Part shown: positions 1 to 64,000 of the stretch, piece by piece | Layout: every line of letters begins with the position of its first letter | How positions within the stretch are numbered: position 1 is the first letter of the stretch | Origin: Ornithinimicrobium cerasi | GTDB taxonomy: Bacteria; Actinomycetota; Actinomycetes; Actinomycetales; Dermatophilaceae | Assembly (NCBI RefSeq): GCF_003702705.1 | Contig: NZ_QZMN01000009.1 | Coordinates: 62,001-126,000, forward strand | Length of the DNA stretch: 64,000 bases | Reading direction: 5' to 3' | The notes under the pieces: model-generated | What the model saw: only the letters and a program-made list of their open reading frames with translations | The model's database searches: none | Told to the model about the DNA's origin: nothing | Position numbers and translations under genes: made by a program

Positions 1-996
1 CCGGCCGACCAGGGCCTCCAGCGCCTCGCGGAACTGGCCCTCCAGCGCCGCGGCGTTGCCCTGGTGCTCCCCGGACTCCAGGAGCTCGCACACCGCCAGC
101 CCGACCGCGGCGGCGAGCGGGTTGCCGCCGAAGGTCGAGCCGTGGGTGCCTGGTGTGATGACGTTCATGACGTCGGCGTCCGCCGCGACCGCGGACACCG
201 GCACGATGCCGCCGCCGAGCGCCTTGCCCAGGGTGTAGAGGTCGGCCTCGACGCCCTCGTACTGGCAGGCGAGAGTGGTGCCGACGCGACCCAGGCCGGC
301 CTGGATCTCGTCGGCGATCATCAGCACGTTGCGCTCGGTGCACAGCTCGCGCAGCCCCGGGAGGAAGCCCTCCTTGGGGATCTTCACGCCCTGCTCGCCC
401 TGGATCGGCTCCACCAGCACGGCGACCGTGCCGTCGTGGATCGCAGCCTCGATCGCGGCCAGGTCACCATAGGGCACCGACACGAAGCCCTGGGTGTAGG
501 GACCGTAGTGGTCGCGGGCCTCCGGGTCGTCGGAGAAGGAGATGATCGTCGTCGTCCGGCCGTGGAAGTTGCCGTCCATGACGATGATCTCGGCCTGCTC
601 CGGTGCGACGCCCTTGACGAGGTAACCCCACTTGCGGGCGATCTTCAGCGCGGTCTCCACCGCCTCGGCACCGGTGTTCATCGGCAGGATCATGTCCTTG
701 CCGACCAGGCCGGCCAGCTTGGCGCAGAACGGGCCGAGCTGGTCGTTGTGGAACGCGCGGCTCGTCAGCGTCGACCGGTCGAGCTGGTCCTTGGCGGCCT
801 GCACGAGCGCGGGGTGGCGGTGGCCGAAGTTGAGGGCCGAGTAGCCCGAGAGCGCGTCGAGGTAGCGGTTGCCCTCCACGTCCGTGACCCAGATGCCCTC
901 GGCGTGGTCCACCACGACGGGCAGCGGGCTGTAGTTGTGGGCGGCGACCTGGTCCTCGAGGTCGATGAAGTCCTGGTTCGTGGACAGCTTCGTCAT
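1..996 (-). CDS. rocD: Ornithine--oxo-acid aminotransferase, 3' end outside window
   Basis: PLP-dependent class III aminotransferase that moves the delta-amino group of ornithine to 2-oxoglutarate, giving glutamate semialdehyde (arginine/ornithine breakdown, cytosolic). The 332 visible codons start MTKLSTNQDFIDLEDQ and carry the family marks NTGAEAVETALKIARKWGY, the NFHGRT block, the cofactor stretch IADEIQAGLGR with its Asp, and the Lys region TLGKALGGG, with K in the usual Schiff-base place. About 70 C-terminal residues lie before position 1. The ATG at 996 has AGGA nine bases upstream. An in-frame ATG at 1005 is possible but has no clear ribosome site. It lies downstream of an MFS gene on the same strand but has its own promoter candidate. 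Confidence 0.93.
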   Translation of the reverse strand, partial: MTKLSTNQDFIDLEDQVAAHNYSPLPVVVDHAEGIWVTDVEGNRYLDALSGYSALNFGHRHPALVQAAKDQLDRSTLTSRAFHNDQLGPFCAKLAGLVGKDMILPMNTGAEAVETALKIARKWGYLVKGVAPEQAEIIVMDGNFHGRTTTIISFSDDPEARDHYGPYTQGFVSVPYGDLAAIEAAIHDGTVAVLVEPIQGEQGVKIPKEGFLPGLRELCTERNVLMIADEIQAGLGRVGTTLACQYEGVEADLYTLGKALGGGIVPVSAVAADADVMNVITPGTHGSTFGGNPLAAAVGLAVCELLESGEHQGNAAALEGQFREALEALVGR

Positions 997-1090
997 GCGC
1001 GTCATCCTAGGGGTGGGGTCGGGGGCCGGACGGGGTATGCCGTGGGACCGGCGACGCAGTCCCATCGTGGTGGCTATTCATGCAGGGTCG

Positions 1091-1120
1091 AGTATACCTA
1101 TGCACGGCTGGGTGGGTCAC
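1091..1120 (-). promoter_or_regulatory. Candidate sigma-A-type promoter of rocD
   Basis: On the minus strand a TATACT hexamer (1096-1091) stands 18 bp from GTGACC (1120-1115), which matches TTGACA in four of six positions. Predicted start near 1083, leaving a leader of about 87 nt that includes an imperfect TGGGAC/GTCCCA hairpin at about 1043-1066. The -35 overlaps the stop codon of the upstream MFS gene. Assigned by eye only. Confidence 0.45.
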
Positions 1121-2472
1121 GTCGTGTCGAGGGCGTCCCCGGCCTGCTCGGGCAGGAGGATCCAGGCGGCGGCGGCCCCCAGCACGAAGCTCGCGCCGAA
1201 CACCGCGAAGAGCGCGGCGTTGCCCCAGGCCGCCAGGACGACGGGCACGAGGAGCGGCGCCGCGACGGAGGCGATCCGGCCGAAGCCGGCCGCGGCACCG
1301 GCCCCGGAGGCCCGCACGGTCGTGGGGTAGATCTCCGGGGTGATCGCGTACAGGGCCCCCCAGGCGCCCAGGTTGAAGAACGACAGGGCGCACCCCGCGG
1401 CCAGGATCTGCCACACCTCCCCCGCCATCCCGAAGAACACCGCGGAGACGCCGGAGCCGACGAGGAAGGTCGCCAGGGTGGCGCGCCTCCCCCAGACCTC
1501 GACGAGCACGGCAGCCACGGCATACCCGGGCAGCTGCGCGAGGGTGATGACGAGCGTGTAGCCGAAGGAACGGACGAGGTCGAAGCCCTGTGCGTACAGG
1601 AGGGTCGGCAGCCAGATGAAGGCACCGTAGTAGGAGAAGTTGACGCAGAACCACACCAGCCAGATGCCCAGGGTGCGCCGGCGGTAGACCGCGCCCCACA
1701 GCGCCCCCGGGGTGCGGGGTGGCGCGGGCGGCAGCGGGCGGCTCTCCTGGGGGGGCAGGCCGGCCGAGGCCTCGAAGCGGCGTACCACCTCCTCGGCCTC
1801 CTCGACCCGACCGCGGCGCTCGAGGAACAGCGGCGACTCCGGCAGGCCTCTGCGCACCACGACGGCGTAGAGGGCGGGCACCACGCCCAGCGCGAAGGCC
1901 CACCGCCAGCCCTCCTCGGAGGTGGGGACGACGAAGAAGCCGATCAGTGCCGCCAGGATCCAGCCGACCGCCCAGAAGGACTCCAGGGCGACCACCATCC
2001 GGCCGCGGATGCGCGCCGGGGAAAGCTCGCTGACCAGGGTGGAGGCGACGGGCAGCTCGGCCCCGAGGCCGATCCCCACGACGAAGCGCAGCACGAGCAG
2101 CATCGCCAGGCCGGTCGCCAGGGCCGAGGCCCCGGTCGCCAGGCCGTAGACCAGGAGGGTGAGGGCGAAGACGGTGCGGCGGCCGTAGCGGTCGGCGAGC
2201 ATCCCGCCGACCGTCGCACCGAGCGCCATCCCGACGAAGCCGATGGACAGCAGCCACGACTGCTCGGTGCGGGTCAGGTCCCAGGACGTCGCCACCGCGA
2301 GACCGACGAAGGAGATGAGCCCGACGTCCATCGCGTCGAGGGCCCAGCCGGTGCCCGAACCGAGCAGGACACGGGTGTGCTGCCGGGTGTAGGGCAGGCG
2401 TCCCATACGCTCCGGACGGGTGGGCAGCTGCTCACGTGCGGTCGCGCCCACCGCGGGCGTCGTCGTCGGCAT
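1117..2472 (-). CDS. MFS transporter, NiaP/sugar-porter-like
   Basis: A 451-residue, twelve-helix secondary transporter of the inner membrane. The first helix reads GWALDAMDVGLISFVG, the acidic pattern of NiaP/AAHS-type carriers. The loop after helix 2 is DRYGRR, the classical MFS signature, and an RRGLPESPLFL stretch follows helix 6, as in metabolite:H+ symporters. The charged loop between the two six-helix halves (about residues 200-245) is rich in Glu/Arg/Pro. Niacin, aromatic acids or sugars are all possible substrates, and the sequence does not decide. The ATG at 2472 follows TACGAT by 8 nt, so the mRNA may be leaderless. The stop is about 120 bp from rocD on the same strand. Confidence 0.85.
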   Translation of the reverse strand: MPTTTPAVGATAREQLPTRPERMGRLPYTRQHTRVLLGSGTGWALDAMDVGLISFVGLAVATSWDLTRTEQSWLLSIGFVGMALGATVGGMLADRYGRRTVFALTLLVYGLATGASALATGLAMLLVLRFVVGIGLGAELPVASTLVSELSPARIRGRMVVALESFWAVGWILAALIGFFVVPTSEEGWRWAFALGVVPALYAVVVRRGLPESPLFLERRGRVEEAEEVVRRFEASAGLPPQESRPLPPAPPRTPGALWGAVYRRRTLGIWLVWFCVNFSYYGAFIWLPTLLYAQGFDLVRSFGYTLVITLAQLPGYAVAAVLVEVWGRRATLATFLVGSGVSAVFFGMAGEVWQILAAGCALSFFNLGAWGALYAITPEIYPTTVRASGAGAAAGFGRIASVAAPLLVPVVLAAWGNAALFAVFGASFVLGAAAAWILLPEQAGDALDTT

Positions 2473-2509
2473 GGCTACCGATCGTAGGCCAGCACGCCGG
2501 CCCCGACGG

Positions 2510-3007
2510 TCAGCGGTAGTTGGTGTACTGCAGGGCCACGTCGAGGTCCTTGGACTTCAGCAGCCGCTGGATCTCCTGCAGGTCGTCGCGGGACTTGGAG
2601 GTCACGCGCAGCTCGTCACCCTGGATGAGCGGCTTGACCCCCTTGGGTCCCTCCTCACGGATGATCTTGGAGATCTTCTTCGCGTTCTCGCTGGAGATGC
2701 CCGAGGTCAGCGCGGCCTCGAGGCGGTACTCCTTGTCGGAGAGCCGGGGCTCGCCGTCGGAGGAGTAGTCGAGGTGCTTGAGCGAGACGCCGCGCTTGAC
2801 CAGCTTGGTCTGCAGGACGTCCAGCACCGCCCGGCAGCGCTCCTCGCTGTTCGCGGACATCTTGATCGTCTCGCCGACGAGCTCGACGGAGGCACCGACG
2901 TTCTTGAAGTCGTAGCGCTGGCTGATCTCCTTGGCGGCCTGGTTGACGGCGTTCGCCACCTCCTGGTGGTCGACCTTGCTGACGATGTCGAAGGACGAGT
3001 CGGCCAT
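2510..3007 (-). CDS. yajQ: YajQ/UPF0234 family nucleotide-binding protein
   Basis: A 165-residue soluble protein matching YajQ over its full length: N-terminal MADSSFDIVSKVDHQEV, RYDFKN and the C-terminal half with RVTSKSRDDLQEIQRLL. Family members have two ferredoxin-like folds. Some bind cyclic di-GMP and act with transcription factors, and others bind tRNA or nucleotides, so the role here is open. The ATG at 3007 is preceded by AGGAGG with an 8-base spacer. That spacer is built from one copy of the GGTATGCCG motif, which overlaps the ribosome site itself. It is divergent from tRNA-Tyr. Confidence 0.93.
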   Translation of the reverse strand: MADSSFDIVSKVDHQEVANAVNQAAKEISQRYDFKNVGASVELVGETIKMSANSEERCRAVLDVLQTKLVKRGVSLKHLDYSSDGEPRLSDKEYRLEAALTSGISSENAKKISKIIREEGPKGVKPLIQGDELRVTSKSRDDLQEIQRLLKSKDLDVALQYTNYR

Positions 3008-3053
3008 GCGGCATACCTCCTGTGCTCGGTTCGGACCTGCGACGGGTGACTGT

Positions 3054-3059
3054 TATCCT
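3054..3059 (+). promoter_or_regulatory. Possible -10 box of the tRNA-Tyr promoter
   Basis: TATCCT lies 33 bp before the tRNA 5' end, with TTCGGA (3030-3035) 18 bp upstream as a weak -35. Placement suits a stable RNA promoter firing near 3066, in the gap between divergent yajQ and the tRNA. Confidence 0.35.
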
Positions 3060-3092
3060 TTCATCCGCGCTCGACGTCGTGCGGCGCGCACT

Positions 3093-3175
3093 GGCAGGTT
3101 GTCCGAGTGGCCAATGGAAGCGGACTGTAAATCCGTCGGCGTACGCCTACGCAGGTTCGAATCCTGCACCTGCCA
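3093..3175 (+). tRNA. tRNA-Tyr (anticodon GTA)
   Basis: An 83-nt class II tRNA. Acceptor strands GGCAGGT and ACCTGCC pair fully, followed by discriminator A at 3175. The anticodon GTA is at 3127-3129 in the loop CTGTAAA. A long variable arm follows, then the T-loop GGTTCGAATCC. CCA is not encoded: the tRNA is followed by CCC. A long variable arm is normal for bacterial tRNA-Tyr. Confidence 0.96.
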
Positions 3176-3183
3176 CCCACCTG

Positions 3184-3218
3184 ACGAAGGGCCCCGCGCA
3201 CCGCGCGGGGCCCTTCGT
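3184..3218 (+). terminator. Strong hairpin terminator after tRNA-Tyr
   Basis: A perfect 16-bp stem (3184-3199 with 3203-3218) closes a three-base ACC loop, nine bases after the tRNA. There is no clean T tract, as is common in high-GC genomes. It insulates the sigma factor gene from tRNA transcription. Confidence 0.85.
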
Positions 3219-3321
3219 CGTCGGCGTCCGCGCGGGCTCGTGCAACAGCGGGGCGGGGCGGGACATAGTGGCAGTGTCGGCGCCACGAGGCGTCGCCACC
3301 GCCACGACCGAGGAGGCAGCG

Positions 3322-3867
3322 ATGGCCCTACGCCTCGCTGGGAGCGAGTCCCCGGCCATGTCCGGCACCGATCTGCGGGACGCGACCTGGTTCGACGGGT
3401 TCTTCGCCCAGCACGCGACGGCGATCCACCGCTACTTCGTCCGACGGGCGAACCACAGCGACGTGGAGGACCTCTCGGCGGAGGTGTTCGCCACGGCGTG
3501 GCGCCGCCGGGACAAGGTCCCCGAGGGGTTCGAGCTGCCCTGGCTCTACAAGACGGCGTCCTTCGTGCTCGCCAACCACCGGCGCAAGCCCACCCTCACG
3601 CTGATCGCCGACTACGGCACCGGCGAGGAGGGGGCCCGCACCTCTCGCAGCGTCGACCCGGCCGAGCTCGTCATGGCCAACGACGAGATGCGCCGCGCCA
3701 TGTCGAAGCTCAGCGCCCGCGACCGCACGGTGCTGATGCTGCACGCCTGGGAGGGACTGGACGGGGAAGGTCTGGCGCACGCGCTGGGCCTCACGCGGGG
3801 CGGGGCTGCGGCCGCGCTCTCGCGCGCCAGAGCCCGGCTCCGCGACGCCTGGGACGACGACCACTAG
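3322..3867 (+). CDS. RNA polymerase sigma factor, ECF/sigma-70 region 2+4 type
   Basis: A 181-residue sigma factor that directs RNA polymerase to its own promoters. Region 2 spans about residues 25-90 (FFAQHATAIHRYFVRRA, DLSAEVFATAWRRRD, LPWLYKTASFVLANHRR). Region 4 spans about 120-178, with LSARDRTVLMLHAWEGLDGEGLA and a helix-turn-helix ending ALSRARARLRDAW. The ATG at 3322 is chosen because AGGAGG lies five bases upstream. A longer reading frame runs back through the tRNA and is not credible. The next gene, 56 bp downstream, codes for a single-pass membrane protein. Such pairs are typically sigma factor plus membrane-held anti-sigma or sensor, so co-transcription is likely. Confidence 0.88.
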   Translation: MALRLAGSESPAMSGTDLRDATWFDGFFAQHATAIHRYFVRRANHSDVEDLSAEVFATAWRRRDKVPEGFELPWLYKTASFVLANHRRKPTLTLIADYGTGEEGARTSRSVDPAELVMANDEMRRAMSKLSARDRTVLMLHAWEGLDGEGLAHALGLTRGGAAAALSRARARLRDAWDDDH

Positions 3868-3923
3868 GTCGCGCACCCGCTCCCCTTGACCCACCATCCG
3901 CGACCAACCCCGAGGAGATCACC

Positions 3924-5354
3924 ATGATCGACCACGACGACGAGGCACTGGCCAAGCTGCGCGCCAGCGACCCCGCGACCGGATCGCACCCCGACCTGCA
4001 CTCCCTCCGCGCCCTGATCTCGACCAAGGCCCCCGCCAGCCAGGGGACCGACCGGGTCACGGCCGTCCACGACGACGCGTTCCGCGGCCCCAGGGTGCAC
4101 GCCCCCTGGATCGCCGCCGCCGCGGTCGCCGCCTTCGCGATGGGAGGCGGCGGGTACGCCCTCGGCGCCCACACCGCGGAGCCGCAGCCGCTCGCCGGCC
4201 AGCCCGGCGCCGGGAACGCTGACACCGAGGACGGGGCGGAGGGCGACAGCGCCGCGATGGGAGGCATGACGGCCGACGGGGCATCGATCACGGAAGCCGC
4301 CGGCGAGGCCCGCTCCGACGCGAGCATGGGCGGTGCTGGTCCCAACTACGACATGGGACCGGTGCGCCTGCTGCCCGGGCCGGGTCTGCCCACCGAGCGT
4401 GGGACCGCCCCGGTGCGCGCGCTGACCAGCGACGTCGACGCCGAGGAGTTCCTCACCACCTGGGCCGAGCGGCTCGGGGTCGAGGGGGTCCGCCCCGACC
4501 CGGAGGAGGGGTCGGAGGGCTGGTACGGGGAGACGGTGATGATCGAGCCGGACACCCTGCGCATCCTCTCCGTGAGCAGCGAGGGCGGTGGTGGCCTGCG
4601 CTTCAACTACGAGGACCAGCTCAACAGCCCCTACTGCGAGGACATGTACAGCGGCGCCCTGCCCGAGGACCTCGAGATGATGCGCGAGGAGTGGGTCAAG
4701 GCCATGGGCCCGGACATCCCGCCGCCCGACCCGTCGATGTGCACCACCCCGGAGGGGTCGCCCCCGAGCGAGGAGCAGGCGGTCGCCGCCGCCGAGGACT
4801 TCCTGGCCAGCACCGGCCTGGACCTCAGCGGCTACACGTTCCAGGGGGTGGACTACCAGGAGCCGGGCAGCTCGTCGATCACCGTGGAAGGGTGGCCCGA
4901 GGGGATGCGCGGCAGCGAGCTCGCGATGAACCTCACCGTCGGACCCACGGGCGTCGTCAGCGCGTGGGGCGCCGCCGGCGAGATGACCTCGCTGGGCGAC
5001 TACCCGGTCATCTCCGCGGTCGAGGCGGTCGAGCGCTACGCCCAGCGGGAGTTCGGGATGGAGTACGGCGTGACGCTGCCGGAGGACATGATGCCGTACG
5101 AGGGTGACATGTCCAGCATGCCGGTCCCGGACTACACGGTGCCGCCGCCCGTCCCCGTCGAGCCCGGGATGCAGATCCCGCTGCTGATGAAGGACAAGGT
5201 GGTGACCTCCGCCGAGCTGACCACGGGCACGATGTGGACGCAGTCGGCCGGGAACATGGAGGTCCCCGCCTGGAAGCTGATGACCGACGACGGCATGCAT
5301 TACGCGGTCCTCGCGATCGCCGACGAGTCCATCGACTGGATCGCCTGGGAGTAG
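3924..5354 (+). CDS. Single-pass membrane protein partnered with the sigma factor
   Basis: 476 residues with no family I can name. A short cytoplasmic N-terminus (1-60, starting MIDHDDEALAKLRA) is followed by one membrane segment at about 61-82 (PWIAAAAVAAFAMGGGGYAL) and a roughly 390-residue exported part. The exported part is unusually rich in Met, Glu and Pro, with a GGM/AMGG linker near 110-150 and a Pro/Met stretch near 395-420. Only two cysteines are evident in the exported part. The N-terminus lacks the HxxxCxxC zinc anti-sigma motif. Start ATG 3924 has GAGGAG six bases upstream. Position after the sigma gene suggests an anti-sigma or surface sensor role; this is inference from context. 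Confidence 0.75.
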   Translation: MIDHDDEALAKLRASDPATGSHPDLHSLRALISTKAPASQGTDRVTAVHDDAFRGPRVHAPWIAAAAVAAFAMGGGGYALGAHTAEPQPLAGQPGAGNADTEDGAEGDSAAMGGMTADGASITEAAGEARSDASMGGAGPNYDMGPVRLLPGPGLPTERGTAPVRALTSDVDAEEFLTTWAERLGVEGVRPDPEEGSEGWYGETVMIEPDTLRILSVSSEGGGGLRFNYEDQLNSPYCEDMYSGALPEDLEMMREEWVKAMGPDIPPPDPSMCTTPEGSPPSEEQAVAAAEDFLASTGLDLSGYTFQGVDYQEPGSSSITVEGWPEGMRGSELAMNLTVGPTGVVSAWGAAGEMTSLGDYPVISAVEAVERYAQREFGMEYGVTLPEDMMPYEGDMSSMPVPDYTVPPPVPVEPGMQIPLLMKDKVVTSAELTTGTMWTQSAGNMEVPAWKLMTDDGMHYAVLAIADESIDWIAWE

Positions 5355-5369
5355 TGCGACGATGCGGCG

Positions 5370-6317
5370 ATGAGGACCCCCGCACCGCCGCCGGACCCGA
5401 CACCGCCGACCCTGCCCCGCACACCTCCCCTGGTGCTGCGGGGCAGGGTCTTCGACGCCTCCCGGCCTGCGGTGATGGCCATCCTCAACCGCACGTCCGA
5501 CTCCTTCTGGGCGGGCAACCGGCACGCCGCCCTGGAGGACGCCCTCGACGCGCTGCACACCGCGGTCGCCGACGGCGCCGACATCGTGGACGTCGGCGGG
5601 GTGCGCGCCGGCCAGGAGGGGGAGTGGGTGGACGCCCGGGAGGAGATCTCCCGGGTGCTGCCCCTCCTGGAGGCGGCGCGCGCGGCATACCCCGCGCTCG
5701 TGCTGTCCCTGGACACCTGGAGGGGCGAGGTGGCGCTGGCCGCCGAGGGGGTCGTCGACCTCGTCAACGACACGTGGGCGGGCCACGACCCCGAGCTGGT
5801 GCACGTGGCCGCACGCGTCGGGGCGGGGGTGGTCTGCTCGCACACCGGCGGCCTGCCCCCGCGGACCGACCCGGTGGGGATGCGGTACGCCGACGAGCAG
5901 GGCGACGACGAGCTCGCCGTGGTGCGGGACGTCCTGCGCGTGCTGGCGCGGGGGGCGCTGGTGGCGGAGGCGGCCGGCGTGCCGCCCGAGCGCATCCTCG
6001 TCGACCCGACCCTCGACTTCGGCAAGACCACCCGGCACTCGCTCGTCACCCTGCGCCACACCGCCGACGTCGCGGGGCTGGGCTACCCGGTGCTGCAGGC
6101 GATATCCCGCAAGGACTTCGTCGGCGAGACGCTCGACCTCGAGGCCGACGACCGGCTGGAGGGGACGCTGGCCGCGACGGCGGTCGCGGCGTGGCTGGGC
6201 ACGACCGTCTTCCGGGCCCACGACGTGCGGGCGACCCGACGGGCGGTCGACATGGTGGCCTCGCTCCGGGGCGACCGGCCGCCGGTGCTCAGCGTCCGCG
6301 GCGAGCCGGGCACCTGA
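5370..6317 (+). CDS. Dihydropteroate synthase family protein, FolP2-like
   Basis: A 315-residue TIM-barrel protein of the DHPS/pterin-binding family. The family opening MAILNRTSDSF replaces the usual N-V-T-P-D-S-F with N-R-T-S, as in mycobacterial FolP2, which lacks normal DHPS activity. Other marks are ADIVDVGGVRAG, LSLDTWRGEVA, NDTWAGHDPEL, HTGGLPPR, DPTLDFGKTTRHS, AISRKDFVGETL and a closing FRAHDVRATR. Since the pterin loop is altered, folate synthesis is not proven, and a second folP elsewhere would be expected. The ATG at 5370 starts 15 bp after the preceding stop, so it is probably co-transcribed with the membrane protein. It is convergent with htpX. Confidence 0.82.
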   Translation: MRTPAPPPDPTPPTLPRTPPLVLRGRVFDASRPAVMAILNRTSDSFWAGNRHAALEDALDALHTAVADGADIVDVGGVRAGQEGEWVDAREEISRVLPLLEAARAAYPALVLSLDTWRGEVALAAEGVVDLVNDTWAGHDPELVHVAARVGAGVVCSHTGGLPPRTDPVGMRYADEQGDDELAVVRDVLRVLARGALVAEAAGVPPERILVDPTLDFGKTTRHSLVTLRHTADVAGLGYPVLQAISRKDFVGETLDLEADDRLEGTLAATAVAAWLGTTVFRAHDVRATRRAVDMVASLRGDRPPVLSVRGEPGT

Positions 6318-6347
6318 GGTCGTCCGCCCCGGACGGCGGGTAGGTCG

Positions 6348-7223
6348 TCAGTAGCGCTCGATGCCGGGCTGGGTGGCGCCGGCCATCCGCTCCAGGCGCG
6401 CGACCCGGTCGTCCATCGGCGGGTGCGTCGCGAACATCCTCTTCGCGTCCTTGGCCCGGAACGGGTTGGCGATCATCATGTGGCTGGCGTTGACGACGCC
6501 GGGCTCCGGCGCCAGGGGCGCGCGGGCGGTGCCCGCCTCCAGCTTGCGCAGGGCGGACGCGAGCGCGAGCGGGTCGCCGGTCAGCGCGGCCCCGTCCTCG
6601 TCGGCGTCGTACTCCCGGGTCCGGCTGATGGCCAGCTGGATCACGGTGGCGGCGAACGGCGCGAGCAGGGCCATCGCCAGCAGCGCGAGGGGGTTGCCGC
6701 CGTTCTCCCGGTTGCCACCGCCGAAGAACAGCATCATCTGGGCCACCGACGTGATGACCCCGGCGACCGCGGCGGCGACGGAGCTGGTGAGGATGTCGCG
6801 GTTGTAGACGTGCATCAGCTCGTGGCCGAGGACGCCGCGCAGCTCCCGCTCGTCGAGCAGGTGCAGGATGCCCTCGGTGCAGCAGACGGCCGCGTTCCGC
6901 GGGTTGCGCCCGGTCGCGAAGGCGTTCGGCGCAGCGGTGGGGCTCACGTAGAGGCGTGGCATCGGCTTGCCCGCCGACGCGGCGAGCTCCTCGACGATGC
7001 GGTACATCGCGGGCTGCTGCTCGCGCGTCACCGGGTAGGCGCGCATGGCGCGGATGGCGAGCTTGTCGGAGTTCCAGTAGCTGTAGAACGTCGTCCCCAC
7101 GCCCAGCAGCGCGAACAGCCAGATGTAGCGGCCGCCGCCGACGACGGCGCCGAGCCCGAGGAAGAGGGCCCAGATCGCGCCGAACAGCAGCGTCGTCTTG
7201 AGCCCGTTGTAGTGCCTGTGCAT
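6348..7223 (-). CDS. htpX: Zinc metalloprotease HtpX (M48)
   Basis: A 291-residue membrane protease for quality control of misfolded membrane proteins. Two N-terminal helices (about 10-50) precede the zinc site HELMH at 134-138. The third ligand Glu is at about 205 in [10 protein letters not shown], and two further helices lie between. Substrate-pocket residues [13 protein letters not shown] precede the catalytic helix, as in HtpX. Length fits the family. The gene starts 93 bp after the stop of the partial nuo cluster on the same strand. It is convergent with the FolP2-like gene. Mycobacteria also keep htpX near menaquinone genes and yajQ. Confidence 0.95.
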
Positions 7224-7270
7224 GCTGGTCCGAACGTGCCGGCCGGCAGCCTTGTTCCGGCGCGCGGGCC

Positions 7271-7306
7271 CGCGGGGGCGCGTCGTGCCGCGGGGGCGCG
7301 TCGTGC
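7271..7306. repeat. Perfect 18-bp tandem duplication
   Basis: The unit CGCGGGGGCGCGTCGTGC occurs twice without a gap (7271-7288 and 7289-7306) in the 93-bp space between nuoN of the partial cluster and htpX. Probably replication slippage. It may change the htpX 5' region. Confidence 0.9.
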
Positions 7307-7316
7307 CGCCTGCCGC

Positions 7317-8828
7317 TCAGATGATCCCGACGGGTGCCACGCTGCCCAGCACCAGCAGGGTGGTCAGCGCAGCCACCAGGACCCACCAGGCCACGGGGGT
7401 ATGCCGTGCCTCCTCACCTGCGCGCGCCTCCCCCGCCGCGTCGGTCCCGCCGGGCCCCGTCGTGGACGGTGCGCTGAGCAGGGTCGCGAACCACCGCAGG
7501 TAGACGGCGATCCCGATCGCCACGTTGACGGCCGCGACCACGGCGAGCCACCAGGTGCCGTCGCCCACCACGGGTCGCAGCGCCACGACCTTGGCCACGA
7601 GGCCGGCTACGGCCGGTGGGAGCCCGGCGAGGGTGAGCAGGGCCAGACCGAGCGGCAGGGCCAGGAGCGGCCGGGCCCGGAGCATCCCGCGCTGCCCCTC
7701 GAGGGAGGTGCCGGCCCCGCCCTGCGCGACGACGAGGACGACGACGAAGGCCAGGAGCGTGGCGACCACGTAGACGAGGAGGTAGGAGCCGGCCGCGGAG
7801 GCGGCCCGGGAGGACAACGAGGCCAGCGGCAGCAGCACCCATCCGGCCTGGGCCACGGTGGACCACGCCAGCAGCCGGACCGTGTCGGTCTGGACGAGGG
7901 CGACGAGGTTGCCCACCGTCATCGAGAGGGCCGCGAGCAGGGCGACGGCGAGCAGCGTGGTGTCGTCCACGGACCCCAGTGCCCGCACCAGGACGACGAG
8001 GGCGCCGAGCGCCGCGACCTTGGACACCGTCGCCAGGTACGCGGTGACCGGCAGCGGAGCGGTGGTGTAGGTGATGGGGGTCCAGGCGTGGAACGGCACC
8101 GCCGAGATCTTGAAGGCCAGGCCGGCGAGCACGAACACCGAGGCCAGGAGCAGCAGGACCGGCTCCCGCGCCGTCGGCGCGCCGAGCAGCGCCGTGCCGG
8201 TGGCCGCCACCCACAGGGCGGCCCCCATGGCGAGCAGGCCGAAGGAGACGAGGGAGGTGGCCAGCAGCGCGACCGCGCCCTCGACCGACCGGGCGCGGCG
8301 CTCCGCGGCCCAGCGCGGGTGGGTCAGCGCGACGAGGGCCACCGTGGGGAGGGTGGCGAGCTCGAGCGAGACGAGGAGGGTCCCGAGGTCACCGGCAGCC
8401 GGGACCGCCGCGACACCACCGGTCGCGCCGAGCAGGAGCGAGACGACGACCGGGGCACGTCCCCCGTCGCCACCGGCACCGCCGCCGCTGACACCGCCAC
8501 CACCGTCACCGCCGGCCCACTCGCGCCACGCCAGGACGAGGACCACGAGCGCCCCGAGGAGGGCGGTCACCTGCAGGGCCGAGACCAGCCGGTCGGCGGT
8601 GTGGAGACATTCGCCGGTGGGCAGGCAGAAAGCTGTCCGGGCGTCCCCCGCGACCAGACGGAGGCCGGGCAGCGCCGCGAGGGCACCGCCGGCCAGTCCC
8701 ACCGCCGCGACCCCCAGGTGGAGGACCCGGCGCCCAGGCAGCGCGGCGTCCAGCACGAGCACGAGGACGGCGGCGACCAGCGGCGCCAGCACGGGCAGCG
8801 TGGACGCGAGCTGCACCTCCACCCTCAT
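7317..8828 (-). CDS. nuoN: NADH-quinone oxidoreductase subunit N, partial cluster
   Basis: A 503-residue antiporter-like proton-channel subunit of the membrane arm. The proton-pathway block FKISAVPFHAWTPITYTTAPLPVTAYLATVS (given here in parts: FKISAVPFHAWTP, then VTAYLATVSKVAA) is the NuoN signature with its conserved Lys and His. LLAWSTVAQAGWVLLPLA marks the later channel half. A Gly/Ala-rich loop near residues 90-120 is longer than in the 512-residue paralogue at 38768. The start ATG 8828 overlaps the nuoM stop by four bases (ATGA). It is the last gene of the set, with no terminator visible before htpX. Confidence 0.92.
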   Translation of the reverse strand: MRVEVQLASTLPVLAPLVAAVLVLVLDAALPGRRVLHLGVAAVGLAGGALAALPGLRLVAGDARTAFCLPTGECLHTADRLVSALQVTALLGALVVLVLAWREWAGGDGGGGVSGGGAGGDGGRAPVVVSLLLGATGGVAAVPAAGDLGTLLVSLELATLPTVALVALTHPRWAAERRARSVEGAVALLATSLVSFGLLAMGAALWVAATGTALLGAPTAREPVLLLLASVFVLAGLAFKISAVPFHAWTPITYTTAPLPVTAYLATVSKVAALGALVVLVRALGSVDDTTLLAVALLAALSMTVGNLVALVQTDTVRLLAWSTVAQAGWVLLPLASLSSRAASAAGSYLLVYVVATLLAFVVVLVVAQGGAGTSLEGQRGMLRARPLLALPLGLALLTLAGLPPAVAGLVAKVVALRPVVGDGTWWLAVVAAVNVAIGIAVYLRWFATLLSAPSTTGPGGTDAAGEARAGEEARHTPVAWWVLVAALTTLLVLGSVAPVGII

Positions 8829-10432
8829 CGGCCGATCACCGCCTCGACGGCCGGGGCGGTGACCGCCAGGAGCAGGACGGGCAGCACGCCCAGCAGCACG
8901 ACGAGGGCACCGAGCAGCCGCAGGGCCAGCCGCTCCGTCCGTACGGCGTCCGGCACGCGCGGCTCGGCGCGGTCGCCGGACCACACCTCCCGCAGCACAC
9001 GCACGCCGTAGGCGACGGAGAGCGCCCCGCCGACGGCGGCGAGCGCGGCATACAGGCGGAACCAGCCCTCGGGCCGGTCGGCGGCGGGCGCCCAGGCGGC
9101 GTAGACCGCCCCGATCTCCCCCCAGAAGCCGGCGAGGCCGGGCAGCCCCATCGAGGCCGCCATGCCGAGCACCAGCGCCGCACCCAGGCGGGGGGTGCCC
9201 TCGCGGAGGGCGGCCCGGGCGACCGAGAGCCGGGCGCTGCCCCAGCGGTGCTTCAGGCCGCCGACCACGACGAAGAGCAGGGCGGCGACGAGACCGTGCG
9301 CGACGTTGCCGAAGAGGGCCGCCTGCAGGCCGGTCTCGGTGCCGGCGGCCAGGGCGAGCACCACGAAGCCGAGGTGGGCGATCGAGGACCAGGCGATCAG
9401 CCGCTTGAGGTCGGTCTCGACGAGGCACGCCAGCCCGGCCCAGATCACACCCGTGACGCCCAGCCCCCCGAGCAGGGGCGCCCACAGGGCGAACCCGTCC
9501 GGGACGACGGGGACGACCAGGCGGACGATGCCGTAGGTGCCCAGCTTGAGGAGCACCGCCGCCAGGAGCACCGACGCCGCGGTCGGCGCCGTGGCGTGCA
9601 CCCAGGGCAGCCAGGTGTGGAGCGGGAAGACCGGCACCTTGAGCGCGAGCCCGAGGAGGAGCACCGCGGCCAGCGCGGCCTGGGTGCCCGGCGCGATCCC
9701 CTCCCCGCGCAGCTCGGCCCATCGGGCGAGGTCGCTCGTGCCGGTCGCCGTCGCCACCCCCAGCAGGCCCACGAGCATCAGGGTGGAGCCGACGACGGTG
9801 ACCATGAGGAAGCGGGCCGCCGCACCCTCCCGGTCGCTGCCCGGGTCGCCGTAGCGCGCCACGAGCACCCACATGGGGACGAGCACCAGCTCGAACCCGA
9901 CGAAGAAGAGGATCGCGTCCCCGGCCAGGAACGCCACGAGGGCGCCGAGCAGGACCAGCAGGAGGCAGGCGTGGTAGGTCGCCAGCCCCGGGACGTCGAT
10001 GCTGCGGACGAGGGGGATCGGCGAGGTGGCCGCGACGTCCTCGTCCTCCAGGGGCGCCGGCCGGGGCGGTGGGGGCACGTGCAGGTGGAGCAGGACGGCG
10101 ACCACGCCGACGACGGAGGTGAGCAGCACCAGCGGCGTGCTGAGTCCGTCGACCCCCAGTCGGAGCCAGACGCCGAGGCTGGGGATCCACGGCAGCTCGA
10201 CCCCCGGCCGGTGCAGGGCGGTCCCGGCCACGCCGAGGGAGCTGACGACGGCGGCGCCGACCGAGACGGCGCGGATCGCGGTGTGACCGGGGGCGGTCGG
10301 CCACCGGCCCGCCGTGAGGAGCGTGACGGCACCGACCAGGAGGGGGGCGAGGGCCAGCACGACCCAGCCGGCCCCGAGGTCGGGGACGAGCTCGAGGAGC
10401 TGGCGGCCGGCGGGACGCAGGGAGTCGATCAC
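8825..10432 (-). CDS. nuoM: NADH-quinone oxidoreductase subunit M, partial cluster
   Basis: A 535-residue proton-pumping membrane subunit. Characteristic blocks are FFVGFELVLVPMWVLVARYG (conserved Glu of helix 5), LKVPVFPLHTWLPWVHATAP with the channel Lys, and LIAWSSIAHLGFVVLALA. An acidic insert near residue 115 (PPRPAPLEDEDVAA) is not usual for the family. The GTG start at 10432 overlaps the nuoL stop (GTGA), so it is translated in step with nuoL. Confidence 0.93.
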   Translation of the reverse strand: MIDSLRPAGRQLLELVPDLGAGWVVLALAPLLVGAVTLLTAGRWPTAPGHTAIRAVSVGAAVVSSLGVAGTALHRPGVELPWIPSLGVWLRLGVDGLSTPLVLLTSVVGVVAVLLHLHVPPPPRPAPLEDEDVAATSPIPLVRSIDVPGLATYHACLLLVLLGALVAFLAGDAILFFVGFELVLVPMWVLVARYGDPGSDREGAAARFLMVTVVGSTLMLVGLLGVATATGTSDLARWAELRGEGIAPGTQAALAAVLLLGLALKVPVFPLHTWLPWVHATAPTAASVLLAAVLLKLGTYGIVRLVVPVVPDGFALWAPLLGGLGVTGVIWAGLACLVETDLKRLIAWSSIAHLGFVVLALAAGTETGLQAALFGNVAHGLVAALLFVVVGGLKHRWGSARLSVARAALREGTPRLGAALVLGMAASMGLPGLAGFWGEIGAVYAAWAPAADRPEGWFRLYAALAAVGGALSVAYGVRVLREVWSGDRAEPRVPDAVRTERLALRLLGALVVLLGVLPVLLLAVTAPAVEAVIGR

Positions 10433-12483
10433 CGTGTCACCACCCCGACGCCGGCGAGCACCAGCACGGCCCCCAGGACGAGCGCCAGCGCAGGGGTCGC
10501 GCGGCGCGGCGTGAGCCAGTCACCGGCCCGGCCGAGCAGGTGGGCGCCGGCGCCGCCGCCGCGCACCCAGGCGTCCAGCACCTCGGCGTCGAACCAGGCG
10601 ACGGCCCGCGCGAGCGCCAGCACGGGCGTCGCGACGAGGAGCCGGTAGGCGTAGTCGGCACCGAGCCCGCGCTCGGCCGCGATGCTGACGTTGGCGGGGA
10701 CCCTGGCCCCGGCGTCCCGGGTGCGCACGCCGCGCGCGGCGAGCGCGACGGCCACCGCCGCGACGAGCATGAGGAGGAGGGTGACGAGCAGCAGCTGGAG
10801 GTTGAGGTGGACGTCGCTGCGCCAGACGGGCAGCAGGGCCACGGCGGCGCCGAGGAGCGTCATGAGCATCAGCACCGTGGTGCCCAGCCGGGCGGAGGAG
10901 CTGATCGCGGCCTCCGCGCGCTCGAGCCCCTCGGCCTCGTGCAGCACCACCGGCTCGTCGAAGAAGTCGTCGATCCGCTCCACGCCGCCCTGGTGGTAGG
11001 TCGCTGCCAGCTGCTCGGCGTCGGTGCGTCGGTCGAGCACGAGCCAGGCGCGCATGCAGTAGGCGGCGGTGAGCGGGGCCGCCGCGCCGACCGAGGACAG
11101 CACGATCACCGACGCGACACCGCCGGTCGTGAGCGCACCGACCTCCGCCGCACCCAGGATCAGCTCCTTGGAGAAGAACCCGACGAAGGGCGGCACTCCC
11201 GCCAGGCCGAGCAGTCCCCAGGCGAGCCGGCGGCGCAGCACCCGGTAGCGGCGGGCGCCGGAGGCGACGAGCGCCATGGCGGTGCCGCCCACCAGCACGC
11301 CGAGCCAGCCCACGGACAGGAAGAGCAGCGCCTTGAACCACGCGTGGGCGACGAGGTGCTGCGCCGCCGCGTCCGGTCCGGTCGCCGGCGTCGCGGCGGC
11401 CAGCGCGGCGAGCATCAGGGCCACCTGGCTGACGGTGGACCAGGCCAGCAGCCGCTTGAGGTCGCCCTGCGCGAAGGCCAGCAGCGCGGCCCCCAGGACC
11501 GTCACCGACGCGAGCACGGCCAGCAGCAGCCGGGCCGGGTCGGTGACGGCGAGCAGCTCGAAGAGGTGGGTGAGCACGACCGTGCCCGCGGCGACCATCG
11601 TCGCGGCGTGGATCAGCGCGGAGGCGGGCGTGGGGCCCTCCATCGCGTCCGGGAGCCAGTCCTGGAACGGGAAGAGCGCCGACTTGCCCGCCACCCCCAC
11701 GACCACGAGGAGCATGGCCACGACGAGGCCCGTCGAGGGCCCGGGCACCGTGGCGCTGCTGCTCCAGTGCTCGACGATGCGGGTGATCGACGTCGTGCCG
11801 GCGCCGCCCGCGAGGATCACGAGCCCGAGGACGAAGCCGATGTCGGCGGTGCGGGTCACGAGCAGCGCCTTGCTGGCTGCCCGGCGGGCGGCGTTCTTGG
11901 TCGAGTGGTGGCCGATGAGCAGGAAGGAGCACCACCCCATGACCTCCCAGCCGACGATGAGCAGCAGGACGTCGTCGGCGTGCACGGTGAGCAGCATGGC
12001 CGCGGTGAACAGCGAGACCGTCGCCGCGAAGGTCCGGTAGCGGGGGTCGTACCAGAGGTACCAGCGGGCGTAGACCTGCACGACCAGCGCGACCGTGGCG
12101 ACGGTGACGGCGATGAGCGCCAGCGGCCAGGTGACGACGAGGCCGAGGGGGGCGTCGAGCTCCCCGAGGGGCAGCGCCCCGAGGGTGCCCGAGGTGCGGC
12201 GCGCCCCGGGGGTGAGGGCCAGGGCATACAGCTGCCAGACGGTGGCCGCCAGCGTGCCGAGCCCGCCCGCGACACCGATCCACGCGGCGAGGCGGTTCGA
12301 GCGGCCCGACAGCGTGACCCCGGCGAGCGCGGCGAGGAGCGGCACGAGCACCGCCCACTGGGCGGGGGTCCCCCACAGGTCGGGCACGGGCAGGGCCGGT
12401 ATGCCGAGGCTCGGCAGCTGCAGGTCCGCCCAGGACAGCTCGCTCGGGTCGGGCAGCGAGATGCCCGGCAGGGTCCGGCTCAC
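10429..12483 (-). CDS. nuoL: NADH-quinone oxidoreductase subunit L, partial cluster
   Basis: A 684-residue distal proton-pump subunit. Marks are YLWYDPRYRTFAATVSLF, LLIVGWEVMGWCSFLLIGHH, GKSALFPFQDWLPDAMEGPT with the channel Lys, ALIHAATMVAAGTVVL and LKRLLAWSTVSQVALMLAAL. The C-terminal part holds the long lateral helix region. The N-terminus is extended by about 30 polar residues (LPGISLPDPSELSWADLQLP) compared with the other nuoL. The GTG start at 12483 overlaps the nuoK stop. The copy of GGTATGCCG at 12398 lies inside this extension and forces an ATA codon. Confidence 0.93.
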   Translation of the reverse strand: MSRTLPGISLPDPSELSWADLQLPSLGIPALPVPDLWGTPAQWAVLVPLLAALAGVTLSGRSNRLAAWIGVAGGLGTLAATVWQLYALALTPGARRTSGTLGALPLGELDAPLGLVVTWPLALIAVTVATVALVVQVYARWYLWYDPRYRTFAATVSLFTAAMLLTVHADDVLLLIVGWEVMGWCSFLLIGHHSTKNAARRAASKALLVTRTADIGFVLGLVILAGGAGTTSITRIVEHWSSSATVPGPSTGLVVAMLLVVVGVAGKSALFPFQDWLPDAMEGPTPASALIHAATMVAAGTVVLTHLFELLAVTDPARLLLAVLASVTVLGAALLAFAQGDLKRLLAWSTVSQVALMLAALAAATPATGPDAAAQHLVAHAWFKALLFLSVGWLGVLVGGTAMALVASGARRYRVLRRRLAWGLLGLAGVPPFVGFFSKELILGAAEVGALTTGGVASVIVLSSVGAAAPLTAAYCMRAWLVLDRRTDAEQLAATYHQGGVERIDDFFDEPVVLHEAEGLERAEAAISSSARLGTTVLMLMTLLGAAVALLPVWRSDVHLNLQLLLVTLLLMLVAAVAVALAARGVRTRDAGARVPANVSIAAERGLGADYAYRLLVATPVLALARAVAWFDAEVLDAWVRGGGAGAHLLGRAGDWLTPRRATPALALVLGAVLVLAGVGVVTR

Positions 12484-12830
12484 GGTGTCTCCCCCGGCGC
12501 GTCGTCGCTGGTCGCCACGACGGCGCGCGGGTCGAGGTCGGCGGCGAGGTCGACGTGGCCGCGCGCCCGGTGCAGGGCGACGAGCACGGCGAGCGCGACC
12601 ACCACCTCCGCCGCGGCGATCGTGATGAGGAAGAGGGTCAGGACCGGTGCCGAGGCGTGGAGGTCGCTCTCGGTCGTCTGCCCCACCGTGACGAGGAGGA
12701 GACCGGCGGCCCCGAGGAGCAGCTCGACGCCGACGAGGACGAGCACGGCGTGCCGTCGCGCGAGGATGCCGTAGACGCCGAGCCCGGCGAGGACGGCGAC
12801 GAGCAGGTAGGGAAGGGCCGGTCGGATCAC
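12480..12830 (-). CDS. nuoK: NADH-quinone oxidoreductase subunit K, partial cluster
   Basis: A 116-residue, three-helix subunit linking NuoH/J to the pumps. GVYGILARRHAVLVLVGVELLLGAAGLLL carries the conserved Glu of helix 2 (read here as VGVELLLGA). PVLTLFLITIAAAEVVVALAVL carries the helix-3 Glu. A polar tail of about 20 residues follows, longer than the 99-residue copy at 43818. GTG start 12830 overlaps the nuoJ stop by GTGA. Confidence 0.9.
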   Translation of the reverse strand: MIRPALPYLLVAVLAGLGVYGILARRHAVLVLVGVELLLGAAGLLLVTVGQTTESDLHASAPVLTLFLITIAAAEVVVALAVLVALHRARGHVDLAADLDPRAVVATSDDAPGETP

Positions 12831-13384
12831 GGTGTCTCCCCGTGCTCGGCGGCGGCGGGCGGCTCGTCCGGACGGTGGGCCGCCCGGTCCTTCCCACCGA
12901 CCGGGGCGCGGGCGACGGCGACGGCCGCGACGAGGGCCAGGAGCAGCAGGGCCGACAGCAGCTCGAACGGCCAGACGTAGGTGCCGAAGATGCCGGTGGC
13001 GACGTCGGTGCTCGACGGTCCGGCGATCGGGACGGGGTCGCCTCCGAGGGTGGCCAGCAGCGAGCCGCCGAGCAGGATCGTGGTGCCGGCACCGACCAGC
13101 GCCGACGCGCCCCGCTGCGCCACCGAGGTGACGACCGGCACGCCACCGGTGCGGGTCAGCATGAGCGCGAAGAGGACGAGGACGACGACCGCCCCGACGT
13201 AGACGAGGAGCTGGACGAGCGCCACCAGCTCGGCGCCCAGGACGAGGTAGCAGCCGGCGAGCCCGCCCAGCGCCACGACCAGCCAGAGCGCGGCGTGCAG
13301 GACCTGGCGCGAGGTCACCGCCAGCAGGCCGGCGCCCGCGGTGACCAGGCCGACGGCCAGGAAGAGGACGTCGGGTCCGCTCAC
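12827..13384 (-). CDS. nuoJ: NADH-quinone oxidoreductase subunit J, partial cluster
   Basis: A 185-residue five-helix membrane subunit. The conserved helix-3 core is [20 protein letters not shown], followed by FALMLTR, the NuoJ hallmark. The C-terminus is a charged Pro/Ala/Glu tail of about 25 residues. It is clearly shorter than the 293-residue paralogue at 44117, which has an extra cytoplasmic tail. GTG start 13384 overlaps the nuoI stop. Confidence 0.9.
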
Positions 13385-14034
13385 CCCCTGCCTCCGGCGG
13401 GTCGGTCGTCCGTCGCCGGCGGGGCGGGGGGCTCGTCCTGCATCTGCGCGGCGGGCGCCTCGACGGCGCTCGGGCCGGCCGCCTCGATGCCGATGGCCGC
13501 CTCGGCGGGCGGCGGCTCGGCCATGGCCGCCTCGACGGCGGACGGCTCGGCGGCGGACGGCCCGGCGGCCGTGTCCCCCGGGCCGTGGTAGCCCTCGGGC
13601 CAGGCCGACCTCGGGACCCGGTCCATCCAGGTGCCGAGCTGCTCCTTGCCGTGGAGCAGGTTGCGGATGTCACCCTCGGCGTAGGCGAAGTCGGGGGCCC
13701 AGAACAGGGCGTCGAAGGGGCAGACCTCGATGCAGATGCCGCAGTACATGCAGAGCGAGAAGTCGATGTCGAACCGGTCCAGGACGTTCTTCTGCCGGTC
13801 GCGGCCGCCCTCGGTCTCGGCGGGCACCGTCTCCTTGTGCGAGTCGATGACGATGCACCAGTCCGGGCACTCGCGGGCGCACAGCATGCACGAGGTGCAG
13901 TTCTCCTCGAGCAGCGCGATCACCCCGCGCGAGCGGTCGGGAAGGTCGGGCTGCACGTGGGGGTACTGGACGGTGTGCGAGCCACGGGCCAGCACCCTGG
14001 CCGTCGTGGCGAGGCCCTTGAGCAGACCCTTCAT
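13381..14034 (-). CDS. nuoI: NADH-quinone oxidoreductase subunit I, partial cluster
   Basis: A 217-residue ferredoxin-like subunit carrying two 4Fe-4S clusters (N6a/N6b) that pass electrons to NuoB. Cysteines 46, 49, 52 and 56 ([12 protein letters not shown]) and 95, 98, 101 and 105 ([12 protein letters not shown]) are all present. From about residue 152 a low-complexity Ala/Pro/Glu tail of some 65 residues includes AAGPSA and PSAVEA repeats. This tail is absent from the copy at 44995, whose extension is N-terminal. The ATG at 14034 overlaps the nuoH stop (ATGA). Confidence 0.93.
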
Positions 14035-15005
14035 GACAGGACCACCACCCCGACCGCGGTGACGGCCAGCTGGAGCAGGGCGAGCGGCAGCAGCACCAGC
14101 CAGGCGAAGCGCTGCAGCTGGTCCTCGCGCACGCGGGGCCAGGCGACCCGCAGCCACAGGAAGAGCACGCCGACGAGGGTCGCCTTGAGCAGGGTCCAGA
14201 GCGCTCCGACGGCGCCGACGTCCCCCCAGGGCCCGCGCCAGCCACCCAGGAAGAGCACCGCGAAGAGGAGCGCCATGACCACCATGCCGGCGTACTCGGC
14301 CAGGAGGAAGAAGGCGAAGCGTAGCCCGGTGTACTCGGTCAGCGGGCCGAAGACGATCTCCGCGTCCGCGATCGGGGCGTCGAAGGGGGTGCGCTGGAGC
14401 TCGGCGACGCTCGCTGCGAGGAAGACCACGGCCGCCGGCGCCTGCCACAGCAGCCACCACCACGACCACGCCTGGACGATGCCGGTGAGGGAGAGCGTCC
14501 CGGCCGCGAGCGCGACGCTCGCCGCGGAGAGGACCAGCGGCAGCTCGTAGGAGACGAGCTGCGCCCCGGCGCGCATCCCGCCGATGAGGGAGTACTTGTT
14601 CCCGCTGCCCCAGCCCGCCATCAGGGTGCCGATCACGCCCACGCTGGTCGCGGCCAGCACGAACAGGAGCGAGGCAGGGACGTCCGCGCCCACCCACGCG
14701 GCGCTGAACGGGATCGCCGCGAGCGCGACGAGGTAGGGGACGAGGGCCACCCCCGGGGCCAGCCGGAACACCGGGCGGTCGGCGGCCGCCGGTGTCACGT
14801 CCTCCTTCTGCACGAACTTGATGCCGTCGGCGACGAGCTGGAGGATCCCGTGCGGTCCGGCCTCCATCGGCCCCAGCCGTCCCTGCATGTGCCCCATGAC
14901 CTTGTGCTCGAGCTGCCCGAGCGCCAGGGGCAGGGTGAGGAAGGCCGCCATCACGACGACGGCCTTGAGCACGACCTCGAGGAGGAGGGGAAGGTCACTG
15001 GGCAT
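14031..15005 (-). CDS. nuoH: NADH-quinone oxidoreductase subunit H, partial cluster
   Basis: A 324-residue quinone-chamber subunit. Conserved loops are [57 protein letters not shown] and [15 protein letters not shown]. The ATG at 15005 gives the normal N-terminus. An in-frame ATG at 15095 would add 30 polar residues. TAGTGT ends 7 nt before 15005, so a leaderless start is likely. It heads the H-N block and needs its own promoter because the three genes upstream are not nuo genes. Its upstream region holds the paired TGACGTCA sites. Confidence 0.92.
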
Positions 15006-15086
15006 CGTCGCCACACTAGCCAACGTCGGTGACGCACCGCTGCCCCCGCGCCCGGGGCTCTGCGTCCCCTCGACGACGGTTGCGTA

Positions 15087-15116
15087 TGACGTCACGATGG
15101 TGTCATGATGACGTCA
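15087..15116. promoter_or_regulatory. Two TGACGTCA palindromes 22 bp apart, putative operator
   Basis: Perfect 8-bp palindromes lie at 15087-15094 and 15109-15116, so their centres are two helical turns apart on one face of DNA. Between them, GTCATGATGAC (15103-15113) adds another overlapping symmetry. The second copy ends on the A of the ATG of the ribbon-helix-helix gene. Ribbon-helix-helix dimers commonly bind such short symmetric sites in pairs, so autorepression is likely and control of divergent nuoH possible (inference). Confidence 0.6.
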
Positions 15117-15604
15117 TGGATCTCACACCCTACCTCGACGGGATCGCCGCGGACCTCGACCGGGCCACCGCCCTCGCCGACGACCGCACCCGCGACGTCG
15201 CCCACCGCCTCGTCTCCGCGCTCGAGCCGGGACTGCGGCTCGCGCTCGTCCGGGCCGTCTCGGACACCGCGGCCGCCGTGGCCAGGGAGCTCGACGAGGC
15301 CGTCGTCACGGTGACCATGGCCGGCACCGAGCCGGTCGTCACGGTCACCCGCACCCCGCCGCCGACCTCCCACGAGCCCGACCGGCCCGCCCTCCCCGCG
15401 GACGACGACGGGGACGGCGGCGCGGCCCGGATCACGCTCCGGCTGCCGGACCAGCTCAAGACCCGGGCCGAGGAGCTCGCCGCCTCCTCGGGGCAGTCGT
15501 TGAACACCTGGCTCGTCCACACCGTCCGCCGCGCGACCGCGCAGGGGCGCGACGGCATACCCCCCACCACCCCCGGCTCCCGTCGCGTCAGCGGCTGGGC
15601 CTGA
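15116..15604 (+). CDS. Ribbon-helix-helix (HicB/Arc-like) regulator with N-terminal domain
   Basis: 162 residues in two parts. Residues 1-85 form a predicted helical domain (MDLTPYLDGIAADLDRATAL) of unknown role, then a Pro/Asp-rich linker. Residues 105-145 (ARITLRLPDQLKTRAEELAA, then SLNTWLVHTVRRAT) are a ribbon-helix-helix DNA-binding fold like HicB antitoxins. No HicA-type toxin is next to it, so a regulator is more likely than a toxin-antitoxin pair. The following DUF4097 gene starts 19 bp downstream and is probably co-transcribed. The start codon is fused to a palindromic operator candidate. Confidence 0.75.
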   Translation: MDLTPYLDGIAADLDRATALADDRTRDVAHRLVSALEPGLRLALVRAVSDTAAAVARELDEAVVTVTMAGTEPVVTVTRTPPPTSHEPDRPALPADDDGDGGAARITLRLPDQLKTRAEELAASSGQSLNTWLVHTVRRATAQGRDGIPPTTPGSRRVSGWA

Positions 15605-15623
15605 ACCGACCACGGAGGTCGTC

Positions 15624-16454
15624 ATGGACAACACCGAGATGCTCCCCACCACCCACGCGCTAACGGGGGTCCGGGCGCTCGTCGCCCACAACCACCGCGG
15701 TGACGTCGTCGTCACGCACGTGCCCGGCGACCCCGGGACGGCCCCGGGCACGGTGCGGCTGACCCCCCGGCACGCCGGTGTCGACCTCTCCCGCGCCACC
15801 GTCGAGGTCGTCGACGGGCGGCTGCGGGTCGAGGTGCCGCGGATCGACGACGGCGGCCACGGGTTCACCCTCGGGCCCATCAGCCTCGGCGGCGGGACGG
15901 CCGTGCACGTGGAGATCGAGGTGCCCGCCGGTGTGGCGGTCGAGGCGACGACCAAGCTCGGCGACGTGCTGGTGCAGGGCACCGGAGGGAGCACGACGGT
16001 GCGCACCGGCGCGGGCGAGGTCCGCGTGGAGCGCTGCCTGACCGTCCGGGCCGCCACCGGTGCCGGGAACCTCACCGTCGGGGCCTGCACCGGCGGGTCC
16101 GCGACGACGGGCACCGGGGAGGTCGTCGTCGACAGCTCCGAGGGTGAGCTGCACGTGCGCGCGGGAGCCGGTGACGTGCGCGTGAACGCCAGCTCGGGCG
16201 GGGCGGTGAGCGCGGCCACCGGCGCGGGCGACATCCGCGTGGAGCTGCTCTCCGGGAGCGCCGAGTGCCGCAGCGGCGCGGGTGACGTCACCGTCGTGGT
16301 GCCCCGGGGCGAGCCGGTGTGGCTCGACCTCAGCGCGGGCCTCGGCACCGTCCGTCGCGACGTCGAGCCCGTGGGCGCCCCGGCGGACGGGCAGGCCTAC
16401 CTCTCCGTCAAGGCGCGCACCGGCCTCGGCGACGTGACCGTGCGGCACCCCTGA
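15624..16454 (+). CDS. DUF4097 family beta-strand repeat protein
   Basis: A 276-residue protein made of repeated short beta strands of the form TGAGDVRV/TGTGEVVV, with VRTGAGEVRVERC, ATGAGNLTVGAC, TGTGEVVVDSSEG, RAGAGDVRVNASSG, ATGAGDIRVELLSG and RSGAGDVTVVVPRG in succession, as expected of a parallel beta-helix. No signal peptide or membrane segment is visible, so it is likely cytoplasmic. The function of the family is unknown. Pairing with a HicB-like ribbon-helix-helix gene suggests it is the effector or partner of that regulator. GGAGG lies upstream of ATG 15624. It is convergent with the VOC gene. Confidence 0.8.
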   Translation: MDNTEMLPTTHALTGVRALVAHNHRGDVVVTHVPGDPGTAPGTVRLTPRHAGVDLSRATVEVVDGRLRVEVPRIDDGGHGFTLGPISLGGGTAVHVEIEVPAGVAVEATTKLGDVLVQGTGGSTTVRTGAGEVRVERCLTVRAATGAGNLTVGACTGGSATTGTGEVVVDSSEGELHVRAGAGDVRVNASSGGAVSAATGAGDIRVELLSGSAECRSGAGDVTVVVPRGEPVWLDLSAGLGTVRRDVEPVGAPADGQAYLSVKARTGLGDVTVRHP

Positions 16455-16478
16455 GAAGAGCCCCCCGCCGATCCGGGC

Positions 16479-16883
16479 TCAGGTGAACAGGCAGAACGGG
16501 TGGCCGTGCGGGTCGAGCATGACCCGCACGGTCTCCTGCGGCTGGTCCTGCGCGCGCCGGGCGCCGAGCCGGACGGCCCACCGCTCCGCCTCGTCGAGGT
16601 CCTCCACCCACAGGTCCAGGTGCGCCTGCGGCTGCTGCGCCCCGGGTGCGCTCGGCCAGGTCGGCGGCCGGTACACCGGGTCCCACTCCAGGTTGAGCGT
16701 CATCCGCAGCCGGCCCTCGACCGGGCGCAGCTGGGCCCAGCCCGCGTCGGCCGGCTCCCCCTCGCCCGGCCCCTCCTCGGCGCCGACCGCCACCCCCAGC
16801 AGGTCCGCGTAGAACCTCGCCAGCTCGCGCGGCCGGTCCGTGCTCACCGACACCGACGTCGCCTCGATCCGTGGTCGTTCCAT
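16479..16883 (-). CDS. VOC (glyoxalase/bleomycin-resistance fold) family protein
   Basis: 134 residues containing the two beta-alpha-beta-beta-beta modules of the vicinal oxygen chelate fold. VSTDRPRELARFYADLLGV is the first module, and AHLDLWVEDLDEAERWAVRLGA with VRVMLDPHGHPFCLF the second. The closing D-P-x-G-x-P-F-C-L is typical of actinobacterial VOC proteins of unassigned substrate. ATG 16883 lies 50 bp after the nuoC stop on the same strand, so it may be co-transcribed with nuoABC. It is unrelated to complex I by sequence. Confidence 0.85.
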   Translation of the reverse strand: MERPRIEATSVSVSTDRPRELARFYADLLGVAVGAEEGPGEGEPADAGWAQLRPVEGRLRMTLNLEWDPVYRPPTWPSAPGAQQPQAHLDLWVEDLDEAERWAVRLGARRAQDQPQETVRVMLDPHGHPFCLFT

Positions 16884-16933
16884 GACCCGACGGTATGCCG
16901 CAGGACGCCCCGCGCGCCTGCCCCGGGGAGGGG

Positions 16934-17503
16934 TCAGTCGCCGCGGGGTCCCCACGCGGCGTCCGGGACACCGGGCGGCAGCAGGCGCCGGCGTGAGGGG
17001 GCACGCCTGGTGGCCGACCCCTCCCCCTCGCCGGGCTCCTTCGCACCGGGCCACGGCTTGGACGCCCGGGCGGCGAGGACGAAGTCCTTGCGCAGCGGAC
17101 GCCCCTCGAACCCCTCGGGGAGCAGCAGCGGTCGCAGCCCCAGGCCGGTGCCGTCCTCGAACCCCGTGAAGCCGACCCCGAACATCTCGTGCGCCTCGCG
17201 CTCGTGCCAGCCGGCGCCGGCGAACACCGGCGTCACCGAGGCCACCTCGCCGCCGTCGGGGACGCGCGTCACCAGGAGGACCCGGCGCAGGCCGCCGCCG
17301 CGCGAGGCCCGGCTCACGTCGATCAGGTGGCAGACGACGTCGAGCCCCGGGCCGGGTGCACCCTCCTGGGTGGCGGTGCGGTCGGTCTCGTCGACGGCGG
17401 CCAGCCAGTCGAAGAAGGCGTAGCCCTCGTCGCGGGCCGCGCGGACGGCGTCGGACCACTCCCCCGGCGCGACCCGTCGCTCCTCCACCCTGACCTCGCT
17501 CAT
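16934..17503 (-). CDS. nuoC: NADH-quinone oxidoreductase subunit C, partial cluster
   Basis: A 189-residue 30-kDa-type peripheral-arm subunit. The family signature appears as [18 protein letters not shown] followed by [21 protein letters not shown]. The N-terminal part ([27 protein letters not shown]) fits NuoC. The C-terminus carries a basic tail with [12 protein letters not shown]. NuoC normally docks on NuoD, yet no nuoD follows. The next gene on this strand is a VOC protein and then opposing genes. ATG 17503 is separated from nuoB by 108 bp with a long inverted repeat. Confidence 0.9.
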
Positions 17504-17527
17504 CGCGTCAGACTACGGCGCCCCGGC

Positions 17528-17598
17528 CACTCACAGGCGTGAAGGTGGACCAGCCGCCGGATGCATGCCCCGGCAGGAAGGACGACGGCCTGTGAGTG
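17528..17598. repeat. 11-bp perfect inverted repeat with 49-nt loop between nuoB and nuoC
   Basis: CACTCACAGGC (17528-17538) and GCCTGTGAGTG (17588-17598) are exact reverse complements in the 108-bp gap between nuoB and nuoC of the partial set. Elsewhere in the set neighbours overlap, so this gap is unusual. It could be an attenuator, a processing site or the trace of a lost gene. No T tract follows. Confidence 0.7.
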
Positions 17599-17611
17599 CG
17601 GTGGGGGGACC

Positions 17612-18229
17612 TCAGGCGGAGGGCGGCCGGACCAGGTCGCGGGTGACCTCGCCCGCGGAGACCGGCCGATCGGCATACCTCGAGCCGGACCGCGCCCGCG
17701 CCCGCCCCGGCACCTCGGCGGCGATCTGCTGCTGCAGCTGCACGATGCCGGCGAGCAGCGCCTCGGGTCGCGGGGGGCAGCCGGGGACGTAGACGTCCAC
17801 CGGGATGAGCTGGTCGACGCCCTTGGTGACCGAGTAGGAGTCCCAGTAGGGCCCCCCGGAGTTGGAGCAGGCGCCGAAGGAGATGACGTACTTCGGCTCG
17901 GGCATCTGGTCGTAGAGCCGACGGATGGCCGGCGCCATCTTGTCGGTCACCGTGCCGGAGACGACCATGAGGTCGGCCTGCCGGGGGCCGGGGGCGAACG
18001 GGATGACGCCGAGACGGATGAAGTCGTGGCGGGCCGTCGAGGCGCTGATGAACTCGATCGCGCAGCAGGCCAGCCCGAAGTTGAAGACCCACAACGAGTA
18101 CTTGCGACCCCAGTTGAGGACGACCTGGATCGCGCGGGGCGCCCGCTCCACCGGCGCACCGACCCGCGGGGTCGGCAGGGCCGTCGCGGTATGCCGCGTC
18201 ACCTCACCGTCGCCGGTGCTCACCCTCAC
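17612..18229 (-). CDS. nuoB: NADH-quinone oxidoreductase subunit B, partial cluster
   Basis: A 205-residue subunit holding the terminal N2 4Fe-4S cluster. All four ligands are present: C55/C56 ([10 protein letters not shown]), C121 ([11 protein letters not shown]) and C151 (VPGCPPRPE). [20 protein letters not shown] and the [10 protein letters not shown] block are standard. An N-terminal extension of about 30 residues and a basic C-terminal tail differ from the copy at 54104. GTG 18229 is chosen because it forms the GTGA overlap with nuoA seen throughout the set. A second GTG at 18223 is possible. Confidence 0.92.
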
Positions 18230-18582
18230 CACCACCTCAGCAGGCCGCGGCGCCACACGTGCAGCAGCGCGACGACGAGCACACCGATGAAGATCGCCAT
18301 CTCCACCAGGCTCGCGGCCCCGAGGTCGCTGCGGATGACCAGCGCCCAGGGGAAGAGGTAGACGGCGTCCACGGCGAAGATGACGTAGAGGAGGGTGTAG
18401 ACGAGGTAGCGGACGCTGCCCTGCTCCCACCCGGCGCCGACCGGGTCGACGCCCGACTCGTAGGTCGTCAGCTTGGCCGTCGTGGGGTCGGCGGGCGCGA
18501 GCAGGCGCCGGGCGCCCATGGCGGAGGCCACGAGGGCGATCCCGGCCAGGACGACAGCGGCGACAACGAGGTACTCACGCAT
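18226..18582 (-). CDS. nuoA: NADH-quinone oxidoreductase subunit A, partial cluster
   Basis: A 118-residue three-helix subunit. [20 protein letters not shown] replaces the usual Y-E-C-G, so the loop Cys that marks the quinone pocket in most NuoA proteins is Ser here. [23 protein letters not shown] is the conserved second helix with its acidic residue. ATG 18582 lies 7 nt after TAGGGT, which suggests a leaderless mRNA. It is divergent from the P450 gene and heads the nuoA-B-C(-VOC) transcript. Confidence 0.9.
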
Positions 18583-18651
18583 CCCGGCCACCCTAGCCCG
18601 GTGCGGTGCCCCGGGGGTCCAGCCGCGGCCGGGCCCTCCTAGCATCGGCGC

Positions 18652-19869
18652 ATGAGCCGGTTCCTCGACCTCGCCGACCCGAGCTTCGACGTCACGGGCG
18701 AGGAGGTCCTGGCCGCCCGCGCCGAGTCGTCCTGGGCGCGCACGAGCTACGGGTATGCCGTGCTGCGGCACGCCGAGGTCACCGCGCTGCTCAAGGACCG
18801 CCGCTTCCGGCAGGGCAACGCCCGCTGGCCCGCGCAGAACGGCATCTCCTCCGGCCTGTTCAGCGACTGGTGGCACACGGTGCTCCTCTCCCTCGAGGGT
18901 GAGGACCATCTGCGGCTGCGTCGGCTGCTCAACCCGGCGTTCAAGCAGGGCGCGGTCACGCCGATGGTCCCCGGCTTCACCGAGCTCGCGCACGAGCTGG
19001 TCGACGGCTTCAGCGAGCGCGGGTCGGTCGAGCTCATCAGCGAGTTCGCCGAGCCCTACGCCTCGCGCATCCTCTGCCGGCTCATCGGGCTGCCGGAGGG
19101 CGAGTGGGCCCAGGTCGCGCACTGGGCCGACGACCTGGGCAAGTGCTTCGGCGTGCGGATCCGCGAGGACCTGCCCCGCATCGAGGCCGCGCTGGAGGGT
19201 CTCTACGGCTACTGCGACGCGGTCGTGCGCGACCGCACCGACGCCCCGCGGGACGACCTCGTCTCCGAGCTGGTCGCGCACCAGCGGGAGGGACGGCTCT
19301 CCGCCGAGGAGCTGTCGGTCTCCCTGGTCTTCCTCGTCTTCGCCGGGATGGAGACGACCCGCAACCAGCTGGGCCTGGCCCTGCAGACGCTCCTGGCCCA
19401 CCCCGAGCAGTGGCGCCTCCTCGGGCAGCGCCCGGACCTGGGCCGCAACGCCGTCGAGGAGGTGATGCGGGTCAACCCCACCGTCACCTGGATCACCCGC
19501 GAGGCGCTGGAGGAGGTCGACCTGGGGAACGGTCTCGTGGTGCAGGAGGGGGACATCGTGCAGGTGCTCTCGCACAGTGCGGGGACCGACCCCCGCGCCC
19601 AGCCGGACGTGTCCTTCGACATCACCGTCGAGCACCCGATGCACATGGGCTTCGGCGGCGGCGTCCACCACTGCCTCGGGCACTGGGTCGCCCGGACGGA
19701 CATGGCGGTGGCGCTGCCGGTGCTCGCCGCCCGGATGCCCGACGCCCGCGCCGACGGTCCCGGCCAGTGGCTGCCGATGTCGGGCAACACCGGTGCGGTC
19801 CGCTACCCGATCGCCTTCGCGCCGACGCCGCGCCGGTCCGTCCGTCCCGACCCGCCGGTCGGGGGGTGA
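18652..19869 (+). CDS. Cytochrome P450
   Basis: A 405-residue soluble bacterial P450 monooxygenase. The heme ligand is Cys341 in FGGGVHHCLGHWVAR. The oxygen-activating helix I reads VFAGMETTRNQ (residues 229-239), the ExxR motif is EEVMR, and the C-helix is EGEDHLRLRRLLNPAFK. Glu replaces the usual acid Asp of helix I, which is common in actinobacterial P450s. The substrate is unknown. No ferredoxin gene is next to it. ATG 18652 lies six bases after TAGCAT, so the mRNA is probably leaderless. The final residues RSVRPDPPVGG come from a tandem-duplicated hairpin segment. Confidence 0.94.
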   Translation: MSRFLDLADPSFDVTGEEVLAARAESSWARTSYGYAVLRHAEVTALLKDRRFRQGNARWPAQNGISSGLFSDWWHTVLLSLEGEDHLRLRRLLNPAFKQGAVTPMVPGFTELAHELVDGFSERGSVELISEFAEPYASRILCRLIGLPEGEWAQVAHWADDLGKCFGVRIREDLPRIEAALEGLYGYCDAVVRDRTDAPRDDLVSELVAHQREGRLSAEELSVSLVFLVFAGMETTRNQLGLALQTLLAHPEQWRLLGQRPDLGRNAVEEVMRVNPTVTWITREALEEVDLGNGLVVQEGDIVQVLSHSAGTDPRAQPDVSFDITVEHPMHMGFGGGVHHCLGHWVARTDMAVALPVLAARMPDARADGPGQWLPMSGNTGAVRYPIAFAPTPRRSVRPDPPVGG

Positions 19870-19902
19870 GGGTCCGTCCGTCCCGACCCTCCGGTCAGGG
19901 GG
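19835..19902. repeat. Tandem duplicated hairpin unit at the convergent P450/amidohydrolase end
   Basis: A 32-base unit (19835-19866) recurs at 19871-19902 with two base changes, period 36. Copy 1 encodes the P450 C-terminus and folds a 7-bp stem CCCGACC/GGTCGGG with a 4-base loop. Copy 2 keeps the fold with one mismatch and overlaps the end of the opposing gene. It probably serves as a bidirectional terminator. Confidence 0.75.
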
Positions 19903-20803
19903 ACACGGGCAGCCCGAGCAGCCGCCTCCCGTTGTGCCACAGCACGTCCCGCAGCCACTCCTCGCCCAGTCCCCACCGGTGCAGCGCCTCCAGCTGGTGG
20001 GCGTAGGGGTAGGGGATGTTCGGGAAGTCCGACCCCAGCACCACCTTGGGCCGCAGCTCGGCGAGCCGGCCCAGGAACCGCGCCGGCACCGGCGCCAGCC
20101 GCTCCATGAAGTCGGTCCCCACCATGGTCGTGTCCAGGTGCACCCGCTCGTGCGCCTCGGCGAGGTCGGCGAAGGCGTCGTAGTCCGGCATCCCCAGGTG
20201 CGCCACGACCAGGGTCAGGTCCGGGTGGCCGGCGAGCAGCCGCACCACCCCCTCCGGCCCGCTGAACCGGCCCTCCCGCGGTCCGTGACCCGCGTGCATC
20301 ACCACCGGCACCCGGGCCCGGGCGAGCAGCTCCCACGCCTCGTCGAGCCGGTCGTCGTCGGGCGCCATGTCGCTGACCACGAGGTGCGCCTTGACCAGCT
20401 GCACGCCCGCGCGGACCGCCTCCTCGACATACCCCGTGACGCCCTCCTCGGGGAACAGGGTCGCGCACCGCAGGACCTGCGGGTGCGTGTCGGCGAGCTC
20501 GCCGCACCACGCGTTCAGCGCCGCCGCCATGCCCGGCTTGTGGGCGTAGGTGAGGGCGGGGACGTCACGGACGCCCAGCTCGGCCAGGATCCGCAGCCGC
20601 TCCTCGGCGCCGGTGCGGTAGTGGATCGGCCACGCGACGCCGTAGTGCCGCTCGCCCTCGTCGAAGTAGGCCCAGATCCGCTCCGTCAGCCGGTCCGGGT
20701 GGAAGTGGACGTGGACGTCGGCGAGGCCTTGGAGCCCGAGCGCCGCCAGGTAGGCGGGCACCTCGGCGTCCGAGCGGGGTGCGCGCAGGGCGGTCCCGCT
20801 CAC
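19895..20803 (-). CDS. Amidohydrolase family metal-dependent hydrolase (TIM barrel)
   Basis: 302 residues of the amidohydrolase-2 superfamily. The metal site HxH is in LADVHVHFHPD, the mid-barrel ligand Lys/His pair in VQLVKAHLVVSD and VVMHAGHGPREG, and the final Asp in VVLGSDFPNIPYPYAHQLEAL. An FDEGERHYGV insert follows strand 1. Family members are hydrolases or decarboxylases, and the substrate cannot be read from the sequence. GTG 20803 overlaps the stop of the kinase-like gene (GTGA), so it belongs to an operon LMW phosphatase - kinase - amidohydrolase. Confidence 0.85.
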   Translation of the reverse strand: MSGTALRAPRSDAEVPAYLAALGLQGLADVHVHFHPDRLTERIWAYFDEGERHYGVAWPIHYRTGAEERLRILAELGVRDVPALTYAHKPGMAAALNAWCGELADTHPQVLRCATLFPEEGVTGYVEEAVRAGVQLVKAHLVVSDMAPDDDRLDEAWELLARARVPVVMHAGHGPREGRFSGPEGVVRLLAGHPDLTLVVAHLGMPDYDAFADLAEAHERVHLDTTMVGTDFMERLAPVPARFLGRLAELRPKVVLGSDFPNIPYPYAHQLEALHRWGLGEEWLRDVLWHNGRRLLGLPVSP

Positions 20804-21582
20804 CGGACCGCCGCCCGCAGCGCGTCGCCGGCCTGCACGCCGTAGCCGCCGCCGAAGAGGAGCGCATGGAGGAGCAACGGCACCGTCTGGTAGACCGCCA
20901 CCCGCGCCTGCCAGCCAGGTGCCAGCGGCGCCGCCTCGACGTAGGCGGCGAAGGCCCGGCCGCCGAACCCCCCGAACAGCTGCATCATCGCCAGGTCCAC
21001 CTCCCGGTGGCCGTGCTGGGCGCAGGGGTCGATCAGCCAGCTCGCGCCCGCGCGGTCGACGAGGCGGTTCCCGCCCCACAGGTCGCCGTGGACCAGGGTG
21101 GGCGGCTCCACGGGCCCGAGCCGTTCCGGGGTCACCTCCTCGGCCAGGACCGCGGTGGCCGCGTCCAGCCGTCCCGCCTCCACGGCGCGCCGGGCGAGCG
21201 GCAGGAGGCGCCGCTCCACCCAGGACTCGTGCCAGGTGGCGGTCGGGGTGAGGTCCACCGGACAGGCCCCGAGGTATGCCGTCGGCTCGCCGTCGTGGGC
21301 GCCGTAGCGTTCCCCGGTGGTCGCGTGGAGGCGCGCGAGGTCCCGGCCGAAGGCCTCCTCCGAGGCGGTGGTGCGCCCCGGCCCCTCCTCCACCCACGCC
21401 ACCGTGATCGAGTCGTCCCCCACCCGCAGGACCTCGGGCACCCGCGCCCCGGCCGCAGCCAGCGCCCGCAGCCCCGCCGCCTCCCGCTCGAAGAAGAGGG
21501 GCGGCGCGTCGTCCAGGGACTTGGTCAGCGCCGCCCGTCCGTCCGGCGTGGTCGTGCGGGAGGTCGCGCCGGTCCCGGTCAC
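20800..21582 (-). CDS. Fructosamine kinase family protein
   Basis: A 260-residue aminoglycoside-phosphotransferase-fold enzyme matching fructosamine-3-kinase-like proteins. The catalytic loop is PPTLVHGDLWGGNRLVDRAG and the metal motif LIDPCAQHGHREVDLAMM. An N-terminal FFEREAAGLRALA and RVPEVLRV form the nucleotide lobe. Such enzymes repair early glycation products by phosphorylating the sugar on lysine. The family's partner in other bacteria is often a low-molecular-weight phosphatase, which is present immediately upstream here. GTG 21582 starts two bases after that gene's stop. Confidence 0.88.
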   Translation of the reverse strand: MTGTGATSRTTTPDGRAALTKSLDDAPPLFFEREAAGLRALAAAGARVPEVLRVGDDSITVAWVEEGPGRTTASEEAFGRDLARLHATTGERYGAHDGEPTAYLGACPVDLTPTATWHESWVERRLLPLARRAVEAGRLDAATAVLAEEVTPERLGPVEPPTLVHGDLWGGNRLVDRAGASWLIDPCAQHGHREVDLAMMQLFGGFGGRAFAAYVEAAPLAPGWQARVAVYQTVPLLLHALLFGGGYGVQAGDALRAAVR

Positions 21583-21584
21583 GG

Positions 21585-22091
21585 TCAGGGCCGGGTCCGC
21601 GCGGCGGCGACGACCTCTGCGACCGACCCGTCCTGGATCGCCCGGACGAGCCCCTGGACGGCGTCCTCGATCTGGTCGTACATCCGCGCGTAGGCCTCGC
21701 GGGGCAGCCCCCAGGGGTCGGGGACGTCCAGGACCCCGCCGTCGGTCCCGCTCGCGAAGGCTCCCAGCCGGACCACCTTGGCCGCGTCCTCGGGCGTGCG
21801 CGCGAGCGCCAGCAGGTCGGCCTCGTTGGCCGAGTCCATGGCCAGCACGAGGTCTGCCTCGTCGAAGTGGTCCGCGACGAACTGCGCCCCCACGCTGCCG
21901 AAGGCGTAGCCCCGACCCTCCCCCTCGGCGACCGAGTGGTGGTGCGGCCGGCTGCCCACGTGGTAGTCGGCGGTCCCGGCCGAGGTGACGGTGACGTCGG
22001 AGAGCCCGGCCTCCTCGAGCTCCCGGACCAGCACGGCCTCGGCCGCGGGGGAACGACAGATGTTGCCCAGGCAGACGGTCATGATGTGCAT
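21585..22091 (-). CDS. Low-molecular-weight protein-tyrosine phosphatase
   Basis: A 168-residue phosphatase with the P-loop CLGNICRS (Cys7 to Ser14) and the general acid in VPDPWG (Asp125). Length is normal. It may dephosphorylate protein tyrosines, or act with the adjacent fructosamine-kinase-like protein in protein deglycation; the latter is inferred from gene order. ATG 22091 gives MHIMTVCLGN. ATG 22082 is a shorter alternative. The DPYGG-type tail of other members is DPWGLPREAYARMYDQ here. Confidence 0.92.
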   Translation of the reverse strand: MHIMTVCLGNICRSPAAEAVLVRELEEAGLSDVTVTSAGTADYHVGSRPHHHSVAEGEGRGYAFGSVGAQFVADHFDEADLVLAMDSANEADLLALARTPEDAAKVVRLGAFASGTDGGVLDVPDPWGLPREAYARMYDQIEDAVQGLVRAIQDGSVAEVVAAARTRP

Positions 22092-22100
22092 GGTCCGCAG

Positions 22101-23006
22101 TCAAGCAGACAGCCCCTCCTCGGCCCGGGTCTGCCCCACGGCGTGCTCGAGGAACACCCGGGCGGAGGGCAGCATCCGCTGTTCGGTGGACCAGGCGATG
22201 CCCACGTCGCGGTAGGCGTCGCCGCCCTCCAGCGGGAGCAGGTGCAGCCCCTCGTGGGTGGGGACCCAGGCGTCGGGCACCGGCAGGACGGCCACCCCGA
22301 GGCCGGCGGCCACGAAGGCGCGGGCGGTCGGCAGGTCCTGGGAGGCCAGGGTGACCTCCGGCGCGAACCCCGCCTGCCGGCACAGCCCGAGGGTCACCTC
22401 CCACAGGTGCGACAGGGGGTGCGTGGCGACGAAGGCCTCCTGCGCCGCCTCCGCGAGGTCGACCCGCTCCCGGTGGGCCCACGGGTGGTCCGGGCCGACC
22501 GCCAGCATCAGGGACTCACGCACGAGCACCTGCCAGCGGACGCTGGCGTCCGGCGGCGGCCGGGTGGTCAGCTCCAGCTCCACGCCGGACCGCCCGCCGA
22601 CGGCCGGCGTCAGCTCGTCGAGGTGCTTGGAGGTCAGGACCACGTCCACGCCGGGGTGGGCCTTGCGGAAGCCGCTCACCAGGCCGGGCACCAACCAGGT
22701 TCCGAGCGAGGGCTGGAAGGCCAGGCTGACCGTGCCGGACTCCGGGTCCAGGAGCTGATGGACCGCCGCCAGACCGTCGTCGAGCTCGTGGAGCGCGCCG
22801 TCGACGTGCCGCTTGAAGTCGAGCCCCGCCCTCGTCATCCGCAGCGTCCGGCCGGACCTGCGCAGCAGCGGCGTGCCCACCTCCACGTCCAGGCGGGCCA
22901 GCGCCCGGGAGATACCGGACTGGCTGACGCTCTCCAGGTCGCTGAGCTCGGTCAGGGTGACCCCGTCGGCCACCTGCTGGAACCACCTGAGGTCGCGCAC
23001 GTCCAT
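22101..23006 (-). CDS. LysR family transcriptional regulator
   Basis: 301 residues: winged helix-turn-helix in 1-60 (MDVRDLRWFQQVADGVTLTE, SVSQSGISRALARLDVEVGT) and a periplasmic-binding-like effector domain (about 90-295, LAFQPSLGTWLVPGLVSGF and VAAGLGVAVLPVPDA). The ligand is unknown. ATG 23006 follows a perfect inverted repeat fitting the LysR T-N11-A form. Divergent transcription towards the small ORF and korAB makes those its first candidate targets. It ends nine bases before the phosphatase start on the same strand. Confidence 0.93.
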   Translation of the reverse strand: MDVRDLRWFQQVADGVTLTELSDLESVSQSGISRALARLDVEVGTPLLRRSGRTLRMTRAGLDFKRHVDGALHELDDGLAAVHQLLDPESGTVSLAFQPSLGTWLVPGLVSGFRKAHPGVDVVLTSKHLDELTPAVGGRSGVELELTTRPPPDASVRWQVLVRESLMLAVGPDHPWAHRERVDLAEAAQEAFVATHPLSHLWEVTLGLCRQAGFAPEVTLASQDLPTARAFVAAGLGVAVLPVPDAWVPTHEGLHLLPLEGGDAYRDVGIAWSTEQRMLPSARVFLEHAVGQTRAEEGLSA

Positions 23007-23008
23007 GT

Positions 23009-23031
23009 ACCTATGCTGCCACAACATAGGT
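23009..23031. promoter_or_regulatory. LysR-type operator palindrome
   Basis: ACCTATG (23009-23015) and CATAGGT (23025-23031) are exact inverted arms around nine bases, three bases from the lysR start codon. This is the recognition-site class used for LysR autorepression and divergent activation. In an otherwise GC-rich window the region is conspicuously AT-rich. Confidence 0.7.
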
Positions 23032-23085
23032 GATATGTCATCTGTACATTGGACGCATACGTCCTGCTCAGGGACACTAGACACT

Positions 23086-23295
23086 ATGACGCAGACGACC
23101 AACGACACCCAGACCATCACGATCGACGACCTGACCCGCGGGCTGACCCCGGTCATCCTGGGCGGCCCGTCCACCCGTCGCGACGCGAGCCACCGCACCC
23201 GTCGGCCGCTCCTGCGCCGCCCCTCCAGCCGCGTCGCGCGTGGCGCGGCCAGGTCCCTCCCGTCCGACCAGAACCGTCCCAGCGCCCTGCGGTGA
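23086..23295 (+). CDS. Small basic hypothetical protein, doubtful
   Basis: A possible 69-residue protein starting MTQTTNDTQTITIDDLTRG, with a polar N-terminus and an Arg/Pro/Ser-rich C-terminus (RRPLLRRPSSRVARG). It has no recognisable domain. AGGGA lies 11 bases before the ATG, which is weak. It stands alone in the otherwise empty 358 bp between lysR (start 23006) and korA (start 23365). The N-terminal third looks protein-like while the tail could be chance. If real it would be the nearest divergent target of the LysR protein. Confidence 0.35.
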   Translation: MTQTTNDTQTITIDDLTRGLTPVILGGPSTRRDASHRTRRPLLRRPSSRVARGAARSLPSDQNRPSALR

Positions 23296-23364
23296 CCGGG
23301 CGTCGGCCGCTGCCGACAGGCGGGTCGCTCAGGTTCGGATCTCGACCTACGGAGGCGTAGGCTG

Positions 23365-25265
<1,901 letters not shown>

Positions 25266-25269
<4 letters not shown>

Positions 25270-26483
25270 CGACACGCGCCGGCGCCGCGCCCGCGCCCCC
25301 CCGCAGCGGGCTGGCCGGGGTGCCCACGGCCCCCGTCGACGTCACGCTCACCAAGAAGGAGTTCACCTCCGACCAGGAGGTGCGCTGGTGCCCCGGGTGC
25401 GGCGACTACGCCGTGCTCGCCGCGGTCCAGGGGTTCCTGCCCGAGCTGGGCCTGCGCCGCGAGAACATCGTCTTCGTCTCCGGGATCGGCTGCTCGAGCC
25501 GCTTCCCCTACTACCTCGACACCTACGGGATGCACTCGATCCACGGCCGGGCACCTGCCATCGCGACCGGTCTGGCGACGGCGCGGGAGGACCTGTCGGT
25601 GTGGGTCGTCACCGGTGACGGCGACGCGCTGTCCATCGGCGGCAACCACCTCATCCACGCGATGCGACGCAACGTCAACCTGACGATCCTGCTCTTCAAC
25701 AACAAGATCTACGGTCTGACCAAGGGGCAGTACTCCCCCACCTCCGACGTGGGCGCGGTGACCAAGTCGACACCGGCCGGCTCCGTCGACCACCCGTTCA
25801 ACCCGGTGTCGCTGGCCATCGGCGCCGAGGCGACCTTCGTCGCCCGGACCATGGACTCCGACCGAGCCCACCTGACCGAGGTCCTCCGCGCTGCCGCCGC
25901 CCACCGGGGCACCGCCCTGGTGGAGATCTACCAGAACTGCCCGATCTTCAACGACGGCGCCTTCCAGCTGCTCAAGGACAAGGACCAGGCCGAGGCCCGG
26001 ATCGCGCACCTGCGGGCCGGCGAGCCGGTCCGGGTGGGTTCCGGCGAGCTCGCGCAGGTCGTGGTGCGTGAGCGTTCCGGCCGGCTCGGCGTCGTCCCCG
26101 AGCACGAGGTGACCAGGTCCCAGCAGGTGCTCGTGCACGACCCGCACGACCCGGACCCCAGCGCCGCGTTCGCGCTGTCGCGCCTGGACGACCCGTCGAT
26201 GCAGCACATGCCCATGGGGATCTTCCGCCAGGTCGACCGGCCGACCTACGACGACGCCGTGCGGGCCCAGGTCGACGCCGCCGTGACCTCGGCCGGGACC
26301 GTGGTGTCGCTGGACACCCTGCTGCGCGGGCGCGACACGTGGACCGTCGACGGCACCCGACCCGGCGAGGTGGAGCAGACCCTCGAGGGCGAGGTGACCG
26401 ACGGCCCGATCGCCGCCGCCGGTGACGCGCTCGTCGAGGAGGCCGACGAGGTCGCCGGGGCCGACGGCCCCAGGACGGAGTGA
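25266..26483 (+). CDS. korB: 2-oxoacid (2-oxoglutarate):ferredoxin oxidoreductase, beta subunit
   Basis: 405 residues holding the thiamine diphosphate and one 4Fe-4S cluster. Cysteines lie in RWCPGCGDYAV (42, 45), GIGCSSRFPYY (76) and IYQNCPIFND. The TPP motif is VTGDGDALSIGGNHLIHA with LLFNNKIYGLTKGQYSPTS. The C-terminal 90 residues (VVSLDTLLRGRDTW onward) form an acidic tail longer than in most KorB proteins. It starts inside the korA stop and runs into rarD by GTGA. Reduced ferredoxin made here could feed the incomplete complex I (inference). Confidence 0.95.
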
Positions 26484-27409
26484 CCGAGGCTGCACGGCGC
26501 CAGCAGGGCACCGTCTACGGCTTCCTCGCGTACCTCCTCTGGGGCGCCTTCCCGCTCTACTTCCACCTCCTGCGGCCGGCGGGGCCGTGGGAGATCCTCG
26601 CCCACCGGATCGTGTGGACGCTCCTGCTGTGCGGGCTGCTGCTGCTCCTGCTGCGCGACGTGCGCTGGCTCGGTCGTCTCGTCCGCCGTCCCCGGCGCCT
26701 CGGCGGGGTCGCCCTCGCGGGGGCGCTCATCGCGACCAACTGGGGGATCTACACCTGGGCCGTCCTGTCCGGCCACGTCACCGAGGCCGCGCTGGGCTAC
26801 TTCCTCAACCCGCTGGTCACGGTGGCGCTGGGCGTGGTCATCCTCGGGGAACGGCTCCGCCGCCTGCAGTGGACCGCCGTCGTCATCGGCACGGTCGCCG
26901 CGGTCTACCTGACCTTCGACTACGGCGCGCCACCGTGGGTCTCGCTGGCCCTGGCCTTCTCGTTCGCGACGTACAGCCTCCTGAAGAACCGGCTCGGGGT
27001 CTCCCTCACCCCGCTGCAGTCGCTGACCGGGGAGTCCCTCGTCATCCTCCCCGTCGCCGTGGTCATCCTGCTGTGGCTGGACCGGACGGGCGGCACGACC
27101 TTCGGCGGTCACGGGGCCCTGCACACCGCGCTGCTCGTCTCCACCGGCGTGGCCACCGCCGTGCCGCTCATCCTCTTCGCCGCGGCCGCCTCGCGGGTGC
27201 CGCTGTCCACGATCGGGCTGCTCCAGTTCCTCACCCCGTTCCTGCAGCTGCTGACCGGCGTGCTGCTCCTGGGCGAGGTGGTCCCGGCCACCCGCTGGGT
27301 GGGGTTCGCGATGGTGTGGGTGGCCCTGGTCGTGCTCAGCGTCGACATGGTGCGGCAGGTCAGGCGCTCCCGGCGGATCCGTCGCGACCTCGTGGACCCC
27401 GCCCCCTGA
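26480..27409 (+). CDS. rarD: EamA family transporter RarD
   Basis: 309 residues with ten predicted helices in two EamA repeats. GTVYGFLAYLLWGAFPLYFHLL is the RarD opening, and EILAHRIVWTLLL, NWGIYTWAV and YFLNPLVTVALGVVILGERL follow in the usual order. RarD-type proteins are putative drug/metabolite exporters of unknown substrate. The GTG start overlaps the korB stop, so it is co-translated with korAB. The stop is followed within 4 bp by the TetR operator region. Confidence 0.9.
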   Translation: MTEAARRQQGTVYGFLAYLLWGAFPLYFHLLRPAGPWEILAHRIVWTLLLCGLLLLLLRDVRWLGRLVRRPRRLGGVALAGALIATNWGIYTWAVLSGHVTEAALGYFLNPLVTVALGVVILGERLRRLQWTAVVIGTVAAVYLTFDYGAPPWVSLALAFSFATYSLLKNRLGVSLTPLQSLTGESLVILPVAVVILLWLDRTGGTTFGGHGALHTALLVSTGVATAVPLILFAAAASRVPLSTIGLLQFLTPFLQLLTGVLLLGEVVPATRWVGFAMVWVALVVLSVDMVRQVRRSRRIRRDLVDPAP

Positions 27410-27410
27410 C

Positions 27411-27455
27411 TGCACCTCGTGCAGATTTGCACGGTGTGCACGATCTCCGTACGCT
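27411..27455 (+). promoter_or_regulatory. Promoter of the tetR gene inside a nested palindromic operator
   Basis: -35 TTGCAC (27427-27432), 17-bp spacer, -10 TACGCT (27450-27455); six bases separate it from GTG 27462, so a leaderless mRNA is predicted. The -35 is covered by CGTGCA-GATT-TGCACG (27418-27433), flanked by outer TGCAC/GTGCA arms, giving TGCAC-CTC-GTGCA (27411-27423) and TGCAC-GGT-GTGCA (27428-27440). It is a probable binding site of the TetR protein itself. Confidence 0.7.
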
Positions 27456-27461
27456 GTCCCG

Positions 27462-28127
27462 GTGACCCAGGACGTGACCGAGGCGCTCGGTCGCCGCGAG
27501 CTCAACAAGGCCCGGACCCGCGAGGCCATCGTGGCCGCGCTCCGCGATCACGTGCAGCTGCGGCCGGTGGACCAGGTGACCGTCGACCAGGTCGCCGAGT
27601 CGGCCGGCATCTCCCGGCGGACCTTCTTCAACTACTTCACCGGCATCCAGGCGGTCATCTCCGACGTGATCGGCAGCTACACCGAGCAGCTGGCCGACGC
27701 GGTCGGCGACCTCTCCGAGGGCGGGTCCCCGGTGCAGCGGGTCCGCACCCTGCTCCGCGGCGTCGGCATCCCGAGGGGGCTGCTGGAGTGGCTGGCCCTC
27801 CTCAACCTGCACGGGGGCGGCGGCTCGGGCAGCGAGTCGCTGGTGGCGCTGGAGCGGGCGATCTGGGCGGAGAAGGCCGGGTGGCTCGAGGGTCAGCTGC
27901 GCCGACGTCTCCCGGGGGACGTGGACGACCTCTTCGTCGCCACCCTGGCGGCCACGATCATGACCTGCTTCGCGGCGGCCGAGCAGTCCTGGATCGCCGA
28001 CCGGGCGCCGGGTGCCCCGGTCGACGACGCCGCCGTCCGCGCCTTCGAGGCGCAGCTGGACCGCGCCCTCGCCTACGCCGTCTCCGGCTGGGCCACCCCG
28101 CACCCCCCGTCCTCCCCGAACGCCTGA
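27462..28127 (+). CDS. TetR family repressor
   Basis: 221 residues. N-terminal helix-turn-helix (residues 18-62: NKARTREAIVAALRDHVQL, VTVDQVAESAGISRRTFFNYF) is typical of TetR. The C-terminal ligand domain is of the TetR_C_17-like Ala/Leu-rich kind with no recognisable ligand signature. The GTG start at 27462 coincides with the predicted transcription start. The MMPL exporter gene begins 18 bp downstream, so the regulator probably controls its own operon and is relieved by an exported compound. Confidence 0.92.
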   Translation: MTQDVTEALGRRELNKARTREAIVAALRDHVQLRPVDQVTVDQVAESAGISRRTFFNYFTGIQAVISDVIGSYTEQLADAVGDLSEGGSPVQRVRTLLRGVGIPRGLLEWLALLNLHGGGGSGSESLVALERAIWAEKAGWLEGQLRRRLPGDVDDLFVATLAATIMTCFAAAEQSWIADRAPGAPVDDAAVRAFEAQLDRALAYAVSGWATPHPPSSPNA

Positions 28128-28145
28128 CCCGAAAGGACCACGACC

Positions 28146-31001
28146 GTGGCCATCCTCCTCCACCGCCTGGGCCGCTGGTGCGCCACGCACCGCTGGACCG
28201 TCGTCGGCGCCTGGGTCGCGCTGCTGGCGCTCACCGTGACGGGCATGCTCACCCTGGCCCGCCCGCTCTCCAACGAGTTCTCCGTCCCCGGCAGCCGGTT
28301 CGAGGCGGTGCTGGAGACCCTCCAGGCCGAGATCCCCGAGGCGGCCGGGCAGACGGGCACCGTGGTCCTGCGCTCGGACACCCCCTTCACGCCCGAGCAG
28401 GAGGCCGCCGTCGCGGACGCCGTCACCGCGTGGGAGGAGCTGGAGGGGGTCACCGCCATCGACCCGTTCGAGGCGCAGGCCGCCCTCGACGGTGCGGACA
28501 CCGAGCTCGCCGACGGTGAGCGGCAGCTCGAGGAGGGCCGGGCCGAGCTGGAGCAGGCCGAGGCAGACCTGCAGGAGGCGCGTCAGCAGGTGACGGCCGG
28601 GCTGGAGGAGCTGGACGCCGGGGAGGAGCAGCTCGAGGCCTCGGCGGCCGAGCTGGAGGCGGGCCGGGCGCAGCTCGAGGCCGGTCAGGCCGAGCTCGAC
28701 GCGCAGGTCCAGCAGCTCGACGCGGCGCAGGCCGACCTCGACGGGCAGCTGCAGCAGCTCGAGGCCGGCGTCGCGGCGGGCCAGGTCCCGCCCGATCAGG
28801 CCGAGGCGGCCCGCGCCCAGATCGCGGCCGGCCAGGCGCAGGTGGACGCCGGACGGCAGCAGCTGGGGGCCGGCCAGGCCCAGCTCGACACCAGCCGCGC
28901 GGAGCTCGAGGCGGGCGAGGCGCAGCTGGCTGCGGGGCGGGAGGAGATCGAGGCGGGCCGGCAGGAGCTGCAGGCCGCGGAGGACCAGGTCACCCAGGGC
29001 GAGGAGCAGCTCGTCGAGGGGCGCGCCGAGCTCGAGGAGGGTGTGGCGGCCCTGGAGGCGGGCCGCCGCAACGCCGCTCTCAGCGAGGGTTTCCGCCTCG
29101 TCACCCAGGACCGCACGGTGGCGATGACCCAGGTCTCGGTCGCCGACGCCGGTGGCCTCATCCCGCCCGAGACGACCTCCGGGATCCAGCGCGTCGGCGA
29201 GGAGCTCGCGGCGACCGGCCTCGACGTGACCTACTCCAAGGAGATCACCGACGACCTGTCCTCGCTGCTGGGTCCGGGCGAGGTGCTCGGCCTCGGCGTC
29301 GCGGCCCTCGTCCTGCTCGTCATGCTGGGGTCGCTGGTCGCCGCGGGCCTGCCCATCCTCATGGCGATGGTGGGCGTCGGCGTGGGCCTCACCGGTGCGC
29401 TGGCCCTGTCGCAGTGGTTCGACATGCAGTCGATCACCCCGGTGCTGGCCCTGATGCTCGGCCTGGCCGTCGGCATCGACTACTCCCTGTTCCTCATCAA
29501 CCGGCACCGTCAGCAGCTGCGCCACGGTATGCCGGTCCGCGAGTCGATCGCGCTCGCCGTGGGCACCTCCGGCAACGCCGTCACCTTCGCGGGCCTGACC
29601 GTCATCATCGCGCTCGCCGCGCTCACGATCACCGGTGTGCCGTTCCTCGGGGTCATGGGTCTGGTGGCCGCGGCCACGATCGCCATCTCGGTGCTCGTCG
29701 CCCTCACCCTGACCCCCGCCGTGCTGGCGCTGATCGGCCTGCGGGTCCTCCCCCGCCGTGCCCGGACCGCGCTCGGGAGCGGCGACGACCACGACACCGC
29801 CGCCGAGGACGCCCGGCACCGCGACACCCACCGCGGATGGGCGGCCGTCGTGCAGCGACGCCCCTGGCTGGCCATCCTCGGCGTGCTGGCGATCGTCGCC
29901 GGGCTCGGCTACCCCACGGGCCAGCTGCGCGTCGGCCTGCCCGACGGGTCGTCCGAGCCCGCCGACTCCTCGGCCTACCTCACCTACGACACCGTCCGGG
30001 ACGAGTTCGGGGCCGGCGCCAACGGCCCGATCATCGCGGTCGCCGAGCTGGACACCCCCGTCGGGGACGGTGAGACCGCCCTCCTCACCGCCCAGGCCGA
30101 CCTCGGCGAGGACCTCGCGCAGGTCGAGGGTGTGGTGCGGGTCCTGCCCGCCGGGGTGAACGAGGACCGGGACGTCCTCGCGTTCCAGCTGGTCCCCGAG
30201 GGCGGCCCGGCCGAGGCGTCGACGGAGGACCTCGTCAACCGGCTCGGCAGCGCCGTCCAGCAGATCGGTGACGAGCGCGGGGCGCAGATCGGGATCACCG
30301 GACAGACGGTGGCCAACATCGACATCTCCGCCCAGCTGGCCGACGCGCTGCCGCTCTACCTGCTCGTCGTCGTCGGACTCTCGCTCGTCCTCCTGCTGCT
30401 CGTCTTCCGGTCCGTCGTCATCCCGCTGTTCGCGACCGGGGGCTTCCTGCTCAGCGTGGCTGCGGCCTTCGGCGCTGTCGTCGCCGTCTACCAGCTGGGA
30501 CACCTCTCCGCGGTCTTCGACGTGCACGAGCCGGGGCCGATCCTGTCCTTCCTGCCGATCATCCTCATCGGCATCCTCTTCGGGCTGGCGATGGACTACC
30601 AGGTCTTCCTCGTCTCGGCCATGCGCGAGGAGCACGTCCACGGGCTCGACGCCCGGACGGCGGTCGTCACCGGCTTCAACGCCAGCTCACGGGTGGTCAC
30701 GGCGGCCGCGATCATCATGGTGTCGGTGTTCGCCGGCTTCGTGTGGGCGCACCTGCCGATGGTCCGTCCCGTCGGCCTCGGGCTGGCGGTCGGTGTCCTC
30801 GTCGACGCCTTCCTCGTCCGCATGACCCTCACCCCCGCCGTGATGTCGCTCCTCGGGGAGCGGGCGTGGTGGATCCCGCGCTGGTTGGACCGGGTCCTGC
30901 CGGACGTGGACGTCGAGGGGGCGCGGCTGGAGCGGACCCTCGCCCAGCCGGCGGCCGCCCCCGACCCTCAGGAGGAGCCCGAGCTCTCCCCCAGCCGCTG
31001 A
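28146..31001 (+). CDS. MMPL/RND family transporter with long periplasmic coiled coil
   Basis: 951 residues. Helix 1 (18-38), then an extracytoplasmic loop, helices 2-6 (VLGLGVAALVLLVMLGSLVA to ALTLTPAVLALIGLRVL) with GLAVGIDYSLFLINRHRQQL, a second loop and helices 7-12 with FGLAMDYQVFLVSAMREEHV. Both G-x-x-x-D-Y motifs for proton coupling are present. Residues about 117-308 of loop 1 are a continuous seven-residue-periodic coiled coil of ELEAGxAQLxA units. Such proteins export lipids or drugs. GTG 28146 has AAAGGA upstream. Its last 34 bp overlap the opposing gene. Confidence 0.92.
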   Translation: MAILLHRLGRWCATHRWTVVGAWVALLALTVTGMLTLARPLSNEFSVPGSRFEAVLETLQAEIPEAAGQTGTVVLRSDTPFTPEQEAAVADAVTAWEELEGVTAIDPFEAQAALDGADTELADGERQLEEGRAELEQAEADLQEARQQVTAGLEELDAGEEQLEASAAELEAGRAQLEAGQAELDAQVQQLDAAQADLDGQLQQLEAGVAAGQVPPDQAEAARAQIAAGQAQVDAGRQQLGAGQAQLDTSRAELEAGEAQLAAGREEIEAGRQELQAAEDQVTQGEEQLVEGRAELEEGVAALEAGRRNAALSEGFRLVTQDRTVAMTQVSVADAGGLIPPETTSGIQRVGEELAATGLDVTYSKEITDDLSSLLGPGEVLGLGVAALVLLVMLGSLVAAGLPILMAMVGVGVGLTGALALSQWFDMQSITPVLALMLGLAVGIDYSLFLINRHRQQLRHGMPVRESIALAVGTSGNAVTFAGLTVIIALAALTITGVPFLGVMGLVAAATIAISVLVALTLTPAVLALIGLRVLPRRARTALGSGDDHDTAAEDARHRDTHRGWAAVVQRRPWLAILGVLAIVAGLGYPTGQLRVGLPDGSSEPADSSAYLTYDTVRDEFGAGANGPIIAVAELDTPVGDGETALLTAQADLGEDLAQVEGVVRVLPAGVNEDRDVLAFQLVPEGGPAEASTEDLVNRLGSAVQQIGDERGAQIGITGQTVANIDISAQLADALPLYLLVVVGLSLVLLLLVFRSVVIPLFATGGFLLSVAAAFGAVVAVYQLGHLSAVFDVHEPGPILSFLPIILIGILFGLAMDYQVFLVSAMREEHVHGLDARTAVVTGFNASSRVVTAAAIIMVSVFAGFVWAHLPMVRPVGLGLAVGVLVDAFLVRMTLTPAVMSLLGERAWWIPRWLDRVLPDVDVEGARLERTLAQPAAAPDPQEEPELSPSR

Positions 31002-31969
31002 CCCGCGGCCTGCAGCAGGGTCCGGGCGCCGGCCCGCGCGGCGTGGTCACCCTCGGTGACCTCGAGCGCGAGCCGGCGCCCGTCGCGCTTCCACACCACG
31101 AGCCCGGGCCCGCCGCGCACCACGTAGGCGGTGCGCTCGGGCAGTGCGCGCAACCCGATGCCACCCCACGCCATGGGGTCGAGATCCATCACCTCGACCC
31201 CGACGACCTCCTCGGCGGGGACGCGGGCCACCCGCAGCCGCAGGACCCGTGAGCGCACCTCCAGGCCCCCGGCGTCCACGCGCAGGCGGACGGCCGACCA
31301 CGCCAGCGCGAGCACCGAGGCCCCGCCGCCCACGAGGACGACCAGGGCCAGCAACCACAGGCTCTCGCCCGACCAGGCCACGGCCACCCCGGTGCCCAGG
31401 AACACCACCAGCAGCACCCACCCGAGCACCCGCAGGGTCGTCGAGGACATCTCGGTCGTCCACGGCTCGACCGGCCGCACCGAGCGGCCGCGCACCGCCC
31501 GGACTCGGCCCCGTTCCGGCACCCGCTCGCGCAGCACCTCCAGCGGAGGGATCCGCCGACCGTGCACGGCATACGCCACGAACCCCCCGAGCAGGGCCCC
31601 GGCCACGGCGAGGAGCGGCCAGAGCTCGCGAACCTCGTCCGGACCGTCGACCCCCGTCCGCCACACCGTCACCACGTAGAGGAGGAACGCCCCCCAGCCC
31701 ACCGCCGCCGCGCCAGCCACCACCCACCGCGACCACGCCTGCGGCACCACCCGCTGCAGCAGCGCCGAGACGGCCGCCGCGAGGACGGCGACCACCACGA
31801 CGGTGAGCACACCGCTGAGGAACTGCGGCCCGCCGGTCCATCCGTCGGGCCGGGACCCCGACCAGTGCGTCGGCACCCGCTCCGGCAGCGGCAGCACCGC
31901 GAGCACCAGCAGCAGCGCCGCGAGCGGCAGGATGGCGAGCAGGCCGGCGAGGGCACGGCGGGAGTTCAT
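30968..31969 (-). CDS. DUF1648/PH-like membrane protein
   Basis: 333 residues. The N-terminal segment LLVLAVLPLPERVPTHWSGS is the DUF1648 signature (lipoprotein-like helix followed by P-x-H-W/F). Further helices lie near 50-75, 85-105, 115-140 and two more at about 190-240. The last 100 residues (LRVDAGGLEVRSRVLRLRVARVPAEEVVGVEV given in parts: GGLEVRSRVLRLRVARVP) resemble a bacterial PH-like domain. The role is unknown. ATG 31969 gives MNSRRALAGLLAILP. The 3' end overlaps the MMPL gene by 34 bp, tail to tail. Confidence 0.75.
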   Translation of the reverse strand: MNSRRALAGLLAILPLAALLLVLAVLPLPERVPTHWSGSRPDGWTGGPQFLSGVLTVVVVAVLAAAVSALLQRVVPQAWSRWVVAGAAAVGWGAFLLYVVTVWRTGVDGPDEVRELWPLLAVAGALLGGFVAYAVHGRRIPPLEVLRERVPERGRVRAVRGRSVRPVEPWTTEMSSTTLRVLGWVLLVVFLGTGVAVAWSGESLWLLALVVLVGGGASVLALAWSAVRLRVDAGGLEVRSRVLRLRVARVPAEEVVGVEVMDLDPMAWGGIGLRALPERTAYVVRGGPGLVVWKRDGRRLALEVTEGDHAARAGARTLLQAAGQRLGESSGSS

Positions 31970-32050
31970 GCGTCCCCTTGGGGTGGAGGTGGAGACCCCA
32001 GGGTATGCCGCGGCTCCCGCACCCCGATCGTCACCGTCGCGGCGCCCGGC

Positions 32051-32072
32051 GTTCATCGCGGGGTCACCGGTC
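32051..32072 (+). promoter_or_regulatory. PHO-box-like pair of 11-bp direct repeats
   Basis: GTTCATCGCGG (32051-32061) and GGTCACCGGTC (32062-32072) are contiguous 11-bp units resembling actinobacterial PhoP direct repeats (core G-G/T-T-C-A-Y-Y). The -10-like TAGCGT lies at 32090-32095 and the phosphatase pseudogene start at 32155. The placement suits PhoP activation under phosphate starvation. Similarity judged by eye. Confidence 0.4.
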
Positions 32073-32154
32073 GGGCCACCTGACGGGCCTAGCGTCACGG
32101 CTGTCCGCCACGGTGTCCCCCGTGGCTCTCCCCCTCCCGAAAGAGGACGACATC

Positions 32155-33911
32155 GTGCCTGCCCCCACGACCCGCCGCTCGCTGCTCCCGCTGCTCCACG
32201 TCTCGGAGCACCTGACGAACCGCAGCCCCCGGACCTGCCGCTACCGGTGCGGCGACCAGTGTGCCCAGCCGGTGCCCAACACCTCCGCGAACGAGTACTT
32301 CGGCGACATGGTCGCGGCCGCCGTCTCTCGCCGCAGCGTGCTCCAGGGCGCCACCGGCGCCGCCGTCGTGACCAGCCTCGCCTGGGGGACGGCGGAGGAT
32401 GCCGCGGCCGCCCCCGGCCGTGGCCACGGCCAGGGCCGGAAGAACCTGGCGGGCTTCGAGCCGATCCCGCCGACGCCGAACCACGTCGACGACGTGGTCG
32501 TCCCGGCCGGCTACGCGTGGGCCCCGGTCATCTCCTGGGGCGACCCGTCGAGCCGGGGGCGCCCGACTTCGACGTCGACGCCCAGTCGGTGGAGGCGCAG
32601 AAGGGGCAGGCCGGTTACAACGCCGACTACCTCGCCCTCCGACGCGGGGGCAGGGGCGGGAACAGCGCCAACAGGGGACTGATCGTCGTCAACAACGAGT
32701 ACACCAACCCCGAGCTGATGTTCCCGGGCTACGACGAGGCTGCCGGCCCCACCCCCGAGCAGGCCCGGATCGAGATGGCCGCCCACGGCATGACGATCGT
32801 CGAGGTGTCCCGCACGGGGCAGTTCGCGCCGTGGACCTACGACCGCGACGGCGCCCGGAACCGCCGCATCCACACCTGGACGGAGTTCGCCGTCGACGGG
32901 ACCGGCCGCCGGGGCCACGTGGATGCGGACCAGCGCCGACCCTACGGGCCGCACGGTCCTGGGCACCCTCGACAACTGCGCCGGCGGGGAGACGCCGTGG
33001 GGCACGTCGCTGTCCGGCGAGGAGAACGTCAACCAGTACTTCAGCAGCGTCGGGGCACCCGACCCCGGGAATCGGCTGGCGCGCTACGGCATCACCTCCG
33101 CGGGTCGTGGCTGGGAGCGGGCCGAGGACCGCTTCCTCGTACGCTGCTGTCCGAGGGAGACCTGTACGTCGCACGGTTCACCGGTGACGGTTTCGGGGAC
33201 GGCGAGTGGGACGGTCGCGGCGTGTGGCTACCGTTGGTCGTGGACGGCAGGTCGCACGTCCCCGGCATGTCCGTCGCCGAGGTCCTCACCTGGGCGCGCT
33301 GCGCCGCCGACCGCGTCGGCCCGACGAAGATGGACCGTCCCGAGGACGTGGAGGCAAACCCGCACACCGGGGCCGTCTACGTGGCGCTGACCAACAACAC
33401 CCGCCGCACCCCGGCCGAGATCGACGAGGCCAACCCCCGGGCCGGCAACAAGCACGGCCACGTCATCGAGTGGGTCGAGTCCGACGACGACCCGGCAGCG
33501 CTGGACTTCACCTGGCGCATCGTCCTGATCGCCGGTGAGCCGAGCGACCCGACCACCTACTTCGACGGCTACGACAAGAGCCTCGTCAGCCCGATCAGCT
33601 GCCCGGACAACGTCGCCTTCGACAGCCAGCCCGAGCACCTCTGGATCGCCACCGACGGCGCACCGGGCACCCTCGGCACCTGCGACGGCATGTTCCTCAT
33701 GCCGACGGCCGGTCCCGACCGGGGCAGGGTCCAGCAGTTCCTCTCGGTGCCCGCCGGTGCCGAGTGCTGCGGTCCGGTGGTCGAGTGGACCGACCGATCG
33801 GTCCTCATCTGCGTGCAGCACCCCGGTGACGGGCTGCCCAGCGCCTACCCCTACCTGGGCGACAGCGTCCCGCGACCCGGCGTGGCGCACGTCTACCGCT
33901 CCCGGGGCTGA
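32155..33911 (+). pseudogene. PhoX/DUF839 family Tat-exported phosphatase, decayed
   Basis: An alkaline phosphatase relic. GTG 32155 with GAGGA upstream begins the usual PhoX N-terminus (RYRCGDQCAQPVPNTS, NEYFGDMVAAAVSRRSVL with the Tat twin Arg). The frame breaks after GDP at 32547, where one G is missing. It continues with GAPDFDVDAQSVEAQKGQAG and RIHTWTEFAVDG, shifts back near 32920 (SADPTGRTVLGTLDNCAGG, SLSGEENVNQYF), and shifts again near 33140 straight into LLSEGDLYVARF. About 100 residues of the middle (the EPNEP...RFGWVVEIDP region of the family) are gone. C-terminal RTPAEIDEANPRAGNKHGH and later blocks remain. Neighbouring genes are intact. Confidence 0.9.
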
Positions 33912-33974
33912 CGCGCGGCACGACTGAGGACGTCGGCGTCCCCGGGAGGGACCGGGCGCTAGCGTTGGCCCATC

Positions 33975-35519
33975 ATGGACGCACCGCCGCCGCGCGCCGA
34001 CACGGCATACCCGGGCCAGACCGACAGCGTCGCGATGCTGCACGCCCTGCGCGAGATCGCCGCCACGGACGACGCGCGCGACCTGCTGCGCCGCGCGCTC
34101 ACGATCGCCTGCCGGTCCACGGGGGCGGCAGCCGGGCTCCTCGGGGTGCACGACGAGGCGCACCCCGGCGAGCTGGCACAGGTCCACCGGCACCGGCTGG
34201 ACCCCGGTGACCCGCTCGTCCGTCGTCTCCTCCGCGGCCAGCTCGAGGACGTCGGCGACGACGGCCCCGTCCTGCGGGCCGACATCCTCGTGGACGGTGA
34301 CCACTACGGCACCCTCCAGCTCGCGCGCTGGCCGCAGCCCCCGGGCCCCCGCGAGCGCGTCCTGGCCGAGACCGTCGCGGCCGCCGTCGGGCTGCAGGTG
34401 GACACGCTGCGGCAGCGCCGGATCAGCGAGCTCCACGAGCGGGTGACCCAGGCGGTCTGGGAGGTCGACCGGACGCTGGTCGACGAGGTCGACCTCGACG
34501 TCAGCCTTCCGCTGCTCGCGGCCCGGGTGCGGGAGATCACCGGCGCCGACGTCGTCGTCCTCGTCGGCACCCGCGACGAGGGCGGTCACCGCGTCCTCGC
34601 CGCCTCGGGCGAGATGGTCGGGCAGGCTCTGGCCGAGCTGGGGCCCGACCTCACCGAGGTGCTGCGCGGGTCCAGCGCCCACCACTGGACCACCACGACC
34701 GGGCACCCCGCGGGGCCGGTGACCGGCCGTCTGCAGGAGGGTCTGGTGGGCACCAGCCTGGTCCCGCTCGACACCCGGGGCACGAGCCCGGTGGTCCTCG
34801 TCGTCCACCGGTGGCGACCGCCCCAGGGCGTCAGCCACCAACGGGTGCACGACGTCCTCAGCGCCGTCGCGCTGCACGCCTCGATCATCCTGGACCGCGA
34901 GCAGGGCGAGCGGGAGCACGACCTGCTCACCCTCCTGGAGGACCGCGACCGCATCGCGCGGGACCTGCACGACCTGGTGATCCAGCGGCTGTTCGCGGTG
35001 GGGCTCACCCTGCAGGGGGCCGCGCGCCGCGCCGTCCGTCCCGAGGTGATGGAACGGCTGGAGAACGCCGTCGCCGAGCTCGACCAGACGATCCGCGACA
35101 TCCGCGCGACCATCTTCGAGCTGCGTCACCACCCGGGGGCGGGCACCTTCCGCGCCGACCTCCGTCAGCTCGTCGAGTCCTACGGCCCCACCCTCGGGTT
35201 CGCGCCGGTCGTGATGCTCACCGGACCCCTCGACGCCATCACCGACGACGAGTCGCAGACGCAGGTCCTGATGGTGGTCCGCGAGGCGCTGTCCAACGTC
35301 GCCCGCCACGCCCACGCCACCTCGGTGACGGTGGAGACGGAGGTGACCGGCGAGCAGCTCGTGGTCACCGTCACCGACGACGGGGTCGGGCTGCCGGACT
35401 CCTCCGTCGAGAGCGGGCTGGCCAACGTGCGGGCCCGCGCCCGGGAGCACGGAGGTGTCGTGGAGCTCTCACGGGTCGAGCCCCACGGCACCTGCCTGCG
35501 CTGGTCGGTCCCCGTCTGA
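33975..35519 (+). CDS. GAF-domain sensor histidine kinase, DevS/DosS type
   Basis: 514 residues: two GAF-like domains (about 20-150 and 165-300), HisKA_3 dimerisation domain with phospho-acceptor His332 in RIARDLHDLVIQRLFAVG, and an HATPase domain (VREALSNVARHAHATSVTV as N-box, VTDDGVGLP as G1, ESGLANVRARAREHGG as G2). The architecture matches DevS. The first GAF is short and I cannot assign its heme ligand, so redox or gas sensing is not proven. ATG 33975 follows TAGCGT by nine bases. It ends three bases before the usp stop (convergent). Its likely partner is the DevR-like regulator at 37009. Confidence 0.9.
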   Translation: MDAPPPRADTAYPGQTDSVAMLHALREIAATDDARDLLRRALTIACRSTGAAAGLLGVHDEAHPGELAQVHRHRLDPGDPLVRRLLRGQLEDVGDDGPVLRADILVDGDHYGTLQLARWPQPPGPRERVLAETVAAAVGLQVDTLRQRRISELHERVTQAVWEVDRTLVDEVDLDVSLPLLAARVREITGADVVVLVGTRDEGGHRVLAASGEMVGQALAELGPDLTEVLRGSSAHHWTTTTGHPAGPVTGRLQEGLVGTSLVPLDTRGTSPVVLVVHRWRPPQGVSHQRVHDVLSAVALHASIILDREQGEREHDLLTLLEDRDRIARDLHDLVIQRLFAVGLTLQGAARRAVRPEVMERLENAVAELDQTIRDIRATIFELRHHPGAGTFRADLRQLVESYGPTLGFAPVVMLTGPLDAITDDESQTQVLMVVREALSNVARHAHATSVTVETEVTGEQLVVTVTDDGVGLPDSSVESGLANVRARAREHGGVVELSRVEPHGTCLRWSVPV

Positions 35520-35522
35520 GGC

Positions 35523-36350
35523 TCAGACCACCGCCACCGGGCACTGGGCGTACTCCGCCACCGCGCACGCGGACCGCCCGCGCGGCACCACCAGCAGCTC
35601 CGCGCCGACCGCCTGGTCCAGCAGCGCCGCCACCCGGTGGCGGTCCGTGGCCAGGGCCACGACCTCCAGGTCCGGGTATGCCGAGCGCCAGGGTGCCAGA
35701 CGCTCCTCCAGCTCGCGCTCGGCCCGGTCGGCGTGCTCGTCCCACACCCGGGGGATGGGACGGTCGATCAGCCCCTCGACCAGGTCGACCGACCAGGCGG
35801 AGAGGGCCACGAGGGGGCGACCGTCCCGGACGCAGCGGGTGACCGCGTGCTCGAGGGCGTGGTCGTCGGCGTCGTGGCTGACGTCGACCACCACCGGGGC
35901 GTGGGGGTCCAGCCGGGTGAGGTCCCAGCCGGAGGGCACCAGGACGGTGGCGGGACCCTCACCGTGGACCAGGGCCCGTGCGGTCGAACCCAGGCTGAGC
36001 CGGGTGAACCCGCCGGCACCTCGCCGGCCGACCACCACGAGGCTCTCGGCCCCGTGGCCCAGCGTCTGCCCGTACTCCCGGGCGGTGTCGGTCAGGGCCT
36101 CGCTGGCGACCCTGGTCACCACTTCCCCGACCGGCCGGAGCTCCCGGTCGACGTCGGCCACCTGAGCGGCGGCCCGGTCGACGGTGGCCCGTCCGGCTCG
36201 TTCTCCGGCTCCCGACGCGTCGTGCAGCAGGACCAGCGGGGCGGAGGATGCACGCGCCTCCGCGGCCGCCCAGGCGACCGCGGAGGCGTTGCGTCCCGAC
36301 CCGTCCACGCCGACCAGCACCGGCCCGGGGGCCTGTACCGTGGCGCTCAT
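35523..36350 (-). CDS. Universal stress protein, tandem Usp domains
   Basis: 275 residues with two Usp folds. Domain 1 (about 10-145) has VLVGVDGSGRNASAVAWAA and the ATP-binding pattern GRRGAGGFTRLSLGSTARAL followed by ATVLVP. Domain 2 (about 155-275) begins PVVVDVSHDADDHALEHAV but ends with a degenerate VPRGRSACAVAEYAQCPVAVV. ATG 36350 is seven bases after the stop of the DoxX-like gene, so it is co-transcribed. In mycobacteria Usp genes of this kind belong to the DevR regulon. Confidence 0.9.
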   Translation of the reverse strand: MSATVQAPGPVLVGVDGSGRNASAVAWAAAEARASSAPLVLLHDASGAGERAGRATVDRAAAQVADVDRELRPVGEVVTRVASEALTDTAREYGQTLGHGAESLVVVGRRGAGGFTRLSLGSTARALVHGEGPATVLVPSGWDLTRLDPHAPVVVDVSHDADDHALEHAVTRCVRDGRPLVALSAWSVDLVEGLIDRPIPRVWDEHADRAERELEERLAPWRSAYPDLEVVALATDRHRVAALLDQAVGAELLVVPRGRSACAVAEYAQCPVAVV

Positions 36351-36357
36351 GGCCCGG

Positions 36358-36900
36358 TCAGCGCAGGTAGGACGGGGCGACGTTCTTCCAGATCTTCCCG
36401 AGGCCCAGGTAGTGCCAGGAGGCGGGGATCGTCGCGATGACGATCATCACGAGGGCACCGGTGAGGTGGTCGTCGAGGAAGGGGTTCGTCACCGTCGGGA
36501 GCGAGGCTCCGTACATGAACAGGTACATGAGGGCTCCGGCCAGCGCGCCGACCCGGGCGCCCATGCCCGTCATGAGGGTGAGGCCGATGCCGAGGAGGCC
36601 GAGCATGAACAGCCAGTCGACGATGGCGATGCCGGCCATGCCGGTGTAGAAGCCCGCCAGCGGGCCCTCCACGCCGGACAGGTAGCCGGTGGTGGGCGAT
36701 CCGCCGTTGAGCCAGGCACGCTCGGCCGGGGTCGCGAAACCGAGGCCGAACAGCTTGTCGACGAAGGCCCAGAGGAAGTAGAACCCGAAGGCCAGGCGCA
36801 GCAGGCCCAGCGCGTAGCCGCCGGCTTCGGGCAGCAGGTGCCGCTCCTCGTCGAGGGTGTGGAGGTCCGGGTGCACGACGTGGTCGTTGCGGGTTGTCAT
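36358..36900 (-). CDS. DoxX-like membrane protein
   Basis: 180 residues with four predicted helices: YALGLLRLAFGFYFLWAFVD near 30-50, GIAIVDWLFMLGLLGIGLTL, VGALAGALMYLFMYGA, and ALVMIVIATIPASWHYLGLG. This is the DoxX/DoxD (TQO small-subunit) pattern, found in quinone-linked oxidation modules. ATG 36900 is chosen: GAAGGAG ends nine bases upstream, while for ATG 36909 it abuts the codon with no spacer. The 5' region carries the Dos-box-like palindrome. The gene is followed by usp. Confidence 0.8.
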   Translation of the reverse strand: MTTRNDHVVHPDLHTLDEERHLLPEAGGYALGLLRLAFGFYFLWAFVDKLFGLGFATPAERAWLNGGSPTTGYLSGVEGPLAGFYTGMAGIAIVDWLFMLGLLGIGLTLMTGMGARVGALAGALMYLFMYGASLPTVTNPFLDDHLTGALVMIVIATIPASWHYLGLGKIWKNVAPSYLR

Positions 36901-36995
36901 CTCAGCCATCTCCTTCAGAGTGGGTTTCTTCGTGGCTGATCTCAGACTCCCAGGTCACGACGCGGCGTAGTAGGGCCGCACGTCCGCAGGGGCGG

Positions 36996-37009
36996 GGGAC
37001 CTTGGTCCC
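36996..37009 (-). promoter_or_regulatory. Dos-box-like palindrome upstream of doxX-usp
   Basis: GGGACCTTGGTCCC is near-perfectly symmetric and has the GGGAC-N4-GTCCC core of the DevR/DosR binding site. It lies 95 bp before the doxX-like start and touches the devR-like stop codon. It is therefore in the right place for DevR to activate doxX-usp. Confidence 0.6.
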
Positions 37010-37674
37010 TACTTGTCGAACAGCTTGGCGCCGAGGACAGCAGCCTGCGTGCGCCGTTCGACCCCCAGCTTGGCGAGCAGGTTGGTGATGTAGTTCTTGA
37101 CCGTCTTCTCGGCGAGGAACATCGTCTGCGCGATCTGCCGGTTGGTCATCCCCTCGGCGATGTGCTCGAGGATGCGCTGCTCCTGATCGGTCAGCAGCGC
37201 GAGCTTGTCGGCCCGGGGATCGGACCGCGGCTGCCGCAGCCGCTCCATCACCCTTGTCACCAGCGAGGGGTCGATGAGGGAGCGTCCGCCGGCGATGCTG
37301 CGGATGCCGTCGACGAGGTCGGTCCCGGCGATCTGCTTGAGCACGTAGCCGTCCGCCCCGGCCATGATCGCCGAGAACAGCGCCTCGTCGTCGTCGTAGC
37401 TGGTCAGGATGAGCGCCCGGATGTCCGGGTTGGCCGCCCGGACGTCGCGGCACACCTCGATCCCCGAGCCGTCGGGCAGCCGTCCGTCCAGAACCGCCAC
37501 GTCGGGCGCGAGCCGGATGATGTCGGCCGTCGCCCGCCGCGCGCTGCCGGACTCCCCCACGATCTCGAGGTCGGGCTCTGCCGACAGCAGGTCGTGCAGG
37601 CCGCGGCGCACCAGCTCGTGGTCATCCAGCAGGTAGACCCGGACGGGGGTGTCGTGCTCGCGCGGCTGGCTCAT
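37009..37674 (-). CDS. NarL/DevR family response regulator
   Basis: 221 residues: receiver domain 10-130 with acidic pair Asp17/Asp18 (YLLDDHELVRRGL), phospho-acceptor Asp63 (AVLDGRLPDGSG), Thr91 (ILTSYDDDEAL) and Lys113 (GYVLKQIAG). A LuxR-type helix-turn-helix follows at 160-218 (LTDQEQRILEHIAEGMTNRQ, FLAEKTVKNYITNLLAKLGV). Receiver and output domains closely follow DevR. ATG 37674 is five bases after the prenyl-synthase stop, which places it at the end of the nuo operon. Phosphorylation by the kinase at 33975 is inferred. Confidence 0.92.
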   Translation of the reverse strand: MSQPREHDTPVRVYLLDDHELVRRGLHDLLSAEPDLEIVGESGSARRATADIIRLAPDVAVLDGRLPDGSGIEVCRDVRAANPDIRALILTSYDDDEALFSAIMAGADGYVLKQIAGTDLVDGIRSIAGGRSLIDPSLVTRVMERLRQPRSDPRADKLALLTDQEQRILEHIAEGMTNRQIAQTMFLAEKTVKNYITNLLAKLGVERRTQAAVLGAKLFDK

Positions 37675-37679
37675 GGTCC

Positions 37680-38771
37680 TCAGCTGGAGCGTAGCGCGAC
37701 GCCGTCGACGAGGGCGCGCAGCGCGTCCACCGCCGGGCCGTCGGCGAGGTCGTCGAGCAGGGCGCGTGCCTCGGCCGCCAGCCGGCCGGTGTGGGCGCGG
37801 GCCTGCTCCATGGCCGGGTGGGCACGCAGGAGCGCAAGTGCCTCGTCCAGCTCCTGCGGGTCGTCGATCGGCCCACGGGTCAGCTCCAGCAGCCGGGCGT
37901 CGTCCGGGTCCTGCGACGTGCGGGCGTAGAGCACCGGCAGGGTGGCCTTGCCCTCGCGCAGGTCGGTCCCCGGGGTCTTGCCGGACGTGTCGGCCGCCGA
38001 CGCCACGTCGAGCAGGTCGTCGGCCAGCTGGAAGACCACGCCGAGCTTCTCGCCATACCCCGTGAGGACGCGCACGGTGGCGGCGTCGCAGCCGCCGAAC
38101 ATGCCGCCGTAGCGGGCCGCGGTCGCGATGAGGGCACCGGTCTTGTCGGCGAGGATGTCCAGGTATGCCGTCACCGCGGCGGGGTCGTCGGCGTCTCCGG
38201 CGAGGGGACTGGCGTGAGTGCCGTCGGCGGAGCCGAGCTGCACCTCGGTCTGGAGGTCGTCCCGGATCTGCCCGGCGCAGAGCCGCACGAAGGTCTGCGC
38301 CTGGATCTTGACCGCCTCGGCCCCGAGGTCCGCGACGACCGAGGACGCCGTGCCGAAGAGGAGGTCGCCCACGAGGATCGCCGTCGCGTTGCCGTACCTG
38401 GCGTTGGCGCTGGGCACCCCCCGCCGCAGGTCCGCCTCGTCCATGACGTCGTCGTGGTACAGGCTGGCCAGGTGCGTCAGCTCGACGCCGACCGCGGCGT
38501 CGACGACCGAGGCGTTCCAGCCCGTGCCGACCTCGCTCGCCAGGAGCGTGAGCAGCGGCCGGAACCTCTTGCCGCCCGCCGCGGCCAGGTGTGCCGAGGC
38601 ACCGGCGATGAACGGGTCGTCGTGGTCGACGACCTCGGCGAGCCGCACGGCGACCGCGGCCATCCCCTCGGCGACCCGGGCCTGCAGCCCCTCGTCGAGG
38701 CCGGGCAGGCCGGAGAGGTCCGAGGCGCCGCCGGCGTCGCTGATGTCGCTCGGGGCTGCGCTCACGGTCAC
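37680..38771 (-). CDS. Polyprenyl diphosphate synthase (menaquinone side chain)
   Basis: 363 residues of the trans-isoprenyl synthase family, which extends farnesyl/geranylgeranyl diphosphate to the long side chain of menaquinone. First Asp-rich motif YHDDVMDEADLRRG (107-111), second FQLADDLLD (251-255), and GGKRFRPLLTLLAS, all intact. Chain length cannot be read. A 13-residue Gly/Ser-rich stretch opens the protein. The GTG start 38771 overlaps the nuoN stop (GTGA), so quinone-tail synthesis is translationally tied to complex I. It ends five bases before the devR-like gene. Confidence 0.92.
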   Translation of the reverse strand: MTVSAAPSDISDAGGASDLSGLPGLDEGLQARVAEGMAAVAVRLAEVVDHDDPFIAGASAHLAAAGGKRFRPLLTLLASEVGTGWNASVVDAAVGVELTHLASLYHDDVMDEADLRRGVPSANARYGNATAILVGDLLFGTASSVVADLGAEAVKIQAQTFVRLCAGQIRDDLQTEVQLGSADGTHASPLAGDADDPAAVTAYLDILADKTGALIATAARYGGMFGGCDAATVRVLTGYGEKLGVVFQLADDLLDVASAADTSGKTPGTDLREGKATLPVLYARTSQDPDDARLLELTRGPIDDPQELDEALALLRAHPAMEQARAHTGRLAAEARALLDDLADGPAVDALRALVDGVALRSS

Positions 38772-40306
38772 CGCAGGAAGAGCGAGGAGCTCTGCGCCAG
38801 GTCGAGGAGCGGGGAGGGCATGACGCCCAGCCCGAGGGTCACCGCGAGGCCCGCCACGATGGCGAACGTCGTCATCAGCGACGGGGCGGCGACCTGGGTG
38901 TCGCCGGCCTCGTCACCCAGCCACATCCGCACGACCAGCGCGAAGTAGATGTAGGCGGTGACCGCGCTCGCCAGCACACCGATGACCGCCAGCCAGGCGT
39001 AGCCCTGGCTGACCGCGGCCGCGAAGACCGCGAACTTGCCGGTGAAGCCCGAGGTCAGCGGGATGCCCGCGAAGGCCAGCATGAGGAAGGTGAACCCGGC
39101 CGCGAGCCAGGGGGCCCGGCGGCCCAGGCCGGACCACTGACCGACCTGGGTGGCCTCGGTCCCGGAGGAGCGCACGAGCGCGACGATGGCGAAGGCCGGG
39201 ATCGTCATGAAGCCGTAGGTGGCCAGGTAGAACATCGTGGAGGAGATCCCCGCCTGGTCCATGGACACCAGGCCGGTGAGGATGAACCCGGCGTGGGCGA
39301 TCGAGGAGTAGGCGAGGATCCGCTTGACGTCGGTCTGCAGGACGGCCAGGACGGCGCCCACGACCATGGTCAGCGCCGCGACCGCGGCCACCACGGGCTG
39401 CCACTCCAGCCGGGCGCCCTCCACCGCGACGTAGAAGACGCGCAGCATCGCGCCGAAGGCCGCCACCTTGGTGCAGGCCGCCATGAAGCCGGTGACCGGC
39501 GTCGGGGCGCCCTGGTAGACGTCGGGCGTCCACGCGTGGAAGGGCACGGCGCCCACCTTGAAGAGCAGACCCACGGCGAGCAGCAGGATGCCGGGGACCA
39601 GCAGCCCGTCCATGCCCACGTTGGCGGAGATCGCGGCCGAGATGGCGTCGAGGCGCATGGAGCCGGCGTACCCGTACAGCAGCACCGCCCCGAAGAGGAA
39701 GAACGCCGAGCTGAACGACCCGAGGAGGAAGTACTTCAGCGACGCCTCCTGGGACAGCAGCCGTCGCCGACGTGCCAGACCGGTGAGGACGTAGAGCGGC
39801 AGCGACAGCACCTCGAGCGCGATGAACAGCAGCAGGAGGTCGTTGGCGCTGACGAACAGCATCATCCCCCCGACCGACAGCATGGTCAGCGGGAAGACCT
39901 CGGTGGTGGTCGCGCCGAGCCGGCCCGCGTAGGCCTCCTCGGCCGAGCCGGGCACCGAGGCGCCGGCCTGGGTGAAGGCGTCCGGCTGCTGGCCGCCGAG
40001 CCGCTCCGCCATCACCAGCAGGCCGAGCAGCGACAGGACGAGCAGCAGACCCTGGAGCAGCAGCGCCGGGCCGTCGAGGGCGACCGTGCCGGCGGCGGTG
40101 ACGCCCTGCCGGTCCGGGCCCAGGACCACGAGCGCCACGAGGGCCAGGACGAGGGCGGCGGCCGCGAGCGGCACCTGCACGGCATACCGCAGACCGCGGG
40201 GGGCGAAACCCTCGACGAGGCAGCCGAGCAGGCCCGCCACGAAGACGATGATCATCGGCAGCAACGCGGTGTAGTCGATCGCCGGGGCGACGAACATGTC
40301 GGTCAT
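38768..40306 (-). CDS. nuoN: NADH-quinone oxidoreductase subunit N
   Basis: 512 residues, inner-membrane proton channel of complete complex I. Marks are LLLLFIALEVLSLPLYVLTG, LKYFLLGSFSSAFFLFGAVL, FKVGAVPFHAWTPDVYQGAP and VKRILAYSSIAHAGFILTGL, with channel Lys and Glu residues in place. The start ATG 40306 shares its first base with the nuoM stop (TGATG). The N-terminus has one copy of GGTATGCCG (40180, minus strand) encoding R-Y-A-V with TAT. Confidence 0.97.
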   Translation of the reverse strand: MTDMFVAPAIDYTALLPMIIVFVAGLLGCLVEGFAPRGLRYAVQVPLAAAALVLALVALVVLGPDRQGVTAAGTVALDGPALLLQGLLLVLSLLGLLVMAERLGGQQPDAFTQAGASVPGSAEEAYAGRLGATTTEVFPLTMLSVGGMMLFVSANDLLLLFIALEVLSLPLYVLTGLARRRRLLSQEASLKYFLLGSFSSAFFLFGAVLLYGYAGSMRLDAISAAISANVGMDGLLVPGILLLAVGLLFKVGAVPFHAWTPDVYQGAPTPVTGFMAACTKVAAFGAMLRVFYVAVEGARLEWQPVVAAVAALTMVVGAVLAVLQTDVKRILAYSSIAHAGFILTGLVSMDQAGISSTMFYLATYGFMTIPAFAIVALVRSSGTEATQVGQWSGLGRRAPWLAAGFTFLMLAFAGIPLTSGFTGKFAVFAAAVSQGYAWLAVIGVLASAVTAYIYFALVVRMWLGDEAGDTQVAAPSLMTTFAIVAGLAVTLGLGVMPSPLLDLAQSSSLFLR

Positions 40307-41832
40307 CAGCGGTCACTCCCCTCAGCGGTAGCGGTGTCGATCGCCGGGGCGGGGTCGGTGACCCCGACGTGCTGCAGGGTCTGCTGCACGGCGGGCTCGA
40401 GCAGGTCGAGCACCGGCCTGGGGAAGAAGCCCAGGACGAGGAAGGCGGCGATGATCGGTGCGACGACGAACTTCTCCCGGCGCGTCATGTCCGGCACGTC
40501 GATGTCCGGGCGGGGCCCGGTCGCGATGCGCCGGTACATCACCAGGATGTAGACGGCGGCGAGGATGACGCCGGTGGCGGCGATCACCCCGACCCAGCTG
40601 TGGCGCTGGAACAGCCCCACGATGACCATGAACTCACTGACGAAGGAGTTCAGGCCGGGCAGCGAGAGGCCCGACAGGCCCGCGACGAGCAGGCAGCCGG
40701 CGATCACCGGGGTGACCCGCTGCCACCCGCCGAAGTCGCGGATGTCGCGTGAGCCACGGCGCACGATGAGCATCCCGGCCACCAGGAACAGGCCGGCCGT
40801 GGTGAAGCCGTGGTTGACCATGTACAGGGTCGCACCGGTCTGGGTCACGGTCGTGAAGGCGAAGATGCCCATGACGATGAACCCGAAGTGGCTGACCGAG
40901 GTGTAGGCGATCAGGCGGAGCATGTCGTCCTGGCCGATGGCCAGCATCGCGCCGATGATCATCGACGCCAGCGCCAGGCCCAGGATCACCGGGGTCGCCC
41001 ACTGGCTGGCCTCGGGGAAGAAGCTGAGGCAGAAGCGGATCATCCCGTAGGTGCCGACCTTGTCGAGCACACCGACGAGGAGCACCGAGGTCGCCGGGCG
41101 CGCCTGCTCGGCAGCCAGCGGCAACCAGGTGTGCAGCGGCCACATCGGGGCCTTGATCGCGAAGGCGATGAAGAAGCCGACGAAGAGCCAGCGGCCCACC
41201 TCCACCGGCATGTCCAGCCCGATGAGGTTGGTGACGAGGAAACCGTCGGTGCCGCGCGGCCCCACCAGGTAGAGCCCGATCACGGCGACCAGCATGACGA
41301 GCCCGCCGGCGAGGGAGTAGAGCAGGAAGGTGGTGGCGGCACGGGCCCGGCGGGTGCCGCCGAACATCCCGATGAGGAAGTACACGGGGATGAGCATCGC
41401 CTCGAAGAAGACGTAGAACAGGAAGACGTCGATGGCGGCGAAGACACCGACCACCATCGAGGCCAGCGACAGCATCAGCGCGAAGTAGGTGTGCTGGCGG
41501 CGGCCCTCGGCCGGCACGTCGTCCCAGGCGGCGAGGATGCAGATCGGCACCAGCACCAGGCCGAGCAGGATCATGGACAGCGAGATGCCGTCGACCCCCA
41601 GGGCGTAGGACACGCCGAACTGCGGGATCCAGGGGTAGATCTCGGTGAGCTGGAACTGCTCTCCCGACCCGACGCTGTACTGCGTGGCCGTCAGCACCGC
41701 CACCGCCAGGGTGGCCACCGAGAAGCCCAGGGCCACGGGTCGCACCGCGGTGCTCGCCCTCGGGAGCAGGGCCACGACGAGGGCGCCGAGGAGCGGCAGC
41801 ACCAGGAGCGTGGTCAACCAGGGGACGTTCAT
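40306..41832 (-). CDS. nuoM: NADH-quinone oxidoreductase subunit M
   Basis: 508-residue proton pump. FLFYVFFEAMLIPVYFLIGM carries the conserved Glu, IKAPMWPLHTWLPLAAEQAR the channel Lys and His, and LRLIAYTSVSHFGFIVMGIF the later channel half. It is clearly a different paralogue from the partial-cluster NuoM (about 535 residues, with an acidic insert). Its start ATG 41832 shares its first base with the nuoL stop (TGATG). Confidence 0.97.
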   Translation of the reverse strand: MNVPWLTTLLVLPLLGALVVALLPRASTAVRPVALGFSVATLAVAVLTATQYSVGSGEQFQLTEIYPWIPQFGVSYALGVDGISLSMILLGLVLVPICILAAWDDVPAEGRRQHTYFALMLSLASMVVGVFAAIDVFLFYVFFEAMLIPVYFLIGMFGGTRRARAATTFLLYSLAGGLVMLVAVIGLYLVGPRGTDGFLVTNLIGLDMPVEVGRWLFVGFFIAFAIKAPMWPLHTWLPLAAEQARPATSVLLVGVLDKVGTYGMIRFCLSFFPEASQWATPVILGLALASMIIGAMLAIGQDDMLRLIAYTSVSHFGFIVMGIFAFTTVTQTGATLYMVNHGFTTAGLFLVAGMLIVRRGSRDIRDFGGWQRVTPVIAGCLLVAGLSGLSLPGLNSFVSEFMVIVGLFQRHSWVGVIAATGVILAAVYILVMYRRIATGPRPDIDVPDMTRREKFVVAPIIAAFLVLGFFPRPVLDLLEPAVQQTLQHVGVTDPAPAIDTATAEGSDR

Positions 41833-43808
41833 CACTGCATCACCCACACTGCACCGAGGATGGCGACGACGCCGAGGAGCATCGTCAGGGCATAGGAGCG
41901 GACGAACCCGTTCTGGGCACGCCGCAGGTAGGAGGACAGGCCGCTGACGCCGCGGACCGTGCCACCGGTGAGACCGGCCTCGACCACGTCGCGGTCGGTG
42001 TCGACGGTGGCGCGGACGAGGGTGGACATCGGGTGGACGAAGAAGGCGTCGTTGGCCTCGTCCTGGTAGAGGTCCCGGCGCGCGGCGCGGGTCAGGGCGC
42101 TGCCGCGCGGTGCCTCGACCGGGACCTCGTCCCGGCCGTAGCGCAGCCAGGCCAGACCCACGCCGAGCACCATGAGGACGAACACGCTGACCTGGATGGC
42201 GAGCAGCGGGATCAGCGGCTCGTGGTCCTCGCCGTGGCCGAACACCGGCTCGAGCCAGCCGGTGAGGATCCCGGTCGGGTAGAGCGCGGCGCCCAGGACG
42301 AGCGAGCCGACCGCGAGCACCATCATCGGGACCGTCATCGTCAGCGGCGACTCGTGCGGGTGCGCCTCGTCGTGCCAGCGGGCCTTGCCGTGGAAGGTCA
42401 TGAAGAACAGCCGCGACATGTAGAAGGCGGTGATGCCCGCGCCGAGCAGGGTGACCGAGCCGAAGACCCAGCCCTGCCACCCCGGAGCCGAGAAGGCGGA
42501 CTCGATGATGTGGTCCTTGGAGAACCAGCCGGCGGTGAACGGGAAGCCGATGATCGCCAACCAGCCGGCCGCGAAGGTCAGCCAGGTGATCCTGACCTCC
42601 TTGCTGAGCGCACCGAAGCGACGCATGTCGACGCGGTCGTTCATGGCGTGCATGACCGAGCCGGCGCCGAGGAACATGCCGGCCTTGAAGAAGCCGTGGG
42701 TGAGCAGGTGGAAGATGGCGTAGACGTACCCGATCGGGCCGAGCCCGACGGCCAGCATCATGTAGCCGATCTGGGACATCGTCGAGGCGGCCAGCGCCTT
42801 CTTGATGTCGTCCTTGGCGCAGCCGACGATCGCGCCGTAGAGGAGCGTGATGGCACCGACGATCGCCACGACCACACGTGCGTCCGGGGTGAGGTCGTAG
42901 ATCGCCTGGCTGCGGGCCACGAGGTAGACCCCCGCGGTGACCATGGTCGCCGCGTGGATGAGCGCGGACACCGGCGTGGGACCGGCCATCGCGTCACCCA
43001 GCCAGCTCTGCAGCGGGAACTGCGCGGACTTGCCGCAGGCACCCAGGAGCAGGGCCAGCCCGATGAGGGTCAGCACCATCGGCGTGGCCGAGCCGGCGCT
43101 GCCGTGCACGGTGGCGTAGTCCAGGGCGCCGAAGTTGGCGAGCATCAGGCCCATCGCGATGACCAGCCCGAAGTCGCCGACCCGGTTGACGATGAAGGCC
43201 TTGTTGGCGGCGGCCGCGTAGGCGGGGTTGTGGTTCCAGAACCCGATGAGCAGGTAGGAGGCCAGACCCACACCCTCCCACCCGACGAAGAGCAGCAGGT
43301 AGGAGTCGGCGAGGACGAGGATCAGCATCGCCGCGACGAAGAGGTTCAGGTAGGCGAAGAACCGACGCTTGTCCGGGTCGTGCTCCATGTAGCCCAGGGA
43401 GTAGACGTGGATGAGCGAGCCCACGAACGTGATGAGCATGACGAAGGCCAGCGACAGGGGGTCCAGCAGCAGGCCGGCCTGGACCGAGAGGTCACCCGCG
43501 CTCACCCAGTCCCAGAGCGGGACCCGCAGCGAGCGCTCGTCGGCCGGCAGCCCGAGCAGCTGCGCGATGACCGCGGCGCCGACGGCGAAGCTGCCCCACG
43601 ACAGGCCGGTGGCCAGCGCAGGGCCCCAGCGGTCGGTCGCGCGCCCGCCGAGCAGGAGGAGCGCGGCGCCGGCGAGCGGCAGCGCGATCATCAGCCACCC
43701 CAGGGCGGCCGTGCCGGTCGCCTCGGTCGCGTGGACCGCGCTGGCCCCCGGTTCGGCGAGCGCGAGGCTGGCGGAGGCCAGACCAGAACTCAGGTCGTGC
43801 ACAGACAC
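41832..43808 (-). CDS. nuoL: NADH-quinone oxidoreductase subunit L
   Basis: 658-residue distal pump with the lateral helix at its C-terminus. YMEHDPDKRRFFAYLNLFVA, LLLFVGWEGVGLASYLLIGF, GKSAQFPLQSWLGDAMAGPT and ALIHAATMVTAGVYLVARS are the expected blocks. The GTG at 43808 has AAGGAG five bases upstream, overlapping the nuoK stop. GTG 43802 is a less well spaced alternative. It is the only nuo gene of this operon that does not overlap its upstream neighbour. Confidence 0.96.
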   Translation of the reverse strand: MSVHDLSSGLASASLALAEPGASAVHATEATGTAALGWLMIALPLAGAALLLLGGRATDRWGPALATGLSWGSFAVGAAVIAQLLGLPADERSLRVPLWDWVSAGDLSVQAGLLLDPLSLAFVMLITFVGSLIHVYSLGYMEHDPDKRRFFAYLNLFVAAMLILVLADSYLLLFVGWEGVGLASYLLIGFWNHNPAYAAAANKAFIVNRVGDFGLVIAMGLMLANFGALDYATVHGSAGSATPMVLTLIGLALLLGACGKSAQFPLQSWLGDAMAGPTPVSALIHAATMVTAGVYLVARSQAIYDLTPDARVVVAIVGAITLLYGAIVGCAKDDIKKALAASTMSQIGYMMLAVGLGPIGYVYAIFHLLTHGFFKAGMFLGAGSVMHAMNDRVDMRRFGALSKEVRITWLTFAAGWLAIIGFPFTAGWFSKDHIIESAFSAPGWQGWVFGSVTLLGAGITAFYMSRLFFMTFHGKARWHDEAHPHESPLTMTVPMMVLAVGSLVLGAALYPTGILTGWLEPVFGHGEDHEPLIPLLAIQVSVFVLMVLGVGLAWLRYGRDEVPVEAPRGSALTRAARRDLYQDEANDAFFVHPMSTLVRATVDTDRDVVEAGLTGGTVRGVSGLSSYLRRAQNGFVRSYALTMLLGVVAILGAVWVMQ

Positions 43809-43817
43809 GCGCGCTCC

Positions 43818-44117
43818 TTACAGCTTGAGCAGGTTGGCGTCGTCGACCGAGGCCGAACGACGCGCACGGAAGATGGACATGATGATGGCCAGCCCGACGA
43901 CGACCTCGGCCGCGGCGACCACCATGACGAAGAGCGCATACACCTGTCCGTCCAGGGAGCCGTGCAGGCGGGCGAAGGTGACCAGGGCGAGGTTGCAGGC
44001 GTTGAGCATCAGCTCGATGCCCATGAACACGATGATCGTGTTCCTCCGGGTCAGCACCGTCACGGAGCCGATCGTGAAGAGCACGACCGCCAGGTAGAGG
44101 TAGGCCTCGACACCCAT
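43818..44117 (-). CDS. nuoK: NADH-quinone oxidoreductase subunit K
   Basis: 99 residues, three helices. [20 protein letters not shown] carries the conserved helix-2 Glu and [20 protein letters not shown] the helix-3 Glu. The family length is exact. ATG 44117 shares its A with the nuoJ TGA stop (TGATG). The TAA stop is an exception in this GC-rich operon and forms part of the ribosome site of nuoL. Confidence 0.97.
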
Positions 44118-44998
44118 CAGCGATCACCCTCGTCCTGCGGGTCGAAGGGGGAGAACCCGGTCCCGGAACGGGTGTCCGTGCTGCCGTCGCCGTCGCTGCC
44201 GGTGCTGACTCCCGAGCCCTTCTTGGCGGCCGTGTCGGTCGCGCCGGGGGACCCGGGCAGCCGGAAGGTCTCGGGCGAGGCGACCTGGCCGCGGGCGACG
44301 AGGACGCGGGGCACCGAGGCCTCGACCGGCGTGCCGTCGGGTGCCAGCGCGGGGGTGTCGGCGGCGTTGTGCCGGGCGTAGACGCCGGGGTTCGGCTTGC
44401 CCGCCACCCAGCGGCCCGAGCGCACCTTCTCCTCGGACAGCTCCCGCTGGGTCCGCCGCGGCGTCAGCCGCTCGCGGTGGGCCAGGACCATGGCCCCCAT
44501 GACCGCGATGACCAGGAGCGCACCGAGGACCTCGAAGCTGAGCACCTGCCGCTCGAAGATCTCGCGGGCCAGCGCGGTGACCGGGCCCTCGGCCTGGACG
44601 GCCTCCAGACCGACGGTCTGCGGCCACTCGACCTGCGTGAGAGCCAGGACGGCCGCGGCGGCGAAGAGCCCGCCGAGCAGGAACGCCCAGAACCGCTGAC
44701 CCCGCAGGGTCTCCACCATGGAGTCCGAGGCGTCCACCCCGATCACCATGACGACGAAGAGGAAGAGCATCATCACGGCGCCGGAGTAGACGAACACCTG
44801 GATGATGCCGACGAACTCGGCGCCCTGCACGATGTAGACGACGCCGAGGGTGACCATGACCATCGCCATCGCCATCGCCGCGTGCACCGCCTTGCGCGCG
44901 AACAGGAGGCCGAGCCCGCCGAGGACGGCGATGCCCGAGGCCGTCCAGAACAGCACGAGCTCCAGACCGTCGATGACGGTGGAGGGGCCGGGGTTCAT
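44117..44998 (-). CDS. nuoJ: NADH-quinone oxidoreductase subunit J
   Basis: 293 residues. Five helices in the first 180 residues, with [20 protein letters not shown] and [10 protein letters not shown] as the core. A cytoplasmic tail of about 100 residues ([20 protein letters not shown] is the last helix, then [18 protein letters not shown] and a Gly/Ser/Asp-rich end) is the actinobacterial form. ATG 44998 overlaps the nuoI stop by ATGA. Confidence 0.95.
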
Positions 44999-45690
44999 CG
45001 GGCCGCCTCCTCGCGGGCGTCCGCCGCGTCGCGAGCGGCCACGTGGTCCCGCTGGGCCTGGGTGGGACCGGTGACCTGACCCCGGTAGTAGTCGCGCTCC
45101 TCCATGCCCTCGGCCATCGGGAACGGCGGCTGCAGCTGGTCCGCGCCCATCGGTGCGAGGAGCTGGTGCTTCTCGTAGATGAGCGCCGAGCGGGTGGGGT
45201 CGGTCAGCTCGTACTCGTTGGTCATCGTCAGCGCGCGGGTCGGGCACGCCTCGATGCACAGCCCGCAGAAGATGCACCGCAGGTAGTTGATCTGGTAGAC
45301 GCGGCCGTAGCGCTCACCCGGGGAGAACCGGGCCTCGGCCGTGTTGTCGGCACCCTCGACGTAGATCGCGTCGGCGGGGCAGGCCCAGGCGCACAGCTCG
45401 CAGCCCACGCACTTCTCCAGCCCGTCGGGGTGCCGGTTGAGCTGGTGCCGTCCGTGGAACCGCGCGGCGGTCGGCCGCTTGACCTCGGGGTACTCCTGGG
45501 TGGGGACCTTGCGGAACATCGTCGAGAAGGTCACGCCGAAGCCGGCGACGGGCGCGAACAGCTGCTCGAGGAAGCCCGGTTCGGGACGGCCGGTGCGCTC
45601 CTCGGCGGGGCGGGCCGGGGCGGCGGCCGGCTCGCGCCGGCTCGGGGCGTCCTGCGGTCGGTCGGCGGTCGGGTCGGTCTGGTCAGCCAC
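44995..45690 (-). CDS. nuoI: NADH-quinone oxidoreductase subunit I
   Basis: 231 residues with two 4Fe-4S ligand sets: Cys 94/97/100/104 ([12 protein letters not shown]) and 139/142/145/149 ([12 protein letters not shown]). The N-terminal 40 residues are a Pro/Ala/Arg-rich extension. GTG 45690 overlaps the last eight bases of nuoH. Electrons pass from NuoG through this subunit to NuoB. Confidence 0.96.
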
Positions 45691-47104
45691 GGCGCTCCTC
45701 CGGGTCGGGGGTGGTGGTGGAACTGCTCACGGTCACCGGCTGCGCGGCCTCGACGGCGGTCCGCGGCTCGACAACCTTCTGGCCGGGCAGGGGCGGGACG
45801 GGGTAGCCGCCGGCGAGCGGGTCGACCTCGGCGGGCACGGCCAGCCGCTCGTCCCTCTCGGTGGCGCGGCGCTGGGCGTAGCGGTCCCACAGGAAGATGC
45901 CGCCCACGACGAACACCCCGATGACCGCGAGCGTGGCCACCGTGACGAACCGGCCCTCGCCGAAGAAGCCCTCCTGGGCGGCACGGATGAGCATCACGGC
46001 GATCACCCACACCAGCGAGAGCGGGATGAGCACCTTCCACCCCAGCTTCATGAACTGGTCGTAGCGCACGCGCGGCAGCGAGCCGCGCAGCCACACGTAG
46101 AAGAAGATGAACATCCACATCTTCAGCGTGAACCACAGCAGACCCCACCAGCCCGAGCTCAGCATGTTGTCGTTGATGAGCGTCAGCGGCCAGGGCGCGT
46201 GGAAGCCCCCGAGGAAGAGGGTCGTGGCGAGGGCCGAGACGGTGAACATGTTGATGTACTCGCCGAGGAAGAACATCCCGAACTTCATCGAGGAGTACTC
46301 GGTGTGGAACCCGCCGCCGAGCTCGCCCTCGCCCTCGGCCAGGTCGAACGGCAGCCGGTTGGTCTCCCCCACCATCGTGATGAGGTAGACGACGAAGCTG
46401 AAGAACAGCGGCACGACGTACCACATCGGGATCTCGAAGAGCCCGAAGACCGAGACCGGCTCGGCCTGGCGCGCGACGATCTGGCTGGTGGACATCGACC
46501 CGGCGTAGAGGAACACGGCGACCAGGGAGAGCCCCATGGCGATCTCGTAGGAGATGACCTGGGCCGTCGAGCGGAGCCCGCCGAGCAGGGGGTAGGTGGA
46601 CCCGGACGACCAGCCGGCGAGGACGAAGCCGTAGGCACCGACGCCGGCGACGGCAAGCACGAGGAGCACCGCGACCGGGGTGTCGGTCAGCTGCAGCGGG
46701 GTGGTGTGACCGAACATCCGGACGTCACCGCCGAGCGGGATGATCGCGAAGGAGACGAACGCCAGCGACGCCACGAGGAGCGGCGCCGCGTAGAACATCA
46801 GCTTGTCCGCGTTCTTGGGCGTCACGTCCTCCTTGAGGAAGAGCTTGATGCCGTCGGCGAGGGTCTGCAGGATCCCCAGGGGGCCGAACCGGTTGGGCCC
46901 CGGGCGCTGCTGCATCCGGCCGATGACGCGTCGCTCGAACCAGATGACCACGACGACGGACAGCATGACGTAGACGAAGAGCAGCAGCGCCTTGACCAGC
47001 GACAACCACCACGGGGTGTCGCTGAAGTCGGCCGCCGGCCGGTCGACGGCCGGCAGGGCCAGACCCGCGGCGAGCAGGTCGGGGTATGCCGTGAGCAGGC
47101 TCAT
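45683..47104 (-). CDS. nuoH: NADH-quinone oxidoreductase subunit H
   Basis: 473 residues. Quinone-site loops are [60 protein letters not shown] and [17 protein letters not shown] soluble C-terminal extension of about 60 residues ([20 protein letters not shown] on) distinguishes it from the 324-residue partial-cluster copy. ATG 47104 overlaps the nuoG stop (ATGA). Confidence 0.97.
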
Positions 47105-49680
47105 GCCTCACCTCGCGTGTGGATGTGCGCGCCGGGGGCACCGGCGGCGATGCGGACCACGGCGCCCGCGTCCACCCCGAGGGTGGCGCGGACCGTGGAG
47201 CCGGTCGAGTTGGTCGGGACCCAGACGACGCCGTCGTGCATGGCGGTCAGCGAGACCGGCAGCACGATCGAGCCGCGGTCGGTGGAGACGGTGACCAGGT
47301 CGTCCTCCCCCACCCCGAGGGCTGCCGCCGTGCCGGCGGAGACCCGGGCCCGTGCCTGCGGCGCGGTCCCGGCGAGGAACGGCTCGCCGTCCTGGAGCGA
47401 CCCCTCGTCGAGCAGGTGGTGCCAGGTGGCGAGGACCGCCTCCCCCGCCGCCGGCGCTGCCGGGCCCACGGGCGCCACCGTCGGCGCTGGCGGGCGGGAC
47501 GCGGAGGTGCCGAGCGCGGTGAGCTCGCGGCGGACGGCCTGCACCGACTCGGTGCCCAGCCGGACGCCCATCGCGTCGGCGAGGCGGTCCAGGACCACGT
47601 GGTCGGACTGGGCAGAGGAGTCCAGCGCCTGCTCGAAGAGGCGCAGGCGCCCCTCCCAGTTGGCGTAGGCGCCGCTCTTCTCCTGCTGCGGGGCGACCGG
47701 CAGGATGACGTCGGCGTAGGCGTGGACCTCGGTCTCGCGGACCTCCAGGCTCACGACGAAGGCGCGGCGCAGGGCCTCCCGCGCCAGCTCGGGATCGGGC
47801 AGGTCGTCGATCTCGACCCCGCCGACGACGAGGACGTCGATCTCCCCGTGGGCCGCGGCCTCGAGGATCGCCGTGGTGTCGCGCCCCTCCCGCTCGGGGA
47901 GGGCCGTCGTCCGCCACGCCCCGGCGACCGTGGCACGCGCCGCGGCGTCACCGACGAGGTGACCACCCGGCAGCAGCCCCGGCAGGGCGCCGACCTCGAC
48001 CGCTCCCCGCTCGCCGGCGCGACGGGGGACCCAGGCCAGGAAGCTCCCCGTCCGCTCGGCCAGGGCGGCGGCGGCGGAGAGGGCTCCGGGCACCGTGGCC
48101 AGACGCTCCCCGACGAGGATCACCGACCCCTCGGTGAGGCTGTCCGCGGCCAGGGTGTACTCGCTGGTGCCCTCGTCCAGGGCGGCGGCGGGCAGCGGCT
48201 CGGCCGGACCGTCGACCGGTCGGGCCGCAGACTGCTCGCGGTGCGCGGACAGCGCCTGGAGCACCTCGGCCTCGGTGCCCGGCGCCGAGGCCAGCAGCGT
48301 GCCGCTCAGCTTGGTGAGCCCGCGCGTCGCGAACGGCGCGACGCCATACACCTGGGTCTTGCTGCGGCGCACCGCCTTGCGCAGGCGGAGGAAGACGATC
48401 GGGCTCTCGTCCTCGGGCTCGAGGCCGACGAGGAGCACGGAGGGCGCCTTCTCGAGGGTGGCGTAGCTGACGTCCCGGGCGCCGACGACGCTGGAGGCGA
48501 GGAAGGCCGCCTCCTCCGCGCTGTGCGGGCGGGCCCGGTGGTCCACGTCGTTGGTGCCCAGCGCGACCCGGGCCAGCTTGGCGTAGGCGTAGGCGTCCTC
48601 GACGCTCACCCGGCCGCCGACGAGCACGCCGGCCGCCCGGGCCCCTGACAGGGCTGCCGCCGCGGCCTGGTAGGCGGTCCGCCACGGGGTGACGGCGTAC
48701 TCGCCGTCCGACCCGCGGACCACCGGCTCGCGCAGCCGGTCCGCGAGGGTGGGGTAGGTGAAGGCCCACCGCCCCTTGTCGCAGTTCCACTCCTCGTTGA
48801 CCTCGGGGTCGTCCAGCGCCATCCGACGCAGCACGGCGCCGCGACGGTGGTCGGTGCGCAGCGAGCACCCGGAGGCGCAGTGCTCGCACACGCTGGGGGT
48901 GGAGACCAGGTCGAACGGGCGGGAGCGGAAGCGGTAGGCGGCACCCGTGAGCGCACCGACCGGGCAGATCTGCACGGTGTTGCCCGAGAAGTAGCTCTCG
49001 AAGGGCTTCTCCTCGTAGATGCCGACCTGCTGCAGGGCGCCGCGCTCGATGAGGGCGATGAAGGGGTCGCCCGCGACCTGGTCGGAGAACCGGGTGCAGC
49101 GCGCGCACAGGACGCAGCGCTCCCGGTCCAGCAGCACCTGGCTGGAGATGTTGACCGGCTTGGGGAAGGTGCGCTTGACGTCCTCGAACCGCGACGTCGG
49201 CCGACCGTTGGACATGGCCTGGTTCTGCAGCGGGCACTCCCCGCCCTTGTCGCAGACCGGGCAGTCGAGGGGGTGGTTGATGAGCAGCAGCTCCATGACG
49301 CCGTGCTGGGCCTTGTCGGCCACCGGGCTCGTGTCCTGGGTGCGCACCTGCATGCCCGGGCTGACCACCATCGTGCAGGAGGCCTGCGGCTTGGGCATCG
49401 GTCGCAGGGTGCCCTCGCGGTCGGGGGTGGCGACGTCGACGAGGCACTGGCGGCAGGCACCGACGGGGTCCAGGAGCGGGTGGTCGCAGAACCGCGGGAT
49501 GTGGATCCCCACGTGCTCGGCGGCGCGGATCACCAGGGTCCCCTCGGGCACCGACACCGGGACGTCGTCGATGGTCAGCTCGACCATCGTGACGTCGGGC
49601 TCGGCCGGGAACGACGTGCTGGCGTCGCCACCGTCGGTGACGGAGTTGCCGCCTGCTGCGGGGGAGGTCGAGACGCTCAT
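47101..49680 (-). CDS. nuoG: NADH-quinone oxidoreductase subunit G
   Basis: 859-residue peripheral-arm subunit with several Fe-S clusters: 2Fe-2S ligands in [20 protein letters not shown], then [37 protein letters not shown], and the extra 4Fe-4S site [20 protein letters not shown]. The C-terminal half has the molybdopterin-oxidoreductase fold without cofactor ligands. ATG 49680 overlaps the nuoF stop. The first 30 residues are an unconserved Ser/Gly-rich leader. Confidence 0.96.
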
Positions 49681-50990
49681 GCGGGCTGGCTCTCCTTCGC
49701 GAAGAGGGTGGAGCGCTCCGGCGGGAAGAGCTCGTACCACGGCGTGTGCATCGCCTGCTCGAACTCCTCGCGGAAGTACTGGATGGCCGAGGTGACCGGG
49801 CTGGTGGCGCCGTCACCCAGGGCGCAGAACGCCCGGCCCAGGATGTTGTCGCAGATGTCGTCGAGCTTCTCGATGTCGCCCTCGTGGCCCTGGCCGTTCT
49901 CCAGCCGGGTCATGATCTGCTTGAGCCAGAAGGTCCCCTCGCGGCAGGGGGTGCACTTCCCGCAGGACTCGTGGGCGTAGAAGTCGGTCCAGCGGGAGAC
50001 CGCGTGCACGACCGAGGTCGTCTCGTCGAAGATCTGCAGCGCCCTGGTCCCGAGCATCGAGCCCTCCTTGGCGACCGACTCGAAGTCGAGCGGCACGTCG
50101 AGGTGGGCGTCGGTGAAGATCGGCGTCGAGGACCCGCCGGGGGTCCAGAACTTGAGGCGGTGGCCGTCGCGGACCCCGCCGGCCATCTCGAGCAGCTCGC
50201 GCAGCGTGATGCCCAGCGGCGCCTCGTACTGGCCGGGCCGGGTGACGTGCCCGGAGAGGCTGAAGATGCCGAAGCCCTGCGACTTCTCCGTGCCCATGTC
50301 GGCGAACCAGTCGGCGCCGTGCAGCACGATGGGCGGGACGGAGGCGATCGACTCGACGTTGTTGACGACCGTCGGCCGGGCGTACAGGCCGGCGACCGCA
50401 GGGAAGGGGGGCTTGAGGCGGGGCTGCCCCCGCCGACCCTCCAGCGAGTCCAGCAGGGCGGTCTCCTCGCCGCAGATGTAGGCCCCGGCGCCCGCGTGGA
50501 CGGTGATGTCGAGGTCGAACCCGGAACCGAGGATGTCCTTGCCGAGGTACCCCGCGGCGTACGCCTCCTCGACCGCGCGCAGGAGGCGGCGGTAGACGTG
50601 GACGATCTCGCCGCGCACGTAGATGAAGGCGTGGTGGCAGCCGATCGCGTAGGACGTGATGATCATGCCCTCGATGAGGAACTGCGGGGCCGCCATCATG
50701 AGCGGGGTGTCCTTGCAGGTGCCCGGCTCGGACTCGTCGGCGTTGACGACGAGGTAGCGGGGACCTCCGTCCGGGGGCGGCAGGAAGCCCCACTTGAGGC
50801 CGGTGGGGAAGCCTGCGCCGCCGCGGCCGCGCAGGCCGGAGTCCTTGGTCATCGCGACGAGGTCGGCGGGGTCCTTGTCGAGGGCGGCACGCAGGGCCTG
50901 GTAGCCCTCGTTGTCCTCGTAGGTCGCCAGGGTCCAGGACTGGGGGTGGTCCCAGAACTTTGTCAGGATCGGGGTCAGCACGGTGCTCAC
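49677..50990 (-). CDS. nuoF: NADH-quinone oxidoreductase subunit F
   Basis: 437 residues, binding NADH, FMN and one 4Fe-4S cluster. The glycine-rich site is [16 protein letters not shown], followed by [40 protein letters not shown], and the cluster ligands [11 protein letters not shown]. Every residue expected for NADH entry is present, so this operon encodes the true NADH-oxidising enzyme. GTG 50990 overlaps the nuoE stop. Confidence 0.97.
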
Positions 50991-51880
50991 GCGTCCTTCT
51001 CCTCCGTCTGCGCCCCGGCGGGGCGGCCGTCGTTGATCTCGCCGTCCCCGGGCTTCTCGTCCGGCTCGTTGGTGGGTGCGTTGACCGAGCCGTAGCCACC
51101 CCGCTCCATGCCGCCCGCTTGCGCCTCCGGCGACGCCTCGGTGTCGTGCTGGACGGAGGCGGTGGACGAGCTCGGGGCGGTCCAGCCCTGCTCCTTGGCC
51201 AGGCGGACCCCCCGCAGCGACGCCTCCCCGGCGCCGACGCCCTCGTCGGCCAGGCCGTCGTGGAAGCCGGCCAGGACGCGGGAGACCTGCTTGAAGGAGC
51301 AGACCCGGCTGGGCCCGCGGGTCGGCGTGACGTCCTCACCGGCGCGCAGCCGGTCGACCAGCACCTTCGTGGAGTCGGGGGTCTGGTGGTCGAAGAACTC
51401 CCAGTTGACCATCACCACGGGGGCGAAGTCGCAGGCCGCGTTGCACTCGACGCGCTCGAGGGTGATCCTGCCGTCCTCGGTGGTCTCGTCGTGACCGACC
51501 CCGAGGTGCTCGCTCACCTCGTCGAAGATCTGGTCGCCGCCCATGATGGCGCACAGCGTGTTGGTGCAGACGCCGACCGTGTAGTCGCCGTTGGGGTGGC
51601 GCTTGTACTGGGTGTAGAAGGTCGCCACGCCGCTCACCTCCGCCGTGGTCAGCCCCAGCTGGTCGGCGCAGAAGTGCACGCCGCGGCCGGTGACGTAACC
51701 GTCGACCGACTGGACGAGGTGGAGCAGCGGGAGCAGCGCGGAGCGCGCCTGCGGGTAGCGCGCGATGATCAGCGCGGCGTCCGCGGTCAGCTGGTCGAGG
51801 ACGTCGGGTGCGTAGGGCTCCTCGGACGCCTGCAGCGGCGTCTGGTGGTGCAGCGGCTCGAGCCCGTGGTCGGTGGTCAT
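50987..51880 (-). CDS. nuoE: NADH-quinone oxidoreductase subunit E
   Basis: 297 residues: thioredoxin-like 2Fe-2S domain (40-190) with ligands in [14 protein letters not shown] and [12 protein letters not shown]. The C-terminal 100 residues ([19 protein letters not shown] on) are low-complexity, Gly/Glu/Asp-rich and absent from most NuoE proteins, as in other actinobacteria. ATG 51880 overlaps the nuoD stop (ATGA). Confidence 0.95.
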
Positions 51881-53301
51881 CGGTCCACGCCTCCCATCAC
51901 GGGGTCGATCGAGGCCACGGCGACGATGACGTCGGCGACGAGGCCGCCCTCGGCCAGCGCCGACGCCGCCTGCAGGTTGTGGAAGCTGGGGTCCCGGAAG
52001 TGCGCCCGGTAGGGCCGGGTGCCCCCGTCGGAGACCAGGTGTACGCCCAGCTCGCCCTTGGGCGACTCGATGGGCACGTAGACCTGGCCCGGCGGGACGC
52101 GGAAGCCCTCGGTGACCAGCTTGAAGTGGTGGATGAGGGACTCCATCGACTCCCCCATGATCTCGCGGATGTGGTCCAGCGAGTTGCCCTGCCCGTCGGC
52201 CCCGACGGAGAGCTGGGCGGGCCAGGCGATCTTGCGGTCGGCGACCATCACCGGCTCGCCCTGGCTCGCCCGCAGCCGCTCGATGGCCTGCTCGGCGATC
52301 CGCAGCGACTGCCAGATCTCCTCCATGCGGATCACGGTCCGGCTGTAGGCGTCCATGTCGCGCCGGGTGATCACGTCGAACTCGTAGGTCTCGTAGCCGC
52401 AGTAGGGCTCGGCCTTGCGGAGGTCGTGGGGCAACCCGGTGGAGCGCAGGATCGGCCCGGTGACGCCCAGCGCCATGCAGGCGGTGAGCGAGAGGTGACC
52501 GACGTCGACGGTCCGGCCCTTGTAGATCGGGTTCTCCAGGATCAGCCGCTCCAGCTCGGTGACGCCGCGGCGCAGGGCCGGCAGCTCCGACTCGAGCAGG
52601 TCGAGGTGCTCCGGGAGCACGTCCTGGGCGACCCCGCCCGGGCGGACGTAGGCGTGGTTCATGCGCAACCCGGACACGGCCTCGAAGAAGCGGAGGATGC
52701 GCTCGCGCTCGCGGAACCCGACGGTCATGATCGTCGTGGCCCCGAGCTCCATCCCACCGGTGGCCAGGCAGATGAGGTGGGAGCCGACCCTGTTCAGCTC
52801 CATCATCAGCACGCGGATGTCGCTGGCGCGCTGCGGGATCTGGTCGGTGATCCCGAGCAGCTTCTCCACGGCCAGGCAGTAGGCGGCCTCGTTGAAGATC
52901 GGCGTCAGGTAGTCCATGCGCGTGCAGAACGTGGTCCCCTGCACCCAGGTGCGGTACTCCATGTTCTTCTCGATGCCGGTGTGCAGGAAGCCGATGCCGG
53001 CCCGTGCCTCGCGCACGGTCTCCCCGTCCAGCTCCAGGATCAGGCGGAGGACGCCGTGGGTGGAGGGGTGCTGGGGGCCCATGTTCACCACGATGCGCTC
53101 GGCACCGAGGGTGGCGACGTCCTTGGCGATCTGGTCCCAGTCCCCGCCGCCGGCGTTGAACACCGCCCCGCCGTCCACGCTGTCGGCGAACTCGTCGCGG
53201 TCGGAGTAGTAGTCCGTCGCCGAGATCGGGTCCAGGTGCTCGGCGCCCTCGTCGGCGCGGGTGCCGACGTGGGTCCCGTCGGGCTGGCCGGTGGTGGTCA
53301 C
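51877..53301 (-). CDS. nuoD: NADH-quinone oxidoreductase subunit D
   Basis: 474-residue 49-kDa-type quinone-site subunit. [20 protein letters not shown] is absent as a single run here but appears as [16 protein letters not shown], with the quinone-binding His, followed by [33 protein letters not shown] and [20 protein letters not shown] (as [13 protein letters not shown]). It is the only nuoD in the window, so the partial cluster has none of its own. GTG 53301 overlaps the nuoC stop. Confidence 0.97.
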
Positions 53302-54107
53302 TTGTAGCTCCTCCGCTGGTCGGGTGCGGGGATGGTGGCGCCGTGGTACTCGACCGGCACGCCACCGAGAGGGTAGTCCTTGCGCTGCGGGTGCCCGGCC
53401 CAGTCGTCCGGCATGAGGATGCGGGTCAGGCCGCGGTGGCCCTCGAAGACGATGCCGAACATGTCGAACGTCTCCCGCTCGTGCCAGTCGTTGGCGGGGT
53501 AGATGTCGACGATGGTGGGGACGCGCGGGTCGTCCTCGGGGCAGCTGACGTCGAAGCGCACGCGCCGCATCCCGTGGGTGATCGAGGCGAAGTGGTAGAC
53601 CGCGTGCAGCTCGGCGCCGGTCTGCTCGGGCCAGTGCACGCCGGAGACGCCCAGACCCAGCTCGAACCGCAGGCGGGCGTCGTCGCGGAGGACCTGCAGG
53701 AGCGCGCGCAGGTGCTCGCGGCGCACGACGAGCGTCAGCTCGCCGCGGTCCACCACCACCTGCTCGACGCCGGACTCGAAGGCCTCGGGGGCCGCGGCCT
53801 GGAGGGCGTCGACCACCTCGTCGAAGTAGGAGCCGTAGGGCCGCTCGGCGCCGCCGGGGAGCAGGACCGGGACGTCCAGACCGCCGTAGCCGCTGGTGTC
53901 GGTCCCGAGGGTCCCGCCGAACATGCCCTGCCGACGGGCCACGACCACCGGCTCCCCGGGGGTGCTCGGACGGACGGCGTCGCCGGCCTGCGCCGTCGTC
54001 GTGTCGACCACCTGCTCCTCGGTACGGGCAGGCTGGTGTTCGGCGTCGCGGGTCGTCGTCTGGGACGGCGGAGTCTTGTCAGGTGTCTCCGGGCCGGTGC
54101 TCGTCAT
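53298..54107 (-). CDS. nuoC: NADH-quinone oxidoreductase subunit C
   Basis: 269 residues. The 30-kDa signature is [19 protein letters not shown], followed by [20 protein letters not shown] and [17 protein letters not shown]. The first 75 residues are a Thr/Pro/Glu-rich leader, unlike the 189-residue copy at 16934. ATG 54107 overlaps the nuoB stop (ATGA). Confidence 0.96.
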
Positions 54108-54667
54108 GCCAGCAACCCCTTGTGCTCGTGGAGCGGAGCCGCTCCCAGGGCCGCGCGCTCGGCGGCGCGGGCGGCCTCCTCGCGGTTGACGCCGAAGCTG
54201 AACTCGCGGATCTGCCGCTGCAGCTCCAGGAGGGCGTTGAGCAGCATCTCCGGGCGCGGCGGACAGCCGGGCAGGTAGACGTCGACAGGCACGATGTGGT
54301 CCACGCCCTGCACGATCGCGTAGTTGTTGAACATCCCTCCCGAGCTGGCGCAGACGCCCATCGAGATGACCCACTTGGGGTTGGGCATCTGGTCGTAGAC
54401 CTGCCGCACCACGGGCGCCATCTTCTGGGAGACCCGTCCCGCGACGATCATCAGGTCGGCCTGGCGCGGCGTGGCCGCGAAGCGCTCCATCCCGAAGCGC
54501 GCGATGTCGTAGTCGGGCGTGCCCACGGCCATCATCTCGATCGCGCAGCAGGCGAGCCCGAAGGTCGCCGGCCACACCGACTGCTGGCGCAGCTGCCCGG
54601 CCAGGCCCTCGACCGTGCTGAGCATGATGCCACCGGGAATCTTGTCCTCAAGACCCATCTGTCTCAC
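54104..54667 (-). CDS. nuoB: NADH-quinone oxidoreductase subunit B
   Basis: 187 residues with the four ligands of cluster N2: Cys 40/41 ([10 protein letters not shown]), 106 ([10 protein letters not shown]) and 135 (LPGCPPRPE). GTG 54667 is used, following AAGGA. ATG 54658 is three codons in. It is separated from nuoA by 60 bp, the largest gap in the operon. Confidence 0.95.
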
Positions 54668-54727
54668 CCATTCCTTCCGCCGGCCCGGGCACGCGCCCGA
54701 CCGCCTGCCTCACGTCATACCCCTGCG

Positions 54728-55096
54728 TCATTCCCACTCCAGACCGCCCCGGCTCCACTCGTAGACGAAGGGCACCGAGACCACGACGAGGAAGAGCAGC
54801 ATCGCCAGCACCGAGAAGAGGCCGACCTGGTCGAAGGCCACCGCGAAGGGGTAGAGGAAGAGCACCTCGACGTCGAAGACGATGAAGAGCATCGCGGTGA
54901 GGTAGTACTTCACCGGCACGCGCCCGCCCTCGTGCGCCTGGGGGGTCGGCTGGATCCCGCACTCGTACGCCTCCGCCTTGGCCCGGTTGTACTGGGCCCT
55001 GCCGAGGAGCCCGCCGCCGAAGACGGACCCGAACGCGAAGAGGAGTCCGAAGAGGAGGAAGAAGACGATGGGGAGATAGGGGTGGTAGTCCATCAT
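54728..55096 (-). CDS. nuoA: NADH-quinone oxidoreductase subunit A
   Basis: 122 residues in three helices. YECGIQPTPQAHEGGRVPVK holds the conserved loop Cys missing from the partial-cluster NuoA, and FIVFDVEVLFLYPFAVAFDQ the acidic helix 2. ATG 55096 is placed 11 bases after AAAGGAG. It is the first gene of the 14-gene operon. Confidence 0.95.
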   Translation of the reverse strand: MMDYHPYLPIVFFLLFGLLFAFGSVFGGGLLGRAQYNRAKAEAYECGIQPTPQAHEGGRVPVKYYLTAMLFIVFDVEVLFLYPFAVAFDQVGLFSVLAMLLFLVVVSVPFVYEWSRGGLEWE

Positions 55097-55165
55097 CGGT
55101 GCCTGGACTCCTTTCGGGGCTGCCTCGGCGCCGGGCACGCCGAGGACAAGGTCGGACGCAGCGCA

Positions 55166-55171
55166 ATCCTA
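55166..55171 (-). promoter_or_regulatory. Possible -10 box of the nuo operon promoter
   Basis: TAGGAT on the minus strand, 70 bp before the nuoA start, in the 91-bp gap between nuoA and the MenJ-like gene. No convincing -35 lies 16-18 bp upstream. The assignment rests on the -10 alone. Confidence 0.3.
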
Positions 55172-55187
55172 GGGTGCTGGACTGCCA

Positions 55188-56480
55188 TCATGCCGCAGGG
55201 GTCATCCTGCTGAGCGCATTGAGGACGCGGTCGTCGAGCCGTCCGTCGCGCTCCTGCGGCAGGTTGGCCATGATCTTCAGGAGGAGGCGCATCAGCGACT
55301 TCCGGGGCAGCCCGTAGCGCACCGCCAGCCGCATCACCTCGGGCTTGCCGATGAGCGTGGCGAACCCCTTGCCGAGCATGTAGTAGCCCCCCAGCGACTG
55401 CTTCATCACGGTCGTGTAGGACTGCAGCACCGCCTCGGTCTCCCCGGGCGTGGCGCGGGCCAGCGCGGAGGCGATGACCTCCGCGGCGTGCCGGCCGGCC
55501 TCCATGGCCTCGGCGATGCCCTCGCCGTTGAACGGGTTGACCATCCCGCCGGCGTCCCCGACGAGGAGCAGGCCGCGGTCGTAGAGGGGCTGCCGGTTGA
55601 AGCACATCGGCAGCGCCGCGCCACGGATCGGGGCGAGCTGGGTCTCCTCGGAGATCTCCCACTCCTCGGGCATCGTGGCGACCCAGCGGCGCATCACGTC
55701 GCGGTAGTCGAAGGTGCCGAACTCCTCGGCCGTGTCGAGGATGCCCAGGCCGACGTTGCAGGTGCCGTCGCCGAGCGGGAAGAGCCACCCGTAGCCGGGC
55801 ATGAGCACGTCGGAGCCGTCGTCGCCCTTGGTCCACAGCTCCAGCCAGGACTCGATGTACTGGTCGTCGTGGCGGGGCGTGCGGTAGTAGGTGCGCACCG
55901 CGACGCCCATCGGACGGTCGTCGCGCTTGGGGCGGTCCATCGCCAGCGACAGCCGGCTGGAGTTGCCGTCGGCCGCCACGACCACGGGCGCGCGGTACTC
56001 GCGCGTCTCGCCGGTGGGGCGCCCGTCCGGGCCCATGACACGGGCGCTCACGCCGCAGATGTGCCCGCGACGGTCCAGGATCGGCGCCTGGACGCTGGTC
56101 AGCTCGTGCAGCCGCGCGCCGCGGGAGACGGCGTGGCGGGCGAGGATCTCGTCGAGGTCCATCCGGGTGCGGACGAGGCCGTAGGGGGGAAAGGTGGCGT
56201 TGCCGGGCCAGTCGAGCTCCAGGCGCATGCCCCCGCCGATGATGCGCAGGCCCTTGGTCCGGTGCCAGCCGTCCTCCTCGCGCGTCGGGACGCCGAGGCT
56301 GATCAGCTCCCGGACGGCGCGGGGGGTCAGACCGTCGCCGCAGATCTTGTCGCGGGGGAAGGACGTCTTCTCCAGGAGCACGACGTCGAGGCCGTGGGCC
56401 GCGAGATAGGCCGCGGTGCTCGACCCTCCGGGTCCGGCGCCGACGACGATCACCTGGGCGGTCTCGACCTGCGGATTCAC
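55188..56480 (-). CDS. FAD-dependent geranylgeranyl-reductase family protein, MenJ-like
   Basis: 430 residues. The FAD site IVVGAGPGGSSTAAYLAAHG is at residues 10-30, with KTSFPRDKICGDGLTPRAVR as the second motif and LLVGDAGGMVNPFNGEGIAE as the third. The match is to MenJ of mycobacteria, which hydrogenates one prenyl unit of menaquinone. The neighbouring quinone genes support the assignment, but other GGR-family substrates are possible. GTG 56480 has AGGA nine bases upstream, and TAGACT (56528-56523) may be its -10. Confidence 0.88.
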   Translation of the reverse strand: MNPQVETAQVIVVGAGPGGSSTAAYLAAHGLDVVLLEKTSFPRDKICGDGLTPRAVRELISLGVPTREEDGWHRTKGLRIIGGGMRLELDWPGNATFPPYGLVRTRMDLDEILARHAVSRGARLHELTSVQAPILDRRGHICGVSARVMGPDGRPTGETREYRAPVVVAADGNSSRLSLAMDRPKRDDRPMGVAVRTYYRTPRHDDQYIESWLELWTKGDDGSDVLMPGYGWLFPLGDGTCNVGLGILDTAEEFGTFDYRDVMRRWVATMPEEWEISEETQLAPIRGAALPMCFNRQPLYDRGLLLVGDAGGMVNPFNGEGIAEAMEAGRHAAEVIASALARATPGETEAVLQSYTTVMKQSLGGYYMLGKGFATLIGKPEVMRLAVRYGLPRKSLMRLLLKIMANLPQERDGRLDDRVLNALSRMTPAA

Positions 56481-56575
56481 GATCGTGCGTCCTCGCTTGT
56501 GCCGACGTTCACTAACTGCGCCAGTCTAGGCACGGGGTTCGGGCGACCCGGATGAGGGGTTCCTTGTCACGATTA

Positions 56576-56593
56576 GGTCAGGTCATCCTGACC
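56576..56593 (-). terminator. Hairpin downstream of the exonuclease gene
   Basis: GGTCAGG and CCTGACC are perfect 7-bp arms around TCAT, about 53 bp beyond the exonuclease stop in the direction of transcription. The following bases are TAATCG, with no U run. It separates the exonuclease/DUF294/menG group from the MenJ-like gene in the 165-bp intergenic stretch. Confidence 0.45.
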
Positions 56594-56645
56594 CATTGCC
56601 GGGCCGAGGACGAGGGCAGTCCCGCCCGCTCCGGACCATGACTCA

Positions 56646-57338
56646 TCACGCCAGGCCACGCTCGGCGACGTCGTCGAGGACCAGCGGCCTCCCCCGGCGG
56701 GACTCCAGCTCGGCGCACTGCGCGAGGAAGAGCTCGGCGCACGCGACGGCGTCGGTGGTGGCGCGGTGCGCGGCATACCGGGGCAGCCCGTGGCGGCGCC
56801 GGCAGGCGTCGAGGCGCAGCGTCCCCTGCGGCAGCTCGTGGTGCTGCGCCCGCATCAGCCGACGCTCCAGCTCCAGGGTGTCCACCACCTGGAAGGGCAC
56901 GGACGCGCCGTAGACCTCCAGGCAGGAGGACGCGAGGAAGCTCGTCTCGACCTGGGCGAAGTGCGCGAGCAGCACCCGTCGGTAGCCGGGGCCGACGAAC
57001 GCCCGCAGCACCTCGGGGAGCACCTGCGCCAGCGGCGGGGCGTCGGTGAGGACGTCGTCGGTCAGCCCGTGGACGACGGCCGAGCCGCCGACGTCGCCGC
57101 GCGGCCGCACCGCCAGGTGGCGCGTCCCGCCGAGGAGCACCTCGCCCGCGAGCACGGGCACCAGGCCGAACGAGAGCAGCTCGTCGCGTCGCGGGCGCAG
57201 GCCGGTCGTCTCGACGTCGAGCGCGAGGATCTCGACCTCGGACAGGAGGGTCGAGCGGGACGGTGGCGGGACGTCGGCGAGCTCGGCGAGCGGCCCGGGC
57301 GGCGGCGTGGGGTCGCGGCGCCAGGGCAGGCGCGGCAT
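56646..57338 (-). CDS. DnaQ-like 3'-5' exonuclease (DEDDh fold)
   Basis: 230 residues. Catalytic motif I is EILALDVETTGLRPRRDELL, and motif III is AAHRATTDAVACAELF with the His and Asp. Motif II, normally H-N-x-x-F-D, reads LLAHFAQVETSFL, with Glu in place of Asp, so activity needs testing. A polymerase-proofreading or RNase-T role cannot be told apart. ATG 57338 shares its first base with the upstream stop (TGATG), so it is coupled to the cNMP/CBS protein. Confidence 0.82.
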   Translation of the reverse strand: MPRLPWRRDPTPPPGPLAELADVPPPSRSTLLSEVEILALDVETTGLRPRRDELLSFGLVPVLAGEVLLGGTRHLAVRPRGDVGGSAVVHGLTDDVLTDAPPLAQVLPEVLRAFVGPGYRRVLLAHFAQVETSFLASSCLEVYGASVPFQVVDTLELERRLMRAQHHELPQGTLRLDACRRRHGLPRYAAHRATTDAVACAELFLAQCAELESRRGRPLVLDDVAERGLA

Positions 57339-59200
57339 CAGCCCACCCGCGGGCCGCGCAGGAGCAGACCCTGCTGGGCAGCGCGCACGATCGCGAACGC
57401 GTCGCGCAGGTGGCGCCGCTCCAGGCCGCCGAGCCGCTCCGGCGCGAGGTGGTTGTCGGGGCGCTCGCCGCGGCGCAGCTGCTCCGCCTGGTGGTGCAGC
57501 CGCAGGTAGGACATCAGCTCGAGCGCGTCGGAGAGGTCGCGTGCGGTCTCTGCGGGGACCACCCCGGCGGCGCGGGCGGCGGCGAGCCGGGCGGTCGTCC
57601 CGAGCGCCGGTGAGCCCGCGCGGAGCGCGTGGACCCGCGCGACCTGCACGACCGCGGTGATCCCGCGCTTGACGTCGAGGGTGTCCCGGTGGGCCCCGGA
57701 GTCCTCGAGCACGAACCCGCGGAAGAACCCCAGCGGCGGGCGCATCCGGGCCGCCTGCGCGGCCAGGTAGGAGAGCAGGAGGTCCGAGCGGGCCGCCAGC
57801 GGGACGACGTCGGCACGCAGGTCCTCGACCAGCGAGGCGTCCCCGTAGAGGGCGCGCATGTCGTAGAAGATGGCGGCCCGGAGCACGGCGTCCGGCTCCG
57901 GCTCGTGCGACCAGCGGGCGAAGGTCGCGCGCCACCGGCCCACGGTCATCCGCCACCGCGGGTTGGTGGCCATCACCTCGCCCTCGCAGCGGGGCAGCCC
58001 GGCAGCCTCGAGCCCCTCGGTGACCCGGTCCGCGAGCCGCGCCCACCAGGGGTGCGCGGGGTCGGCCCCGTCGGCGAGGACCAGGGCGTGGTCCTGGTCG
58101 CCGCCCAGCCCCAGCTCCTCGCGGGCGGCCGAGCCCAGGACCACCCAGGCGAAGCCCCCCGGCGCCGGCCCGAGGTCCTGCTCCACCTCGGCCTGCGCCA
58201 GCTCGAGCAGCCGGGTGCCGACGGCGTCCAGGAGGGCGGTGGTCACCCGGCCGATGTCACCGGCGGTGGCGTCCTCGGCCACGAGCTGGGAGATCAGCGC
58301 CGGCACCTCGCGTGCGTGGCCGACGACCCCGGCGGCGTCGGGCTGGCGGGCCAGGTCGGCGACGAGGTAGACCGGGTTGGACCGCTCCAGACGGATGAGG
58401 TCGGTGGTGGTGACGAGGCCGAGGACCGAGCCGTCGACCTCGAGGACCGGCAGGTGGTGCAGGTTGCGCCCGGTCATCTCGAGCATCACCTCGAGCGCGA
58501 GCGCGTCCGCCCCCACGGTCACCGGCGCCGAGGTCATCACGTCGCGCACCGGCCGGGACGGGTCCGTCCCCGCGGCGAGCACGCGGCGCCGCAGGTCGCG
58601 GTCGGTCATGATGCCGGTGAGCCGCCCCTCCTCCATCACCAGCAGCGACGACACCCCGGCGTCGGTCATCACCTTCGCGGCGCTGCCGATGCTGACGTCG
58701 GGACCGACCGTCACCGGCGCCCGTCGGACGAGGTCGCGCACGGAGGTGCGCAGGACGGCCGACCCGCGCCGACCCTCGTGCAGCCGGGCGATCGCGGCCT
58801 TGATCCGCTCGTGGTGCGTCGCGGCGAAGTGGAGCGTCACCTCCGGGTGCGCCGCGCTCAGCTCGTCGAACGCCTCCTGCGGGAGGGTGATGAGGAGGGT
58901 GTCCTCCCGGGCGGTGACGGCATACCGGGTCGGGACGTGCTCGACGACCGCGGACATCCCGAAGCTGCCCCCCGCCCCGACCCGGTCGACGACCTGGCCC
59001 TCGTCGGTGATGTCGACCGCGCCCGACCGCACCACGAGGAGACGGTCGTTGCGCTCACCCGCGCGCAGGATCTCGGTCCCGCGGCGCGCGTAGCGCAGCG
59101 TGCACCGGCGGGGCAGGTCCTCCAGGACGGCGTCGGGCAGGACGTCGAAGGGCGCGTGCCCCGCGAGGAAGTCCCGCACCTCGGCGAGCTCGACGTCCAT
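57338..59200 (-). CDS. cNMP-binding/CBS/DUF294 nucleotidyltransferase-like signalling protein
   Basis: 620 residues: cyclic-nucleotide-binding domain (15-125), two CBS domains (about 150-275, VMTDAGVSSLLVMEEGRLTG and PVLEVDGSVLGLVTTTDLIR), a DUF294 nucleotidyltransferase-like domain with GSAAREELGLGGDQDHALVL, and a C-terminal substrate-binding DUF294_C helix bundle. The set is typical of bacterial proteins sensing cAMP and adenylates. The catalytic G-S...D-x-D motif looks complete. ATG 59200 has GGGGAGG upstream. It is co-transcribed with the exonuclease. Confidence 0.88.
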   Translation of the reverse strand: MDVELAEVRDFLAGHAPFDVLPDAVLEDLPRRCTLRYARRGTEILRAGERNDRLLVVRSGAVDITDEGQVVDRVGAGGSFGMSAVVEHVPTRYAVTAREDTLLITLPQEAFDELSAAHPEVTLHFAATHHERIKAAIARLHEGRRGSAVLRTSVRDLVRRAPVTVGPDVSIGSAAKVMTDAGVSSLLVMEEGRLTGIMTDRDLRRRVLAAGTDPSRPVRDVMTSAPVTVGADALALEVMLEMTGRNLHHLPVLEVDGSVLGLVTTTDLIRLERSNPVYLVADLARQPDAAGVVGHAREVPALISQLVAEDATAGDIGRVTTALLDAVGTRLLELAQAEVEQDLGPAPGGFAWVVLGSAAREELGLGGDQDHALVLADGADPAHPWWARLADRVTEGLEAAGLPRCEGEVMATNPRWRMTVGRWRATFARWSHEPEPDAVLRAAIFYDMRALYGDASLVEDLRADVVPLAARSDLLLSYLAAQAARMRPPLGFFRGFVLEDSGAHRDTLDVKRGITAVVQVARVHALRAGSPALGTTARLAAARAAGVVPAETARDLSDALELMSYLRLHHQAEQLRRGERPDNHLAPERLGGLERRHLRDAFAIVRAAQQGLLLRGPRVG

Positions 59201-59217
59201 GCCCGACCTCCCCCGAA

Positions 59218-59919
59218 CTAGTGGGCCTTGACGGCGTGGTGGATCGCCGCGATGCCACCGGTGAGGTTGCGCCAGCGGACCTGCGTCCAGCCCGCCGCGC
59301 GGACCGAGCGGCCGAGCTCCTCCTGCGCCGGCCACGCCTCGATCGACTCCGACAGGTAGACGTAGGCGTCCGGGTTGGAGCTGGTCCGGCGGGCGACCGC
59401 GGGCAGGACCTTGAGCACCCCCTTGCCGTAGACCTCCCGCAGACCCGGGACCACGGGCGTGGAGAACTCGCACACGACGAGGCGCCCCCCCGGGCGGGTC
59501 ACCCGGAGGAACTCGCGCAGCGCCGCGTCGACGTCCTCGACGTTGCGCAGCCCGAAGCTCATGGTGACCACGTCGAAGGAGTCGTCGGCGAACGGCAGCC
59601 GCGTCGCGTCGGCCGCCGTGAAGGGCAGGTCGGGCCGACGCCGGTAGCCCTCGCGGAGCATCCCGATCGAGAAGTCGGCGGGGACGACCTCGACCCCGGC
59701 GTCGGCGTAGGGCTCGCTGGACGTGCCGGTGCCGGCCGCGATGTCGAGCACCCGCTCCCCCGGTGCTGCGCCGACGGCCTTCGTCACCGCGCGACGCCAC
59801 AGGTGGTCGATGCCACCGGTCAGGACCGCGTTGGTGAGGTCGTAGCGCCGGGCGACGTCGTCGAACATCGCGGCGACCTCGCGCGGCTTCTTCTGCAGGC
59901 TGGCACGGGACGGGCTCAT
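59218..59919 (-). CDS. menG: Demethylmenaquinone methyltransferase
   Basis: 233 residues, SAM-dependent methyltransferase catalysing the last ring methylation of menaquinone. SAM motif I is [20 protein letters not shown], with [12 protein letters not shown] and [20 protein letters not shown] as UbiE/MenG signatures and [20 protein letters not shown] near the end. ATG 59919 divides the 37-bp gap with isochorismate synthase, which is divergent. Short gap to the DUF294 gene, same strand. Confidence 0.94.
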
Positions 59920-59956
59920 GCCGTCATCCTCGCACCACGACCTAGAGTGGGCGGCT

Positions 59957-61264
59957 ATGTCCCCCGCCCCCCGGCTGCGCGTGCGCAGCGTCGCCGTGGA
60001 CGTCACCGGCGACCTCCTCACCCGGATCCCCGACGAGGTGGACCCCCGCGAGGTGGTGACCTGGCTGCGCGAGGGTGACGGGCTGGTCGGGTGGGGCACG
60101 GTCGCGTCCGTGTCCACCAGCGGCGTCGACCGCTTCGAGGACGCCGAGCGCTGGTGGGAGGCCCTGCGCGACGCCGCCGCCGTCGAGGACGAGGTGCGTC
60201 TGCCGGGCAGCGGCCTGGTGGCCTTCGGGTCCTTCGCCTTCGCGGCCGGGTCCACCGACCCCAGCGTCCTGACCGTCCCCCGCGTGCTCATGGGGCGCCG
60301 CGACGGGCTGGCCTGGGTGACCCAGGTGGTCACCGAGGGCGAGCCGTGGCCGCCCGACCACCCGGCCGAGCTGCTGGGGCGCAGCAACCCGATGCTGGGC
60401 ACCCTCGACCCCCTCGTCGAGACCGAGGGCTCGGTCCCGGCTGCCGCGTGGCCGGGTGTCATCTCCCGCGCCGTGGAGCGGATCGACGCCGGGGAGGTCG
60501 AGAAGGTGGTCCTGGCCCGCGACGTCGTCGTGCGCCACCGGGAGGGCCGGGTCGTGCGGCTCGCACCCGTCCTCGAGCGGCTCGAGAAGCGGTATGCCGC
60601 GACGTGGACGTTCGCCGTCGCCGGCCTCGTCGGCGCCACCCCCGAGATGCTGGTGCGGCTCCAGGCCGGTCGCGCCCGGTCCCGCGTGCTCGCCGGCACG
60701 ATCCGGCGCAGCAACGGCATACCCCTGCCTCCCGAGCCCGCCCAGGGTCCCAACGACCCCCGGCTGCACCTGGTCACCAGCACCAAGGACCTCGACGAGC
60801 ACGCCTTCGCCGTGCGCTCGGTCAGCGCGGCGCTGGCCCCCCACTGCAGCGAGCTGCACGTGCCTGAGGCGCCCTACGTGCTCGAGCTGCCGGACGTCTA
60901 CCACCTGGCCAGCGACCTCACCGGCACGATGGCGAGCGGGGCGACCTCGCTGCGGCTCGCGGCCGCCCTGCACCCCACCGCCGCGGTGTGCGGCACACCG
61001 ACGGAGGCCGCGGCTCGCGTCATCGGCGAGCTGGAGGGCATGGACCGCGGCCGCTACGCCGGGCCCGTCGGGTGGATGGACGGCTCCGGCGACGGCGACT
61101 GGGGCATCGCGCTGCGCTGCGGCGAGCTGTCGGCCGACCGGCGCAGCGTGCGGCTGTTCGCCGGTGGCGGCATCGTCGCCGCCAGCGACCCGGAGGCCGA
61201 GCTGGCCGAGACCGAGATGAAGCTCACCGCGATGCGGCACGCGCTGGGGCTCCTGGCTCCGTGA
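59957..61264 (+). CDS. menF: Isochorismate synthase
   Basis: 435 residues of the chorismate-using family; isochorismate synthase converts chorismate to isochorismate, the first step of menaquinone synthesis. Marks are [74 protein letters not shown] and the closing [23 protein letters not shown] 59957 is eight bases after TAGAGT, so it may be leaderless. Entry to a salicylate or siderophore pathway is an alternative, but menD and menG alongside favour menaquinone. Confidence 0.92.
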
Positions 61265-61279
61265 CCCTCCACCGGCGAG

Positions 61280-61638
61280 GTGGACCTGCCACCGGGGAGG
61301 GTGCGCGCCGACTTCCTGCTCGCCGAGGTGGACGGGGAGGTCGTGGGGAGGGTGTCGGTGTGTCATCAGCTCACCGCGTTCCTCGCCGACGTGGGTGGGC
61401 ACGACGGGGGTATGCCGTGGGACCGCGGTTCCGCCGGCGCGGCTACGCGACGGAGATGCTCCGTCAGTCGGTGGCCCGTCTGTCGGAGCTGGGCGTGCGC
61501 CGGGTGCTGGTCACCTGCGATGACGACAACCCGGCATCGGCGGCCGTCATCGAACGCTGCGGCGGGGTCCTCGAGGACGTGCGGCGCCGTCCCGGTCAGG
61601 CGCCGAAGCGGCGTTACTGGATCACCGAAAACGGGTAG
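61280..61638 (+). pseudogene. GNAT acetyltransferase, N-truncated and frameshifted
   Basis: A relic of a COG3981-type acetyltransferase. The first frame gives DLPPGRVRADFLLAEVDGEV, VGRVSVCHQL and VGGHDG. The acetyl-CoA loop continues in another frame as GPRFRRRGYATEMLRQSVAR and ends DNPASAAVIERCGGVLEDVR. Restoring one G in the run just before 61411 rejoins the frames as G-Y-A-V. The first 50-60 residues of the family are also missing. It starts 16 bp after menF, so it has no independent promoter region. Confidence 0.8.
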
Positions 61639-61664
61639 CCCGCCCGGCGAGGGGTGGTCACACT

Positions 61665-62984
61665 GTGCGGGTGAGTGACGAGACGACGACGCAGCCCAGG
61701 ATGATCGACCTGACGCCGGAGGACCTCGACCGGGTCCAGGAGCTGGCGGACGCGGTGTGGTTCGAGGTGCGGCCCGGGGGGACCTCTGCGGACCTGGCCG
61801 ACGAGCTGGACTTCCGGCACGCGCGGGCGGCGGAGCGGGCCGGTGGGCCGCTGCCCGGGGAGGTGGCCGGGGACCGGCGGCCGCTGGTGGGGATGTACAG
61901 CGCCTTCGACATGACGGTCAGCGTGCCGGCGCCGGACGGCGGGCTGGTCAGCCTGCCCATGGACGGCCTGACCTGGGTGAGCGTGCACCCCGACGCGCGC
62001 CGCCAGGGCCTGCTGCGCCGGATGATGACCGACCACCTGCACCGCGTGCACGACCGCGGCGAGGCCGCCGTCGCCGGGCTCCACGCCTCAGAGCAGGGCA
62101 TCTACGGGCGTTTCGGCTACGGCTGCGCGACGCTGGACGTCAAGCTGAGCCTGGGTCGCGGCGCCGAGCTGGTGGCGCCGCCGGCGGTGGGCGCGGCGGC
62201 CGACGAGGTCCGCACCCACGTCGTCACGGTCCCGACCGAGGCGGGTATGGCGGCCCTGCACGCGGCGCACGTGGCCTCCGTCCGGGCCACCCTGGGCACG
62301 GTCACCCGTCCTGACGCGAAGGCCTCGATGTGGTGGCGCGACTTTCCCAAGGCGCGCGGATCTAAGGAGCCGTGGCGGCTGCTGCTCGCGGAGCGGGACG
62401 GCGCCACGACCGGCTACGCCGTCTTCCGGCGGGAGAGCAAGTGGGAGGACGGCCGCCCGCAGGGCAAGGTCGAGGTCGCCGAGCTCGGCTCCGTGGACGA
62501 CGGCTCGTTGCTCGCCGTGGTGCGGCGGCTCGTCGACATGGACCTCACCTCGACCGTCACGCTGTGGTCCCGCTCGATGGAGGACCCGGTGATGTGGTGG
62601 GCCGGTGGTCCGCGCGGCGTGGGCGTGCGCGCCTACGACTCCTTGTGGCTGCGGCTCGTGGACGTCCCCCGCGCGCTCGCGGAGCGTGGCTACGCCGCGC
62701 CGTGCGACGTCGTGGTCGAGGTCCTGGACGAGGTCTGCCCGTGGAACGCAGGACGCTGGCGGCTCACCGTCGACGCCTCGGGCCGCGGCACCTGTGTGGC
62801 GACCCAGGACGAGGCCGACCTCGTGACGCCGGTCGTGGTGCTCGGCGCGGCCTACGCCGGTGGTCGGTCGTTGGTCTCCCTGGCCCGGCACCACGCCGTG
62901 CAGGAACGCCGCGACGGGGCCCTGCGCGAGCTGTCGAGGGCGATGCGCGGGGACGACCAGCCGTTCGGCGCGATCGGGTTCTAG
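61665..62984 (+). CDS. Eis-like GNAT N-acetyltransferase
   Basis: 439 residues in the three-part Eis layout: GNAT domain (WVSVHPDARRQGLLRRMMTD, then AGLHASEQGIYGRFGYGCAT), a second GNAT-like domain, and an SCP2-like C-terminal domain (RLVDVPRALAERGYA, DVVVEVLDEVCPWNAGRWRL). In mycobacterial Eis the C-terminal carboxylate is catalytic and ends in Phe; this protein also ends GAIGF. It could acetylate amines, including aminoglycosides, or host substrates; not determined. GTG 61665 is used. GTG 61671 is close by. Confidence 0.85.
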   Translation: MRVSDETTTQPRMIDLTPEDLDRVQELADAVWFEVRPGGTSADLADELDFRHARAAERAGGPLPGEVAGDRRPLVGMYSAFDMTVSVPAPDGGLVSLPMDGLTWVSVHPDARRQGLLRRMMTDHLHRVHDRGEAAVAGLHASEQGIYGRFGYGCATLDVKLSLGRGAELVAPPAVGAAADEVRTHVVTVPTEAGMAALHAAHVASVRATLGTVTRPDAKASMWWRDFPKARGSKEPWRLLLAERDGATTGYAVFRRESKWEDGRPQGKVEVAELGSVDDGSLLAVVRRLVDMDLTSTVTLWSRSMEDPVMWWAGGPRGVGVRAYDSLWLRLVDVPRALAERGYAAPCDVVVEVLDEVCPWNAGRWRLTVDASGRGTCVATQDEADLVTPVVVLGAAYAGGRSLVSLARHHAVQERRDGALRELSRAMRGDDQPFGAIGF

Positions 62985-62986
62985 CT

Positions 62987-63053
62987 GACCGCCCCTTTCG
63001 ACCGCTCCTCCTGGGGCCATGGCGCGAGATCGAGCGGTCGAAAAGGGGCGGTC
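62987..63053. terminator. Long inverted repeat, bidirectional terminator candidate
   Basis: A 21-base arm (62987-63007) and a 22-base arm (63032-63053) are reverse complements except for one extra A. They enclose a 24-base loop, between the convergent eis-like (stop 62984) and menD (stop 63097) genes. A run of four A (63041-63044) in one arm gives T on the other strand. The length is unusual for a simple terminator. Confidence 0.65.
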
Positions 63054-63096
63054 GACAGCGGACCGTCGTGCGCGGGGCACGGAGAAGTGGCGGCCC

Positions 63097-64000
63097 TCAG
63101 CGCAGGCGGTCACGCAGGGGTCGGTGGCCGGCCCGGTCGAGGGGCACCTCCACCACGCGCAGACCCTCGTCCGGCTCCGCGAGAGCGTCCCGGAGGTCCT
63201 CGAGCGAGCTGACCCGCGCGTGACGGACGTGGTGCGCGGCGCAGAGGGCCGCCAGGTCGGTGCCGTGGGGCGTGCCGAAGAGCCGCTCCGTCCGGGCTGC
63301 CCCCTCGGGCGTGGCCGACCGGGCGGGCTCGCCGTACTCCAGCGTCGAGAAGATCCCCCCGCCGTCGTCGTTGACGACGACGACCGTCAGGTCGGGGCGC
63401 GGTTCGCCCGGGCCGATCAGCAGGCCGTTCGTGTCGTGGAGGAACGTCAGGTCGCCCATCAGCGCCACCGTCCTGCCCCCTCCCCCCGCCAGCGCGACGC
63501 CCACGGCGGTGGACACGGTGCCGTCGATGCCGGCGAGGCCCCGGTTGGACACCACCCGGCACCCCGGGACCGGGCGGCCGCCCAGCCCGATGGCGAGGTC
63601 GCGGGGACCGTTGGAGGAGCCGAGGACGAGGACGTCCTCCTCCGCGAGCGCGGCCGCGACGGTCACCGCGACCCCGGGCCCGGTCAGCGTCCCCGTCATC
63701 CCGGCGACCACCGACGCGGCGTCCCGGCCCGCGGCCCGCCACGCCGCCACCCAGCTGTCCGCCCCGGCCGCACGGTCGGGCGTCACGTCCAGCACCCGGG
63801 TCGGGTGCACGACGTGCACCACCGAGCCGGGGTCGGTCCACCACGGCGTCGCGGACACGTGCTCGACCCGGACACCCGGCCGCCGGGAGAGCGCGCCGAG
63901 CTCGCGGAAGAGGGTCAACCGCCCCACGGCGAGCACCCGGTCGGGTGCCAGGCCGGCCAGGTTGTCGGCACCGGCTGCCAGCCGGCCGGCGACCACGACG
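63097..64000 (-). CDS. menD: SEPHCHC synthase MenD, 5' end outside window
   Basis: C-terminal 301 codons of the thiamine-diphosphate enzyme that condenses isochorismate with 2-oxoglutarate in menaquinone synthesis. Visible marks are LVLGSSNGPRDLAIGLGG, SNRGLAGIDGTVSTAVGVAL, the TPP-binding ALMGDLTFLHDTNGLLIGPG, and VVNDDGGGIFSTLEYGE. The N-terminal part lies beyond the window. Divergence from MenD proper is small. It lies close to menF and menG. Confidence 0.93.
   Translation of the reverse strand, partial: VVVAGRLAAGADNLAGLAPDRVLAVGRLTLFRELGALSRRPGVRVEHVSATPWWTDPGSVVHVVHPTRVLDVTPDRAAGADSWVAAWRAAGRDAASVVAGMTGTLTGPGVAVTVAAALAEEDVLVLGSSNGPRDLAIGLGGRPVPGCRVVSNRGLAGIDGTVSTAVGVALAGGGGRTVALMGDLTFLHDTNGLLIGPGEPRPDLTVVVVNDDGGGIFSTLEYGEPARSATPEGAARTERLFGTPHGTDLAALCAAHHVRHARVSSLEDLRDALAEPDEGLRVVEVPLDRAGHRPLRDRLR

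What the first reader, a model, noticed from the sequence alone, without database searches (positions are those of the whole stretch)
1034..61417. Over-represented 9-mer GGTATGCCG in both strands and all codon registers
I count 24 copies of GGTATGCC, and every one continues with G. A rough independent-base estimate at about 72-73% GC gives near two copies of the 8-mer and under one of the 9-mer in 64 kb. The copies force TAT-GCC, GCA-TAC, ATA-CC and CAT-ACC codons in different genes and occur between genes (for example over the yajQ ribosome site), so selection is on DNA, not protein. Both orientations argue against a strictly polar FtsK-type guide. A DNA-uptake, recombination, methylation or nucleoid-protein site is possible. 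Copies are scarce inside the complete nuo operon (one in about 16.6 kb between 40188 and 56771). Near-matches also carry TATG.
Basis: seen in the sequence. Interest (0 to 1): 0.82.

Follow-up and report, generated by a model that had tools for sequence, protein, structure and literature searches.

The report
Genome-wide self-DNA tag in Actinobacteria
A nine-letter DNA word is scattered about a thousand times through this bacterium's genome, and some relatives carry a different word in its place, much like the 'take up my own kind's DNA' tags described so far in two unrelated bacterial families.

Summary
GGTATGCCG occurs 24 times in the window (0.3 expected) and 1077 times in the genome (556+521, against 7 for the reversed word), probably an Ornithinimicrobium. 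It is not polar and no repeat family. It is abundant in 31 of 32 genus members and about 106 of 187 family genomes, near chance in many others. Some genomes poor in it carry another word: GCGAAGGGG in 19 of 187, GGTAGCGGC in Ornithinicoccus halotolerans, probably GTACGGCG in one. A 40-kb prophage in this genome's comEC has no copy. There is no replication-strand bias, while GGGGGAG in the related genome tested shows one. RecC does not track the word and E. coli Chi behaves differently. Best explanation: a DNA-uptake-sequence-like self tag with dialects, in a lineage with ComEA/ComEC and Tad-type genes but, in the genus, no type IVa pilins found. Uptake is untested, the reader protein unknown, and the machinery genes do not predict the word. 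Unexplained: in two genomes same-strand copies closer than 500 bp are almost absent.

The parts
1034..1042 (+). copy of GGTATGCCG
1518..1526 (-). copy of GGTATGCCG
3009..3017 (-). copy of GGTATGCCG, 2-10 bases upstream of the yajQ (DUF520) start, over its ribosome site
5683..5691 (-). copy of GGTATGCCG
7398..7406 (+). copy of GGTATGCCG
12398..12406 (+). copy of GGTATGCCG
15553..15561 (-). copy of GGTATGCCG
16892..16900 (+). copy of GGTATGCCG
17671..17679 (-). copy of GGTATGCCG
18188..18196 (+). copy of GGTATGCCG
18752..18760 (+). copy of GGTATGCCG
21273..21281 (+). copy of GGTATGCCG
29526..29534 (+). copy of GGTATGCCG
32002..32010 (+). copy of GGTATGCCG
34003..34011 (-). copy of GGTATGCCG
35675..35683 (+). 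copy of GGTATGCCG
38162..38170 (+). copy of GGTATGCCG
40180..40188 (-). copy of GGTATGCCG, inside a Proton_antipo_M (Nuo-type) gene
47083..47091 (+). only copy inside the nuo stretch, near the start of the NADHdh (nuoH-type) gene
56771..56779 (-). copy of GGTATGCCG
58918..58926 (-). copy of GGTATGCCG
60591..60599 (+). copy of GGTATGCCG
60715..60723 (-). copy of GGTATGCCG; convergent with the copy at 60591, 124 bases away
61409..61417 (+). copy of GGTATGCCG

Best explanation
GGTATGCCG (often followed by T) is a DNA-uptake-sequence-like self tag. A sequence-reading protein of the competence apparatus prefers DNA that carries the word. Homologous recombination of the imported DNA then spreads and restores the word, so it builds up on both strands (about one per 3.6 kb in G000 and 2.6 kb in G011) in vertically inherited DNA and is missing from fresh inserts. 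SHOWN: over-representation, strand balance, patchy and mutually exclusive words across the family, a tolerance profile with a GTATG core, absence from one prophage, ComEC and T2SSF proteins in nearly all family genomes, no prepilin-type (N_methyl) proteins found in the genus. INFERRED: that these species are competent, that the T2SSF proteins belong to Tad-type pili which with ComEA/ComEC bring the DNA in, and that uptake or recombination prefers the word. UNKNOWN: the reader protein, and why close copies avoid the same strand; directional pulling from the site is one guess.
For: Scale like that of known uptake words (1471 and 1965 in two genomes, passage of PMC1939737): 1077 copies against 7 for the control, up to 2198 in a relative. 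Strand balance: 123 leading: 148 lagging in the sample of complete genome G011, while GGGGGAG in the same DNA is 250:50 and flips at about 1.64-1.71 Mb. Dialects: GCGAAGGGG 478-1941 copies in 19 of 187 family genomes (16 of 16 g52, 3 of 3 g61), 15-124 in the other 168, and those 19 hold only 3-20 GGTATGCCG; GGTAGCGGC 625 in G023 against 22-125 in the other 58 genomes (the reversed-word control is common everywhere there and says nothing); GTACGGCGT 28 against 1.8 expected in a 100-kb sample of G141, in all 5 stretches. G023 nests in the Ornithinimicrobium clade of a LeuS tree (100/99; sister support 88/79). Old-word sites are not kept in G023 (0 of 8 aligned), nor new-word sites in G011/G000 (0 of 6). 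Prophage in comEC: 0 copies in 40.3 kb, about 11-13 expected from genome or sample density. Machinery: ComEC in 181 of 187, T2SSF in 184 of 187, ComEA (SLBB + HHH_3 in G023) in the com loci. Parallels in passages read: no orientation bias and 65% inside genes in H. influenzae (PMC1939737), dialects in Neisseriaceae (PMC3630211), need for tad genes and comEC in Micrococcus luteus (PMC4322843).
Against: No report of competence in this family was found. ComEC, ComEA and T2SSF are also present in genomes where no word was found (G032, G033), so the machinery does not predict the word; and the six genomes without a ComEC match all carry GGTATGCCG (127-504 copies), though all are drafts of 30-760 contigs at 58-95% completeness. 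In the window's own genome comEC is interrupted. No receptor candidate was found; the known receptor ComP and the USS candidate are type IV minor pilins (passages), a class not found in the genus. Published tests in H. influenzae found orientation irrelevant to uptake, so strand-dependent spacing is not predicted. The four words share little. Close inverted pairs under 100 bp are not enriched in G011 (6 against 4.6), though 3 convergent ones stand in G109 against 0.3. In some word-rich groups the reversed word is also raised (G067: 245 against 118). Site conservation between G011 and G000 is modest: 10 of 30 against 7 of 58 controls one way, 10 of 28 against 10 of 54 the other.
Confidence: 0.6

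Rival explanations
1. A Chi-like directional site that turns a helicase-nuclease (AdnAB or AddAB type, or RecBCD in part of the family) from degradation to recombination, and so marks self DNA.
For: Non-palindromic, genome-wide, absent from the prophage. A directional reader would make a second same-strand copy nearby redundant, as seen in G011 and G000. RecC is present in 31 of 32 genus genomes, 5 of 5 g39, 4 of 4 g65 and 15 of 16 g52.
Against: RecC is absent from word-rich groups (found in 0 of 9 g55, 1 of 9 g72, 1 of 11 g67) and present in genomes where no word was found (G059, G066, G095). E. coli Chi, same statistic on 550 kb of K-12: 98 leading: 35 lagging and no same-strand avoidance (10 against 10.0), the reverse of this word on both counts. 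Enrichment of 36- to 51-fold over Markov order 2 and a switch of word inside a genus would be unusual for a core repair enzyme (recalled). AdnAB and AddAB were not searched.
Confidence: 0.15
2. A site for a chromosome-organising, segregation or modification protein with fast-changing specificity (nucleoid protein, non-palindromic methylase or BREX-like system).
For: Strand-neutral spread; dialects could follow a changing DNA-binding protein.
Against: No polarity, and copies in 41 of 41 sampled stretches of G011; sites mostly inside genes (237 of 271 in G011, 108 of 133 in G000). Modification systems usually make words rare, not common (recalled). No methylation data available.
Confidence: 0.12
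3. A mutational or gene-conversion drive (biased short-patch repair) that creates the word without selection on function.
For: The near-miss GGCATGCCG is at 0.4-0.5 of expectation in G011 and G000, as if converted.
Against: Same-strand avoidance below 500 bp (3 against 21.4 in G011, P about 1e-6) and absence from a prophage of like G+C are not expected; the one-off profile looks like a binding profile.
Confidence: 0.07
4. A polar FtsK guide (KOPS/SRS-like).
For: Abundant non-palindromic word.
Against: 123:148 leading:lagging in G011, while GGGGGAG is 250:50 with a flip near the terminus. An apparent one-strand stretch in the first listing was a truncation of the list, disproved by the DNA itself.
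Confidence: 0.02

Closest known systems
DNA uptake sequences (DUS) of Neisseriaceae, with dialects
   Same: Short non-palindromic word, hundreds to thousands of copies, both strands; dialects by clade; under-represented in strain-specific insertions (passages of PMC3630211 and PMC2397512).
   Different: Actinobacterial host in whose genus no prepilin-type proteins were found; no ComP-type receptor known; the words share less than the DUS dialects do (these keep a CTG core); close inverted pairs not enriched in G011; same-strand avoidance below 500 bp in two genomes.
Uptake signal sequences (USS) of Pasteurellaceae (Hin and Apl types)
   Same: 9-mer core, two dialects, mostly inside genes in H. 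influenzae, no orientation bias round the chromosome (passages).
   Different: No AT-rich extended flank here beyond a T after the core and a weak preference just before it; different pilus class; different words.
Chi recombination hotspots
   Same: Short, non-palindromic, over-represented, marks self DNA.
   Different: E. coli Chi has leading-strand bias and no same-strand spacing rule; the word does not track RecC across the family.
HIP1 of cyanobacteria (recalled)
   Same: Highly iterated short word of unclear use.
   Different: HIP1 is palindromic (recalled); this word is not, and it has dialects.

Membership tests
DNA uptake sequence (DUS/USS) | Short word highly over-represented on both strands of the whole genome | tested here: met
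   556+521 against 2+5; 24 against 0.3 in the window
DNA uptake sequence (DUS/USS) | No bias of orientation with replication | tested here: met
   G011 sample 123:148; internal control GGGGGAG 250:50. One genome tested
DNA uptake sequence (DUS/USS) | Dialects that follow clades | tested here: met
   the word is also lost or replaced in single species
DNA uptake sequence (DUS/USS) | Depleted in recent insertions | tested here: met
   0 copies in the 40.3-kb comEC prophage of G000, about 11-13 expected; 1 in 21.1 kb and 2 in 20.4 kb in the parts held of two related inserts
DNA uptake sequence (DUS/USS) | Host has the conserved DNA-import gene comEC (with comEA) | tested here: met
   ComEC in 181 of 187 family genomes, but interrupted by a prophage in the window's own genome; ComEA in held com loci. 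Not discriminating
DNA uptake sequence (DUS/USS) | Type IV pilus with a minor-pilin receptor | tested here: not met
   N_methyl prepilins in 0 of 32 genus genomes; PilM only two weak partial matches there. T2SSF proteins, taken as TadB/C, in 32 of 32. Word-rich G036 of another genus does have N_methyl matches
DNA uptake sequence (DUS/USS) | Preferential binding, uptake and transformation by DNA with the word | not testable with these tools
   needs an uptake assay; the decisive feature, so membership is not claimed
DNA uptake sequence (DUS/USS) | Close inverted pairs as terminators (common in Neisseria, about 10% of sites in Haemophilus) | tested here: inconclusive
   G011: 6 pairs under 100 bp of 230 neighbour gaps, all inverted, 9.3 expected in all (4.6 inverted expected); G109: 3 convergent against 0.3
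Chi | Leading-strand bias and dependence on RecBCD | tested here: not met
   123:148 in G011; RecC missing from word-rich groups
KOPS/SRS | Polar from origin to terminus | tested here: not met

The most novel reading that the evidence does not exclude
A third, independent origin of DNA-uptake self tags, and the first in Gram-positive bacteria: a dialect system across a family of at least 53 genera, read by an unknown protein of a Tad-pilus/ComEA/ComEC machine that acts from the site in one direction, so that same-strand copies within about 500 bp are redundant. Dialect switches would then set barriers to gene exchange between genera.
Probability: 0.45. Interest if true: 0.93.

Novelty: new variant of a known kind. 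Interest (0 to 1): 0.83.

Why it matters
Strong sequence preference in DNA uptake is described in the paper passages seen as a property of two Gram-negative families (PMC7811141). A dialect system of this size in Actinobacteria would mean that self-tagging of DNA evolved again on a different pilus, would predict natural competence in dozens of genera, would give a cheap transformation handle for them (put the word on the DNA), and would make the question of how a Tad/ComEA machine chooses DNA directly testable. The natural contrasts inside genera (G023, G066 and G141 against their sisters) are ready-made for finding the reader protein.

Tried and rejected
Polar guide: the listing showed only + places from 154 to 404 kb of contig C1 and I first took this for polarity; fetched DNA showed both strands, so it was a cut-off of the list. 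RecBCD-Chi: argued against by RecC distribution and by the E. coli Chi control; but 31 of 32 genus genomes do have RecC, and the dialect-B genus g52 has it too, so the test rests on g55, g67, g72, g30 and on word-less genomes. Type IVa pilin receptor: genes not found in the genus. ComEC, ComEA or T2SSF as the predictor of the word: nearly universal, so no discrimination; the three genomes without T2SSF (G081, G126, G128) are word-poor, but so are many with it. G207's AGTAGGTGC looked like a dialect but lies in one of five stretches only, a local repeat. No word was found in 100-120-kb samples of G032, G033, G059, G066, G068, G095; a sparse word could be missed, and other word-poor genera were not sampled. 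G032's GGATGCCG (46 against 13) is too weak to call. Intergenic preference: none in G011 (34 of 271, 40.7 expected), present in G000 (25 of 133, 12.6 expected, P 9e-4), G148 (19 of 67, 10.2) and G109 (8 of 35, 3.5); coding was called by my own G+C-frame script, so this is rough. Same-strand avoidance is clear only for G011 and G000: G148 9 against 11.9, G109 0 against 1.7, G023 0 against 1.5, G141 2 against 1.8. In G000 the word ranks fifth lowest of 127 comparable words, and its 3 close same-strand pairs all lie in one 53-bp tandem array. '106 of 187' with 190 or more copies is a hand count from the table, done twice.
Full report
WHAT WAS CHECKED. All 24 copies are present and every GGTATGCC continues with G. 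Shuffles and low-order Markov models expect under one; order 4 expects 4.5; only the maximal-order model, built from the word's own sub-words, comes near 24. In the whole genome the word stands 556+521 times against 2+5 for the word read backwards. It is therefore a genome-wide feature and the window is only a sample.

WHOSE GENOME. A LeuS scan of named genomes puts the genus with Ornithinimicrobium (nearest named LeuS: Ornithinimicrobium sp. CNJ-824, 85%). G023 is Ornithinicoccus halotolerans EGI 80423: its contig C11 has the length of L118 (8504 bases) and comEA at the same place. The window's own record is not named by the tools. Other named loci fetched include Knoellia, Janibacter and Austwickia.

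SHAPE OF THE WORD. In G000 (131 contexts) and G011 (271) the core is followed by T in 0.52 and 0.46 of copies (background about 0.13-0.14). Single-mismatch forms are 3- to 29-fold enriched at position 1 and 6- to 17-fold at position 7, in G011 also at 8 and 9, but hardly at positions 2-6 (GTATG; a few small counts in G000 apart). That is a binding profile with a strict core. Sites lie mostly in genes and in all six registers. Inside the genus aligned sites are kept more often than nearby 9-mers, 27 of 56 against 13 of 108 summed over eight overlapping comparisons that are not independent; the reciprocal G000 to G011 comparison alone is 10 of 28 against 10 of 54.

NOT POLAR, NOT E. COLI-LIKE CHI. 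In complete genome G011 (41 stretches, 820 kb) the word is 143 forward and 128 reverse, 123 leading to 148 lagging. The same DNA holds GGGGGAG at 250:50, with the flip at 1.64-1.71 Mb, which shows that the test can see polarity. RecC occurs in 90 of 187 family genomes: in 31 of 32 of the genus, 5 of 5 g39 and 4 of 4 g65, but in only 0 of 9 g55, 1 of 9 g72 and 1 of 11 g67, which are all word-rich, and also in genomes where no word was found (G059, G066, G095). E. coli Chi in 550 kb of K-12 shows a 98:35 leading bias.

DISTRIBUTION AND DIALECTS. In the first 59 genomes (own included) the word is abundant in 31 of 32 of the genus and in 3 of 5 other family genera, and near chance in 22 genomes of other families, the highest being 25+24 in G046 against 5+7 for the control. 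In 187 family genomes (own included) 106 have at least 190 copies, some have about 50 to 171, and many are at chance, including single species inside word-rich genera (G023, G066, G141). In some word-rich genera (g30, g39, g65) the reversed word is also raised, most in G067 (245 against 118). Scans of DNA samples for other words found GGTAGCGGC in G023, confirmed genome-wide at 333+292 against 22-125 in 58 others, and GCGAAGGGG with its neighbour CGAAGGGGG in G148 and G109, confirmed at 478-1941 in 19 of 187 genomes and 15-124 in the rest. The 19 are exactly the 16 genomes of g52 and the 3 of g61, all at 3-20 copies of GGTATGCCG. A named Janibacter indicus locus carries 3+3 GCGAAGGGG and no GGTATGCCG in 16.7 kb, so g52 is probably Janibacter. 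G141 shows GTACGGCGT 28 against 1.8 in 100 kb, not checked genome-wide. A LeuS tree (27 of 31 loci tried gave a usable LeuS) places G023 inside the word-A Ornithinimicrobium clade (100/99), beside G015 and O. cavernae with moderate support 88/79, so a switch of word inside a word-A clade is likely.

MOBILE DNA. In G000, G002 and G018 comEC is split by an insert of about 40 kb at the same point. In G000 the insert carries a large serine integrase (PHROG 95; Resolvase and Recombinase domains) and a tape-measure protein, so it is a prophage; the other two inserts were not annotated. It has no copy of the word in 40.3 kb, where about 11-13 are expected, although its G+C is 0.72. The parts held of the other two inserts have 1 in 21.1 kb and 2 in 20.4 kb.

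MACHINERY. ComEC is found in 181 of 187 genomes; the six without it are word-bearing drafts. T2SSF proteins are in 184 of 187, often as neighbouring pairs about 1 kb apart, which I take as TadB/TadC. ComEA stands in the com loci of word-bearing and word-less genomes. Type IVa markers are missing from the genus: N_methyl in 0 of 32, PilM with two weak partial matches. In M. luteus, an actinobacterium, tad genes and comEC are needed for transformation (passages of PMC4322843). So the parts a Tad-type uptake system would need are there, but they do not predict the word, and no receptor was found.

THE ODD SPACING. Same-strand pairs under 500 bp are nearly absent: G011 has 3 against 21.4 expected (P about 1e-6), G000 3 against 11.3, all three from one 53-bp tandem array. 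Opposite-strand pairs are not depleted (34 against 23.6; 11 against 10.1). Among 122 words of similar count in G011 the word (ratio 0.14) and its one-base-shifted form (0.00) are the two lowest; the next is 0.44. E. coli Chi (10 against 10.0) and GGGGGAG in G011 (41 against 46.6) show no such avoidance. Samples of the other dialects are too small or show nothing. If an uptake machine starts at the word and pulls one way, a second same-strand word close by adds nothing; this is a guess. Passages read on H. influenzae found orientation irrelevant to uptake (PMC1939737), so this would be a difference.

VERDICT. The word works most like a DNA uptake sequence with dialects. Preferential uptake, the feature that defines the family, cannot be tested here, and the known type of receptor was not found, so it is not filed as a member. 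Searches of the held open-access library for Ornithinimicrobium with natural competence and Intrasporangiaceae with natural transformation returned no paper; broader searches, of which I saw only the 10 to 20 listed papers each, showed none on uptake words in Actinobacteria. A search for the bare word GGTATGCC gave 400 papers, of which the 20 listed were not, by title and abstract start, about such a word. Subscription journals and preprints are mostly not covered. Papers were seen only as search listings and passages (PMC12616744, PMC3630211, PMC4322843, PMC6370729, PMC7811141, PMC1939737, PMC2397512).

Noticed in passing
G000 contig C66, about 47820-88165 (L029-L031); also G002 C1 about 1161212-1201313 and G018 C46 about 68541-108976: An insert of about 40 kb splits comEC at the same point in three genus members; in G000 it is a prophage with a large serine integrase, reminiscent of the Listeria comK prophage (recalled). 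Import through ComEC would be off unless it excises.
   Followed up: partly
G011 contig C1 (41 sampled stretches): GGGGGAG is strongly leading-strand (250:50) and flips at 1.64-1.71 Mb: a candidate KOPS/SRS-type FtsK guide for this genus.
   Followed up: partly
L001:8888-9002 (G000 contig C1): A 53-bp tandem repeat carries three same-strand copies of the word, the only same-strand copies closer than 500 bp in the G000 sample.
   Followed up: partly
G207, one 20-kb stretch (among L207-L211): A local array of AGTAGGTGC (16 copies, both strands, one stretch of five) and enriched CGCTAACGC-type words whose place was not checked; nature unknown.
   Followed up: no
family-wide: RecC (RecBCD) is patchy, 90 of 187 genomes: general in the genus, g39, g65 and g52, but rare or absent in g55, g67, g72 and four of five g30.
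   Followed up: no
L124 (Austwickia sp., 11.8 kb): GTACGGCG occurs 2+3 times (0.9 expected by a second-order model); Austwickia may share the G141-type word.
   Followed up: partly
G000 contig C40 (L016, 11.9 kb, GC 0.683): Contig of lower G+C without a copy of the word; perhaps a plasmid or island.
   Followed up: no
family genomes with two or more partial ComEC matches (for example G119, G125, G151, G158, G171, G184): comEC may be split or broken in these too; not looked at.
   Followed up: no
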